From Nicotiana tabacum (taxonomy: Eukaryota; Streptophyta; Magnoliopsida; Solanales; Solanaceae): a stretch of 64,000 nucleotides of DNA. Below the pieces are notes generated by a model that saw nothing but the letters and a program-made list of their open reading frames with translations, searched no databases and had not been told where the DNA came from. Numbering within the stretch: the stretch's first letter is position 1; every line of letters begins with the position of its first letter. The DNA is taken from positions 58,615,466 through 58,679,465 of the forward strand of contig NC_134082.1 in NCBI RefSeq assembly GCF_000715075.1, in the 5' to 3' direction. A program made the position numbers and the translations under genes. Positions 1 to 64,000 of the stretch are shown here, piece after piece.

Positions 1-278
1 TCCACGAGGGTTTTGATCAATTCTTCCCTGACATTCGGCTCAATATGGATGCTGATTTTGGTTTCTCGGACATTATCAGCGTCTCCTAGATTCACAGCCT
101 TAGTGTTATTTAGGTTAGGTTTGGTTTTTTCTTCAAATTGGCACAGTTCTCGGTTTATCTCTTCGAAGGCTTTATCTTCGTCATATTCAGATTCATCGTC
201 ACAAACGACCTCTTGCATCATTGAGTCGGATTCAGATTGATTTATTAGACTAGGTCGAAGATCCTCTGTGCATGCCAT
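1..278 (-). pseudogene. pol: Element A pol polyprotein, N-terminal linker before RT (partial)
   Basis: On the minus strand a frame is open from an ATG at 276-278 to the window edge. It encodes an acidic serine/glutamate/aspartate-rich stretch followed by a segment ending in the motif VNLGD and then RETKISIHI. The same linker precedes the reverse transcriptase in element B (29917-30130 and 37157-37370), which identifies this as the start of pol. The catalytic domains are beyond position 1, so activity cannot be judged. A splice-acceptor-like AG at 305-306 lies just upstream and would join this frame to the protease exon. I see no stop codon in this part. Confidence 0.7.
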
Positions 279-475
279 GTCATTAGAACCAGTAAAAAGG
301 GAACTGTTCAGAAAGAAAAAGAACAAAACAAAATTAAAATGGCACAAAAGAAGAGAACTTTATTAAACTTGCGGGATAAAAGGGTTCACACTTTTACAAA
401 ACAAAAGTAAAATTTGGATTACACCCTGGAATAATCCGAACAAAACAAAACAAACAAAACATAAATCAAAGCCTA
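279..475 (-). other. Intron-like spacer between protease and pol of element A
   Basis: A non-coding gap lies between the protease frame (end 476-478) and the pol frame (start 278). On the minus strand it is T-rich and ends with a pyrimidine tract followed by an AG at 305-306, a good 3' splice site. Ogre elements are known to have a partly spliced intron here, allowing a gag-pro versus full polyprotein ratio. I could not assign the donor confidently. Confidence 0.5.
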
Positions 476-2121
476 CTACCAAGACTCCCCTCGGACAGGA
501 AGAGGAGTAACTGTCCAATTGTTGGTTTTGGCCTCAGGCCCCACAAACTGTATCTCTGCTCTGCTGGAACCTTCTCCAGCTTCTACTATACTGACATCAG
601 CGAATAGCCGCTCGAAACTCTAATTCAGGTCCCCATACATACCAATCAATGGTCCTAGAATATTTGGGATCGGTGGCCTTTTGGCGCTTGCTTTGACAAA
701 AGATCTTGAGAGACGTGGCACAGGTTTGGGAAGATACCAGACTTTCTTCTTCATTTTCCGCGCTTGCTTTACATCTGCTGCGGTTGGTTTGAACCCCAAT
801 CCGAAAGTTTCTAGATTTTTAGGCAGGGAGACAGGTTGGACAATCCCCTGAAGCTCGACTCCCAGGCCCTTTCCCGGCACAAATCCATTACCCAGCATTT
901 CCGAGACCATCATGACTGTCGCGGCGGCTACCCTAGGGTGCGGGATGATTTCTCCTTCAGAAATTTTGTTTGCCGACACTGTATCGAAAATCTGGTAGAC
1001 CCAAGGACCTTTGTCATCATAGGTCTCTATGAAGGGCACAATGGCGCCACCCATGGTGCATGCCGTGTCCTCGCCGTGTAGTACGACCTCCTGCCTATCC
1101 CACTCGAACTTCACCATCTGATGTAGGGTGGAGGGCACTGCTTTGGCTGCATGAATCCATGGTCGTCCTAACAGAAGGTTATAAGATACTGTGGCATCTA
1201 ATACCTGGAACTCCATGGTGAACAGGACAGGACCGATGGTCAATTCAAGTACAACATCCCCTACTGTAGCTGTTCCATTTCCGTCAAATCCTCGGACACA
1301 AATGCTATTCTTGTGGATTCTTCCGTGGTTGATCTTTAACTGGTTCAGGGTGGATAATGGACAAATATTGGCACTTGACCCGTTATCCACTAATACCCGA
1401 GTAACTACCGCGTTTTCACATTTGACAGTCAGATAGAGAGCTTTATTATGCTCCGTACCTTCCACTGGCAGATCATCATCTGAGAACGTTACCCTGTTCA
1501 CTTCGAAAATCTTGTTGGCAATGGTTTCCAGGTGGTTTACAGAAATCTCGTTGGGTACATGAGCTTCGTTCAGTATTTTCATCAGGGCCCGGCGATGTTC
1601 CTCAGAATGGATCAGTAATGATAGCAGCGAGATCTGTGCTGGTGTTTTCCTCAGCTGCTCGACCACAGAGTAGTCCTGCACTTTCATCTTCCTCAAGAAC
1701 TCCTCAGCCTCTTCTTCGGACACAGGTTTCTTGGTTGTAGCGGGGTTGGTTCTTCTTAGCTCCACCGGAGCAAAACACCGACCCGATCGATTCAGTCCTT
1801 GCACTTCACAACTAACTTCCTCCACTTGTTTTCCTTTGTACATCACCACTGCCCTCTCGTATTTCCAAGGCACAGCCTTACTATCAACCATCGGCAACTA
1901 AACTGCGGGCTTTATTGTGACCAGTTCCCTGTATACCCCTTTTAACACAACTGCAGGTGTGGGCGGAGTCCCTGATATTACCAACTTGTTTGGCTCGGGT
2001 TTGCTTGTTATGGCGGACGGTCTCTTCCCCAATATCACTACCGGCTTGACGCCTTCTCCCTGGGACTGTACCCCTGTTCCTCCACTGGTCGGTCCTTCTT
2101 TCGGAGCGGCCTGGATCATCA
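476..2121 (-). pseudogene. pro: Element A protease (retropepsin) with G-patch domain
   Basis: The main open stretch is 620-1897 (425 codons). It has the aspartic protease active site DNGSSA at residues 171-176, the second protease motif LLGRPW at 242-247, and a glycine-rich G-patch at about 333-370 (GNGFVPGKGLG). The same frame continues upstream to 2121 across a TAG at 1898-1900, probably a mutated CAG, and downstream across a TAG at 620-622 to tandem stops at 473-478. The enzyme would cleave the Gag-Pol precursor. The G-patch is an RNA-binding glycine motif also found behind the protease of some retroviruses. The upstream end is cut by element C, whose insertion repeats eight codons of this gene. 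Two in-frame nonsense codons make it a pseudogene. Confidence 0.85.
2095..2121. repeat. Left copy of 27-bp direct repeat flanking element C
   Basis: Identical to 16843-16869. It belongs to element A's gag-pro coding sequence (encoding the MIQAAPKE stretch) and was duplicated at insertion of C. Ty3/gypsy target duplications are normally about 5 bp, so 27 bp is atypical. Confidence 0.85.
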
Positions 2122-2898
2122 GCACCCTGCGAGGGGACAAAGGAGTTTTTCCAATTAAAGGACAATCGAAACGGGATTGGTTTATTTATTTCAGAGTTGC
2201 CACTTGGGAGATTTAGGGTGTCCCAAGTCACCAATTTTAATCCCGAATCGAGGAAAAGAATGACTCCATATTACAGTCTGCGTACCAGAAATCCGGATAA
2301 GGAATTCTGTTAACCCGGGAGAAGGTGTTAGGCATTCCCGAGTTCCGTGGTTCTAGCACGGTCGCTCAACTGTTATATTTGGCTTATTTATCTGATTTTT
2401 AATACAATATGAACTTATGTGCAGATTTTATCTTTCAACCGCTTTGTTATTATTGTTTTAAAAGAAATGTGAACATCGCTTAAAACACGTCTTTGGACTG
2501 CATCACATGAAATGCACCCACAATCCGGAACATGTTTTATTTGATGTTTTGGGATTTGGATACGGGTCGCATGAAATGCACACCCATGCTTAAGAAAGTA
2601 AAATATTAAACACGCGCCTAAAGAGACTATCGCGTTGTTATTTTGGGGAAGCCGTGAAATTCGCTAAACGACCCTCCTGAATTCTAAGTAATTTTAAACA
2701 AGTATTTACTGAGGGCCCCACAATTTGTATTTTTATTCGGCGAGGCTCATCTCATTCTTATTTTTTAGAGGAATTTGCAACGTCGTGGACATGCATCTCG
2801 AACCACGTTACAATCAATGTACCCGCGATTTTAGAGACACCTTTCAACTCCGCTGAGATTTGGATTTGGGTCACATAAATGTGCACCCGAGTTAGGGA

Positions 2899-3351
2899 CT
2901 GAACCAGTGGTTCTGGGTCTAATCCCCAGCAGAGTCGCCAGAGCTGTCACACCTCCTTTTTACATACCCAAGAGGGTGCAATGGAGTTTTTTCCAATTAA
3001 AGGACAATCGAAACGGGATTGGTTTATTTATGGAGATTTGGAAGAGGAGATTTATGTGGAGCAGCTAGAAGGATTTGAAGTAGCTGTAAAGAAACACATG
3101 GTGTGCAAATTGAATAAGAGTCTTTATGGATTGAAGCAGACACCAAGGCAGTGGTACATGAAGTTTTATGACTACTTAGTCATTTTCTAGATTTGCGGCT
3201 TCTTGCCACGTTTGGGAGGAGATGAGGGATTATTTTATTAATTATTTATCCACTTATTAGTTAACTGGGTAATGTCCTGTTATCAGTTAATTAATCAATT
3301 ACCCGCATAATTTAAAAATTACCACAAATTACTTAAAATTCTATTTATTTT
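2899..3351 (+). other. Chimeric insert in the element C left LTR
   Basis: Present here but absent from the partner LTR, where flanking sequence is continuous at about 14638. From left to right it contains the region just inside a primer-binding site (2899-2944, matching 13793-13840), an LTR tip (2945-3030, matching 13841 onward and 23094 onward), a Ty1/copia RT fragment (3031-3190) and about 160 bp of unassigned AT-rich DNA. I see no clear target duplication around it. Confidence 0.75.
3031..3190 (+). pseudogene. Ty1/copia reverse transcriptase fragment
   Basis: The translation has the copia RT signature IYVEQLEGFEV, then VCKLNKSLYGLKQTPRQWY, a hallmark of plant Ty1/copia polyproteins and unlike any gypsy RT in this window. 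About 53 residues are present with no catalytic YVDD. The reading frame is fused upstream to an Ogre LTR tip and ends at a TAG at 3188-3190. It is a short captured or template-switched piece, not a gene. Confidence 0.8.
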
Positions 3352-5546
3352 TATTAAGGCGCGCCTAAAGCAACTAGCGCATTATTATTTTGGGTGGGGC
3401 CGTGAAATTTGCTAAACGGCCCATCCCGGAATCTAAGTATTTAATATATACATTTAGAGGGCCCCACAGCTTGTATTTTCTATTTGGCGAGGCTCGTCTC
3501 ATTTTTATTTATTTATTTATTTTTCTTTTTTTTTCTTTTAGAAATAGGACAAGGCTAAAATAACTATGTTTTGTGCTACTTCGCGAGATCATAGGTTATA
3601 AATTGAACTTATTTTATGAAGTGAGTATTTTCCCGCGGAATTAAAATTGCTACTATAATTTCAACATTACTACCACATGTATAAACGATTATTAAGACAA
3701 ACTAAATAATTAACACCTTTCAGAATATGTGCAAACCCCTATTATGACAAATATTTGGATAACAACAGTTTAACATGAAGAAACAAAATGGCAAATAGCT
3801 ACTTAAAATAACGAAACAACGGAAAAGAACTAGGATACCATACGGAGTTAATTATCAAAAATAGCAATTCGCAATCATCATGTATATATGTCTCGCGCAA
3901 TTTCGCGTACTATCCGCATGAACTAGGATTGTATTTCAACAAACACATGTACATATTACTAAACAACAAATATGAAGGACACGGACAGAGATGACCTACT
4001 TGATATTATCGTCCGATGCGTTGGACCTGCGACGAAACCTCGGACAACAAACTTGATGTACCGGACCTCGACGAACCAAAGGCGACCTCAACGGACTGCA
4101 CGACGACAGTGAAAGAACAGCAATAACCTGGGCTGGTTGGTTGTCGCGTTTGGATAGTACAGCTGGAGCAGTGGTGTTTGGACGGTGTTCAGTGGTCGTT
4201 TGATCCACTGCTGGGCGTGAGGAAACGACGGGGAGACTGGTGGTGGCGTGAAGTCGAGCTGGAGGTTTGGTGGTGTACGCCGGTGGTCGACGAGGCTGGG
4301 TAGCAGGTGGTCGTGGGCTGCTGTTTGACGGACGTGCTGAAAACGAACAGCAACAACAATGGCTGCTGCTCGACCGACGCAGCAATGGGGTCGACGATGA
4401 ACCTAGGAGGATGAGGAATGGTCGTGAGCTGGTGGTTTTTGACTGTAGGGTCGAGGGTTATGGAGGCTTGGAGGCGAGGAGGGTGACGATGAAGCTGGTT
4501 CGTGAGGGATGGTGGGTTGTTGATGGTGGTCGCGAGACGGAGAGGGAGCTGGGGCGACGACCGGGAAAGCAACAGTCGTTGTTGCTTGACAGATGCTGGA
4601 CGCAGTGGAGGAAACGGTTAGCGGCAACAATGGTGGGTTTCACGGAGGTGGTGTTTGGTGGTGGGAGTTGGTTGCGACGGGGGGATGGAAGGGTCTACTT
4701 GGTGTAGGGTTCCGACTGGGTTTTTGTTTGGTGGTCGTGAGGGCAATGATCGACGGAGAGCTCCTAGGTTTTTCTCTTCTTCTTCTTTTTGAAGAAGATG
4801 TACAGTACCCCAAAAATTTCCAAAAAATTCCCTCCTTCGTTTTTTTCAAAAAAAGTCCTCCCTTCTTCAAGTCCTTTGTCCGTGTATTTAGTATCCTTGC
4901 CAAGGGAAATGAGCCCCACGCGTGGTGGGGTTCGAGACTTGTGTCCCCCACGTGTGGTGGGGTTCCCCATGTGTCATGGACTCGGTTTATTATGGGCTAG
5001 GTCCGAAAATTAAGCCTAAAACTGGGTAGTTTGAACCCGAATATTATTCTTTTGCCCGGACCCGAGAAATAGGAACACGGCGTTGCTCAACTAGTAGTCC
5101 TATGCAAGCAAAATAACTACCAAAAATAAGACTAATATTTAAACAAAACTATATCTTCTTTTTTTTGAATATTTTTTCAAGATTTAAAATAGCTACAAAA
5201 TATTAATAAAATTATTTTTGTAATTTTCGTTTTTATATATAAAGATAAAATATGAAGTAATATTTTTTGTATTTTTCAAAATTATAATGACTGCAAACAT
5301 TAATAGAACTATATATTTTTTGTAATTTTCGAATTTATATAAAATACAAAATAAAGTGCAATTTTTGTATTTTTTCAAGTTTATGAGAAATACATAAACT
5401 AAAATTTATATATGTATTTTTGTGATTTTCTTTTTGCAACAAAATAAAGTAAAAATAGTTAAAATGGCTATATTAGACCCAATTACATATTTATGCTAAA
5501 AAAAATGTGAAAATCCTCGGGGAGGGTCAAAAATCACGTGCTTACA

Positions 5547-5560
5547 GCTGCCCCTCTTTG
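5547..5560 (-). promoter_or_regulatory. Polypurine tract of element C
   Basis: On the minus strand this reads CAAAGAGGGGCAGC directly before the LTR start TGTAAGC. It would prime plus-strand DNA synthesis and fixes the element's orientation as minus. Confidence 0.75.
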
Positions 5561-6576
5561 ACTGGAAACACGAAGAGTTTTCCGACAAAGAACGACTAGA
5601 CGTGTTTTTGACCCGATCATTATTTGGAGGGACCACACTAGGGAAAAAGAAGAAGGGGATGTGACCGAGCCCTGGTATCTGAGCTGCCTACATATCCTTG
5701 GTTATACAGGAATCAGGCCACGTGTAGTTCGGGAATGAGAGAGATGGTGAAGTGTACCGAGGTGAAGAGCCGATCGAGGTGCCGTTCCGTTGAGGTTCCG
5801 GTCCGCGGTCCTGTCATTACAACAAAAAATGAAAACTGAAAAAGACTAACTAAGCCTATCAGCTACTAGTTACAAGGATTCCTATCTTCAAGTCTTCTGA
5901 AACTTGGTCTTGAGTCTTGAATGGTGCTTCATACAGACTTTGGATTTGAACCTTGATACTTGCTAGTTGTAGGCGCTAGTTCTTGAGCAGATCGCATCCG
6001 TTCTCCACTTCCGTGCTTCGGATTCATTCATTTTTTCTTTTTCTTCTTTTTTTTCTTTTTGTTTTTGTGACTAGCTTTTGTTGACCCTCTCAGACTGTTG
6101 ACTCGCATTTTTGAGGCGAGCTTCTTGTTGTTTCTAACTTGGATTGAATGTTGGGGATTTTGTTGTAGCCTTCTGCCTCCAATGGGTTACGACTTGACCT
6201 TGAACGATGTTCCTCTGTTCTATAGGCGGACCCCTAACTTCTTCAATCTTTGACATATAACAACCTCCGCTCTACAGGCAGGCTCCTGACAAACAACATA
6301 AACACAAATGAAATTTCCTCACCCAGTTTGCACTGGGAAGGTTTGTGAGTCGTTAGCAAAATCGTAACCCACTGATACTGCCGATGCAGTGCTGAGAGTG
6401 AACTAAAGACTAGACCAGGATGTGCATCTCCTACGGGTAAAATCTCAATTTAGGAAGTGAGTCTCCTAAAATAAAATATAACCTGAAATATATTCCCTTG
6501 TTATACAGGTGGGCGCCTAACTTCCATGCTTGAAATGTAAAGACTGAAATGTATTCCTCTCGTTATACAGGTGGGC
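5561..6576 (-). other. Element C 3' untranslated region, unique part
   Basis: No coding potential seen. It holds one two-stem hairpin motif (5686-5730) close to the polypurine tract. Four short imperfect repeats of a unit like ATACAGGTGGGCGCCTAAC lie at about 6215-6575. Sense transcription is on the minus strand. Confidence 0.6.
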
Positions 6577-7804
6577 GCCTGGGTTTAGGGAGAAGGTTCA
6601 TCAGACTAGGTCATTTTGTTTTTTTGGTTATCTTAGGAGAAAGATTCATCAGACTAAGATTTTGATCCTAGGAGAAGGTTCATCAGACTAGGTCATTTTT
6701 GTTTTTTGGTTATCTTAGGAGAAAGATTCATCAGACTAAGATTTTGATCCTAGGAGAAGGTTCGTCAGACTAGGTCTCTATCTTAGGAGAAAAATTCGTC
6801 AGACTAAGATTTTGATCCTAGGAGAAGGTTCGTCAGACTAGGTCTCTATCTTAGGAGAAAAATTTGTCAGACTAAGATTTTGATCCTAGGAGAAGGTTCA
6901 TCAGACTAGGTCATTTTTTGTTTTTTGGTTATCTTAGGAGAAAGATCCATCAGACTAAGATTTTGATCCTAGGAGAAGGTTCGTCAGACTAGGTCTCTAT
7001 CTTAGGAGAAAAATTTGTCAGACTAAGATTTTGATCCTAGGAGAAGGTTCATCAGACTAGGTCTTTTCTTTTTGGTATCTTAGGAGAAAGATTCATCAGA
7101 CTAAGATTTTGATCCTAGGAGAAGGTTCGTCAGACTAGGTCTCTATCTTAGGAGAAAAATTCGTCAGACTAAGATTTTGATCCTAGGAGAAGGTTCATCA
7201 GACTAGGTCATTTTTTGTTTTTTGGTTATCTTAGGAGAAAGATTCATCAGACTAAGATTTTGATCCTAGGAGAAGGTTCGTCAGACTAGGTCTCTATCTT
7301 AGGAGAAAAATTCGCCAGACTAAGATTTTGATCCTAGGAGAAGGTTCATCAGACTAGGTCTTTTCTTTTTGGTATCTTAGGAGAAAGATTCATCAGACTA
7401 AGATTTTGATCCTAGGAGAAGGTTCGTCAGACTAGGTCTCTATCTTAGGAGAAAAATTCATCGGACTAAGATTTTGATCCTAGGAGAAGGTTCATCAGAC
7501 TAGGTCATTTTTTGTTTTTTGGTTATCTTAGGAGAAAGATTCATCAGACTAAGATTTTGATCCTAGGAGAAGGTTCGTCAGACTAGGTCTCTATCTTAGG
7601 AGAAAAATTCGTCAGACTAAGATTTTGATCCTAGGAGAAGGTTCATCAGACTAGGTCTTTTCTTTTTGGTATCTTAGGAGAAAGATTCATCAGACTAAGA
7701 TTTTGATCCTAGGAGAAGGTTCGTCAGACTAGGTCTCTATCTTAGGAGAAAAATTCATCGGACTAAGATTTTGATCCTAGGAGAAGGTTCATCAGACTAG
7801 GTCA
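6577..7804. repeat. Tandem array of ~66-82 bp dimeric repeats in the element C 3' UTR
   Basis: About sixteen dimers, each made of two related ~32-bp halves containing AGGAGAAAGATTCATCAGAC and CCTAGGAGAAGGTTCATC. Units differ by an optional T-rich linker at the dimer boundary and by single bases (cat/cgt, aga/gga). A higher-order pattern of long and short dimers recurs. Tandem repeats in Ogre 3' UTRs are a known source of plant satellites. There is no protein frame through it. Confidence 0.9.
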
Positions 7805-7848
7805 TTTTTTGTTTTTTTGTTTTTTTTTATTATTTTTATTTTTTTTAA

Positions 7849-8205
7849 CAACAACTTAGGAGGAAATGCATCTCCTATGGGTAAAATAAACTTAGGAGGA
7901 AATGCATCTCCTATGGGTGAAAGTAAACTTAGGAGAAAATGCATCTCCTATGGGTAAAAACTAAACTTATGAGGAAATGCATCTCCTATGGGTAAAATAA
8001 ACTTAGGAGGAAATGCATCTCCTATGGGTGAAACTAAAACAAACTTAGGAGGAAATGCATCTCCTATGGATGAAACTAAAACAAACTTAGGAGGAAATGC
8101 ATCTCCTATGGGTAAAAATAAACTTAAACTTAGGAGGAAATGCATCTCCTATGGGTGAAACCCAAAACGAACTTAGGAGGAAATGCATCTCCTATGGGTA
8201 GAACT
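7849..8205. repeat. Second tandem array in the element C 3' UTR
   Basis: Eight or nine units of about 38-50 bp with the invariant core AGGAGGAAATGCATCTCCTA followed by TGGGTgAAA and a variable A-rich linker. The core is itself an imperfect palindrome (AGGAG...CTCCT around ATGCAT). Preceded by a poly-T stretch at 7800-7850. Confidence 0.9.
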
Positions 8206-11039
8206 CTAATGATTTCAAACTAGGAAGTGCGTCTCCTATTAATGAAACCTTCGCTTTCTTTTTTTTTTTCTTTTTTTTTTAAATTATTTACTTACCTGTA
8301 TTGTCCTCCCTCGAAACTGTTGGGGATTATTTAGATGGGGATGACTTTTACCCTTTTTTTTTCTTTTTTTTTTTCATTATTATCTTTTTATTCTTCTCTT
8401 TTTTTTTCGCATAGCTTCTTCCTTCGAAGACTACCTCCCTTGAAAGTCGTTTTACCTTTCCCCGAAAGGAACCGCTGAGGATACCGACTTTCCAACCTTG
8501 TGTTGGACTCCTCGCAACTGCTAGGGATAACACTGTTGGGGGGATTATTTACTTACCTGTTGGGGGGTAAAATGTTATCAGCTGGGGGTACTTGACTTCC
8601 AGAAAATTTTCTAAATGGAAGGAAAATTTTCTGCCCCAGTTTGATAATATCCCTTATGGCATTCCGTTCTGGCATCAATGCCATTTCCGTTACCTGTTTC
8701 AAATCAAACAAAATTTGTTAGTTTAAAACATGGTGGTTGGTTGTGATACTCCTGCTGGGATGGCTTTTCCCTTTCTCCTTCCTTGCTTTGTGCTCCACAA
8801 TTTATTGGGGACGATGACATTTGCTGGAGATAATCCCTTTCTGCTGGGGGTATCCCTATTCTTTTGTGGCATAGCTCGGAAACTGGCATTTTTCCGACTT
8901 TTAGTCTTGTATGAATTTCCCACAGATTCATGCTCACTGCTTTCCTTGCTTTGTTCACGGGCCTTGGCCTTGAGGTTTATAGCCTTGGTTTTGGCAAGGG
9001 TATCCCTCTTGACACTCGTCAATCCTTTTGTTGATTCCCTTTTGCTGGGGATATTTTGTTGACACTGGCGCTTGTTCCTTGCTGACTAAACCACTTGGAT
9101 GTACTAGTCAGATCTCCTTTTGGAAAGCTGATGGCCTATTTTGAAGTCAATTCACACTTGTTCTGACCAAGCAGACTCTATTGGGGATTTTTCTATGAAA
9201 GGTAAAAGATAAAAAGGGAACAGAATAAAAGGACAAAAGGAAAAAGACGACCTTTTAACAAAAGAAACTATAAATAAAAACCTATCAAACGCAGATACCG
9301 ACTCTAATGTTCATGACATGCGTATGTGGCCTATCCTTTACCGTCAATCATCTTTCAAGATCTTCAATTGGCGATTCCCCATCTGATTCTTAATCTTATT
9401 CGACTTGTAGTGCCCGAAGGGTTTTCACTATCAAGTCTCTCTCATTTGTATCACTTTCCAGCTGGGGGTTTGGAGTGTCGCTGGTGTGACTCTTTCTGCT
9501 GGAGATTAGAGTCCTTTCTGCTGTGGAACAGAATGTTATGTTCGCCGGTAAGACTCTTCATTTGTCTGACTTGACATCTTTTGAAGACTGATCAGAAGGT
9601 CTTTCTTTGGACCGTAATGTGGGTTTTGGATAGGCTATAAAGAAAGGGTATAAAAGGCTCAAAAAATACATTAATTTTGGGTTATTAGTTACAACCTTCG
9701 GAATTAGATTTATTTACAACAAACGCAACCTTTGCCCCAGTTTCTTGCTTGGGGATATTTTAATTGATTTTTTTTCATTTTCTAAAACTATGATCGAGCC
9801 GTGAAGCGCCTACGTATCCTCTTTGAGGAATCAGGTCAAACGTAGTTCCCAATTCCTCTTTTTCATTTGATTCTTTTTTTTTGTTATCATTTTTCTTTCT
9901 TTCTTTTTCTTCTTTCATTTTTTCTCTTTTTCGTTTTGTTGTTTTCTTTTCTTTTTTTTTTTCTTCTTTTTTTTTCATGCCATGCTTGCATTTTCTAGTC
10001 GTTTTTACTGATTCCGAACGAGGGGTATGAAAGAAAAATAAGTAAGGCTCAAAAGGGGTAACGAAGGATAAAGTGTTTAGGTAGCAGAACAAAATGCCTT
10101 CGTCATTCCAGTCTTCAAAACATGCCAAGTGCAAACAACACAATTGAACACAGATTTATAGTCTCTTCCGATGGTGTTGGTCTTGACAAATCATATTCAT
10201 ATTTGCTTTTTCATTTGTCAATTCTAAAGCACCGTTGGGCGACACTCTTATTATCATGAATGACCCTCATGCCAATTTGGCGAATCTTGCTTTTAACGGT
10301 TTTATTTGTGTTTTACTTGCCCTAGTTCCACATGACTCGAGCTCTGAATAATCTCAAACCGTCCTTATTTTCTTTAAATGGTCTGATCTCCTTTCTGGGA
10401 TTTTATGATTAACTTTAAAGACTAGGCCCAAACTGTGTGCGCATGTCATGTCCCTAGAATCGGCATTGAATCAAAAAATGATAAAAGAACTAAACAAAAA
10501 GATGACTGGAAATAAATAAAGGACCGAATTTTTTATTAGATTACCGGTGAAATGGTTTGAAGAAATAAAAACAAACCGAAACAACCAGAATAAAATCCTA
10601 ACACAGACTTGACAAAACTTAAACAAACTGATATGACAAAAGGAAAAGATAAGAAGGTTTGACACAGGACAAAATCCACATTACAACCTTAATAATCCGG
10701 ACAACAGAAATGACAACAAAATAAGCCACCAACTGCTTCTTTCTTGTTAACCAAGGAACGGAGCGTCCTCCCATTTTATCAAACTTGGCATCGTAGCCAC
10801 TGAGCTTTGCATTAGTATTGAAATGACTTCAATATCATTACCCTTAGTCAACAAGTTCCCAATAGGACTCGAATGCTTCTGTCATCAGGCCTGATCCCCG
10901 CAGAGTGTGCATCATGAGGTGCAAGTAAAGGATTCCGGGTGTCATTGTCCGGCTTACCACAAAACAACCACCTTAACTTTTTTGCAAAACAAACAGGTTA
11001 GAATGGACTCAGTCGGTCCTCATTATTAACAACATCTTT
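8206..11039 (-). other. Element C interior, non-coding
   Basis: No recognisable domain in six frames; the longest open stretches (8704-9062) are low-complexity shadows. It holds polypyrimidine blocks at 8260-8410 and 9890-9975, several dispersed copies of a GCTGGGGAT-like word, and a two-stem motif at 9808-9848. The motif's flank (a GGGGCAAA tract near 9730 and TCGATCA near 9792) matches the post-pol region of element B around 33410-33480. This is the remnant of the region between pol and the 3' LTR. Confidence 0.6.
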
Positions 11040-11180
11040 TTTTCTTTTTCTTTTTCGATGTTTTTCTTTTTATTTTCTTTTTTTTTCGCTTTTTCTTTTT
11101 CATTCTTTTTTTCATTCTTTTTTCATTTCTTTTTTTCATTTCTTTTTTTCATTTCTTTTTTTTCATTTCTTTTTTTTGTT
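11040..11180. repeat. Polypyrimidine simple repeat (CTTTTT/TTTTCATTTC)
   Basis: Low-complexity tract of short units, including four or more copies of a ttTTTCATTTC word, next to a two-stem motif copy at 11203-11246. Confidence 0.8.
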
Positions 11181-11246
11181 GTGGTCGAATCTTATGGAGA
11201 TTGCCTACGTATCATGACCCCGCATGAATCAGACCTTGTGTAGTTC

Positions 11247-12958
11247 GGCCAAATAAACGATAAATAATAATAAAACATTTTTTTTTGAATTTTCAATTTC
11301 ATAATAAAACAAACTTGATTACAAAAGTTTAAAAACTAACAATACTAACAGATTTTGACAAAAGACAACAAACGGTCTCGAAAATCAAATAACCCGCATA
11401 CTCTAAAATATTATAAACTCAAAACAAAAGGCCAGCTCCCTTTCTCCGTTTGACAAATGCAACCAAACGGTTATTTTTGCAAATGTGGCCCCTGGCAAAC
11501 TTCACATGAATTTTGAGGCCGGGGAGGATTATTTTGACATTTTACAAACTTGTCCATTCTTTTACGAAAATAACCTTTCGACAACTGAAAGATTCTCTAA
11601 GGCTATTTCGGCAAGAACGGTTTAAGACGCGGCCGAAGCTGGCTCGGCTTATTATGACAAAATTCAAACGGTATTCACTTGACCGCCGACTCTTTGTTTT
11701 TTTCTTTTCAAATTACAATAAGAACCTGGTGTTGCAAACACGGCCCTTCAGCGCCTCGGGGACGAAGATTTTTAAGGCTGTGTGGGTCCATATCTCAAAA
11801 TGACCCAAAGGTGGCTGTTTATGCTAAGTCAGCCTTCCGGCGTCCCTTTCGGGAACATCGGCTATTTATGACAAAACAGCATTACCTGACTTATTTATAA
11901 CTCTTTTTATCGATTTTCAAATTAGAAAACTCAATACTGCAAACACGACCTTTCAACGTCTCGGGGACGAAGATTTTTTAAGGCTGTGTGGGTCAACTGG
12001 AAAAAAAATCCTAAACATGACCCAAAAAGTGGCTGTTTATGCAAAGTCAGCCTTCCGACGTCCCTTTCGGGAACATTCGGCTATGTTTTGATAAAACAGC
12101 ATCACCCGACTTCTTTATGACAAAATTAAAATTTTGACATTTTTTTTTGTTATTTACTTGTTTTTGGCTTTTTAGCAAAAGGTGGGGTTGGACCCGATGA
12201 GGGTTGCCTACGTATCTCACATCCGGTGAGAATCAAACCCGCGTAGTTCGGGCAAATAAACTATTTTTGAGAAGACCCTTTTCCATTTTCTATTCTTTTT
12301 TTTTATATAACAAACAAACAAACTATTATTTTTCATTCATAACAAACAAACTAACTAACGTAAAACCTAAAACATTCCTTCTTTTTCATTTGTTTTTCTT
12401 ATTCTAAAGAAAATGTTTTTTTTTGGAATTTTTACCTTTAATAAAAGAAATGCTTGAATTTTTAAAGAAGAATCAAAATATTTTTGATTTTTTTTGGATT
12501 ATATACATATTTATTTTGGAACAAATAATAAAATCACGTTCAACGCCTGACTCTTTTTATTTTATTTTTGGCATTTTCATAGACAAATAAAATAAATAAA
12601 ACATTTTAAAAACCAGACTCTTTTTCATTTTCATTTTCATGGCAAAACAAACTATTTTCTTTTCTATATTTTTTGACAGAACAATGATGATTTTTTTTCT
12701 ATTTTTCCTTTGCTTTTAATATAACAAACTAATAAGACATTTTTTTTCATTTTCAAAATTTCGGCAGAGTTTCGATACTACTCGGACATTCGTTTTTTTT
12801 TCTTATAAAAATAAGTAGTTATATCTCTACACTGTTATTTTCTAATTTTTTGGAGAATGATGACAACATACAAAATCTTTTTGAATTTTCAATGCTCTTT
12901 CTTTTATATATATATTTTTATTTTTTTATATTTATTATTATTTTCAAAAAAAAATGTG
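11247..12958 (-). other. Element C leader and former ORF1 region, non-coding
   Basis: Between the two-stem motifs at 11203 and 12206 lies the place where element A has ORF1 and its spacer, but here no ORF1 remains. Two ~210-bp repeats with the core GGGACGAAGATTTTTtAAGG lie at 11728-11885 and 11938-12115; element A has one at about 21357-21500. From 12250 to 12950 the DNA is extremely AT-rich with poly-T runs. Confidence 0.6.
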
Positions 12959-13166
12959 GCATGGGAGACATAATGATTTCCAAGACTTCTTGGATTCCGC
13001 AAATGTTCCCCATGCGCTTTTCCCAACATGTGAAGCATGGGGGACATAGGGAATTCCAAGACTTCTTGGATTCCACAAATGTTCCCCATGTGCCTTTTCC
13101 CAAAAATGAAGCGTGGGGGACATGTGGAATACCAAGGCTTCTTGAATTCCACAATGTTCCCCATGT
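12959..13166. repeat. Three tandem 57-bp hairpins, 76-bp period
   Basis: Units at 12959-13015, 13035-13091 and 13111-13166. Each is a near palindrome: outer arms like GCATGGGGGACAT with ATGTTCCCCATG, inner arms GGAATTCCAAGA with TCTTGGATTCC, and a loop of a few bases. They lie in the leader of element C. They are not seen in element A's leader. Confidence 0.85.
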
Positions 13167-13820
13167 GCTTAATTAATATAATAGCATGCTTATCTAAAAA
13201 AATCGTGCAAATTTCTTATTTAACGTGATCAGCATGATAAGGAGTGTCATTTGTCCGCAAATATCATTGGTCCGCCAAATGACCCATTCACCCTTGAATA
13301 AATACAACATGTAGCACATAGGATGCCGAAGATGGTCTATTATTTTCAGGTTGCTTGTCCTAGACGGACCCAACCCCTGTGTTGAGTCCCCTAAGTCAAA
13401 TGCACATGATGCAAATAAACGTTCCTACTAGGTATGCGACATGTGGCTTTGTTATACTAGGTTCAAAAACCTGGGTCGGTGTTCTAGACAGTGTACCCGA
13501 GCGGACAACTCGAGCTGAGGAAGGAGCTCCTTTCCGGGAACCAAAAGGCCAGCCGGCTTAGAAACTTTCCGAGCCTCTTTTATTTAAGGTATGACACTAA
13601 CAGAATAGGGAGTCTCAACCAGTAAGCACATCCCCGGAGGTAAGAAGAGAAAGGTTTCGACACAATTTATTTACAGTTTAAATAATATCAAAGCGGTAAA
13701 AGCAGCATTTAGCACATTAGGCTCAAACATGTAAAAATCAGATAATAAATAAAGCCAAATAATAACAATTATTCTAAGCTCGAATTCTTAACCCTGAACC
13801 AGTGGTTCTGGGTGCTGATC
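13167..13820 (-). other. Element C leader next to the PBS
   Basis: Homologous to element A 22540-23073: both contain AGACGGACCAAACCCCTGTG-like and ACTTTCCGAGCCTCTTTTAT words in the same order. No gene. This shared leader is the likely home of packaging signals, which would explain mobilisation of C by A-type proteins. Confidence 0.65.
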
Positions 13821-13836
13821 CCCAGCAGAGTCGCCA
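13821..13836 (-). promoter_or_regulatory. Primer-binding site of element C
   Basis: Minus strand TGGCGACTCTGCTGGG, four bases from the LTR end. Ogre elements are known to use a tRNA-Arg primer, and this sequence fits that class. Confidence 0.75.
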
Positions 13837-13840
13837 GAGC

Positions 13841-16800
13841 TGTCACACCTCCTTTTTCCGCACCCGCGAGGGCGCAGGGGGAGTTTTTTCCTATTAAAGG
13901 ACAATCGAAACGGGATTCGTTTATTTATTTCAGAGTCGCCACTTGGGAGATTTAGGGTGTCCCAAGTCACCAATTTTAATCCCGAATCGAGGAAAAGAAT
14001 GACTCCATATTACAGTCTGCGTACCAGAAATCCGGATAAGGAATTCTGTTAACCCGGGAGAAGGTGTTAGGCATTCCCGAGTTCCGTGGTTCTAGCACGG
14101 TCGCTCAACTGTTATATTTGGCTTATTTATCTGATTTTTAATACAATATGAACTTATGTGCAGATTTTATCTTTCAACCGCTTTGTTATTATTGTTTTAA
14201 AAGAAATGTGAACATCGCTTAAAACACGTCTTTGGACTGCATCACATGAAATGCACCCACAATCCGGAACACGTTTTATTTGATGTTTTGGGATTTGGAT
14301 ACGGGTCGCATGAAATACACACCCAGGCTTAAGAAAGTAAAATATTAAACACGCGCCTAAAGAGACTATCGCGTTGTTATTTTGGGGAAGCCGTGAAATT
14401 CGCTAAACGACCCTCCTGAATTCTAAGTAATTTTAAACAAGTATTTACTGAGGGCCCCACAATTTGTATTTTTATTCGGCGAGGCTCATCTCATTCTTAT
14501 TTTTTAGAGGAATTTGCAACGTCGTGGACATGCATCTCGAACCACGTTACAATCAATGTACCCGCGATTTTAGAGACACCTTTCAACTCCGCTGAGATTT
14601 GGATTTGGGTCACATAAATGTGCACCCGAGTTAGGGAGAATAAATTATTAAAGGCGCGCCTAAAGCAACTAGCGCATTATTATTTTGGGTGGGGCCGTGA
14701 AATTTGCTAAACGGCCCATCCCGGAATCTAAGTATTTAATATATACATTTAGAGGGCCCCGCAACTTGTATTTTCTATTTGGCGAGGCTCGTCTCATTTT
14801 TATTTATTTATTTATTTTTCTTTTTTTTTCTTTTAGAAATAGGACAAGGCTAAAATAAATATGTTTTGTGCTACTTCGCGAGATCATAAGTTATAAATTG
14901 AACTTATTTGATGAAGCGAGTATTTTCCCGCGGAATTAAAATTGCTACTATAATTTCAACATTACTACCACATGTATAAATGATTATTAAGACAAACTAA
15001 ATAATTAACACCTTTCAGAATATGTGCAAACCCCTATTATGACAAATATTTGGATAACAACAGTTTAACATGAAGAAACAAAATGGCAAATAGCTACTTA
15101 AAATAACGAAACAACGGAAAAGAACTAGGATACCATACGGAGTTAATTATCAAAAATAGCAATTCGCAATTATCATGTATATATGTCTCGCGCAATTTCG
15201 CGTACTATCCGCATGCACTAGGATTGTATTTCAACAAAACACATGTACATATTACTAAACAACAAATATAAAGGACACGGACAGAGATGACCTACTTGAT
15301 ATTATCGTCCGATGCGTTGGACCTGCGACGAAACCTCAGACAACAAACTTGACGTACCGGACCTCGACGAACCAAAGGCGACCTTAACGGACTGCACGAC
15401 GACAGTGAAAGAACAGCGATAACCTGGGCTGGTTGGTTGTCGCGTTTGGACAGTACAGCTGGAGCAGTGGTGTTTGGACGGTGTTCAGTGGTCGTTTGAT
15501 CCACTGCTGGGCGTGAGGAAACGACGGGGAGACTGGTGGTGGCGTGAAGTCGAGCTGGAGGTTTGGTGGTGTATGCCGGTGGTCGACGAGGCTGGGTAGC
15601 AGGTGGTCGTGGGCTGCTGTTTGACGGACGTGCTGAAAACGAACAGCAGCAACAATGGCTGCTGCTCGACCGACGCAGCAATGGGGTCGACGATGAACCT
15701 AGGAGGATGAGGAATGGTCGTGAGCTGGTGGTTTTTGACTGTAGGGTCGAGGGTTATGGAGGCTTGGAGGCGAGGAGGGTGACGATGAAGCTGGTTCGTG
15801 AGGGATGGTGGGTTGTTGATGGTGGTCGCGAGACGGAGAGGGAGCTGGGGCGACGACCGGGAAAGCAACAGTCGTTGTTGCTTGACAGATGCTGGTCGCA
15901 GTGGAGGAAACAGTTAGCGGCAACAATGGTGGGTTTCACGGAGGTGGTGTTTGGTGGTGGGAGTTGGTTGCGACGGGGGGATGGAAGGGTCTACTTGGTG
16001 TAGGGTTCCGACTGGGTTTTTGTTTGGTGGTCGTGAGGGCAATGATCGACGGAGAGCTCCTAGGTTTTTCTCTTCTTCTTCTTTTTGAAGAAGATGTACA
16101 GTACCCCAAAAATTTCCAAAAAATTCCCTCCTTCGTTTTTTTCAAAAAAAGTCCTCCCTTCTTCAAGTCCTTTGTCCGTGTATTTAGTATCCTTGCCAAG
16201 GGAAATGAGCCCCACGCGTGGTGGGGTTCGAGACTTGTGTCCCCCACGCGTGGTGGGGTTCCCCATGTGTCATGGACTCGGTTTATTATGGGCTAGGTCC
16301 GAAAATTAAGCCTAAAACCGGGTAGTTTGAACCCGAATATTATTCTTTTGCCCGGACCCGAGAAATAGGAACACGATGTTGCCCAACTAGTAGTCCTATG
16401 CAAGCAAAATAACTACCAAAAATAAGACTAATATTTAAACAAAACTATATCTTCTTTTTTTTGAATATTTTTTCAAGATTTAAAATAGCTACAAAATATT
16501 AATAAAACTATTTTTGTAATTTTTGTTTTTATATATAAAGATAAAATATGAAGTAATATTTTTTGTATTTTTCAAAATTATAATGACTACAAACATTAAT
16601 AGAACTATATATTTTTTGTAATTTTCGAATTTATATAAAATACAAAATAAAGTGCAATTTTTGTATTTTTTCAAGTTTATGAGAAATACATAAACTAAAA
16701 TTTATATATGTATTTTTGTGATTTTCTTTTTGCAACGAAATAAAGTAAAAATAGTTAAAATGGCTATATTAGACCCAATTACATATTTATGCTAAAATAA

Positions 16801-16842
16801 AAGTGAAAATCCTCGGGGAGGGTCAAAAATCATGTGCTTACA
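13841..16842 (-). repeat. Element C 5' LTR (right), 3.0 kb
   Basis: Complete LTR with TG...CA ends (TGTCACACC on the left, GTGCTTACA on the right in plus orientation). It holds an AT-rich part at 14640-15290, a GC-rich island at about 15292-16040 with several overlapping low-complexity open frames on both strands, and an AT-rich U3-like tail. The last ~17 bp and the first ~1 kb resemble the element A LTR; the middle does not. Confidence 0.9.
16181..16189 (-). promoter_or_regulatory. Possible TATA-like element in the element C 5' LTR
   Basis: Minus strand TACTAAATA, weak. Just upstream in sense direction (about 16210-16257) two copies of CCCCACGCGTGGTGGGG contain the palindrome CCACGCGTGG; the left LTR has one copy changed to a CACGTG G-box form. 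These could be U3 regulatory sites, but this is inference. Confidence 0.3.
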
Positions 16843-16869
16843 CTTCTTTCGGAGCGGCCTGGATCATCA
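16843..16869. repeat. Right copy of 27-bp direct repeat flanking element C
   Basis: Identical to 2095-2121; see the left copy. Here the adjoining LTR end is intact. Confidence 0.85.
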
Positions 16870-18685
16870 TCACTGTTTGTGAGGGTTTTCTCAATTCTCC
16901 TCCCTCATACACCAACTCAATCATGTGAGTCTCGTGGTGCGCTGGCAATGGGTTCTGGTTGATGTTAGGAGCTTCCGGTGTCTGGACCTCGATCTTATTG
17001 GTATCAATAAGATCCTGTATGGCATGCCTCAATTTCCAACACTTTTCGGTATCATGCCCCAACATCCCTGAGCAGTACTCACAACTTATTGATCGCTCCA
17101 AATTCTGGGGTGGGGGATTTGGTTCTCGAGTCTGGACAGGACTAACCAAACCCAACTGCCTCAATTTGTGGAACAAAACGGTGTAGGTTTCTCCCAACTC
17201 TGTGAAAGTTCTGTGCTTCCGCAGCCTGTCATTCCTAGCATCTGGATTTCCCCGAAAGCCTGCCCCTGGAGGGTTTCTATATGCCCTTGGTGGAGGATAG
17301 GTGTTTTGGGGTGGTGCATATGTGTTCTGGGGAGCCGGCGCGCGCCATTGCGGGCGAACCGGAGGCTGAGTGTATGTCTGGGCTTGGTGTATGGAGAAAT
17401 GTGGTTCTCGGTGTGGATAGTAGTGCTGTGGTAGGCTGTATGGGTAGTTTGGCCCGTGGGGCCTAGGTTGATTGTAGTGGGGTTTGCCAGACCTGGCCCA
17501 ACTGCTTGCCTCAATCGTGGCAATTTCTTCTTTCTTTCTTCTTCCCAACGCACCTCCCGTGCCGCTATGAATAGCCTGGGTCGTAGCCTTGAGTGTCGAG
17601 TAATTCAGGATTTTGTCAGACCTCAGACCCTCTTCTATCATGACCCCTATCTTCACTACCTCGTTGAAGGATTTTCCGACTGTTGTCACCAAGTGACCAA
17701 AGTAGGTTGGATCCAGTGTTTGCAAGAAGTAGTCCACCATTTCTCCCTCTCTCATGGGAGGATCCACTCTAGCTGCTTGTTCTCTCTAGCGGAACCCGTA
17801 CTCGCGAAAACTTTCCCCGGGCTTCTTCCCGGTCCTCAATAATGTGAGACGGTCAGGGACTATCTCGAGATTGTATTGGAAATGACCTGCGAAAGCCTGC
17901 GCCAGGTCATCCCAAGTGTACCATCTGTTGGAATCCTGCCTGGTATACCATTCTAGCGCAGATCCGCTCAGACTTTGGCCGAAATAAGCTATCAGCAGCT
18001 CATCTTTGCCGCCTGCCCCTCTCATTTTGCTACAGAATCCCCACAAATGCGCCATGGGATCACCGTGCCCTTCATATAAATCAAACTTAGGCATCTTGAA
18101 CCCAGCCGGGAGTTGGACGTCCGGGAAAGGGCATAGATCTTTGTAAGCCACGCTGACTTGGTTGCCCAATCCGTGTAGGTTCCTGAAGGACTGCTCCAGG
18201 CTTTTGAACTTCCTCAATACCTCATCCTGTTCAGGGGCTTTAACCGGCTTTTCAATCTCTGCCGGTACCTCCAAGTGCGGGTTGTAGGCCTGTGGTTCGG
18301 GGGCATGGAATGTAGGCTCAGGGGGATAGTATTGCGTATCGGGAGCCTGAAACAATGGCTCGCTGGTTGATCTTTGCAGGGTGGCTGATGTGGGTCCCAT
18401 AAAAGTGGGAACATTTGGTGTTGGGAGAGGTTGATGGGGTGGTGGAGCTTGGGAATCATGTGGGCTTCTTTCCTGATGATAACGGGGATTCGGGAGGCTT
18501 GTTGAAGGGCCGGAGTGAGGGTATTCCGGCATGTGCCCCAGTGGCTCAGGGCTCTTTTGTGCTTTGGCTAGAGCTAGCTGCATTGCATTAATCTCTAGTC
18601 CCATCCTTTCAATCTTTTCCATTGCTTCTTTTAACAACTGGCTCATCGGCCTTTCTTCCTCGTTACTATTCTCTGAAGTAGTCAT
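16843..18685 (-). pseudogene. gag: Element A gag
   Basis: A single frame runs from an ATG at 18685 to the element C junction at 16843, interrupted only by a TAG at 17786-17788 where the surrounding gag context suggests a lost TGG. The N-terminal third is proline- and histidine-rich. The retrotransposon Gag core follows (about residues 150-400, with LEWYTRQ and REGEMVDYFLQ). Near the C-terminus, at about 17056-17101, a zinc-knuckle-like C-X2-C-X5-H-X4-C has one residue more than the usual spacing. Gag would form virus-like particles and bind the RNA. Translation would continue into the protease (2121 downward), but element C splits the two. Confidence 0.85.
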
Positions 18686-19153
18686 GCTTGTTGCTACTGG
18701 TCCTTTGGATCTGGTTTGGTAAGAGTGTTTTGCCAGAATTCTTTAACAACTAACTTGTCTGGAAACAGACAACAACAAACTTTGTTAGCGTTAGATTTTA
18801 ACAGATTTGATCACAACACATAGATGATGCAATGTTCCTAGGCAGTTAACCGTTTCTACATGCTTTGCTTCAAACAACATGCGTCATCCCGGCTTACTCA
18901 TTTGTCCCTTTTTTAAAGTACTTTGGGAAACCCTGTATTTTATTTTATTTCTCCTTTTTTTCTTTCTTAAAAGCAGTCGAATCTTATGGGGATTGCCTAC
19001 GTATCACGTCCCCGCGCGAATCAGACCAGGCGTAGTTCTGCCATAAGGTAAAGACACACAAAATTCTTTTTGGAATCATTAAGTTCATCATCAAAATTTG
19101 CTATTACAAATTACTTCCAATAAAGAATAGCAACAGTACAGACTCCACAGTTT
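18686..19153 (-). other. Spacer between ORF1 and gag of element A
   Basis: Non-coding. It contains a two-stem hairpin motif at 18995-19038, about 310 bases upstream of the gag ATG, preceded by the conserved word GTCGAATCTTATGG that also precedes the matching copy in element C at about 11186. Confidence 0.6.
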
Positions 19154-21274
19154 TTAACTTGATTTGGCTAAAAGAAAAGAAAACAACACATGGGAAAGCA
19201 CAAAGCCTGAACAGGACTCGACCGAAGATAAATTTCCCAACTTAGGGGCCCACGAGGCATCATTCGGCTTTTTCGCGGCTCTAGGTGTGAGGTCTCTCTG
19301 CAAGCTTTTCAATTCATTCATGATCCGATGGACGCAGCCCATGATGGAAACAAGGAGGGTTTTCCGAGGCATTTGCTCACATGCTAGGCATCTCATGTAG
19401 ATGTAGTGCCCAATCTCGTCGATCCTTCCTCGAATGTTGTCCCTTTCAACGAACAATTGCCTTATTTGTCGGTTTTTTAATCCTAGTGCTTGCGCATTGT
19501 CGGCAAGCTGATCCTGGAACATCTCCATTTGTCTTTCCATGCAGGCCATTGCATCGTAACAACGTCTTCTGTCAGCCTGGGCATCTCATGCTTGTTTGCT
19601 GATCCGATCATGCAGAGTGGAGTTCATTTTCCTTAATATCCCGATGCTCATTTCATATTCCCTTATGACTTGTTGCAGGTGCTGCCTCCGGGCCATGGTA
19701 CTTTTTGCCCACTTGGTTCGTAATCTTGCTGTGCTAGCCTTGGCTCTTTCCAAGTCTTCCTGGCTTTCCGCAACCTGATTTTTTAACCCTGCTATCAATC
19801 TTTTATCCGCCCGGCTTCTCAGTTGGTTGTCGGCCTCCCTTTTCATCTTCCGGATCTGAGCTTTGAGGATCTCGCTTTCTCTGATTAATCTGTTCTTTTC
19901 TCCCTTGTGGGTAGCGGACTGTAATTGGCTTTCAAACTTCATATCCTGAACTTGTTGCTTCAGTTTGCCTGTCTCAGCAAGATATTCCCGCTCTTTGGCC
20001 AACCAGTCCCACTGCTCTTGTGAGGATCTGGAAAACTCTTGCAGGTGCGGTCTTTTAGCCGGCCATGCGGATGACGTTTCCCCTTTGTACCAAGCCTGAT
20101 ATCCGGGCGAAACTTCCCCTTTTGTCCGATTCAATACACAAGTATTTGCCTCTAAGTATTGGCATTGGCCCCACATTTGGCGAACCCTTGCTTCAGGAAA
20201 CTGGCTATCGGGACTGATCTCAATCACTTGGGTGCTTAAATTCTCGTCTTTTGGCACTATTTGACATCTCCCAAGTTGCCTTAAAACCCGATGCGGCGCA
20301 TAAGGTTGAATGCTCTTAAGTCCCATTAAGAGAAAATGGGGCCTGGCTGCTGGCATGTATATAACTTCGTCGATCAGTAACCAACCCAGCGTCCACTGTA
20401 TTTGACTAGCGTTGAGGGCACGGAAATATGAGGTCCATGCCGAAACTCCTTTAGGTAGGTAGGCCTCATTAACTCTGGTATAGAATTCCTCTATGCAGGT
20501 CCTGTCAGCGGATCCATGGCTCAGAAACTGAGCTCGGTGACATAGGTGTTCAGTTATCCACATTTGCAACAACAAGTTGCAACCTTCGAAAAAGTTTCCT
20601 CCGGCCTTGCAGGACGTGAGAGCCCGGAATATATCGGATACAATCATGGGCGCCAGCGTGCTATCTTTCTGTGTGAGCAAAGTACTGACGACCCCCGCTA
20701 TCTTTATGTCGATATTCCCGTCTTTTCTTGGGAACACTAAGAGCCCTAAGAAAGTTATCATAAAAGCAACCCGTCTATGTTCATCCCACTTTCGACGGTT
20801 ACTTTTGCTGCACAACTGGTTTTCTGGTTTGTCGAATCCTCCTATGTGACCATATCTTTGGTATATGAAACTCACAGTGCAAAAACCTTTTGCCAAGTCA
20901 GGGTTACGAATTGTTCTGACTATCTTTAATGAGTCCAGAAACCGGTGTACTGCCACAGCTCTTGGAGCAACCAGGTATTTATGCCTCAATGGAGCCTCAG
21001 CACTGCCGATATACCCTGCTATTTCTTCTAAAGTTGGGGTAAGTTCAAAGTCCGAGAAGTGGAAGACATTGTGCGCAGGATCCCAGTGAGGGACTAGTGC
21101 CCTTATGATATCTCCCCGTGGCCTGATATCCAACAAACTCGTGAGGCCTTTCAGATATTTCTTGATTTCATCATGCCCTTCTTTGCCTAAATCATTCCAC
21201 CAAAGCCGCAATTGGAGGGGAATTTTATTCATGATTGCAAAGGGTTCATTTGGAGTCGTGCTCATTCTGCACAT
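19154..21274 (-). pseudogene. Element A ORF1 (Ogre-type extra protein, DUF7745-like)
   Basis: The frame opens at 21274 and runs 562 codons to a TGA at 19586-19588, then continues in the same frame to 19154, about 706 codons in all. The TGA fits a CGA-to-TGA change. The N-terminal ~370 residues form a globular domain (with LRLWWNDLG, GYIGSAEAP and WTLGWLLID) that I recall from plant proteins annotated DUF7745 and from ORF1 of Ogre elements. The remainder, from about residue 400, is charged and heptad-like, probably a long coiled coil. Position upstream of gag and on the same strand is diagnostic of Ogre. Its function is not established. A two-stem motif lies about 307 bases upstream of the ATG. 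Confidence 0.8.
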
Positions 21275-23073
21275 TTATTAATAAGATTTTAACAAACAAA
21301 ACTTATTTTGATCAAAACAAAAAAACATATGCTCACTTTCCTCAAGAGGATTTCTGAACACGACCTCTCAGCACTTCAGGGACGAAGATTTTTAAGGTTG
21401 TGTGAAAAAACAAGAGGTGGCCGTTTGTACAAAGGCAGCCTTCCGGGTTCCTTTTGGGAACATTTGGCTGTTTTTGATATAAATGGCGTCACCCGACCCT
21501 ATGAAAGAAAAATACACTTTTGGCGTTTTTGCTACTTTATTAATTTTCAAAAAAATGGGAGGTTGGACCCGGCGGGGGTTGCCTACGTATCTCACATCCG
21601 GTGAGAATCAAACCCGCGTAGTTCGGGCAATCAAGAATAAGTAGATGAACTAACTTCCTTTTTTGAATTTGTGAAAGAACTACTTTAAAAGGAGAAAGGA
21701 AATATTTTTGATTGATTTTCTTTTTAAAAGAAAGACTTCTAAGATATATATATATATTTTTTAATTTCCATTTGTTTTTTTTATTCTAAAGGAAGAAGAA
21801 AATATTTTTCGGAATTTTACCTTTAATAAAAGAAATGCTTCTAAAAAATATTTTTTTTTGAATTTTGAATTTTCTTTTCAATTTTGAAAGAAGAAAAATA
21901 TTTTCGGATTTTTTTCTATCTTATTATACATTTTTTTTAAAAAAAAATAGTTAAAAGACTTTCTAAAGAAGTTAATAATGGAAAATATTTTTGGATTTTT
22001 TTTTGTTTTTGAAAATTGGGAGTCTAAAAACCTTTCTAGACTTTTTGGCAAGACAAATATTTTTGCAACAAATAAAGACATATATATATTTTTTGAAAAT
22101 AAAAACTTTTGGATATATATATATATATACATGTATATATTTGTGACAAATAATGAAAGACTCTTTTTTTATTATTATTATTAACAAATAATGAAAGACT
22201 CTTTTTATTATTATTATTATTATTATTTGAATTTTCATAAAAACCCCATTTTAAAAAAGTAAGACTCTTTTTAATTTTTATTTTTATGACAAGACAAACT
22301 ATATATTTCTATATATTTTTTTTTGAAAAACAAAACAGAACAACGATTTTTTTTTCTATTTTTCCTTTGCTTTTAATAAAACAAACTAATAAGACGTTTT
22401 TTTTTCTTTCCAAAATTTCGGCAGAGTTTTGACAGTATTTGGGTATTGGGTTTTTTCAAAAATAAACAATCAATTCCCTAACCGCTATTTCGTTTTTTTC
22501 AATTTCACAATATTCATAATATTCAAACACCGGTCAGCATGCAGGCATGAGACAAATAAATGCACGGAAAACAAATAGGATGCATCAGGATGGCCTTTTC
22601 ATATCAGGTTGCTAGTCCTAGACGGACCAAACCCCTGTGTTGAGTCCCCTAAGTCAAATGCAACGTGATGCAAATAAGCGTTCCTACTAGGGATCTGGCA
22701 TGAAGTCACGTTATTCTATGTTCAAAACCTGGGTCGGTGTTCTAGACAGTGTACCCGAGCGGACCACTCGAGTTGAGGAAGGAGCTCCTGTCCGGGAACC
22801 AAAAGGCCAACCGGCTTAGAAACTTTCCGAGCCTCTTTTATTTAGGGTATGACACTAACAGAATAGGGAGTCTTAACCAGTAAGCACATCCCCGGAGGTA
22901 AGAAGAGTAGGTTTCGGCACAGTTTATATACAGTTCAGATAATATCAAAGCGGTAAAGGCAACATTTAGCACATTAGGCTCAAAACATGTAAAAATCAGA
23001 TAAAGCCAAATATAATAATTTATCTAAGCTCGAATTTCTAACCCTGAACCAGTGGTTCTGGGTCAAAGTATTC
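21275..23073 (-). other. Element A leader
   Basis: No gene. From the ORF1 end it holds one ~150-bp copy of the GACGAAGATTTTTAAGG repeat (21357-21500), a two-stem motif (21581-21624), an extremely AT-rich stretch with TA runs (21640-22500), and a conserved PBS-proximal region (22540-23073) shared with element C. Confidence 0.65.
21581..21624 (-). other. Two-stem hairpin motif (representative of ten copies)
   Basis: On the minus strand the outer stem is CTACG with CGTAG and the inner stem is TCTCAC with GTGAGA around a 5-base loop; GATTC and GATACGTAGG are conserved. Other copies: 5686-5730, 9808-9848, 11203-11246, 12206-12249 and 18995-19038 on the minus strand; 33367-33410, 35138-35184, 40578-40625 and 42344-42391 on the plus strand. 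All lie outside ORFs of Ogre-type elements. Function unknown. Confidence 0.75.
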
Positions 23074-23089
23074 CCCAGCAGAGTCGCCA
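23074..23089 (-). promoter_or_regulatory. Primer-binding site of element A
   Basis: Minus strand TGGCGACTCTGCTGGG, four bases inside the LTR end, identical to the sites of elements B (copy 1) and C. Confidence 0.75.
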
Positions 23090-23093
23090 GAGC

Positions 23094-26000
23094 TGTCACA
23101 TCTCCTTTTTACATACCCGCGAGGGTACAAGGGAGTTTTTTCCAATTAAAGGACAATCGAAACGAGATTCGTTTATTTATTTCGGAGTCGCCACTTGGGA
23201 GATTTAGGGTGTCCCAAGTCACCAATTTTAATCCCGAATCGAGGAAAAGAATGACTCCATATTACAGTCTGCGCACCAGAAATCCGGATAAGGAATTCTG
23301 TTAACCCGGGAGAAGGTGTTAGGCATTCCCGAGTTCCGTGGTTCTAGCACGGTCGCTCAACTGTTATATTCGGCTTGATTATCTGATTTTATACAAATAT
23401 GAACTTATGTGCAAAATTTTATCTTTTTACCGCTTTCTTACTTATTGTTATTATTTTACGAGAATTGCAACGTCGTGGAAATATATCTCGAACCACGTTA
23501 CATCAATGCACCCGTAGTTGTTTGGCATATCTCGACTCGATTGAGATTTGGATTTGGGTCACATAAATGTGCACCCGAGTTAAGGAAAATAAATTATTAA
23601 AGGCGCGCCTAAAGCAACTAGCGTCTTGTTATTTTGGGGAAGGCCGTAAAATTCGCTAAACGGCCTGTCCTCGAATTCTAAGTATTTTAATATATACATT
23701 TAGAGGGCCCCGCAGCTTGTGCATTTTTTGTTTGTCGAGGCTCGTCTCATTCATTATTAAAAAGAATTTGCAATGTCATGGAAATACATCTCAGACCACG
23801 TCACAATCAATGTACCCGTGATTAGAGACACATTTCGATTTCGTTGAGATTTGGATTTGGGTCACATAAATGTGCACCCGAGTTTAAGGAGATAACATTA
23901 TTAAATACGCGCCTAAAGCGACTAGCGCAGGGTTATTTTGAGAAAAGGCCGTGAAGTTCGCTAAGCGGCCGATCCCGAGTTATAAGTAATTAACACATAC
24001 ATTTGTGAGGACCCCGCAATCTATATATTTTACTAGGCGAGGCTCATCTCATTTATTTTAAATGGACAAATCCTAAAGCGACTACATCTTTTCTATTAAA
24101 ATTAGTCTCTAAAATAAACAAAGAAAATCCTAATTAATTACGAGCTTTTTTATTTATTTAAGAAAGCATGGCATACTAATTGCTATATTAATACAAATAT
24201 TGATGAACAAGAATTTTACTAAAAAAAATTCGAAATTATAAATAAAATAAAAATTTGACAACTAATATTCAAAAGAATCAAATATAGTTAGATTGAAGCT
24301 CGCATTGTTATATATAAAAAAAAAATCTATTGGAATTAATTATTCACAACCATTTGAAACTGGATTTAACCATAATTACTAAAGCTTAATAGAAAGTTTA
24401 TTAGACTTAAACGTTCTTCTAATTTTGTTTGAACTCAAATCATGCCTTAATACCTAATTCACGAAATTTAGTTCAAATTCATGCCTTAGCTAAATTTAAG
24501 TACTTGTTCACAATTAACCTACTGTTGATAATCTTAGAACCTTCATAGCTAGTGAATTAACCCGTTTTGCCAAGCCGATTCATTAAAGACTAACTTATGT
24601 TATTTTCTCTTATTCCAATTATTATTCAATAATACATAACATAGCCTAAATACAATCAATAAAAGGAACAGAGAAAAAGCGAAATTAAAACTTCAAAATT
24701 CGATTCTTCATATGTATTCATGCTTCCACATTTTTAGCTTGCAATAACTAGTATTACATTCGTGTACCTGGTATTGGAAAACAAGAGAAGATGAAGCTGA
24801 GAAGCAGCAACAGTAGTAACAATGTAGCACAACAACGACAGTCCAGCAAACACAGGAATAGACCAGTAACAGTAGGAATAGTAGAAAACCCAAGAGACTA
24901 TAAACGACTCCAAGTATAGAGAAGAAGTAAAAGGCAGGAAGGTTCTGACTATTTCAGATCTTAAGCGAGGCAATGAAACAGTAACTATTCTTTTTCAACT
25001 TCAAAATTCTCCAAAATGAATTCTGCCCCTGTATATTCAGTGTATCCAGAATGTATATCGAGTGTATACTTCTTACTCCACCCCCTCTTTTTTTCTTCTC
25101 TCTATCTAGTTTTTCCTCTTTTTTCCCCCCCTTCTTCCTAAATTTTCTCTTCTATTTATAGCAAAATTTTCGAAATTTTCAGATTTGTTTTTTATTATTT
25201 TATTATTTTTTTAATTAAAAGAAATCCCACTTACAAATTGCTTTTATTTTTTTAGAAAAAGAAATCCCACATTTATTTACTTTTATTTTTAAAATTCTAA
25301 CTTTAATTACTTTATCTTATTTAAAATCCCACTTTTTATTTTTTTAAAAGAGAATCTCACTTTATTTAACTTTTCTTTAAAAAACAAACCACTATCTTTT
25401 CTTTTTCTTTTAAAAATGCTACTTTCAATTACTTTAAATTTTTTAAATTTTCAGATACCTTTATATTTATTTTTTAATTCCAACCTTATTTTACTTTTAA
25501 ATTTTTTAAAACTTTTTACTTTTTTTAAATTTTCTACATTCTTTTACTTTTTTTTATTTTTTTATTTTTTATTTTTTTAAAATCATTTCCGAAATTACTA
25601 TATATATATATATTTTAAAATAAAAATAATAAATAAAATAAAATATTTTCGGATTTTTTTTTATATATAAAAAAAACAAAAAATAAAACTATTAATAGTG
25701 ATAATTCACTTTTTATTTTTTTATTTTTTTGGTTTTGTTTTGTGTTGGACAAAAATGAAGAAGGGGTGTTGGGTTAATGGAGCGGACCGGATCGACCCGG
25801 TTTGAAACGGACCGGGTCATGGGGAAAGTTGGGCAATTATTTGGGCCTGTGGTTTGAAATTGAAGAAGTGGCCCAATCCGATTTTTCTTTGTATTTTTGT
25901 TCTCTTTTCTTCTTTTATTTTTCTAAAACTAAATTATAAAAGTACTTAAATTATTATTAAGAACTAAATTAAGTTATAAAAGCGCAAATTAACTTCCAAT

Positions 26001-26241
26001 AACAATTAACGCACAATTAAGTAATAATTAAGCATAAAATTGTTCATTTGGACATTAAATGCTAAAAATGCAAAAGATGCCTATTTTTGTATTTTTTTAT
26101 TAATTTAACAAATAAACATGCATAGACAAACATACAAATAGTTACACAAAATATCACAAAAATTGTACACCAAGAAAAATTATTTTATTTTTGAATTTTT
26201 TGGGAGTAATTCTCATATAGGGCAAAAATCACGTGCTTACA
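23094..26241 (-). repeat. Element A 5' LTR, 3.1 kb
   Basis: TG...CA ends, TGTCACATC at the left and ACGTGCTTACA at the right. The left ~900 bp is related to the element C LTR and contains direct repeats of a unit with GGCGCGCCTAAAGC and GTGCACCCGAGTTA (around 23560-23900). The right half is AT-rich U3-like DNA. No coding content is supported. Confidence 0.85.
25153..25160 (-). promoter_or_regulatory. TATA box in the element A 5' LTR
   Basis: Minus strand TATAAATA (context GCTATAAATAGAAGAG), in the expected promoter position of the LTR. Transcription would run leftward through the element. Confidence 0.55.
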
Positions 26242-28266
26242 ACTACTACAACTACTTTCCATCGTCTCTGTTACTAATTGCTTTCAAGATGGACTTGTCA
26301 GTCCAGTTTTTAAACAAAACTCCTTTCAAGCATGTGTTCTGCACTTTCACTATACTCTTAGAATACTAGGTTATGCCCCTTTTGTGTGAGCCTTGCCTTT
26401 GGACCTTTGAGCTCCCTCTGAACTTGGACACATGAAAGCTGGCCTTTCCACACTGCACTTACTTTATCTTGGCTATGAAATCTGGGTGTGAGCACTGCCC
26501 GGGATCCCTTGAGGTCCTTAGGGAACTCTGACACACCTAGATATGAGGGAAAGCTGTGAACAATAGTGGCACTTAAAGTGATTGATTATATAACTCAGAG
26601 AGGAAGTCCTAATCAGGCTTCCTATAGTGTAACTTCTTATTTTCATTGTTACTTATGTAATTCACTCACATGGTTTGTAAACAAGTATTGGGGCTGGCTA
26701 GTGAAAAGGGATGGGGTAAATATGAATACTATAATTGTTAAGGATAGAAAATATGTTATTAGGTTTATGTTCCCAATTGCGCAGTAGAAACCATGCTTAG
26801 GGCTCATGCATGCATTAGAAATCATGCCTTTAGGTCTCATGTTTATTATTTCAGCATGTCTATCCTTACAAAATCATGTGTTAAAATCTGCTAATAATTA
26901 GTACTTTACTATTATCTGCAATCCTGTCATATGCACTTAGAAATCCTACTCTTAGGAAATTCTACAATCCTGCCACGTGCATTTAGAAATCCTGCTCTTA
27001 GGAAATTCTGCAATCCTGCCATATGTATTTAAAAATCTTGCTTTAGGAATTCTGCATCATAAGTTTTATACATGCATATTAGATACCATGTTTTAGGATC
27101 TTATTAGTATTTGCATTCACACTTAGTATAAACTACCGATTATAAAAGAGGTAAAAACAGTTTCACACTTGATTATCCTGTCTAAAATAACTGGTAATAA
27201 TCTCTGCATTTGACTAGAACATCATGCTTTTAGGGTAAAATAAGCTCCACACTGTTTGAATAACTCGGAATAACTGCTGCACATTACTTACGCCTAGGCA
27301 AGCCTTAGGTAATCGCTTTAAATAAAACTAGAACCATCTCTGCGATCAGTGTTTAATTATCAACTATTAAAATCAGTAGGTAAGCCTGATTCAGACTTCT
27401 TTTCTGAGTCATGTGATAGATCTAGTTCTGCTGTAATCATTTAGATACCATGCTTAGAATTCTGCATTCAGACCTTATCTGTATATGAGTCATGCTGTCT
27501 ATATGTGTTACCTGTGGAGGTATACTTGAGCCTTCTACTTGGTTTTATCTTTTCCCTAAAATGAAGCCCTATATGTTCTTGCTTGTCGTTTAGTATTTTG
27601 CCTTTAAACCTGAGGGTCTGCCTAGAACTTCCCTAAGAGGATAGAAGTCATAAACTCTTCCAGGACTGATAGGAAGGGACGGGTAACAACATGCAATAAG
27701 GGTTGAGACCAATCCTCGCTTTAATTACCTCCACGGGGCGGGCAAGGGTAGATATGGATATGATGACCGGTGCACTAATACCACGTGTAGCCCCTCTTCA
27801 AGGAGTGTCATACTGAGTATTACATTGATGTGATTCATATTATAAATAAACCTAGGACTCCCCTTTACGTTCATAAGCATCATTAGATTGTAACTCTTTT
27901 CAAAATCTTGTTTTTTCATTAATCGTTTTCAAATACTTGTGTATTTAAACCTAAACCCCCTACTATATGAGCCTTACTTGCCTACTTGCTAATTGCACAA
28001 ATTCACAAAAACTGTCTGGCCGGGAACCATACTAGTGGATTCTGAGGGGTGCCTAACACCTTCCCCTTAGGATAATTTTAAGCCCTTACCCTATCTCTGA
28101 TTACCAAAACGTACCTGCAAATTAACCTTATAGGCGCCATAACGCACCTTAAAAATTGTTAGGTGGTGACTCTCCAAAATTGCAAGAACCCCTTCCCAAA
28201 AGGAAAGAGTTGTCCCAACCCAAATATCATGAACCCGACTCCGCGAGGAAAAAGGGGGACGCGACA
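26242..28266 (+). repeat. Element B first LTR, right-hand part
   Basis: Matches 45237-47144 along its length. It is cut on the left by element A, so the promoter half is outside the window. About 70 bp around 27695-27765 are absent from the 3' LTR. It ends in GGGGGACGCGACA. Confidence 0.85.
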
Positions 28267-28269
28267 ACA

Positions 28270-28285
28270 TGGCGACTCTGCTGGG
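28270..28285 (+). promoter_or_regulatory. Primer-binding site, element B copy 1
   Basis: TGGCGACTCTGCTGGG three bases after the LTR end; tRNA-Arg class as in elements A and C. Confidence 0.75.
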
Positions 28286-28959
28286 AATTTTTAGGCTTTT
28301 ACCATTTCAGATTGTTCTTTTGAATTTGTACCTCCCCGTGCGCAATTATTTGTTTAATTTCTTTAAGCATTTAATTTATTCTTCAAAAGCAAAACTGACA
28401 TATCTTTTCTTGTTTTCTTCCTTTATAATTGCTTTAAATTTATGAAACTGTTGTATTTATCGCTTTCTTAACGTGCAAATACATGTCAACATGCCTTTAA
28501 TTATTGCATAATCATGCTCAACATCATACTCCACTCGTGCCAAACAAATACTATAGCAATGCTTGATGAGTGGTTGCACTCTTCCTATATCATTACCCCC
28601 TAAATTCGGAAAGGCTTATTTACGGTAAAACTAGTCGATCGGCGGTGTAGTCGACAGTTCCGTGCCTTCCCCCTTGGGTTGTCCACTCAAGGGTACCAGT
28701 CTAAAACCCCATATAAACCTTACTCTATTTAAATTATGCATGCATCATGGTCAAACCAAGCCGGTTCAGTTATGTTATCCACATAATGATCCTTTATAAT
28801 AGCCTTGTCCAAAAGTCCACGGGGTTTACCTAAAATCCAAACGGACATCATCACGTTCTGTGCATTTATTTGGAGAACTAAATGTTTCATGCTAATTATT
28901 GATGTATAAATAGTCGAGTCCGGAGGGGGGTAGGGTCTAACCCTTTCGTTTTGCAGAAA
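28286..28959 (+). other. Leader of element B copy 1
   Basis: Non-coding, AT-rich, ends with a pyrimidine-rich TTTCGTTTTGCAG that resembles a splice acceptor just before the ATG at 28960. Copy 2 has lost about 60 bp of this leader around 35940. Confidence 0.55.
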
Positions 28960-29283
28960 ATGAGGCACGAGGTCCCCAGTTTTGGTATGGTTAGCACACC
29001 CCCATTCTTGCTAGACTAGTGGAGGAGTCTTTCATCAAATGACCAAATCAATGAGTGGAGAGAGAGGGCCGCCAAAGCTAGTGAAAAGTTGGAATATCTA
29101 GAATACAGTATGCTGGAATTAGAAGGAAAAGTGAGGAAGAGAGTCACAGACTGCCAGAATGCTAAAGGAAACAAAGGAGAACACATGGCAAAGGCATTTT
29201 TACTAGTGAACATACGCGAACTGGAGGATTTGATCAACAAGAACATTCAACCTGAGGAAGGTCCTTCTAGACCAAGTAGATAG
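28960..29283 (+). pseudogene. ORF1 remnant, element B copy 1
   Basis: A short frame from ATG 28960 to 29283 (108 codons) with one TAG near 29016 where copy 2 has TGG. After a short hydrophobic start it is charged, heptad-like and probably coiled coil (with EKLEYLEYSMLELEG). It occupies the ORF1 position between the PBS and pol. It is far shorter than ORF1 of element A. Its function is unknown; the match to ORF1 rests on position and character rather than clear sequence identity. Confidence 0.5.
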
Positions 29284-29916
29284 GAGTTTATCTTTTTCGC
29301 TTTATAAATGTAATAAGGCCAATGGCCATTAGTGACCTTTATTCCTTGCTTATTTAGTGTCGTTTTAGGATTCGTCTATTTTTATCAATAAAATGAGGCA
29401 TTTAGCATTATAAGTTCTCCAAATCAATTTGTCGCTAGGCCTACCTCGGGCACAAAGAGGTTCCCAAATTAGGACACGCTTTACATTCCTGAACTATGTG
29501 TTTAAATATCACAATACTTTTTATAATCCTCACTAACTTGATTACCTTTTGTTTTATTTTTTTGTTTTATTATTCCCTTTCACAAAGGTTAGTTCGTGCA
29601 CTCTGGCATCATCATCTTATTTCACAAGATCCAAAGGCCCTTCCATACAGGCTATAAGCAGAGGGGCACGTCTCAATAATTGGACCATCAGGACAACCAA
29701 AGCCCGATGAGCTTCGGGGTAGCAAGGCTAAAAGCATTATTCACTATTTTATTTATTAAATGATTTTATTTTCCCATTTTTCAATTCCCGCAATAAGATC
29801 TTCAATGTTCAAAACAGTTATTCAATTTATCAAAAGCATTTTGTGATTTTCTTATGAATTAATATTTATTGCTATCCTTTTCTCTCCTTACTTTACCAAT
29901 ACAGCATTACTATTGC
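29284..29916 (+). other. Spacer where gag and protease are missing, element B copy 1
   Basis: An intact Ogre would have gag and protease here; only ~630 bp of AT-rich DNA remain. A short coding-like stretch at about 29585-29710 (with SYFTRSK; open as 46 codons from an ATG in copy 2 at 36826) may be the N-terminus of gag. The polypyrimidine run before 29910 resembles the intron end seen in element A. Confidence 0.5.
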
Positions 29917-30876
29917 TTATATTGATGAACCGATGACTGTGACATGCAATGAGACAACACAACAAACGGACATTGATTCAGAGGAAGATGACATACTTGA
30001 CGAGATTGTCAAAGAAGTTGTGAACTTTGAGACCATACCTAAGTCCAACCTGGACGAGACAAAAATTGTCAACCTGGGAGATGTAGAAAACGTCAAGGAA
30101 ACGTGAATCGGCATTCACCTATCGCTATCAGAGAAGAAAGAATACACATAATTTCTAAAGGAGTATGAGGACATATTCGCCTGGTTGTATGATGACATGA
30201 CTGGTCTGAGTACGTCTATTGTGGCTCACAAACTGCCAACCGATCCAATGTATCCACCATTGAAGCAGAAACTCAGAAAGTTCAAGCCTGATATGAGTTT
30301 GAAAATCAAAGAAGAAGTCAACAAGCAGATCAAAGCTAAGGTTTTCAAGTAGTTGAATACCTGACATGGCTAGCCAACATTGTGGCAGTGCCAAAGAAGT
30401 ATGGAAAGGTCAGAGTCTATGTCGACTTTCAGGATCTCAATCAGGCCAGTTCGAAAGACGACTTCCCTTTGCCTAATATACACATCCTGATTGACAATTA
30501 CGCCAAGCATGAGCTACAATCATTCGTATATTGCTTCGCTGGTTATCATCAGATCTGGATGGATGAGGAAGATGCTGAGAAAACGGCTTTCACTATAATG
30601 TGGGGAATGTACTGTTATAAGATGATTCCATTCGGCCTGAAGAATGCAGAGGCCACATACATGAGGGCCATGACTACCATTTTCCATGATATGATACACA
30701 AGGAGATAAAAGTATATGTGGATGATGTTATTATCAAATCCAAGAAGGTCAATGACCACATGGAAGATCTAAGGAAATTCTTCAATAGACTACGGAGGTA
30801 CTACCTAAAACTAAACCCCGCCAAGTGTGCATTTGGGGTTCCTGCTGGAAAATTGCTTGGGTTTATTATAAGCTGA
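29917..30876 (+). pseudogene. pol: Pol linker and reverse transcriptase, element B copy 1
   Basis: The acidic linker (29917-30103) is followed by a TGA at 30104-30106 that copy 2 shares, then an upstream RT segment with FAWLYDDM, a frame break near 30350, and an open frame of 164 codons (30382-30876) covering the RT palm. The YVDD catalytic motif is intact at 30715-30726. However, motif A reads FVYCFAGYHQ, with tyrosine where copy 2 and the family have the first catalytic aspartate. A TGA follows at the LGFIIS segment. The product would have been an RNA- and DNA-dependent DNA polymerase making the element's cDNA; this copy cannot. Confidence 0.85.
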
Positions 30877-31960
30877 CGAGGAATAGAACTGGATCCATCA
30901 AATGTCAAAGCCATTCAAGAACTACCACCTCCAAAGAACAAGAAGGATGTGATGAGTTTCTTGGCCACCGCCAAAGAACAAGAAAGATGTGATGAGCACA
31001 GTCTACGGTTATTTGTGAGCCAATCTTTAAGATGTTAAAGAAGGACGCCGCTACCAAATGGACTGATGACTGCCAAAAGGCCTTCGACAAAATCAAAGAG
31101 TACCTGTCAACACCACCAGCCTTAGTCCCGCCCAAGCCAGGTAGACCCTTATTACTCTACCTTGCAGTGTTGGACGGAGCTTTTGGTTGCATTCTGGGGT
31201 AGCATGATAAAATGAGGAGGAAGGAGCAAGCCATTCATTATCTCAGTAAGAAGCTCACCCCGTACGAGGCCCGGTATTCCCTATTGGAACACACCTGTTG
31301 TGCTTTGACTTGGGTAGCTCAGAAGCTGAGACATTACTTCTGCGCCTATACTACATATCTCATATCAAGAACGGGTCCTTTGAAGTACATATTTCAGAAG
31401 ACCATGCTCACTGGCAAGCTAGCCAAGTGGCAAATCCTGTTGAGTGAGTTCTACATTATTTACGTAACTCATATAGCGATCAAGGGACATGCACTAGCAG
31501 ACCACCTTGCTGAAAACCCCGTGGATAGAGGATACGAACCCCTGAAAACATATTTTCCTAATGAAGAGGTATCATTCATAGGAGAAAACATTGCAAAATC
31601 CTGTGACGATTGGAAAATGTTCTTCGATGGAGCAGCAAACTTCAAAGGAGTTGGCATAGGGGAAGTCCTAGTATCAGAAACCGGTCAGCATTACCCGGTG
31701 TCTGCCAAACTCAGATTCCCCTGCACCAACAATATGGCCGAGTATGAAGCCTGCATCTTAGGGCTCAAAATGGCCAATGACATGAACGTTCAAGAGCTGC
31801 TACTGATTGGAGATTAAGACTTACTTATACATCAGGTACGAGGAGAATGGGCAACCAAGAACTCTAAGATACTCCCGTATCTGCATCAAGTACAGGAGTT
31901 GAGGAAAAGGTTCACAAAGACGGAATTCCAGCATGTTCCCAGAATCTAGAATGAGTTCGC
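30877..31960 (+). pseudogene. pol: RNase H and second (archaeal-type-like) RNase H, element B copy 1
   Basis: Compared with copy 2 there is a local rearrangement at 30935-31010, where a short stretch with AAGAACAAGAA is repeated and a conserved segment with LGRLNYISRF is lost. From 31212 an open frame of 201 codons contains the Ty3-type RNase H (YLSKKLTPYEARYSLLEHTC) and the start of a second RNase H (FFDGAANFKGVG, then NNMAEYEACILGLKMA), stopping at a TAA at 31815-31817 next to the third catalytic aspartate. Having both domains is typical of Tat elements. Confidence 0.8.
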
Positions 31961-33335
31961 CAATGCATTGGCTACCCTATCATCTATGATACAATATCTA
32001 GACAAGAATTTCATTGATCCCATTCCGGTGAGAATAAATAATCGGCCAGCTTACTGTGCCCATGTCGAAGAGGAAGCCGATGGAAAGCCTTGGTTTCATG
32101 ATATCAAGGAATATTTAGCAAAAGGAGAATATCTGGAGCTTGCTAATCCTGTTCAGAAACGCACACTTCGAAGATTGTCCAACAATTTCTTTTGTAGCGG
32201 AGGAATCCTATATAGGAGGACTCCTGATTTGGGATTATTAAGATATTGACGCAAAGGAAGCCTCCAAGCTACTAGAGGAAATTCATGCTGGGATCTGTAG
32301 TCCACATATGAATGGTTTTGTCTTAGCAAAGAAGATGCTCCGGGCTGGTTACTTTTGGATGACTATGGAAACATACTGCATCCAGTATGTCCGGAAATGC
32401 CATCACTGTCAGATACATGCAGACATGATAAAGGTACCTCCAAGCAAGCTCAACACAACAAGCTCACTATAGCCGTTCACCGCCTGGGGAATGGACGTTA
32501 TTGGACCAATCAAGCTTGCTGCTTCCAATGGACACAAGTTTATCCTAGTATCCATTGATTATTTCACCAAATGGGTCGAAGCAGCATCTTACAGAGCAGT
32601 AACTAAGAAAGTCGTGGCGGACTTTGTCCACGACCACATTGTTTGTCGATTCGGGATCCTAAAGTCAATCATTACCGATAATGGCTCCAACCTCAATAGC
32701 GACTTGATGAAAGCTATGTGTGAAACTTTTAAGATCAGACACAAGAATTCCACGGTCTACAGGCCTCAGATGAATGGAGTCTAGAAGCCGCCAACAAGAA
32801 TATCAAGAAGATATTGAGGAAAGTGATAGAGAAGCATAAGCAGTGGCATGAGAAGTTATCATTTGCTCTACTAGGGTATCGCACCACAGTTCGCACATCA
32901 ACCGGGGCAACCCCCTATATGCTGGTTTACGGTGCAGAGCCTATCATTCTTGCTGAGGTAAAAATTCCTTCCCTAAGGATCATACAAGAAGCTGAGCTTG
33001 ACGATGCAGAGTGGGTGAAAAGTAGTTATGAGCAACTAGACCTTATAGACGGAAAGAGAATGAATGCAGTCTGCCATGGTCAACTCTACTAGAACAGAAT
33101 TTCCAGAGCCTTCAACAAAAGAGTCAAGCCAAGACAGTTCACACCGGGGCAGCTGGTGTTAAAGAAAATTTTTCTGCATCAAGATAAAGCCAAAGAGAAG
33201 TTCTCTCCCAACTGGCAGGGTCCATACATGGTTCATCGGGTTTTGATAGGAGGAGCCCTCATACTTGCAGAGATGGACGGAGAAGTCTGGCCAAAGCCGA
33301 TTAATTCAAATGCGGGCAAACGCTACTATGTGTAA
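31961..33335 (+). pseudogene. pol: Integrase, element B copy 1
   Basis: The zinc-binding region is at about 32270-32430 with several frame breaks. The catalytic core is open at 32491-32784: the first aspartate lies in MDVIGP, the second in ITDNGSN, and a 1-base loss at about 32779 breaks the frame just before the conserved glutamate. The frame resumes at 32814-33092 (LLGYRTTVRTSTGATPYMLVYG) and the C-terminal part ends at a TAA at 33333-33335. No chromodomain is seen, as expected for Tat. Confidence 0.8.
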
Positions 33336-34059
33336 TCTTTATGCTTTCCTTATATGATGTAAATTTAACTATGCCTGACCTGATTCCCGTTTAAGAGGGG
33401 ATACATAGGCAGTCCTATGGGTTCGATCACAATTCAATAAAAATTCCATCTCCCCTCGCAATTGGAAACTGGGCAGAATTTTGAGGAGGACCCTCAAAAT
33501 TCCGAAGTAATTTCAGCCAATCGTCACATGAGCAGCAGTCAGAAACGTCAACCCATCAAACTGGGACAGAATTTTGAGGAGGACCCTCAAAATTTTGTAG
33601 CTAGAGAGGTTGCAATGTCCCGAACAACGTCACAGTCATCGGTTCATCTAAAGGCTATTTCTAATTACACATTTATGCCATACTTTTAAAAAATCATACA
33701 TGTTTATTATTGAAACTGCTTTGTTTAGCAACGCTACGCCAATGATAGAAGCGATATCACCAAATCAAAGCCGAACGAGTCAAGCAAAGCCAGCGGGGAT
33801 ACAAAGTAACCCTCCCCTTTACAAAACTCACAATTTTTCTTTGGATGCAGGCACTAGGATTGCCAAATCATTAAACATACTGTACGCCCATGGAACAAAC
33901 ATTGTTCAAGAATACGATTCTCAGAACCATTGCACTTGCCAACATTTTCTATCAGCGCACACCAGTGACGTTCCGTATGTCACAATGCTCATAGTAATCA
34001 CAACGCCGCAATCCGCTATTAGCTAAGAAATCTCAACTGTCATTTATTATCTTATTTCT
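33336..34059 (+). other. Post-pol region, element B copy 1
   Basis: Starts with a two-stem motif 32 bases after the pol stop. It also contains two copies of the palindromic word TTTTGAGGAGGACCCTCAAAA (33478-33502 and 33551-33575 approximately) and no gene. Confidence 0.6.
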
Positions 34060-34520
34060 TGCATAAGGCTACTATTCTGCCTTCCGAGACTAAACGTTGT
34101 CTCCCTCTACATCTGCATTGCATAAGGCTATCATTCTGCCTTCCAACTTGCATAAGGCTACCATTCTGCCTTCCGAGGTTAAGATCTACCTCCATCTGCA
34201 TCTGCATTGCATAAGGCTATCATTCTGCCTTCCAACTTGCATAAGGCTACTATTCTACCTTCCGAGGTTAAGCTCTACCTCCATCTACATCTAAATTGCA
34301 TAAGGCTACTATTCTGCCTTCCAATCTGCATAAGGCTACCATTCTGCCTTCCAATCTTAAGCTCTACCTCCATCTGCATCTACATTGCATAAGGCTACTA
34401 TTCCGCCTTCCAATCTGCATAAGGCTACCATTCTTCCTTCCGAGGTTAAGCTCTACCTCCATCTGTATCTGCATTCGCATCTTTTCATAAGGCTACGTTC
34501 TGCCTTTCGAGGCTAAGCTC
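34060..34520. repeat. Tandem repeats in the 3' UTR, element B copy 1
   Basis: Units built on GCATAAGGCTACcATTCTGC and CTTCCgAGGTTAAGCTCTAC, arranged as an alternating ~85-90 bp composite repeated about five times. The same array occurs in copy 2. Frames such as 34097-34294 are by-products of the repeat. Confidence 0.85.
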
Positions 34521-35284
34521 TACCTCCAATTTTCTTCGAAACTAAGTACTATCTCAAGCACTATTTATCTTGCTTTTCTTACGGGATAAGCTCTGCCCTT
34601 CAATTAGCAAGACTAAGCTCTATCTTGTCCACAGAACTGCATCCTTCATGGGCTGAAATATCGCCAACTCATCCAAAGGCGTCATCGTTCGGAGGCACCA
34701 TCTTCATAGCACGAGAACACCATGTCATGACAAGAGAATCTCTTTCAATCTTTTGCATATCATTATTCAAAGGTGTTATGGTTCGGAGGAACCATCCTTA
34801 TAGCCCGAGAACATCATTTCATGGCCTGCGAACCCTTTATCATACACTTCATGACCCAGGATATCATGTTATAAGGACATCATCCTCATCGTCCAAAGAC
34901 AACCTTCATGGTCCAACGGTAATTTGCATCATATTTAAATTTATGCACAATATATGCTTATATTGCTTATTTGCAGGTAAACCGGCGAGCAATGGCTACC
35001 CCAGCAAGAGCGATCCTGCTCCAGTTCCTGCAGCTATATCGAACCTAACCATTCCCGTAAACCGCCCACTCACCCGACCCTAGATATTGCGTCCGTTCTT
35101 GAAACCGCTTCATCGGTGTACTCTGTCGATGGATCTTGAACTACATATGGCCTGATTCCTGTAAAACCAGGGATATGTAGGTAACTTAGAAGCCAGGGTG
35201 TGGCCTAAATCTTCCCAAACCATTTCGCTCGGTCAAAATTGGTCATCATTTCTTTACTTGGAAACTCTTTCATTCTTCTCGGGT
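34521..35284 (+). other. Distal 3' UTR, element B copy 1
   Basis: Non-coding. It includes two diverged repeats of a unit with TTCGGAGGCACCATC (34680-34900) and a two-stem motif at 35138-35184 close to the PPT. Confidence 0.55.
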
Positions 35285-35297
35285 AAAGAGGGACAGC
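35285..35297 (+). promoter_or_regulatory. Polypurine tract, element B copy 1
   Basis: AAAGAGGGACAGC directly before the TGTTGATACCC start of the middle LTR. The matching tract of copy 2 is 42491-42503 (AAAGATGGACAAC). Confidence 0.7.
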
Positions 35298-35565
35298 TGT
35301 TGATACCCAATTTTTTCCTATATTTTTAATATGCAAAATACCTTCAAAATAACATATATATGCATACATAAGCATATCCAAGGTTTTATTATTTTTTCCA
35401 TAATTTTAAAGGTTTAAATTGATTTCTTTTAAAGGGTTTTATGCACCATAAAAATCGTTAGGCAGCGATTCTCCAAAATTGCAAGAACCCCTTTCCAAAA
35501 GGAAAGAGTTGTCCCAACCAAAATGTCATGAACCAGATCTCACGAGGAGAAAGGGTGCCGCGACA
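35298..35565 (+). repeat. Middle LTR of element B, 268 bp, internally deleted
   Basis: Its first ~130 bp equal the start of the full LTR (42504 on) and its last ~130 bp equal the end (about 47015-47144); about 4.37 kb is missing, with the junction near 35425-35450. It is followed by a PBS, so it serves as 3' LTR of copy 1 and 5' LTR of copy 2. Confidence 0.85.
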
Positions 35566-35568
35566 GCG

Positions 35569-35585
35569 TGGCAACTCCACTGGGG
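35569..35585 (+). promoter_or_regulatory. Primer-binding site, element B copy 2
   Basis: TGGCAACTCCACTGGGG, with substitutions against TGGCGACTCTGCTGGGA of copy 1, so probably decayed. Confidence 0.65.
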
Positions 35586-36198
35586 ATTTTTAGGCTTTTA
35601 CCATTTTAGATTGTTCTTGTGAATTTGTACCTCCCTGTGTGCAAATATTTATTTAATTCCTTTAAGCATTTAACTTTTCAAAAGCAAAACTGACATATTT
35701 TTATTGTTTCCTTCCTTTATAGCTGCTTTAAATTGTAAAACTACTGTATTTATCGCTTTCTTAATGTGCAAATACATGTCATTCTTTTAATTATTGCACA
35801 ATCATCCTCAACATCATACTCCACTCGTTCCAAACAAATACTATAGCAACGCTTGATGAGTGGTTGCGCTCTTCCTATATTATTACCCCTAAATTCGAAA
35901 AGACATATTTGCAGTAAAACTAGTCGATCAACGGTGCAGTCTAAAACCCCATAGAAACCTTACTCCGTTTAAATTGTGCATGTATCATGGTCAAACCTAG
36001 TCGGGTCAGTTATGTTGTCCACATAATGATCCTTTAAGATAGCCTTGTCCAAAAGTCCACTGGGTTTCTCAAAAACCCAAACGGACATCATCACGTTTTT
36101 TGCATTTATTTGGAGAACTAAATACTTCATGCTAATTGTTGATGTATAAATAGTTGAGTCTGGTGGGGGTAGGGTCTAACCCTTTTGTTTTGTAGAAA
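35586..36198 (+). other. Leader of element B copy 2
   Basis: Collinear with 28286-28959 apart from a ~60-bp deletion at about 35940. No gene. Confidence 0.55.
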
Positions 36199-36519
36199 AT
36201 GAGGCACGAGGTCCCCAGTTTCGGTATGGTTAGCATGCCCCCGCTCTTGCTAGACTGGTGGAGGAGTCTTCCATCAAATGACCAAATCTATGAGTGGAAA
36301 GAGAGGGCCGCCAAAGCTAGCAAAAAGTTGGAATATCTAGAATATAGTCTTCTAGAATTGGAAATAAAAGTGAGGAAGAGAGTCACCGACTGCTAGAATG
36401 CTGAAGGAAACGAAGGAGAAAACCTGGCAAAGGCATTTTTTCTGATGAACCTACGCGAGCTGGAGGATTTGATCAACGAGAGCATTCAACCTGAGAAAGG
36501 TTCTTCTGGGACCAAGTAG
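36199..36519 (+). pseudogene. ORF1 remnant, element B copy 2
   Basis: Same short coiled-coil-like frame as copy 1. Here the tryptophan codon lost in copy 1 is kept, but a TAG follows at 36394-36396 where copy 1 has CAG; the frame is then recognisable to 36519. Each copy thus has its own nonsense mutation. No function can be assigned. Confidence 0.5.
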
Positions 36520-37156
36520 ATAGGAGTTTTTCTTTTTCGCTTTATAAATGTAATAAGGCCAATAGCCACTAGTGAGTTTTATTCCTTGCTTATTTAGTGT
36601 CGTTTTGGGATTCGTCTATTTTTATCAATAAAATGAGGCATTTAGCATTCTAAGTTCTCCAAATCAATTTGTTGCTAGGCCTACCTCGGGCACAAAGAGG
36701 TTCTCAAATTAGGACACGCTTTACATTCCCGCACTATGTGTTTAAATATCGCAATACTTTTTATAATCCTCACTAACTTGATTACTTTTTGTTTTATTTT
36801 TTTGTTTTATTATTCCCTTTCCAAAATGGTTAGTTCGTGCACTCTGGCATCATCATCTTATTTCACAAGATCCAAAGTCCCTTCCATACTGGCTGTGAGC
36901 AGAGGGGCACGCCTCAATAATTGGACCATCAGGACAACCAAAGCGCGACGAGCTTCGGGGTAGCAAGGCTAAAACAAGCATTATTCACTATTTTATATAC
37001 TAAATGATTTTATTTTCGCATTTTTCAATTCCCGCAATAAGATCTTCAATGTTCAAAACAGTTATTCAATTTATCAAAAACATTTTTTGATTTTCTTATG
37101 AATTAATATTTATTGCTATCATTTTTTCTCCTTACTTTACCAATACAACATTACTA
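36520..37156 (+). other. Spacer where gag and protease are missing, element B copy 2
   Basis: Collinear with 29284-29916. It holds the 46-codon frame starting at 36826 (MVSSCTLASSSYFTRSK), possibly a gag N-terminus, with weak support. Confidence 0.5.
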
Positions 37157-38160
37157 TTACTTATCTTGATGAACCGATGACTGTGACATGCAATGAGACA
37201 ACGCAACAAACAGACATTGATTCAGAGGAAGATGACATACTTGACGAGATTGTCAAAGAGGTTGAGAACTTTGAGAACAAACCTAAGTCCAACCTGGACG
37301 AGACCGAAATTGTCAACTTGGGAGATGTAGATAACATCAAGGATACGTGAATCACCATTCACCTATCGCTATCAGAGAAGAAAGAATACACAAAATTTCT
37401 AAATGAGTCTGAGGACATATTCGCCTGGTTGTATGATGACATGGCTGGTCTGAATACGTCTATTGTGGCTTAAAAACCGTCAACCGATCCAATGTGCCCA
37501 CTGGTAAAGCAAAAGCTCAGAAAGTTCAAGCCTATATGAGTTTGAAAATCAAAGAAGGAGTCAACAAGCAGATCAAAGCTAAGGTTCTCAGGGTAGTTGA
37601 ATACCCGACATGGTTAGCCAACATTGTGCCAGTGCACAAAAAAGGATGGGAAGGTCAAAGTCTGTATCGACTACCGGGATCTCAACCGAGCCAGTCCGAA
37701 AGAGGACTTCCCTTTGCCAAATATACACATTCTGATTGACAATTGCGCCAAGCATGAGCTACAGTCATTCGTAGATTGCTTTGCTGGTTATCATCAGATC
37801 TGGATGGACGAGGAAGAAGCTGAGAAAATGTCTTTCATTACGTCGTGGGGAGTGTACTGTTACAAGATGATGCCATTCAGCCTGAAGAATGCATGGGCCA
37901 CCTATATGAGGGCCATGACTACCATTTTTCATGATATGACACACAAGGAGATAGAGGTATATGTAATGATGTTATTATCAAATCCAAGAAAGCCACTGAC
38001 CATATGGAAGATCTGAGAAAGTTCTTCAATAGACTACGGAGATACAACTTGAAACTAAACCCCGCAAAGTACGCATTTGGGGTTCCTACTGGGAAATTGC
38101 TTGGGTTCATTGTGAGCCGCCGAGGAATAGAACTGGATCCATCGAAAGTTAAAGCCATTT
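37157..38160 (+). pseudogene. pol: Pol linker and reverse transcriptase, element B copy 2
   Basis: Same linker as copy 1, including the shared nonsense codon (TGA at 37348-37350). The RT frame breaks near 37640 (GTGCACAAAAAAGG) and is open at 37624-38016. Motif A is intact (FVDCFAGYHQ). The YVDD motif is destroyed by a 1-base loss plus substitution at about 37962, giving TATGTAATGATG where copy 1 has TATGTGGATGATG. The frame is restored downstream with LKLNPAKYAFGV. The lesions differ from those of copy 1, so neither copy could make a working polymerase. Confidence 0.85.
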
Positions 38161-38192
38161 AGGAACTACCACTGCCAAAGAACAAGAAGGAT

Positions 38193-39458
38193 GTGATGAG
38201 TTTCTTGGGAAGGCTTAACTACATCAGCCGATTCATATCACAATCTACAATTATATGTGAGCCAATCTTTAAGATGTTAAAGAAGGACGTCGCTACCAAA
38301 TGGACTGATGACTACCAAAAGGCCTTTGACAAAATCAAAGAGTACCTGTCAACACCACCAGTCTTAGTCCCGCCCGAGCCAGGTAGACCCTTATTACTCT
38401 ACCTTGTAGTGTTGGATGGAGCTTTCGGCTGCGTTCTGGGGCAGCATGATGAAACAAGGAGGAAAGAGCAAGCCATTTATTATCTCAGTAAGAAGTTCAC
38501 CCCGTACGAGGCCCGGTATTCTTTATTGGAACGCATCTTTTGTGCTTTAACTTGGGTAGCTCAGAAGCTGAGACATTACTTCTATGCCTATACTACATAT
38601 CTCATATCGAGAATGGATCCCTTGAAGTACATCTTTCAGAAGCCCATGCCCACTGGCAAGATAGCCAAATGGCAAATCCTGTTGAGTGAGTTCGACATTG
38701 TTTACGTAACTCAGAAAGGGGTCAAGGGACAGGCACTAGCGGACCATCTTGCTGAAAACCCCATGGATGGAGGATTCGAACCCCTGAAAACGTATTTTCT
38801 TGATGAAGAGGTATCATTCATAGGAGAAGACATTGCAGAATCATATGACGGTTGGAGAATGTTTTTCCATGGAGCAGCCAACTTCAAAGGAGTTGGCATA
38901 AGAGCAGTCCTAATAACAAAAACCAGTCAGCATTATCCGGTGTCTGCCAAACTTAGGTTCCCTTGCACCAACAATATGGCCGAGTATGATGCCTGCATAT
39001 TAGGACTCAAAATGGCCATTAACATGAATGTTCAAGAGCTGCTAGTGATTAGAGATTCAAACCTGTTTATACATCAGGTACGAGGAGAGTGGACGACCAA
39101 GAACTCCAAGATACTTCCGTATCTGCATCATGTACAAGAATTGAGAAAGAGGTTCACGAAGACGGAATTCCAGCATGTTCCTAGAATCCAGAATGAGTTC
39201 GCTGATGCACTGGCTACTCGATCATCTATGATAAAACATCCTTATAAGAATTTCATTGATCCCATTCCGATGAAAATCCATAATCAGCCAGCTTACTGTG
39301 CCCATGTCGAAGAGGAAGCAGATGAAAAGCCTTGGTTTCATGATATCAAGGAATATTTGGCAAAGGGAAAGTACTCGGAGCTTGCTAATCCAACTCAGAA
39401 ATGCACACTTTTGGAGATTGTCCAACAACTTCCTTCACAGCGGAGGAATCCTGTATAG
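38193..39458 (+). pseudogene. pol: RT connection, RNase H and second RNase H, element B copy 2
   Basis: The longest open frame in element B, 421 codons. It starts in the RT thumb/connection (MSFLGRLNYISRF) and continues through the Ty3-type RNase H (YLSKKFTPYEARYSLLERIF) into the second RNase H, with FFHGAANFKG at about residue 228, NNMAEYDACILGLKMA at about 263 and EFADALATRSS at about 343. The first catalytic aspartate of the second RNase H is histidine here (aspartate in copy 1). The frame shifts after TQKCTL, before the integrase zinc region. Confidence 0.85.
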
Positions 39459-40545
39459 GAGGACTCCCAATTTGGGATTATTGAGATATGTCGACGCAAA
39501 GGAAACATCCTGGCTGCTAGAAGAGATTCATTCTGGAACCTACGGTCCACATATGAACGGTTTTGTTTTAGCGAAGAAGATACTCCAGGCTGGTTACTTT
39601 TGGATGAATATGGAAACAGACTAAATCCAATATGTTCGAAAATGCCATCGCTGCCAGATTCATGCAGACATGATAAAGGTACCTTCGAGCGAGCTCAACA
39701 CAACAAGCTCACCGTGGCCGTTCGTCGCCTAGGGAATTTATATTATTGGACCGCTTGAGCCTGCAGCTTCAAATGGCGGACACAGGTTTATCCTGGTAGC
39801 CATAGACCATTACCAAACGGGTCGAAGTAGCATCTTACAAAGCAGTGACTAAGAAAGTCATGGCAGACTTTGTCTGCGACCGCATTGTTTGTCGATTCGG
39901 GATTCCAAATCATTACTGATAATGGCTCCAACCTCAACAGAGACTTAATGAAATCTATGTGTGAAACTTTCAAGATCATACACAACAATTCCATAGCCTA
40001 CAGGACTCAGATGAATGGAACTGTAGAAGACGCCAACAAAAATATCAAAAAGATATTGAGGAAAATGATCATTTGCTCTACTGGGGTATCTCTCCACAGT
40101 CCGCACATCAACCGGGGCAACCCCCTATATGCTGGTTTACGGTACAGAGGCTGCCATTCCCGCTGAGGTAGAAATTCCTTCCTTAAGGATCGTATAAGAA
40201 GCTGAGCTTGACGATGTAGAGTGGGTGAAAAGTCGCTATGAGCAACTAGCCCTTATAGATGGAAAGAGAATGAATGCAGTCTGCCATGGTCAACTCTACC
40301 AGAACAGAATGTCTAGAGCCTTCAACAAAAGAGTCAAGCCAAGACAGTTCACACCGGGGCAGCTGGTGTTAAAGAAAATTTTTCCGCATCAAAATGAAGC
40401 CAAAGGGAAGTTCTCTCCCAACTGGCAGGGTCCATATATGGTTCACCGGGTTTTGACAGGATGAGCCCTCATACTTGCAAAAATAGACAGAGAAGTCTGG
40501 CCAAAACCGATCAATTCAGATGCAGTCAAATGTTACTATGTGTAA
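39459..40545 (+). pseudogene. pol: Integrase, element B copy 2
   Basis: The zinc-binding domain begins in the frame ending at 39624 (EIHSGTYGPHMNGFVLAKKILQAGYFW) and stops at a TAA where copy 1 reads TAC. The core has several indels near 39740-39910; the open part at 39870-40166 keeps ITDNGSN and, unlike copy 1, the conserved glutamate in MNGTVEDANKN. A ~36-codon deletion lies near 40068 relative to copy 1. The C-terminal part is open at 40225-40464 and pol ends at a TAA at 40543-40545. Confidence 0.8.
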
Positions 40546-41269
40546 TCTTTATGCTTTCCTTATATGATGTAAATTGACCTATGCCTGACCTGATTCCCGT
40601 TTAAGAGGGAATACGTAGGTAGCCCTATGGGTTCGATCACAATTCAATAAAAATTTCATATCCCCCCGCAATTGGAATCTGGGGCAGAATTTTGAGGAGG
40701 ACCCTAAAAATTCCGAAGTAATTTCAGCTAATCGACATACAAGCAGCAGTTAGAAAAGTCAACCCATCAAACTGGGGAAGAATTTTGTTGAGGACCCTCA
40801 AAATTCCGTAGCTGGAGAGGTTGCAATGTACTGAACTACGTCACAGTCGTCGGTTCATCTAAAGGCTATTTCTAATTACACATTTATGTCATACTTTTAC
40901 AAAATCATGCATGTTTATTATTGAAACTGCTTTGTTTAGCAACGCTACCCCAATGATACAAACAGTTTCACCAGATCAAAGCCGAACGAGTCAAGCAAAG
41001 CCATCGGGGATACGAACTAACCTTCCCCCTTACAAAACTCATGATTTTTCTTTGGATGCAGCCACTAGGATTGCGAAATCGTTAAACATACTATACACCC
41101 ATGGAACAAACATTGTTCAAGAATACGATTATTAGAACCATTGCACTTACCAATATTTGCTATTAGCGCACACCCGTAACGGTCTGTATATCACAATGCT
41201 CCTAGTAATCACAACACCGCAATCCGCTATAAGCTAAGAAAACTCTACTGTCATTTATTATCTTATTTC
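40546..41269 (+). other. Post-pol region, element B copy 2
   Basis: Collinear with 33336-34059, with a two-stem motif at 40578-40625. No gene. Confidence 0.55.
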
Positions 41270-41715
41270 TTGCATAAGGCTACTATTCTACCTTCCGAGA
41301 CTAAACGGTGTCTCCCTCTGCATCTGCATTGTATAAGTCTATCATTCTGCCTTCCAACTTGCATAAGGCTACCATTCTGCCTTCCGAGGTTAAGCTCTAC
41401 CTCCATCTGCATCTGCATTGCATAAGGCTATCATTCTGCCTTCCAACTTGCATAAGGCTACCATTCTGCCTTCCGAGGTTAAGCTCTACCTCCATCTGTA
41501 TTGCATAAGGCTACTATTCTGCTTTCCAATCTGCATAAGGCTACCATTCTGCCTTCTGAGGTTAAGCTCCACCTCCATTTGCATCTACATTGCACAAGGC
41601 TACTATTCTGCCTTCCAATCTGCACAAGGCTACCATTCTGTCTTCCGAGGTTAAGCTCTACCTCCATCTGCATCTGCATTCGCATCTTTGCATAAGGCTA
41701 CTTTTTGCCTTTCGA
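41270..41715. repeat. Tandem repeats in the 3' UTR, element B copy 2
   Basis: Same array type as 34060-34520; the unit number and order differ slightly between the copies, showing turnover after the duplication. Confidence 0.85.
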
Positions 41716-42490
41716 GGCTAAGCTCTGCCTCCAATTTTCTTCGAAATTAAGCACTATCTCAAGCACTATTTATCTCGCTTTTCTTATGGGCTAAGATCTG
41801 CCCTTCAATTTGCAAGACTAAGCTCTGTCTTGCCCATACAACTGCATCCTTCATGGGCTGAAATATCGCTAACTCATCCAAAGGCATCATCATTCGGAGG
41901 CACCATCTTCATATCTCGAAAACACCATGTCATGGCCTGAGAATCTCTTTCAATTTTTTGCATATCATTATTCAAAGGTGTCATGGTTCTGAGGCACCAT
42001 CCTCACAGCCCGAGAACATCATTTCATGGCTTGTGAACCCTTTATCATATGCTTTAGGGCCCAGGACATCATGGTCTAAGGACATCATCCTCATCGTCCG
42101 AAGACAACCTTCATGGTCCAACGGGAATTTGCATCATATTTAAATTTACGCACAATATATGCTTGTATTGCTTATTTGCAGGTAAACCGGCGAGCAATGA
42201 CTACCCCAGCAGGAGCTATCCCGCTCCAGTTCCCGCAGCCATATCAAACCTAACCATTCCCGTAAACCGCCCACTCACTCGGCCCTAGATATTGCGTCCG
42301 TTCTTGAAAGTGCTTCATCGATATACTCTGGCCGATAGATCCTGAACTACACATGGCCTGATTCCTGTAAAACTGAGGATATGTAGATAACTTAGAAGCT
42401 AGGGTGCAGCCTAAATCTTCCCAAACCGTTCCGCTCGGTCAAAATTGGCCATCATTTCTTTACCCGGAAACTCTTTCATTCTTCTAGGGT
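41716..42490 (+). other. Distal 3' UTR, element B copy 2
   Basis: Collinear with 34521-35284; two-stem motif at 42344-42391. No gene. Confidence 0.55.
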
Positions 42491-43179
42491 AAAGATGGAC
42501 AACTGTTGATACCCAATTTTTTCCTATATTTTTAATATGCCAGATACCTTCAAAATAACATATATATGCATACATAAGCATATCCAAGCTTTTTATTATT
42601 TTTTCCATAATTTTAAAGGTTTAAATTTATTTATTTGCTCCCTTTTTATCCATAAAATTCCCAATAATTATTTCCAAGATTATTATTTTTGATAATTCTT
42701 CTATTTAATTTCTACATTTATGCCAAAATATGGCTAAAGTAATTTTTACATATTTTATTTAGTATTTTTAAAGCTAAATTGCATATAATTGCAATACTAT
42801 CCCTTTTAAATTTAATTATGTTATTTATGCATATAATTGGATCCTGTATTTTTAAATTATTAATTATATATTATAAATCATTTTAGCCCTTTAAATTAGT
42901 TTTCAGAAAACTACTTACTATTTTTATAATTTAAATAGGGAAAAAATGGCTATTTAGCTTATAGCCAAATTTGGCTTTTAATTATAGCCAAATCAAGACC
43001 CCAATCCCCAACCCAATTAAAACCCATCGGACCCAGGCCCAAACCCAATTTTATACCCAACCCACCTATCCCATTCATCTGGACCGTTGATCATTCAGAT
43101 CAACGGTCCCCATTTCCCCTTCCTAAATTAAACCCAAACAACCCCCCAAACCCTCTCATTTCCTCACTCAACCGACTCT

Positions 43180-43192
43180 CATCTCTCTCACT

Positions 43193-43222
<30 letters not shown>
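43180..43222. repeat. CT / CTAT microsatellite in the element B LTR
   Basis: A run of CTCTCT followed by four CTAT units within U3 of the LTR. Confidence 0.85.
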
Positions 43223-43224
<2 letters not shown>

Positions 43225-44629
43225 TTGGTTCTCTCTAGAAGCTTCCCCCTCCCCTCCCCTCGTCTACGATGAACTTCAAACCACCTTCTCCGGCCATCTC
43301 CTTGCCTGAATCCATGGTGGTCTCACCACCTACCATCTTTATGGCTCCATCTTGAGCATGTGTCATCGTTCGAGGCCTTTCAGTGAACCAGAGGCGGTTC
43401 ACTCGCCTCCCATGGTTTCCCATGCCATTTTCCGGCCATCCATGGCCGTTCGAGTAAGATCTGTGACTTTTCCGGTTAGATCGGTAACTTTTTGAAGTTT
43501 TCTCACTTTTTCTAGGTTCTTTGAAACCCTAACTTTAAAGATTTTCCCATCGTCTTTCAGATTTGCCTTAGATCTACATATATTATGAACCTCTTGGTGT
43601 TTTTCTCAAAGGTTTTCCCGAATTTTTTCAAAGTGACTCCCCGTCTTCAAGATTAGGGTTTCTCAAATGCTCTTAAAAGACTTCTCCGCTGATTTTCAGT
43701 GTTGTCTTATGATTTAACTATGTTTAAACAGTTTGTTTATGTTTTTTTTCTTCTACCTGATTCATCGTGTTGAAAACCCTAAGTATTTTGGTTTTGTCCA
43801 GGGTTCTGAAATTGTCTTTGTTTATTTTGTATGTATACTTGTTTCGATTGAGTTCTTTATGTTTAGATCCTTTTCTTTGTTTATCTTGACCGATTCTGAG
43901 TTCTTACCGCCTTTTTACTCAACTTTTTTAAAATCCTAATTTCTTAAAGATCTCCTCACTTGTTACTGTGAGTTGTAAAGACTCTCTTTATTTGTTTCTG
44001 TGTGTTGGCCTGATCTTCTTTACTCGTTAGGTTGATTTTTCACTCTGGTTCTATGTGTTAGCCACGACTACTGGACTTTGTTGATTATCATGCTTTGAGT
44101 AGTCCTTAGTTTACTCATGTCACTTCTGCATGTTTGTGTTCATCTAGTTTGCTTCTTTTTGTCAATATGTTTGACCATGCATGTCTGATACGCATGTTCA
44201 TTCTTTTCTATTTATATGACAAAGTGCAAAATCATGACTCCCTTTGATTGATCTTGATTTCCTTAAATTACGGTCTGATTGCAAGGTTTTCTTATAAACC
44301 CCTAAATTTTACTTGTTTGTTTAAGTTGATTGATTCTATTCCCTTATTTACTGTGGTGCTTCATTCTTGCTGAATCCTTTCCTCAAATTAAGTATATTAT
44401 GTACTTAGACTCAGTCATATACTCTATACTTTTACTACCCTTATATGGTACAAAGTCAATCTTTCTCAAACTGATTTTATTTCCTTAGTTATCCCTGTTA
44501 GTATCCGTTTGAGCTATAATTCCTTGATTAAAGGGGAGTACTTGTATTAATGGGATTCTAATTGTGATTACTTTCATATTTGTGATAAACCTTTACTTGT
44601 TACCTTATTTTCTACCTATTTTTTAAAGC

Positions 44630-44637
44630 TATAAATA
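44630..44637 (+). promoter_or_regulatory. TATA box in the element B LTR
   Basis: TATAAATA followed at ~30 bp by a pyrimidine-rich CTCTTCTCTAAAGAC start-like region. Confidence 0.55.
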
Positions 44638-47144
44638 CTCTACCCTCTCTTCTCTAAAGACAAGAACAAATTAGTTCAAAACACACACATACACATTCAA
44701 ACTCTCTCTTCTTTCTCTACTACTTGTGCTACTGCTTGTCTAGCCGGTTGAAAGCCAAGGTTAGATTGTGGAATTCTACTTGCCTTACTTTTTCTGCACT
44801 TTGCTTCCTTAACTGGTATGTCCTAGTTTAATTTTAAAGCCTCAACAACAACATGCTTCTCTTATTGTCTATTTCTACTTGTGGTTCTGTTGTGAAACCT
44901 GCAGTTGAGTTACATTACTAGCATGTTATTATGTCTCCCCTTCCCTTTAAATTAATGCATTCCCTTATGTGTGTTTCAAAGCATGTTTTGTCAATCACTT
45001 AATATGTACTTACCATCTTATGAATCCCAAATCCCTGTCCCTTCCACGTGTTTATGTTCTTTCTGACGGTTTTGGATTATGCCAGTATTAGCTATTGTTG
45101 TGCATGTCCAAACCAGACCCTTACTGGAGTTATACGTTTATAGTCAATGTCTGTGTATCCCCAATCTCTTGACCCCCTATGTGACTATTGATTTTGTGTG
45201 TGATCCCATCTTAAGGTGTTTGAGTTCTGTTTGCTTGTACAACTACTTTCCATCATCTCTGTTACTGATTGCTTTCAAAATGGACTTGTCAGTCCAGTTT
45301 TTTAAAAAAACTCCTTTCAAGCATGTGTTATGCACTTTCACTATACTCTTAGAATACTAGGTTCTGCCCCTTTTGTGTGAGCCTTGCCTTGGAACCCTTG
45401 AGCTCCCTCTAACTTGGACATATGAAAGCTGGACTTTCCACACTGCACTTACTCTGTCTTGGCTATGAAATCTGGGTGTGAACACTGCTCGGGATCCCTT
45501 GAGATCCTTAGGGAACTCTGACACACCTAGATATGAGGGAAAACTGTGAACAATATTGGCACTTGAAGTGATTGATTATATAACTCAGAGAGGAAGTCCT
45601 AATTAAGCTTCCTATAGTGTAACTTCTTATTTTCATTGTTACTTATGTAATTCACTCACATGGTCTGTAAACAAGTATTGGGTCTAGCTAGTAAAAAAGG
45701 ATGGGGTAAATATGTATGCTATAGTTGTAAGGGTAGAAAACATGTTAATAGGTTTATGTTCCTAATTTTACAATACAAACCATGCTTAGGGCTCATACAT
45801 GCATTAGAAATCATGCATTTAGGTCTCATGTTTATTACTTCAGCATGTGTATCCTTACAAAATCATGTGTTAAAATCTGCTAAAAATTAGTACTTTACTA
45901 TTATCTGTAATCCTACCGTGCATTTAGAAACCCTGCTCTTAGGAAATTCTGCAATCTTGCCATACGCATTTAGAAATCATGCTCTAGGAATTCTGCATCA
46001 TGAGTTTTATACATGCATATTAGATACCATGTTTTAGGACCTCATTTGTACTTGCATTCACACTTAGTGCAAATTGTTGATTATAAAAGAGGTAAAAAAA
46101 CAGTTTCACACTTGATTATCCTGTCTAAAATAACTGGTAATAATATCTGCATTCGACTAGAACAACATGCGCTTAGGGTAAAATAAGCTCCACACTATTT
46201 TAATAACTCAGAATAGTTGCTGCACATCACCTAGGCAAGCCTTAGGTAATCGATTTAAATAAAACCAGAACCGTCTCTGTGATCAGTGTTTAATTATCAA
46301 CTGTTAAAATCAGTAGGCAAGCCTGATTCGGACTTCTTTTCTGAGTCATGTGATAGATCTAGTTCTGCTGTAATCAATTAGATACCATGCTTAGAATTCT
46401 GCATTCAGACCTTATTTGTGTATGAGTCATGCTGTCTATATGCGTTACCTGTGGAGGTATACCTGAGCCTTCTACTTGCTTCTGTCTTTTCCTTAAAATG
46501 CAGTCCTATATGTTCTTGCTTGTCGCTTAGTATTTTGCCTTTAAACCTGAAGGTCTGCCTAGAACTTTCCTAATAGGATAGAAGTCCTAAACTCCTCCGG
46601 GACTAATAGGAAGGGACGGGTAACAACATGGATATGATGACCAGTGCGTTAATATCACGTGTAGCCCCTCTTCTAGGAGTGTCATACCGGGTATTGCATT
46701 AATGTGATCCATATTACAAACAAACTCAGGACTCCCCTTTACATTCATAAGCATGCTTCGATTGCAATCTTTTCAAAATCTTGTTTTTTCATTAATCATT
46801 TTCAAATACTTGTGTATTTAAACCTAAACCCCCTACTATGTGAGCCTTACTTGACTACTTTCTAATTGCACAAATTCACAAAAACTGTCTGGCCGGGAAC
46901 CACATTAGTGGATCCTGAGGGGTGCCTAACACCTTCCCCTTAGGATAATTTTAAGCCCTTACCCTATATCTGGTTACCAAAACGTACCTGCAAATGAACC
47001 TTATAGGTGCCCTAACACACCTTAACAATCGTTAGGTGGCGACTCTCCAAAATTGCAGGAACCCCTTCTCAAAAGGAAAGAGTTGTCCCAACCATAATGT
47101 CATGAACCCGATTTTCACGGAAAGGAAAAAAGGGGGGCGCGACA

Positions 47145-47675
47145 CCCACACATCAAAAATCTCGACCTCTAGGATGTTATTCAAAGTCATCTCATGCCTC
47201 TTTCTGATTGTTCCTGTTCTTTGACACTGGTCAAACTTCTTAACAAATGCATGAGCATCCTTAAATAATGTTGGCCAAAAGAAACCGGACTATAATATAT
47301 TTATAGCTTTTCTATCTCCTCCATGATGGACCCCATAGGGTGATGCATGACAATCCTACAACACTAATTCCACCTCCTTTTTTGGAATGCATCTTCTTAT
47401 CAACTGATCATCATACTGCTTGTAGAAGTATGGTTCATCCCAGTAGTAGAAGTTCACATCATATAGAAACCTCTTTCTAGCTTCTGATTCAATTTTAGGA
47501 GGAAGTACCCCACTCACAAGATAGTTCACATAGTCCGCATATAATGGGGGAGGGTCTTGGGTGATAGCAAAAGTTTCTCATCAGGAAATGCTTCTTTAGT
47601 TTCTCCACCCTCCTCTACATTGTCATGATTTTTCCGCCTTGATAGATGATCAACTACTTGGTTTTCTGTGCCCTT
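47145..47675 (-). pseudogene. pol: Element D integrase, zinc-binding domain (truncated)
   Basis: On the minus strand, after the RNase H, the translation in patched frames shows DHLSRR, then an H-H-C-C region (LVL.DCHASPYGVHHGGDRK and FDQCQRTG) followed by ILEVEIFDVW, where plant Athila integrases continue into the catalytic core. The sequence is cut at 47145 by the end of element B's LTR. Several stop codons and frameshifts are present (for example near 47340 and 47570). No catalytic core is in the window. Confidence 0.7.
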
Positions 47676-48038
47676 TCAATCTCGAATTTCCACATCAAAT
47701 TCCTGCAACAACAAAACCCAACGAGTCAATCTAGCCTTAGATTCTTTTTTTGTAAATAGATACTTGATTGCTACATGATCGGTATGGACTATGACTTTTG
47801 TTCCCACCAAGTATGCCCGAAATTTCTCAAAGGCCCACACGGCGGCTAACAACTCGTTTTCAGTGGTGGTGTAATTCAACTGTGCATCATCAAGAGTCCT
47901 ACTCGCAAAGTAGATGGAATAAAACACCTTGCCTTTCCTCTGGCCTAGCACTGCCCAAATAGCATGGTCACTTGTATCACACATAAGTTCAAATGGTAAG
48001 GACCAATCCGGTGCTGCAATAATGGGAGTAGCCACCAA
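47676..48038 (-). pseudogene. pol: Element D RNase H
   Basis: An open frame of 120 codons on the minus strand with the Ty3/gypsy RNase H order: [15 protein letters not shown] with the first aspartate, [21 protein letters not shown] with the glutamate, and [13 protein letters not shown] with the second aspartate, ending [14 protein letters not shown]. The three acidic residues are intact. It would degrade the RNA strand during cDNA synthesis. It is part of a broken pol, with a TGA at 47676-47678. Confidence 0.85.
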
Positions 48039-49290
48039 CTTCTTTTTGAGTTATTCAAATGTCATAAAGCAGGCGTCATCAAAATTGAAAGTTACATGCT
48101 TTTCAAGCAACCTGCACAAAGGAGTAGCAATTCTAGAAAAATCCTTAATAAAGCGCCGATAGAATCTCGCATGTCCCAAGAAAACTCCGGATACCCTTCA
48201 CATAATAAGTGGAGGTAATATTTTAACCGCCTCCACCTTCGCCTTATCAACGTCAATGCCATTCCTAGACACTTTGTGACCCAACACGATGCCTTCCTAC
48301 ACCATAAAATGGCACTTTTCCCAATTCAATGCTAGATTTGTTTCTTTAAACGGGCCAACACCTTGTTCAAATTCTTCAAACAATCATTATAAGAAGACCC
48401 AAAGTCTGAAAATCATCCATAAAAACTTCCACAAAGTTTTCCACCATATCGGTGTAAATAGCCATCATGCATCTCTGGAAAGTAGCTGGTGCATTACAAA
48501 GACGTAACGACATTCACTTGAAGGCAAAAGTTCCATAAGGACAAGTAAAAATGGTCTTCTTCTGATCCTCTGGGCATATGACAATCTGATTGTATCCCAA
48601 ATAACGATCAAGTAAGTAATAATATTCATGCCCCGCCAATTTGTCCAACATTTAGTCAATGAATGGAAGTGGGAAGTGGTCCTTGCGGGTTGCTTTATTG
48701 AGCCTTCACAGTGCGAGTAAGAATTAGCTCATTTTTCTCATTCTCAACCAGAGGCACCCCCCCTTTTTTGGGCACACATTGAACTGGGCTTACCCAGTTG
48801 CTGTTAGAGATAAAAAATATAATACCTGCATCGATCCACATAATACTTCCTTCCTGACGACCTCCTTCATAATGGAATTTAACCTCCTTTGCTGCTCAAC
48901 ACTGGGGCAGTGTCCATCTTCCAGAAAGATTTTATGCATGCAAAACGATGGACTGATTCCTTTGATGTCAGCAATTGTTCACCCAATAGCCTTTTTATGC
49001 TTGCGAAGTACTCTCAACAATTTTTCTTCTTATACATTTGTCAAGTTGGATGAAATAATCACCGGCAATATCTCAGAGTTCCCCAAATAAGCATAGCGCA
49101 GATGCGCTGGAAGGGGCTTATGTTCTAGTTTTGGAGATTCTTCAATAGATGGCTTAGGAGGGGTCAGAGTGACAGGCCTATCCAACTCCTCAAAATTTCC
49201 AAACCCATGGACATGACTGCAAGACATGTCAAGTACTTGCTCAATTTCTCCTATCATTTCATCTTCACTATCTTCTTCATCCCCAATCAA
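48039..49290 (-). pseudogene. pol: Element D pol linker and reverse transcriptase
   Basis: The linker is open at 49030-49290 (acidic, then PLPAHLRYAYLG). The RT is recognisable through frameshifts: a segment with DKLAGHEYYYLLD near 48620, FAFK near 48520, CNAPATFQRCM near 48490, and FMDD, the catalytic box, at 48412-48423. The thumb region is near 48140 (GHARFYRRFIKDFS). At least four frame breaks and several stops, so dead. FMDD in place of YMDD is seen in Athila-type RTs. Confidence 0.75.
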
Positions 49291-49293
49291 AGC

Positions 49294-49643
49294 TCATTCA
49301 AGAGGATCTATGGGGCTCATATAAGGCACTAATGACATAGTATCACTTTCCACCACAGACATCAGGAATAGCTCTGCATAGTGGTCTGGCAATATGAGTG
49401 CTTTATACACATTGAATACCTCCACTTGATCACCGACTCTCATCATCATCTTTCCTTCACATACATCAATAATAGCTTGGTTTGTGGCTAAGAATGGATG
49501 CCCCAAAATAAATGGGATTTCCTGATCAGGCTCGTAGTCCAAGATAATGAAATCGACCGGGAATATGAAAGAACCCACTTGAACTAACACATCTTTAATC
49601 ACTCCTTCAAGATGATCAAGGGAGCGATCAACGAACTGTAAGA
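49294..49643 (-). pseudogene. pro: Element D protease, C-terminal part
   Basis: Open from the element E junction: LQFVDRS then DHLEGVIKDVLVQVG, FPVDFIILDYE and the second protease motif ILGHPFLA, as in Athila proteases. The frame ends at a TGA at 49294-49296 but continues in frame into the pol linker. Its N-terminal half, with the active site, is at 60491-60640. Removing element E and one TSD copy rejoins the two halves in frame. Confidence 0.8.
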
Positions 49644-49648
49644 TTATT
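49644..49648. repeat. Target-site duplication of element E, left copy
   Basis: TTATT; the right copy, TTATC at 60491-60495, differs by one base. Confidence 0.75.
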
Positions 49649-50402
49649 TGTATATGGATAAAATTGGAAAGCCCGATTTTACCATCATTACGTCTTTCTG
49701 TAGCTTTACCTCAAAGGCTCGAGGGCAAGGTTCGAGGTTTCGACCTCGAGGGTTCTTTATGCCTGACCTCGGGGCAGCCTAAATCGATGGTTATCATGGA
49801 TATACGGGAAGTTTCCTAGGAACATGGTCAAAGCTGACAACACCTACAAGAATAGTACCAGTCTGTACCAGACTACTAAGTTACTGTACCAGCTACATTT
49901 CTTTGTAATAAATGCACATGTACTATATTGGAATTTCCCCTCCTATATAAAGGGGGACCCTTGTTATTTTTTTCACACATGATACAATATCACTTACAAC
50001 ATTCAATACAAGAACATTCTCTGCTCTCTAACTTAAACACATTCTCCCTTGATTCTATTTTTTACATTTATTGCTTACATTTACTGTGTTTTATTAATTG
50101 TTCTTTATTTATTGTTCATTATTAGTCATAAAGAGCCTTTATCAAAGCTCTCAAAACTATTAACCCTTCATCAGCTATCCCCAACTTAGTATCCAGCTCG
50201 ACCTCGAGGCCCCGTACACTCTGGCTCGAGGCCCCGATTCTCAACCATTCGATTTTCCTAAATATACTTCTTTCAAGTTCTTATCTCATTTTCTAGTCTC
50301 ACACTTAGCATCTACTTCCTAACCACTACCATAAAAATAAATCACATATTTTTAGAACCACAAAATCAAATTTAATTGTAATTACCATTTTCAAGGTAAT
50401 CA
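49649..50402 (+). repeat. Element E 5' LTR
   Basis: 754 bp, TGTATATGG at the start and GGTAATCA at the end. TATA box at 49944-49950. Very similar to 59742-60490. Confidence 0.9.
49944..49950 (+). promoter_or_regulatory. TATA box in the element E 5' LTR
   Basis: CCTCCTATATAAAGGGGG, a strong TATATAA context; the same box is at 60037-60044 in the 3' LTR. Confidence 0.7.
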
Positions 50403-50405
50403 GTT

Positions 50406-50422
50406 TGGCGCCCATCGTGAGG
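50406..50422 (+). promoter_or_regulatory. Primer-binding site of element E
   Basis: TGGCGCCCATCGTGAGG, three bases after the LTR; close to the tRNA-Lys-type site of Tat elements, with a few changes. Confidence 0.65.
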
Positions 50423-50519
50423 CTAAAATAATAGTGATTGTTTTCTTGCTGGTTTACTACATAACGCAAGTTATCTTTCATGATTTTTCTTGTCCAAGAA
50501 TTTTTGATTTCAGGTCAAA

Positions 50520-50672
50520 ATGTCTAACTCAGTAAACGCACATGAAAATAACGGTCTTAAGGACCATGGAGAGAATGGTGTAGCTGTTCCAGGTATTGGT
50601 ATACCACCACAAAACCCTGAGAGTGCACCAGAACTGATCCCCGTGGGTACGGTCTCATGCAACGCCTAATGC
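50520..50672 (+). pseudogene. gag: Element E gag remnant
   Basis: ATG at 50520 opens 49 codons (MSNSVNAHENNGLKD...) to a TAA at 50668-50670, at the position where Tat gag starts. The Gag core and zinc knuckle are absent: within ~30 bp the sequence passes to what looks like the Gag C-terminus just before the protease (HVIHIIIGG at about 50790). A large internal deletion is the simplest reading. Confidence 0.6.
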
Positions 50673-50839
50673 GTCGACGTCAGTTCCCACATTAGCGGAA
50701 GTACACGCCAAGAAAATCAACAGGAAACTCGGAAAAATCCCACCCGAGAAAAAAGAGAGGCAGATAAGGGAGACAGAGTGGGAAAACCTCAACACGTCAT
50801 TCATATAATCATCGGGGGACCGATATTCCCCAAGGACCC

Positions 50840-51508
50840 ATGATCAAATGGGTAAAAGTGTCTGCTACAACGGAAGGGTTAATTCGAGGCCGCATGCCCG
50901 AAGACATCCTTGCATTTAGTGAGGAAGATTTTGAGACCTTGACTCAACCACACAATAATACGCTGGTAATTTCATTTATCTTGAATAACATTCAAATTAA
51001 ATGTGTACTCGTAGATCCAGGTAGCTCGGCCAACGTAATTAGATCAAAAGTGGTAGAACAGTTTGGACTACTCGATCATATCGTACCTACCTCCCGAGTC
51101 CTCAACGGATTCAACATGGCCAGCAAAGCAATGAAGGGAGAGATCACCCTCTTGGTCAATATGTCCGGTACTGTTTGGGATGCCAAATTACATGTCATTA
51201 GAGGTGACATAAGATATAACGCATTGCTTGGCAGGCCGTGGATACACAACAAGAGGGCAGTACCGTCCACTCAGCATCCGATGATAAGGTTTTCGACAAA
51301 GGACGGCGTAAAGACAATATATGGAGAACATCAAGTGACAAAGGAAATGTTTGCGGTCCACTGGGAAGCGTCAAACTCTATACACTCTACCTCAGAAGAG
51401 CCGGGAGGTAAACTAACCCCTGAGGATGATGAGGAAGATTTCCCCGCTCCCCGAACTTTTGTTGCCCCCGAAGAGTTGGATGCAACGAAGTCGACTATTG
51501 AAGACTAG
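50840..51508 (+). pseudogene. pro: Element E protease
   Basis: 222 open codons. The active site DPGSSAN is at residues 59-65 (51014 on), preceded by VSFILNNIQIKCVLV, and the second motif LLGRPWIH is at about residue 127, the usual retropepsin order. The C-terminal acidic tail leads toward RT, interrupted by a TAG at 51506-51508. No G-patch follows, unlike element A. It would process the polyprotein in the particle. Confidence 0.8.
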
Positions 51509-51519
51509 AGCAATTTGTT

Positions 51520-52665
51520 TTGGTCGAACATGTCCCAGATCGGAAGGTATACCTGGGAACGAGACTAACCCCCAAACTTAGGAAAAAAATTATTCAATTT
51601 CTTATTAATAACATCGATTGCTTTGCTTGGTCCCATTTAGATATGACAGGAATCCCACCGGAAATAACCACCCATCGACTAAGTGTCGACCCCAGATTCA
51701 AACTGGTAAAAGAAAAGAAGGAGACCCCAGTCTGAAATAATACACGTATTCATCAAAGACGAGGTAACAAAACTCCTCAAAATAGGGTTTATTAGGGAGG
51801 TAAAATATCCCGAGTGGCTGGCCAATGTGGTGGTGGTTCCCAGAAGGGAAATAAGTTAAGAATGTGCGTAGATTACAAAGACTTAAATAAAGCATGCCCC
51901 AAGGATTCATTCCCATTGCCTAACATCGACCGCTTGATTGATGCCACGGCCGGTCATGAGACCCTCACTTTTCCTGACGCATATTTGGGGTATAATCAAA
52001 TTCAGATGAACCCCGGGGATATGGAAAAGACTTCGTTCATCACAAAGTACAGTACATACTATTACAATATAATGCCCTTCGGGCTAAAAAATGTGGGAGC
52101 CACATACCAGCGCCTAGTTAATAAAATGTTCGAACATCAAATAGGAAAATCTATGGAAGTTTATATTGATGATATGCTAGTTAAGTCCCTGCACGCAGAG
52201 GACAATTTGACTCATTTGCAGGAGACATTCAACATCCTCAAAAGCTACAACATGAAACTCAATCCCGAGAAATGTACCTTCGGAGTGAGTTCAGGCAAAT
52301 TCTTAGGCTTCATGGTGTCAAACATGGGAATCGAGATCAACCCCGTCAAAATCAAGGCCATCGAAGAAATCACAGTGGTAAAGAATGTGAAGTCCGTACA
52401 ACGGCTGACCGGGCAGATAATAGACTTCGGCCGATTCATATCAAGGTCATCAGACAGGAGTCATCGTTTCTTCTCCTTACTCAAAAATAAGAACAACTTC
52501 GAATGGACTTCGGAATCCCAACGTGCCTTAGAGGAGCTGAAGCGATATCTAACTATCCCACTTTTACTCCACACCCCAAAGGAGGATGAGACGTTGTATT
52601 TATACGTGGCCGTATCTGAGATAGCGGTAAGTAGTGTGCTAGTTCAAGAAGATCAAGGTACGTAA
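51520..52665 (+). pseudogene. pol: Element E reverse transcriptase
   Basis: An upstream segment is open at 51520-51735 (FAWSHLDMTGIPPEI), then a frame break near 51733 and another near 51842. The main frame 51814-52665 has MCVDYKDLNKACPKDSFPLP, FPDAYLGYNQIQMNP (motif A with aspartate), FGLKNVGATYQR and YIDDMLVKS with catalytic YIDD at 52162-52173. The connection and the start of RNase H follow (YLYVAVSEIAVSSVL), stopping at a TAA at 52663-52665. The active-site residues are intact but the frame is broken. Confidence 0.85.
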
Positions 52666-52986
52666 TTCCCTACTTATTATGTAAGTTGGACCCTGGGAGA
52701 TGCCGAAACCAGGTATCCGCACCTAGAAAAACTAGCTCTTGCATTAATAAGCGCATCACGAAAATTGAAACCTTACTTTCAATGTCATCATATTTGTGTT
52801 TTAACAACATATCCTCTTCGAAACATATTGCATAAGCCTGAATTATCAGGCCGACTGGCCAAATGGGCCGTCGAACTCGGGGGATATGATATAGAGTATC
52901 AACCCCAAACGGCTATCAAATCCCAAATTCTGGCGGATTTTGTGGCCGACTTTCCGCCCTCTCTTGTACCCGAGGTAGAGAAATAA
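52666..52986 (+). pseudogene. pol: Element E RNase H, C-terminal part
   Basis: Continues from the RT frame after the TAA: YYVSWTLGDAETRYPHLEKLA, then the open frame 52765-52986 with LRNILHKPELSGRLAKWAVEL and a TAA. The domain's first acidic position is not aspartate here (YVAVSE), in line with the degenerate first RNase H of Tat elements, where the second RNase H downstream is thought to take over. Confidence 0.75.
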
Positions 52987-53905
52987 CTTTTATTAAAAAC
53001 AGGCACATCTTTCGGGATATGGAACCTGTTCATTGATGGAGCCTCGAATGTAAGAGGATCCAGGCTCGGCTACAAGGTTGACTAATAATGAAGCCGAATA
53101 TGAGGCTATGATTGCAGATTTGGAATTGGCCAAAGGTCTAGGAGCTGAAGTCATCGAAGCAAGATGTGACTCCCTCCTAGTAGTGAATCAGGTAAATGGG
53201 AGCTTCGAGGTCCGAGAAGACAGGATGCAAAGATACTTAGACAAAATTCTAGTCACATTGTACCGCTTCAAAGAATGGACTTTGGTCCACATACCTCGAG
53301 AGCAGAATAGCGAGGCTGATGCCCTCACAAACCTGGGATCATCCATCGAAGAAGATGACCTACTCACTGGGGCTGTTGTTCAGCTATCTAAATCAGTGAT
53401 CGAGGAAGGTCATGCCGAGATCAACTCCACTAGCCTAACATGGGATTGGAGAAATAAATATATCGATTATTTGGAAAGTGGGAAGCTACCCGCGGATCCG
53501 AAAGAATCAAGGGCCCTGCGAACCAAAGCAGCCCAATTCTCACTCGACGAAAATAGAACTTTGTACAGAAGAACCTTTGATGGGCCCCTAGCAGTATGTC
53601 TGGGGCCAGGGGACACAGATTATGTGCTCCAAGAAATCCACGAGGGCACCTGCGGAAATCATTCTAGTGTTGATGCCTTAGTCCGAAAGGTAATCAGAGC
53701 AGGCTACTATTGGGACAACATGGAAAAGGACACCAAAGAATTTGTCCATAAGTGCGACAAATGCCAGAGATTTGCCTCGATGATTCACCAACCCGGTGAA
53801 CATCTGCATTCGGTCTTGTCACTATGGCCATTTTTGAAGTGGGGATGGACATCGTCGGACCTCTACCAACGGCACCAGGTAAAGCTAGATTTATTTTATT
53901 TATGA
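52987..53905 (+). pseudogene. pol: Element E second RNase H and integrase zinc domain
   Basis: The second RNase H starts with LFIDGASNVRGSRLG near 53025. A stretch of about 15-20 codons is then missing compared with the family, and the frame restarts at 53078 with TNNEAEYEAMIADLELA, ARCDSLLVVNQV and EQNSEADALTNLGSS. The integrase zinc-binding domain follows at about 53640-53770: HEGTCGNH, then CDKCQRF, an intact H-H-C-C. The frame shifts near 53835, losing the first aspartate region of the core. Confidence 0.8.
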
Positions 53906-54690
53906 CTAACTACTTCTCAAAATGGGTGGAAGCGCAGACCTTCGAAAAATAAGAGAAAAAAAGTCATTAACTTCATCTGGGACCACATCATATGCCGATT
54001 AGGGATTCCTTACAAGATAACATGTGATAACGGGAAGCAGTTCATCAGGAGCAAAGTAACACAGTTCCTCGAGGATCACAAAATCAAGAGAATCATGTCG
54101 ACACCCTACCACCCGTGTGCAAACGGTCAGTCCAAATCTATAAACAAAACCATCATTCAAAACATAAAAAAGAAGTTGGAAAGCGCTAAGGGAAAATGGA
54201 GGGAAATATTACCCGAAGTGCTATGGGCATATCGAACAACTCCAAAATCAAGCACAGGAGAAACGCCTTTCTCTGTTGTATATAGTTTCGAGGCTTTGAT
54301 ACCGATAAAGGTCGGAAAGCCAAGTGCTAGATTCTGACACACCACCGAGAGCTCAAACAACTATGCCATGACTGCGGCCCTCGAACTATTGGATGAAAAG
54401 AGAGAAGCTTCGCTGGTCCGAATGGCCACCCAAAAACAAAGGATAAAAAAGCACAATAACAAGAGGACAAATCTCCGACATTTTGGAGTTGGAGACTTAG
54501 TGCTGAGGAAAGTTACCTTAAACACTCGAAACCTTAATGAAGAAAGCTAGTCCAAAACTATGAAGGACTGTACAGTATCCTCGGAGTAATCGGCAAAGGG
54601 TGCTACAAGCTCGGTACCATGGAAGGCGAACAACTTCCAAGCAATTGGAACATATCGATGCTCAAACGTTACTACTTCTATGGTGTCTGA
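53906..54690 (+). pseudogene. pol: Element E integrase core and C-terminus
   Basis: Recognisable from FSKWVEAQTFEK near 53915 with a TAA after it, then WDHIICRLGIPYKITCDNGKQF (second aspartate) and the open part 54095-54337. The position of the catalytic glutamate reads NGQSKSINK, with lysine in its place. LLPEVLWAYRTTPKSSTGETPF follows. The C-terminal basic part is open at 54368-54550, and pol ends at a TGA at 54688-54690. Inactive. Confidence 0.8.
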
Positions 54691-55329
54691 TGGAAGACAC
54701 CGAAACATCCCCCCCTTGAAGACCTTGGGTTTTAAAGCAAACGTTGCACTCTTTTCCTTCGATCGGATTTTATCCCAAGAAGGGTTTTACCGGCAAGGTT
54801 TTTAATGAGGCAACATCTATATGCTACCTAAGGAGAATCTCACAAGTATTCAAGGCTTCTCTTCAATCAACCTCGAACACTAGGGGGCATGAGCCAAAAA
54901 GGGTCTCAATAGGAAAATGATGTATCGGGCCAAACAGTCGAATGGACCGTGTCCCCATAGAATAATTGAGCCCTTGACGGCAAAAACATGTATACTTGTG
55001 CCAAGTAATCAAAGAATATTTCCTCCCCCATCAAAACGCTTTACGCTTCAAAAAAGTATGCTACTTTTACAAGAAACGGCTTCTAAGACAGAAATTTCCC
55101 AAACATTCGGGGACTGACGCCAAAAACTCGAGGCCACATGACCTCTGGGTCAGAAACTTCAAACTCGAAAGCCCTCAATGAGGCAACACCAAATTTACAA
55201 AAAATAGCTCCAGAGCCAAAAAACTCTCGACGTCTCGGGGACTGTCGTCGACTATCATCCCATGAAACTATTAGAGACTCAAGGCCGTAAGACCCCAAGC
55301 GGGCAAGATCGAGCCCAAAAGCCCTCCAT
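54691..55329 (+). other. Post-pol spacer of element E
   Basis: No gene seen. Scattered words such as CTCGGGGACTG and GAGGCAACACCAAA foreshadow the arrays to the right. Confidence 0.5.
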
Positions 55330-55905
55330 GCGGCAATAGTAGAAAATGTAAGACCTCTACGAGGCATTATAAACAATATAAGACCTCTATAAGGCAACAC
55401 CAAAACTATAAGACCTCAAGCAAGGCATGAACCATACTTGTACCAAGTGACTAAATCTGTAAGACCTTACAAAAGGCATGGATCCCGATCTTAAAGTTAA
55501 GGCTATACATTCGAACTTGTAAGACCCCTAAAAAGGCATACCCTCGATGTAAACGCCGAAACTACTTCACTCGGGTCGTAAGACCCCAAACGGGCAACCT
55601 CGAGCCCGAAAGCCCTCCATGTGGCAATACTAGAAAATGTAAGACCTCTACACGACATTATCAACAATATAAGACCTCTATAAGGCAACACCAAAATTGT
55701 AAGACCTCAAGCAAGGCATGAACCATACTTATGCCAAGTAACTTATCTGTAAGACCTCAATCAAGGCATGAACCGCACTTGTATTAAGTGACTAAATCTG
55801 TAAGACCTTACAAAAGGTATAAATCCCAATCTTAAAGTTAAGGCTATACATTCGAACTTGTAATACCCCTAAAAAGGCATACCCTCAATGTAAATGCCAA
55901 AACTA
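55330..55905. repeat. Tandem repeats in element E, unit with TAAGACCTC
   Basis: Two long units of ~280 bp (from about 55320 and 55590) that each contain nested short repeats of TAAGACCTCaAgcAAGGCAT and TGTACCAAGTGACTAAATC-like words. Both units carry GTTAAGGCTATACATTCGAA. Confidence 0.8.
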
Positions 55906-56785
55906 CATCTCTCGGGGACTGAAAGGCTCCGGTCAAATGCAAATGACTCCGGTCACAAGGCTCCGACCAAACTCACGTGACTCAGGGATGCTCGACCATC
56001 GCTATAAAATCACAGGCCTTCAATTACTTCAAAAAAACTTCAAAAAGAACCAGTTAATCAAGCTACCCTCGGCATAAGCAAAAGAGTTTCGATTATATCA
56101 GCTCCAAACAATAGGCTTCGAAACAATTCAGCCATCGAACGAAACCTCCCGAAGTGCTCATTTATCGCTACATAACGGCTCACAATTGAGGCTCTTATCG
56201 AGCCGTCAAAGAGTCGGGCGAACATAAAATTTTCAAAAAAGTATTTAAAGAGGGAAAATAAAAGCCTATATTATGAGGTCGTACCGACCCAACGCGTAAG
56301 AGCCACTGTCGCCAACCTACATTAAGAGGTCGTATCGACCCAAGGCGTAAGAGCTTAAGAGCCAGCTTAAAAACCTAAGGGTCAATAATCTCGAGTCGAA
56401 ATCCAACTCAGAGACTAAGCCCGAAATAGTTAACTAAAATGCCTAAGGGCAAATGCGTAAGAGCTACTATCGCTAGCTTAAATTAAAGGTCATACCAACC
56501 CAATGCGTAAGAGCCCAAGCACCAACCTATGTTTAAGGTCAAACCGACCCTACGCGTTAGAGCCCACGGGCCAGCTTAACAATCCCAGGGCCGAATTATA
56601 AACCTAAGGGTTTTTACTTCGAAGCCCAATTCATCTGGCTAACCATTGACGAACGTCAAAATTTAAAGCAAAGAAAAAGCGAAAAAGAATGAAAAAGCCT
56701 TTACATATATGTTGGAAGGTCCACAAAGGTGCATCTACAAGGCCTATGCCTGAAGCCCTTGCAAGGGAAAAAAGGCAAATAAACC
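55906..56785. repeat. Spacer with repeats of GGTCGTACCGACCCAACGCG type
   Basis: Between about 56275 and 56575 a unit with GGTCgtACCGACCcaaCGCGTAAGAGCC recurs four times. The GGTCGTaCCGACC part is a short palindrome. The remainder is unremarkable AT-rich DNA and ends at the 3' end of the antisense gene. Confidence 0.65.
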
Positions 56786-59395
56786 CTAATCTACCACCGA
56801 GCCTATGCCTTTGACGGCTCCCACAAAAATTATACTTTCAACAGCACCAGCCATAACCCCCGGGTTTTCAACGGTCTCTTCCCCTTTGGGGATATCGCCT
56901 CCATCTTCATCATCTCCCGGGTCACTACTCGACTCGTCTTCAGAGGAAAGCAGGGCCGCGACCTCCTCTTTTAGGATCTTCACCCTCTCGATCTCGGCGG
57001 ACAACTCGATGCCCCCTGCATGTATATCCTCGAGAGCCCGTCTCTGAGATTCTAAATGGGCATGCTGTAAAGCTCAGGTCAATCGTAGCTCGACCTCCTC
57101 AGACACTTTCTTAGCCTGAGCATTCTCAGTAGCATCATCATCTTTGTACGAGGAAACAAACTCCTCGGCTTCAGCCCTAACCTTGGATAACGTAGCAACC
57201 AACCCAGTATGAAGATCCTTGTACTTGTTACTCTCCGCCCTTCCATTATCAAGTTGGTGCCGGACTGAGGCCACCTCCCCCTGGAGGGTGTCTCTCTCAG
57301 AGACTATCTCACTTATGTGTTGTTTGAGTTCGAGAATTTCAGAGTCCCTGGCTCGGAGTTCCTCCTTCATTGGGACATCTTTCTTCTCAAGCTGCAAAAA
57401 TCGGCCTGAAGGTATTAAAACACCAAAGTCGGGTAAACATATAGACAAAAAACAAGCAAGAACTATATAACCTACCTAGTAAGATGAGTCCTGTCTCGGG
57501 ACACCGCCTCCAAACAATCCCGAAGGCCACGAAGTTCCTCCTCCCTTTTAGAAGAAAGAGCTCTGAGCCCATCAGCTTCGAAGATGAGCTTCTTATGCTC
57601 ACCCTCATAACGAGTCAGCTCGGTTTGAAACTTGGTGAAAGTTTGATTGTAAAACACCTAGGTCTGAAACCATAAAGGAAACGAGGTTAGCAAGATCAAA
57701 ATCAGGGTACCAAGCAGAATTTTACGAAAAGATTACCTGCTCACAGAGTCTGTCGATCTCATTGAAAATAAGCGAGACGTCAAGTCCAAGCTTTTACTTG
57801 GGTGCAATAAAAAGCCTTTCAAGCGCATTTTTATCTCCGACGAGCACCCGCACGTCGGAAGACTCTTTATTTTGGGCGTTCTACATCTCCCTCGGGGGAA
57901 AATTCGGTCCCGAAGGGGAATAGCTAACTTCAACGATCACGACTGAATCAATCGAGGCCGTCTCTTATTTTAGGAGAGCTTCAGAACCAAGCTCCCCATG
58001 ACCACCTAATGAATGCACCTCAGTTCGAGGAGAGATTTTTCCAATAAGAAACTCAAGGACATCACTCGATGCACCCTCGAAAGCCTTTTCAATCCGAGGT
58101 AGGACAACAATGGAATCAAGTTCGATTTAGAAACCATTGACTTTGTAGCATGTGGGTAGGTCAAGCTTTCTCCCCCCGTGGGTACTTCTGAGGAATCATC
58201 TTTCTTCTCGCCTTTGGCTCGGGGACTCTCTGGAACATATGGAATTAAGGTTGCCGAGACAGCCTTAGGTTCTTCCACTTTGGCTTTCTTGGATTTCGGA
58301 GAATGAATCAGGGACCCCCTTTTCCTTTTCCTCTCTTCGTTGGGTTTTGGGGTTTCTGCTTTACCAAGCAGTGCTTCCCTTATCAAGGGGACCTCACCCA
58401 AACCTGCGCAGATGTAAAATGTAAGCACATGGAATGAGGACGCTATCAATAATAGTTCTTTTGTGATATGTAATTACAACAGAAGTGGAGGCTCACCATG
58501 GTCCTTGGCTTCCCATCGAGCCTGGGACAGATCGTGCCACACGCGCTCGATATATGGGCAAATCGAATCCAACTAGTTGACCCAGCCCGAGAGGTCCTTC
58601 ACTGTATTAGGGTACACTATGACGGTTGTATCAGTGGAGGAAGTCAGTTCGTAGGGAGATGTATCTAAAAAGAAACAAGGGAACATTTAATTGACATATC
58701 TACTTACGTTTCATATTCCACCTTTTAGGGAACGACATCCTCTCCACTAGAATCAGTTCTGAAGTCCTAACTCAGACAAAACAACTCATCCACCCTCCAT
58801 TCCTAACCTCATCGATATAAGAAAATTGGCTCTCGAGGCCTGACAGTGGAGCTTAATCAGGCCCCACGGGAGAGTCAAGGACTATACATTCTGACCAGGT
58901 GGTCAAGGGTAAAGGGCATCCCCTCAATCATGTTCGTATAATGTCTGGTCATGTAAACAATGCGCCAGAACAAATGATGAATTTGGCCGAGGGTTACTCG
59001 ATATCGTTTGCAGAAATCAAGGACCACAGGGTCTATTAGGGGCGAGGATGGCTCCACCGGGCCAAGGGTAAATGGATAAGTATACACACTGAGAAAGTCG
59101 GCCTTGTATATTGTTATATCTTCCCCCGAGAAGGAATCTCCACAAGTACCGCATCCCTCCAGCGGCAGTCGGCCTTCACTCTTTCAACGTCTGTTATTGA
59201 GCTAATATATTGGGACACGGGTTCACATAGTCCCGACTTCAAAAAAGGTTTTTCAGTCTTGAAATCGAAGGTCATTTCAAAGGCTTCTAGGATGCATTCC
59301 CTAACACGAGGGGGAATTGTTGCTTTGCCTTTAGATGAGTGCAAAGAAGAAGAGGGCACATCTTCCTGAGGGACGGAGGTGGAAGTTTTTGCCAT
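56786..59395 (-). pseudogene. Antisense gene in element E (putative gypsy-type transposon domain, coiled coil)
   Basis: On the minus strand a coding region starts at an ATG at 59393-59395 (MAKTSTSVPQEDVP). The N-terminal domain contains SGLCEPVSQYIS, VYTYPFTLGP, DFCKRYRVTLGQIH and MIEGMPFTLDHLVRMYSP, a plant family I recall as 'putative gypsy type transposon' (Pfam Transposase_28). After several GT-AG gaps (58665-58707, 58404-58496, 57664-57736, 57392-57475) come a basic serine/lysine-rich part, two glutamate-rich coiled-coil segments and an acidic tail ending at 56786. It is decayed: a frameshift near 59125, others near 58870, and a TGA at 57074-57076. Frames across the inferred introns are not all consistent. 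The function of the family is unknown. Confidence 0.7.
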
Positions 59396-59515
59396 TCTTA
59401 AAAGATTTAAGAGGAGAAATGAAAATTGCATTTCAGAAGAGAGCACAAGAGAGAAGTGAGAAGAACTCTTTTGAGGGCTTGATGGTGTAGTGGAAAATAA
59501 AGAGCAAAAGAAGAA

Positions 59516-59523
59516 GTATTTAT
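59516..59523 (-). promoter_or_regulatory. TATA box of the antisense gene
   Basis: Minus strand TATAAATA (context TTCTATAAATACTTC), about 120 bases upstream of the ATG at 59395, with a pyrimidine-rich start region after it. It points leftward, against the element's own transcription. Confidence 0.6.
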
Positions 59524-59723
59524 AGAAGTTTAACGTTCATGTTGGAGCGGACCAAAGGACATCCAACTGTTGTAATAAATTCAAAGGCTTTTAAGGGCTA
59601 TATGGACGTGACCTTTAGACATCTCATTTTGTCATGTCAATCGCTTGATAGGGTGTGATTACCGTCGTGACAGAAGTGTCAAAGGGGAAAGAATTCGAGA
59701 TTGTTTCTTATCATTTCATGCTA

Positions 59724-59741
59724 AAAAACGCGGAGACTATC
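59724..59741 (+). promoter_or_regulatory. Polypurine tract of element E
   Basis: A purine-rich AAAACGCGGAGACTATC abuts the 3' LTR start. Confidence 0.5.
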
Positions 59742-60490
59742 TGTAAATAGATAAAATCAGAGAGCCCGATTTTACGATCATTACGTCTTTCCATAGCTTG
59801 ACTTTGAAGGCCCGGGGGCAAGGTTCGAGGTTTCGACCTCGAAGGTTCTTTATGCCTGACCTCGGGGTAGCCTAAATCGATGGTTATCATGGATATACAG
59901 GAAGTTTTCTAGGCACGTGGTCAAAGCTGACAACACCTACAAGAATAGTACCAGTCTGTACCTGACTGCTAAGTAGCTATACCGGCTACATTTCTTTGTA
60001 ATAAATGCACATGTACTATGTTGGGATTTTCCCTCCTATATAAAGGGTACTCTTGTTATTTTTTCCACACATGATACAATATCACTTACAACATTCAATA
60101 CAAGAACATTCTCTACTCTCTAACTTAAACACATTCTCCCTTGATTCTATTTTTTACATTTGTTGCTTATATTTACTGTGTTCTATTAATTGTTCTTCAT
60201 TTATTGCTCATTATTGGTCATAAAGAGCCTTCATCAAAGCTCTCAAAATTGTTAACCCTTCATCGATTGTCCCAGCTTAGTATCCAGCTCGACCTCGAGG
60301 CCTTGTACACTCTAGCTCAACCGATTCTCAACCACTCAGTTTTCCTAAATATACTGCTTTCAAGTTCTTATCTCATTTTCTAGTCTCACACTTAGCATCT
60401 ACTGCCTAACAACTAGCATAAAAATAAATTACATATTTTTAGAACCATAAAATTAAATTTAATTGTAATTACCATTTTCAAGGTAACTAT
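59742..60490 (+). repeat. Element E 3' LTR
   Basis: 749 bp, collinear with the 5' LTR; TGTAAATAG start and GGTAACTA end (CA mutated to TA). TATA box at 60037-60044. Followed by TSD TTATC. Confidence 0.9.
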
Positions 60491-60640
60491 TATCATTGTT
60501 GGGCGCGGCTCACCAAAACCCAACTGTCTGAACACAGATAGCGGCATCAAATTGATGCTCGCTCCAAGATCACATAAAGCTCGCCCGACTGCATGCTTAC
60601 CAATGGAGATTTGGATAGTGAAACTACCTGGATCCTTCAA
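60491..60640 (-). pseudogene. pro: Element D protease, N-terminal part
   Basis: On the minus strand: FTIQISIGKHAVGRALCDLGASINLMP with the active-site DLGA, then SVFRQLGFGEPRPTMI, the Athila-type protease start. It is cut by element E at 60490 and resumes at 49643. Upstream it runs on from the gag C-terminal frame through a break at 60640. Confidence 0.8.
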
Positions 60641-60840
60641 TTTCTAAGATAACTTGATTTGATTCTTGATCTACATTCCTCAGTGAGTGCCACAGTATCG
60701 AACTCGGTCAACCTACTTTTATTTGCCACTATGTCCTTAATGTATTTAGAATATTTGGGCACTTCTCGCAGGATGTCTACTAGTGGAATATTAATTTGCA
60801 CCTGCTTCAAAATATTGAGAAACTTTTTATACGCGACATT

Positions 60841-62447
60841 ATCAGTCACTTTCTACAATCTTTGAGGGAACGAATGTGGTGGACTCACAACTAATGGTGG
60901 AGGTTTCTTAGCCAGTGCCTCTTCAGCTGGCTTCTCTGACTCCTTCGATTTTTCTGATTCTGATAATATAGTTGCCGGTTTCTCATTAAAGGTCACTTAT
61001 TTTCTCTTTTTCGACTGGACTTCTTCTAACTGTCTCCCATTCCTCAATGACACAACATTAATAGATGCCTTAGGATTCTCCTTAGTGTCTTTGGGAAGAG
61101 CTCCAATTGGTCGAGCATTTTGGGAACTGGCAAGTTGTCCCATCTGTCGCTCCAAATTTCTCATTGCTGTGGCTTGGGCATGCTGGTCAGCCATCACTTT
61201 CTTCATCATCACTGTTGTGTGGGCTTACTGCTCAGCCATCAATTTCTTCATCATTTCCTCAATGTGACTTGCTGAGTTTGCATGTTGCTCAGCTTGAGGT
61301 TGTTTAGATTGTTGTTGAGGTGCTTGTGGTCGGTATTGATTCTGAGCACCTTAGTTTCCACTCCAAGAGAAGTTTGGGTGGTTCCTCTAGTTAGGATTGT
61401 AAGTGTTCCCATACTGGTTTTTCTGGCCCCTATTTGCATTACCCACAAAACAGATAGACTCTAGATTAACTAGGCATAAGTCGCTCATATGATCCTCTTC
61501 ACATACTTCACAAAACAATTGAACCTGTTGCACTGGCTGAGCTTGTTGCTTGTTAATAACCAAGATCATCTGATTGAATTGGTTGGTCAATGTGAAAATC
61601 TATGTTGATTATGCCAAGATGACATCTAACTCGAGAACCCCTACAGATTTTTACACTGTGTGTCTGCCCATCTCTCATTGCCAATCAGGATTGCTTTTGG
61701 AGAATTTGTTCAATAACACATATATCTCATCAAATTTTCTCTAATACTTGACCTCCAGCTACAACGTCTACCACAATCTTTGTCTCAGGATGTAGCCCTT
61801 CTATGAAAGTGTGAGCTAACACTTCATTTGTCTGATTGTGATGAGGACAGTCTTTGATCAGCCCCTTAAACCTCTCCCAAGCTGAGTATAAAGACTCCCC
61901 CGCTTTCTGTTTGAAGGTGACTATCTCACTTCTGATCTTTGCAGTTTTTCCCAAAGGGAAGAACCTTGCCAAAGATTTCCTTGTCAGATCATTCTATGAT
62001 GTAATAGAATTAGCTGGTTCAGCCTTCAACCATTGCTTTACTTCGCCCAACTGGGAGAATGGGAAAAGTGTGAGCCTTACGTAGTATGGAGTGACTCTGT
62101 TAGTAATGTAGGTATCACTAATCTCCAATATTTAGGATATGCTATTGTGGATCCTTGTGTGGAAGATCCAAAAATTGCCCATTTGTATGAAGTAGCTGGA
62201 TCATGCTTTGTTTTAGCTCAAAATGCCTAGTGATTCTGGTCTTCACAATGCTAGAGGTGACATTAGTAATGCTGGGCATCGCCACCTTCTGAACAGCCAT
62301 ATGTTGCTCCTCTACCATGTTCACAGGAAATTGAACAAGTGCCTGAAGATTATTTATATCATTTGCTTTCCTCAACCTCCTATGAAATATTCTCTCAGGT
62401 TCGGGGTCAAAGCCTTGAAGTATGTCCTGGCTTCTGAACCTGCGCAT
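60841..62447 (-). pseudogene. gag: Element D gag
   Basis: Several open pieces on the minus strand. The N-terminus is at 62142-62447 (MRRFRSQDILQGFDPEPE...). The Gag core is at 61730-61972 (SLARFFPLGKTAKIRSEIVTF-like region, AWERFKGLIKDCPHH). A zinc-knuckle-like CEVCEEDHMSDLC lies near 61490-61510, and a C-terminal region is at 60997-61212 (ERQMGQLASSQNARPIGALP). The order and motifs fit Athila Gag. Frames are broken by stops near 62140, 61730, 61600 and 61250. A further piece at 60637-60849 (FLNILKQVQINIPLVD) links gag to protease. Confidence 0.8.
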
Positions 62448-62547
62448 TCAATCAAAGTTCCTGAGATCAGAACAACAATCAAGTAACGTTAGACTTGACG
62501 AAATAAACAATGAAAGCAAAAACTAGAAAGTAGTCAATATTCAAGTC

Positions 62548-62564
62548 CGTGGCAACGACGCCAA
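62548..62564 (-). promoter_or_regulatory. Primer-binding site of element D
   Basis: Minus strand TGGCGTCGTTGCCACGG, eight bases from the LTR end, resembling the TGGCGCCGTTGCCGGGG site typical of Athila. Confidence 0.65.
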
Positions 62565-62572
62565 AAACTTAT

Positions 62573-64000
62573 TGTTCCCAAATGAACACGCAAGTATACG
62601 TAGTCGTACAAGTAATAAAATGATAAGTTGAGTGTCGAATCCACTGAGACTTGTATCAACTACCCACTAAATTCACCAAGATTGTTATTAAGTCGAGCCA
62701 ATTCGAGTTCAAGAGTTTAATTATACTAAATTATAATTCTAAGTAGTAACTAAATTATCAAGCAACAAAATGGTTGTTGTGTATTCAGTAGAGACAATAT
62801 TCCAAGATTGTGAACGATTCACCAATCCTATTGTGTTCTAGTAAACTCTCCCTTTCATACAATTCACTCATGGTTTCTAATTAATCGAACAATTGCTCCC
62901 ATAGCCTTCTCCCAAAGTACTACTCGCCTATTCAAAATAGATTAATGCCTATATTCCTATGAAATCAATATATTAAGAACACATTAAAATTATGATATTT
63001 AATTAAGCACGGTGACTAGGTACATTTCTATCCTCACCACAAATCCTCCCCCCCCCCCAAAGTTAAAATTGTTCTCTCTTTAATTCTTCTCTAATCTAAA
63101 CATGGATTTCCCAAGCATAGCATAAATAGTAAATAAAACCTAACTGTTGGCCATACAATTAAGCAATTAATCACAGAATTGAAGAAACAACCATATAATG
63201 GTGAAGTATAATCAAGGTTAAATCAATGTTAAGCAACAATATTCATGGCTAAATCACAATCCTAGAACTATGGGTTTTAGCCACTCATGATAGTGTCAAA
63301 CAAATTCATAACTGTTGGATAATTGAAAATACTAAGAAAAGATGAAGAAATCTGAGATATTATTGCTCCCGGATGTTCCTCATATGTCTCTAGGTCTAAA
63401 GTGTGTCCAAAGTCCTCAAAAAAACATTTTTACATGTACCAAGTAGGATTGGTCAAAGACGAAATCTCCATTTCCTAGCCGAAATAGAAAACTTGCAAAC
63501 TTAATGCTTTCCATGCGTCGCACTGTGCATCGCACTAATGCTTTTTCCTGTCAGACCAAAAAAAATCCAGTATGTGAACTTTGAAAATTTCTGACAAAAC
63601 TTTGCACTAATGCATAACACAGTGCCTCGCGCTAGTGCATTCTTCAGCAGTTGCTTCATCCTTGAATTTGACGTCCAGAATTGATTCTCGACCACCGAAC
63701 ACGATCCCGGCTTAATCCCTTGGGCTTTTACTCAGACTTCAAAGCTCCAAATAGCTCGAATTCGTTCCACAACATCTACATAACTCAGAATCGCTCTTAC
63801 AAGGCATAAAATATATAATTTGCAAAACAATAGTGATTAAAGCTCGAACATAATAAAAGTGCAGTAAATTAGAGTGCGATAAGCGACTAAAATACGTAAT
63901 TATATCCTACCATCACCCTTCAGAAGGTAAAACTCATGGGATCACAAAGATCCAAAAATATCCACTATAACACTAATAGAGTTAGAAAAGTTCTCCAAAT
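62573..64000 (-). repeat. Element D 5' LTR, partial
   Basis: Starts TGTTCCCAAATG next to the PBS and continues past the window edge. AT-rich, with a run of ten Cs at 63049-63058 and no coding content. The other LTR is not in the window, so the length is unknown. Confidence 0.65.

Follow-up and report, generated by a model that had tools for sequence, protein, structure and literature searches.

A predicted pseudoknotted RNA at four set positions in Ogre-type retrotransposons of tobacco, and its possible role as a roadblock to 5'-to-3' RNA decay

In plant-virus xrRNAs, which stop Xrn1 at the base of P1, the pseudoknot links the apical loop (L2) to bases 3' of P1. HDV-like ribozymes have the helix order P1, P2 (crossing), P3, P1', P4, P2', with a P1 of about 7 bp, a G at the cleavage site and a P1.1 between the apical loop and the bases just 3' of P1, and the CTE, RTE and MTE of animal retroelements are structured RNAs located between pol and the 3' LTR, which bind NXF1 or RBM15 and export unspliced RNA. 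The MTE contains a pseudoknot (PMC12786077). Plant-virus xrRNAs depend on theirs, and they occur both in 3'UTRs and between genes, ahead of coding subgenomic RNAs, with the AUG 135 nt away in one of them (PMC6299227). In the coremin motif of the xrRNA-C of beny- and cucumoviruses, a 4-bp hairpin with a YGAD or 6-nt YGNNAD loop is followed by a spacer and a second hairpin (PMC10520033). As to carriers, Ogre/Tat LTR elements are characterized by an extra ORF1 ahead of a Ty3-type gag, an RNase H-bearing pol and a spliced intron between protease and RT. Ogre/Tat Ty3-type elements such as Gmr9/GmOgre have, like those described below, an ORF ahead of gag-pol and repeats between the coding region and the 3' LTR; in the portion of that account considered here, the terms "hairpin" and "secondary structure" have 0 occurrences each (PMC3305785).

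In the 64,000-nt stretch of tobacco DNA analyzed here (the window), an earlier note had recognized ten copies of a two-stem hairpin. Places and strands are correct for all ten, the inner-stem sequences agree with those quoted, and a covariance model built from the ten copies recovers the same ten and, at thresholds as loose as E=10, no further copy in the window. The hairpin is, however, not free-standing: it makes up the 5' portion of what is predicted to be a pseudoknot of 57-68 nt, whose third hairpin, P3, comes after the outer stem (P1) and the inner stem (P2). P3 and the pseudoknot helix (PK) lie 3' of the spans originally quoted, in which about two thirds of the motif had been noticed. 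Four bases within P1 (PK5) are predicted to pair with four bases beyond P3 (PK3), giving the order P1, PK, P2, P1', P3, PK' and the layout GAA, P1 (CTACG/CGTAG), 2-4 nt, PK5 (GRYY), TGAT, P2 hairpin, TA, P1', GCA, P3 hairpin, 2 nt (YC), PK3. Covariation makes these four helices very probable. All copies are in sense orientation relative to their element, and nearly all of the 22 copies that were found without the pattern (10 in the window and 12 neighbours) retain GAA and TGAT as unpaired bases; the apical loops are variable, with 3-4 nt in many post-pol copies, many of them AAA or GAAA. Three other readings were set aside: an apical-loop pseudoknot (GGGGA with TCCCC after P1) fits gag-class copies only and was replaced by PK5/PK3, GGTTCGATC, which might be read as tRNA-like or as a pol III box, is not retained in the other classes, and a hammerhead core would need a GA that does not follow CTGAT. 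No Rfam family matches the motif in the window, in line with the earlier view that no named family fits.

The carriers display Ogre/Tat traits, with ORF1 ahead of gag in element A and RT/RNase H in element B (Pfam). On the minus strand, element A contains ORF1 (19586..21274; 562 aa, DUF7745/plant mobile domain) and a gag region (16838..18742; Retrotrans_gag at 22.3 bits, under the Pfam cut-off of 24.1) in which an in-frame stop separates two open frames and which is then interrupted by element C. Its pre-ORF1 copy (21561..21624, minus; PK GGTT/AACC) has the ORF1 ATG 350 nt from the copy's 5' end, and its pre-gag copy (18975..19038, minus; PK GGTC/GACT) has the first gag ATG at 353 nt; the 307 and 310 nt reported previously are right when measured from the 3' borders of the copies as then drawn. 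Nested element C, also on the minus strand, is bounded by a 5' LTR (13857..16842) and a 3' LTR (2119..5546) that are about 98% alike in self-comparison (98.2-98.5% for the 3' LTR). Its interior has no ORF of at least 150 aa, and it retains all four copies in order, as had been claimed: pre-ORF1 (12186..12249; PK GGTT/AACC), pre-gag (11183..11246, the copy at 11203; PK GGTC/GACC), post-pol (9792..9848; PK GACC/GATC, one C.A mismatch) and PPT (5663..5730; PK GGCC/GGTC), all on the minus strand, the last with AAAGAGGGG 171 nt from the copy's 5' end. Element B, on the plus strand, has a 5' LTR (26247..28266) and a 3' LTR (45238..47144) of 88.8-90.2% identity and an internal tandem duplication (28144..42636) of two units (28144-35429 and 35443-42636), which are 88.6% alike over 7304 columns in self-comparison. 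Each unit contains RNase H pieces (Pfam) together with one post-pol and one PPT copy, namely 33366..33428 (plus; PK GACC/GATC, one mismatch) and 35138..35205 (plus; PK GGCC/GGCC; AAAGAGGGA at 147 nt) in the first, and 40576..40638 (plus; PK GACC/GATC, one mismatch) and 42344..42411 (plus; PK GGCC/AGCC, one mismatch; a scripted search found no purine tract) in the second.

Pairing of the outer stem is complete in nine of the ten copies; the copy at 11203 reads CTACA/CGTAG with one A.C mismatch; the copy at 40578 (40576..40638) reads CTATG/CGTAG, with a G.U pair, and starts with GAC instead of GAA. As to the four position classes by flanking homology, flanks link A and C for the gag and ORF1 classes. 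Between elements B and C, the PPT copies have the motif alone in common and the post-pol copies have no common flank at the comparison threshold used, but the post-pol flanks of the two elements are bridged by copies elsewhere in the genome (e.g., L057).

Genome-wide, a pattern for the 5' half of the motif matches 54,032 places in tobacco, and the reversed pattern gives 0 matches in the same scan. The R1 model, which covers the 3' half but excludes PK3, fits 30 of 30 loci chosen by the 5' half alone. The copies occupy four set positions, before ORF1, before gag, after pol and before the polypurine tract, and flanks place 49 of 51 further copies accordingly, 7 of the 49 weakly. Of 13 pre-gag copies, 10 have a presumed gag ATG at +353 to +472. 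A readable pol stop precedes 4 of the 16 post-pol copies by 146-266 nt, and 8 of the 11 PPT copies are followed by an AAAGAGRGR tract, at +145 to +178.

Outside tobacco, the pattern scan of GTDB gave 12 places, of which one alone, L020, is convincing (42 bits). It lies 52 nt past the stop codon of a gene for a plant hAT transposase, so that the motif is not confined to Ogre-type elements, contrary to the first description. Two further GTDB places, L014 (within a long open frame) and L016, were judged chance at 23.6 and 23.2 bits (E 0.004-0.005). Pattern scans of IMG/VR and a search of the same collection with an RT fragment returned no real relative; the hits look like chance matches in phage or bacterial DNA, with R1 at no more than 17.3 bits. 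L007 and L008 are without R1 scores and are identical, over the bases displayed, to L004 and L006. Homologues of the hAT transposase gave 67 hits in tobacco, and for two of these (C1:338675 and C1:488860) there is no listed 5'-half place within about 20 kb downstream, which speaks against the motif being generally linked to genes of this kind. A literature search by title or abstract, with subscription papers mostly outside its coverage, returned no account of the motif, and a full-text search for its strings listed four unrelated papers.

In an alignment of 11 sequences, the 17 proposed pairs are formed in 95.2% of 186 cells and 12 of them show two-sided changes; four of five measures exceed all 500 shuffles, and the fifth (pair types) is matched by 10 of 500. 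Across 75 distinct tobacco copies, PK is paired in 290 of 300 cells (96.7%; 1 of 500 nulls that high) and P1 in 97.1%, and all four PK pairs are formed together in 65 copies (shuffled mean 41.1, maximum 50). On the tree, PK shows six same-branch compensatory changes (null mean 0.49, maximum 3) and P2 also six, in both cases with 0 of 500 nulls reaching that count, and PK, P2 and one shifted helix overlapping PK rank top among 1,554 scanned helices. The tree gives less support to P1 and P3, whose compensatory counts are equalled by 28 and 19 of 500 nulls, respectively; P3 is 87% paired, a level reached by 39 of 500 nulls. At the level of single pairs, an R-scape-like G-test (APC, same null) yields one pair with E<0.05, a P2 pair, and three PK pairs at E 1.0, 1.3 and 7.1, the fourth being absent among the 40 pairs listed. 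The earlier note would have given up its proposal of a functional RNA element had there been no covariation beyond phylogeny; the phylogeny-aware null answers this in favor of the element at the level of helices but not of single pairs, and compensatory change at helix level and the set positions both speak for the proposal. In a strand test of G.U versus A.C, G.U is not clearly favored by events (33 versus 22, p=0.18).

How does the motif compare with viral xrRNAs? Its PK partner is the 5' internal-loop strand, 5' of P2, rather than an apical loop, it has P3 within the knot, and, as a predicted fold, it resides in transposons. With xrRNA-D and xrRNA-LT of Tombusviridae and Luteoviridae it would share a compact fold, a hairpin tied into a pseudoknot, and it likewise has conserved unpaired bases and lies before ORFs and 3' of coding regions (PMC6299227). 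With coremin it shares being a small plant motif with two hairpins (PMC10520033); a YGAD hairpin was not seen by eye in the tobacco copies. The loop of some post-pol copies (C-GAAA-G) is similar to YGNNAD, although the stem that bears it is shorter.

In our preferred, if tentative, model, each hairpin is the front of an RNA of ~65 bases, very probably pseudoknotted, that may act as a mechanical roadblock to 5'-to-3' RNA decay at transposon gene borders; the role is much less well supported than the structure. The model would have P1 and PK form simultaneously in RNA and the crossed fold withstand XRN4 or another 5'-3' exonuclease. Fragments from pre-ORF1 and pre-gag copies would then still carry some 350 nt or more of leader and could serve for translation, and those beginning with a post-pol or PPT copy would persist as stable 3' RNAs. 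A broader proposal, which we consider somewhat unlikely, is that of a new class of pseudoknotted RNA with tens of thousands of copies, common to unrelated plant transposons (Ty3-type LTR and hAT DNA elements), in which the roadblock would give each gene a protected RNA and require neither promoter nor splice site. If the role is true, plant transposons would possess RNA roadblocks like those of viruses, and these would help to account for the multi-protein output and decay resistance of giant Ogre RNAs. Even without it, the conserved motif, predicted to be a pseudoknot, amounts to a new RNA family, with 54,032 5'-half matches in one genome, four set places per element and no Rfam family.

Alternatively, the motif might be a protein-bound export or stability element of the CTE, RTE or MTE kind, letting a long, intron-bearing RNA exit the nucleus. 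Two of the four classes lie between pol and the 3' LTR, as in the animal elements, and the unpaired GAA and TGAT of nearly all 22 copies are what a protein site would lead one to expect; we know of no binding protein for the motif. The pseudoknot of the MTE and the functional introns of Medicago Ogre elements (PMC12786077) point the same way. Unlike those elements, however, the tobacco motif occurs four times per element, twice 5' of ORFs, and in a plant host, and export leaves unexplained both the copies at set distances before ORF1 and gag and the copy after an ordinary transposase gene, so that we hold it to be unlikely. Quite unlikely, in our judgment, is a translation element, which would serve ORF1 and gag as a landing site or as a cap-independent enhancer and would be reused in 3'UTRs like 3' enhancers. 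The distances to ORF1 (350 nt, one copy) and to the presumed gag ATGs (353-472 nt in 10 of 13) would suit it, but the motif is distant from the AUG, no known conserved ORF lies downstream of the post-pol and PPT copies, and a published effect of such knots on ribosomes is a scanning block (PMC10520033).

The helix order and the crossing of P1 are shared with HDV-like ribozymes, and together with the conserved unpaired bases they might suggest a new self-cleaving ribozyme cutting beside P1 and splitting the transcript into gene units. Yet the tobacco P1 has 5 bp, starts with C and has GAA ahead of it, a 2-nt joint precedes PK3, and P1.1 is absent by eye, many post-pol loops being AAA or GAAA, unable to pair with GC. 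A search of the window against Rfam, with the gathering score and also with E<=10, gave no HDV-type match, and four cuts would be expected to destroy the genome RNA; we regard this explanation as decidedly improbable.

Since P1 and PK cross, they might instead be alternative states of a switch, given the minimum-energy folds: P1 is contained in only 2 of 7 folded sequences (six window copies and L095), and PK is formed instead of P1 in three, namely the copies at 11203 and 18995 and L095. The folding program cannot form knots, however, P1 and PK are 97.1% and 96.7% paired across the same 75 copies, and the joins are short and fitting, which makes a switch very improbable. Nested folding energy is no better than in shuffles for the six window copies (z -0.90 to 0.67); for L095, z is -2.66. 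RNAalifold on A2 finds P2 and P3 but pairs the PK5 side with the 3' side of P1 in place of P1, in a helix with two-sided change in one of five pairs.

A packaging or dimerization signal of genomic RNA would accord with several copies along one RNA and their retention in the ORF-less element C, but it fits poorly, and is hardly probable at all, because one copy lies in the presumed 3'UTR of a DNA transposon, 3' of a hAT transposase gene whose RNA would not be expected to be packaged. The motif is also a sense-strand landmark for mapping element borders.

The earlier note claimed ten copies of a covarying two-stem hairpin, and all ten were confirmed in both position and strand. A covariance model built from them (R1), which stops at the 3′ strand of the third hairpin, recovered these copies at 48-70 bits in a scan of the window and no further copy up to E=10. 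The motif begins with GAA, followed by the 5′ strand of the outer stem P1 (CTACG type), 2-4 nt, the four bases GRYY (PK5) and TGAT; it continues with the inner hairpin P2, TA, the 3′ strand of P1, GCA (often GCG or GTA in some position classes), a third hairpin P3, of 3 bp by our reading in many post-pol copies, two bases, and the four-base stretch PK3, which is complementary to PK5. Pairings seen between PK5 and PK3 (helix PK) include GACC/GGTC, GACT/AGTC, GGTC/GACC, GATC/GATC, GGTT/AACC, GGCC/GGCC and GGCT/AGTC. Judging from the sequences, we regard it as very probable that the motif is a pseudoknotted RNA. In a first test, based on a plain MAFFT alignment of the ten window copies and one from elsewhere and on 500 shuffles, 95.2% of the cells of 17 pairs were paired, with two-sided changes in 12 pairs, while slid versions of the structure reached 18.8-42.5%. 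Of five measures, four exceeded every shuffle, and the fifth, the count of pair types, was matched by 10 of the 500.

We then considered the shared ancestry of the copies. Altogether, 82 copies were read (10 in the window, 12 in the neighbouring 200 kb, 39 in 30 pattern loci, 20 in short stretches and 1 non-tobacco), and 75 entered the tree tests, after removal of the copy from another genome, three duplicates, two copies lacking TGATT and one lacking the 3′ strand of P1. For some two thirds of these 75, the search pattern fixed GAACTA, GRYY and TGATTC, so that part of the conservation of these letters stems from how the copies were picked; PK3 was under no search selection in any copy outside the window. 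When the observed substitutions were re-placed randomly on the tree (500 runs), the 290 of 300 paired cells of PK were equalled by one null and its 6 same-branch compensatory changes by none. For P2, neither the 289 of 300 paired cells nor the 6 compensatory changes were reached in any run. The corresponding values were 364 of 375 cells (1/500 nulls) and 2 changes (28/500) for P1, and 261 of 300 cells (39/500) and 3 changes (19/500) for P3. Among 1,554 four-pair helices scanned, compensatory changes rank PK, P2 and a version of PK shifted by one step highest. All four PK pairs are present in 65 of the 75 copies; with shuffled partners the mean was 41.1 and the maximum 50. Pair by pair, a G-test with APC, judged against 200 runs of a similarly built null, brought a single pair, in P2, to E<0.05; the E values were 1.0, 1.3 and 7.1 for three PK pairs, and the fourth fell outside the 40 listed. 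Because these copies offer few independent changes per column, we rested the case on helix-level counts. The compensatory change proposed earlier thus withstands phylogeny for PK and P2 as whole helices, but at the level of single pairs it is limited to that one P2 pair. In nested folding, six window copies reached energies no better than those of shuffles, and P1 appeared in the best nested fold of two of seven sequences. G.U outnumbered A.C by 87 to 31 cells, but by 33 to 22 events (p=0.18).

The motif is abundant in tobacco. The 5′-half pattern GAACTAYRNNNGRYYTGATTC matched 27,512 + 26,520 places in 4.0 Gb, where its reversed control had no match; it needs a 3-nt join and leaves 2-nt-join copies, among them most pre-ORF1 copies, uncounted. 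R1, which also covers the 3′ half absent from the pattern, fitted all 30 loci cut from such places; one of 20 further places read (L077) lacked the 3′ strand of P1. With PK5 left open after GAACTACG, we obtained 40,861 matches (control, 7); up to C1:5,038,297, direct comparison placed 77 of the 78 listed open-PK5 places in the GRYY-pattern list as well. A scan with R1 of 200 kb surrounding the window yielded 12 copies (weakest E 4.5e-7) and nothing more up to E=10.

The four set places proposed for the motif largely recur: the flanks of 49 of 51 further copies match those of window copies, but seven of the 49 have best scores below 130 bits and might be low-complexity matches. The best matches listed, at most four per copy, are all in sense direction; they agree on the place within the element and, where they disagree, mostly point to the neighbouring place. 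Of 13 pre-gag copies, 10 have a presumed gag ATG, called by ORF length (80 aa or more), +353 to +472 from the motif 5′ end; for one of these ten, a shorter ORF begins closer, at +186. Among the remaining three pre-gag copies, one is followed only by a more distant ORF (+566), and no ORF follows two. Of the seven pre-ORF1 copies, one has the ORF1 start at +350, and the DNA examined around the other six contains no such ORF. The end of pol was readable 146-266 nt upstream of the motif in 4 of 16 post-pol copies and unrecognised in 12, and 8 of 11 PPT copies are followed by an AAAGAGRGR tract at +145 to +178. A gag-class to pol-class spacing of ~7.6-7.8 kb, the span of a gag-pol region, recurs among the listed GAACTAYRNNNGRYYTGATTC places.

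In one case, the motif is found outside LTR elements. A copy scoring 42 bits with R1 (E 2.8e-7) lies at locus L020/L095 (G001:C163:7600-9923), on a GTDB contig binned from roe deer jejunum. It stands 52 nt past the stop of a plant hAT transposase gene: this 656-aa open frame has both a hAT dimerisation and a hAT RNase-H domain, and its nearest named relatives are Dipteronia, Xanthoceras and Acer proteins. The PK of the copy, CCTT/AAGG, can be extended to six pairs, and the copy also has a longer P3. Since the contig turns into Bacilli-like genes within an ssb-like frame (recognised by eye) and the bin has this single motif match, the likeliest origin is food-derived plant DNA fused to a bacterial contig, which would leave a chimeric contig in a public species genome. 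Two tobacco hAT genes had no 5′-half place nearby among those listed.

No Rfam family matches the motif and a literature search listed no paper describing it, so the RNA family and its fold may be new, with a job possibly of a known kind. We tentatively favour a role as a roadblock to RNA decay: its positions match those of plant-virus xrRNAs, which lie before ORFs and in 3′UTRs (PMC6299227), and the RNA is predicted to fold into a small knot of crossing helices in which unpaired bases are conserved. A roadblock would also leave the full-length RNA whole, unlike a ribozyme, while packaging would be of no use to a hAT transcript. Membership in the plant-virus xrRNAs or among HDV-like RNAs was rejected, as the motif fails on tested features in both cases.

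As to the elements themselves, element A carries on the minus strand an ORF1 with a DUF7745/plant mobile domain (21274-19589) and gag (18742-16838). This domain is found in host genes too; the named relatives of ORF1 are mostly from Nicotiana, the remainder from other Solanaceae. Element B (plus strand; LTRs 26247-28266 and 45238-47144) contains a 7.2-kb internal tandem duplication (28144-42636, copies 88.6% alike), giving two pol-to-PPT units within a single LTR pair. Minisatellite-like arrays lie between post-pol and PPT motif copies at 6589-7821 and 34058-34531; comparable arrays are reported for soybean Gmr9/GmOgre (PMC3305785). In the nested element C (LTRs 13857-16842 and 2119-5546), the 3′ LTR end is unlike the 5′ LTR end. 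A stretch well over 5 bp is repeated in its two flanks (2090-2150 and 16830-16900); target duplications are usually 5 bp. A further LTR element at 49641-60486, with RT, RNase H and zinc-binding integrase pieces, had no motif copy in the R1 scan. Finally, plant snoRNA R71 matches the plus strand at 61835-61939 with 45.9 bits (gathering score 40).
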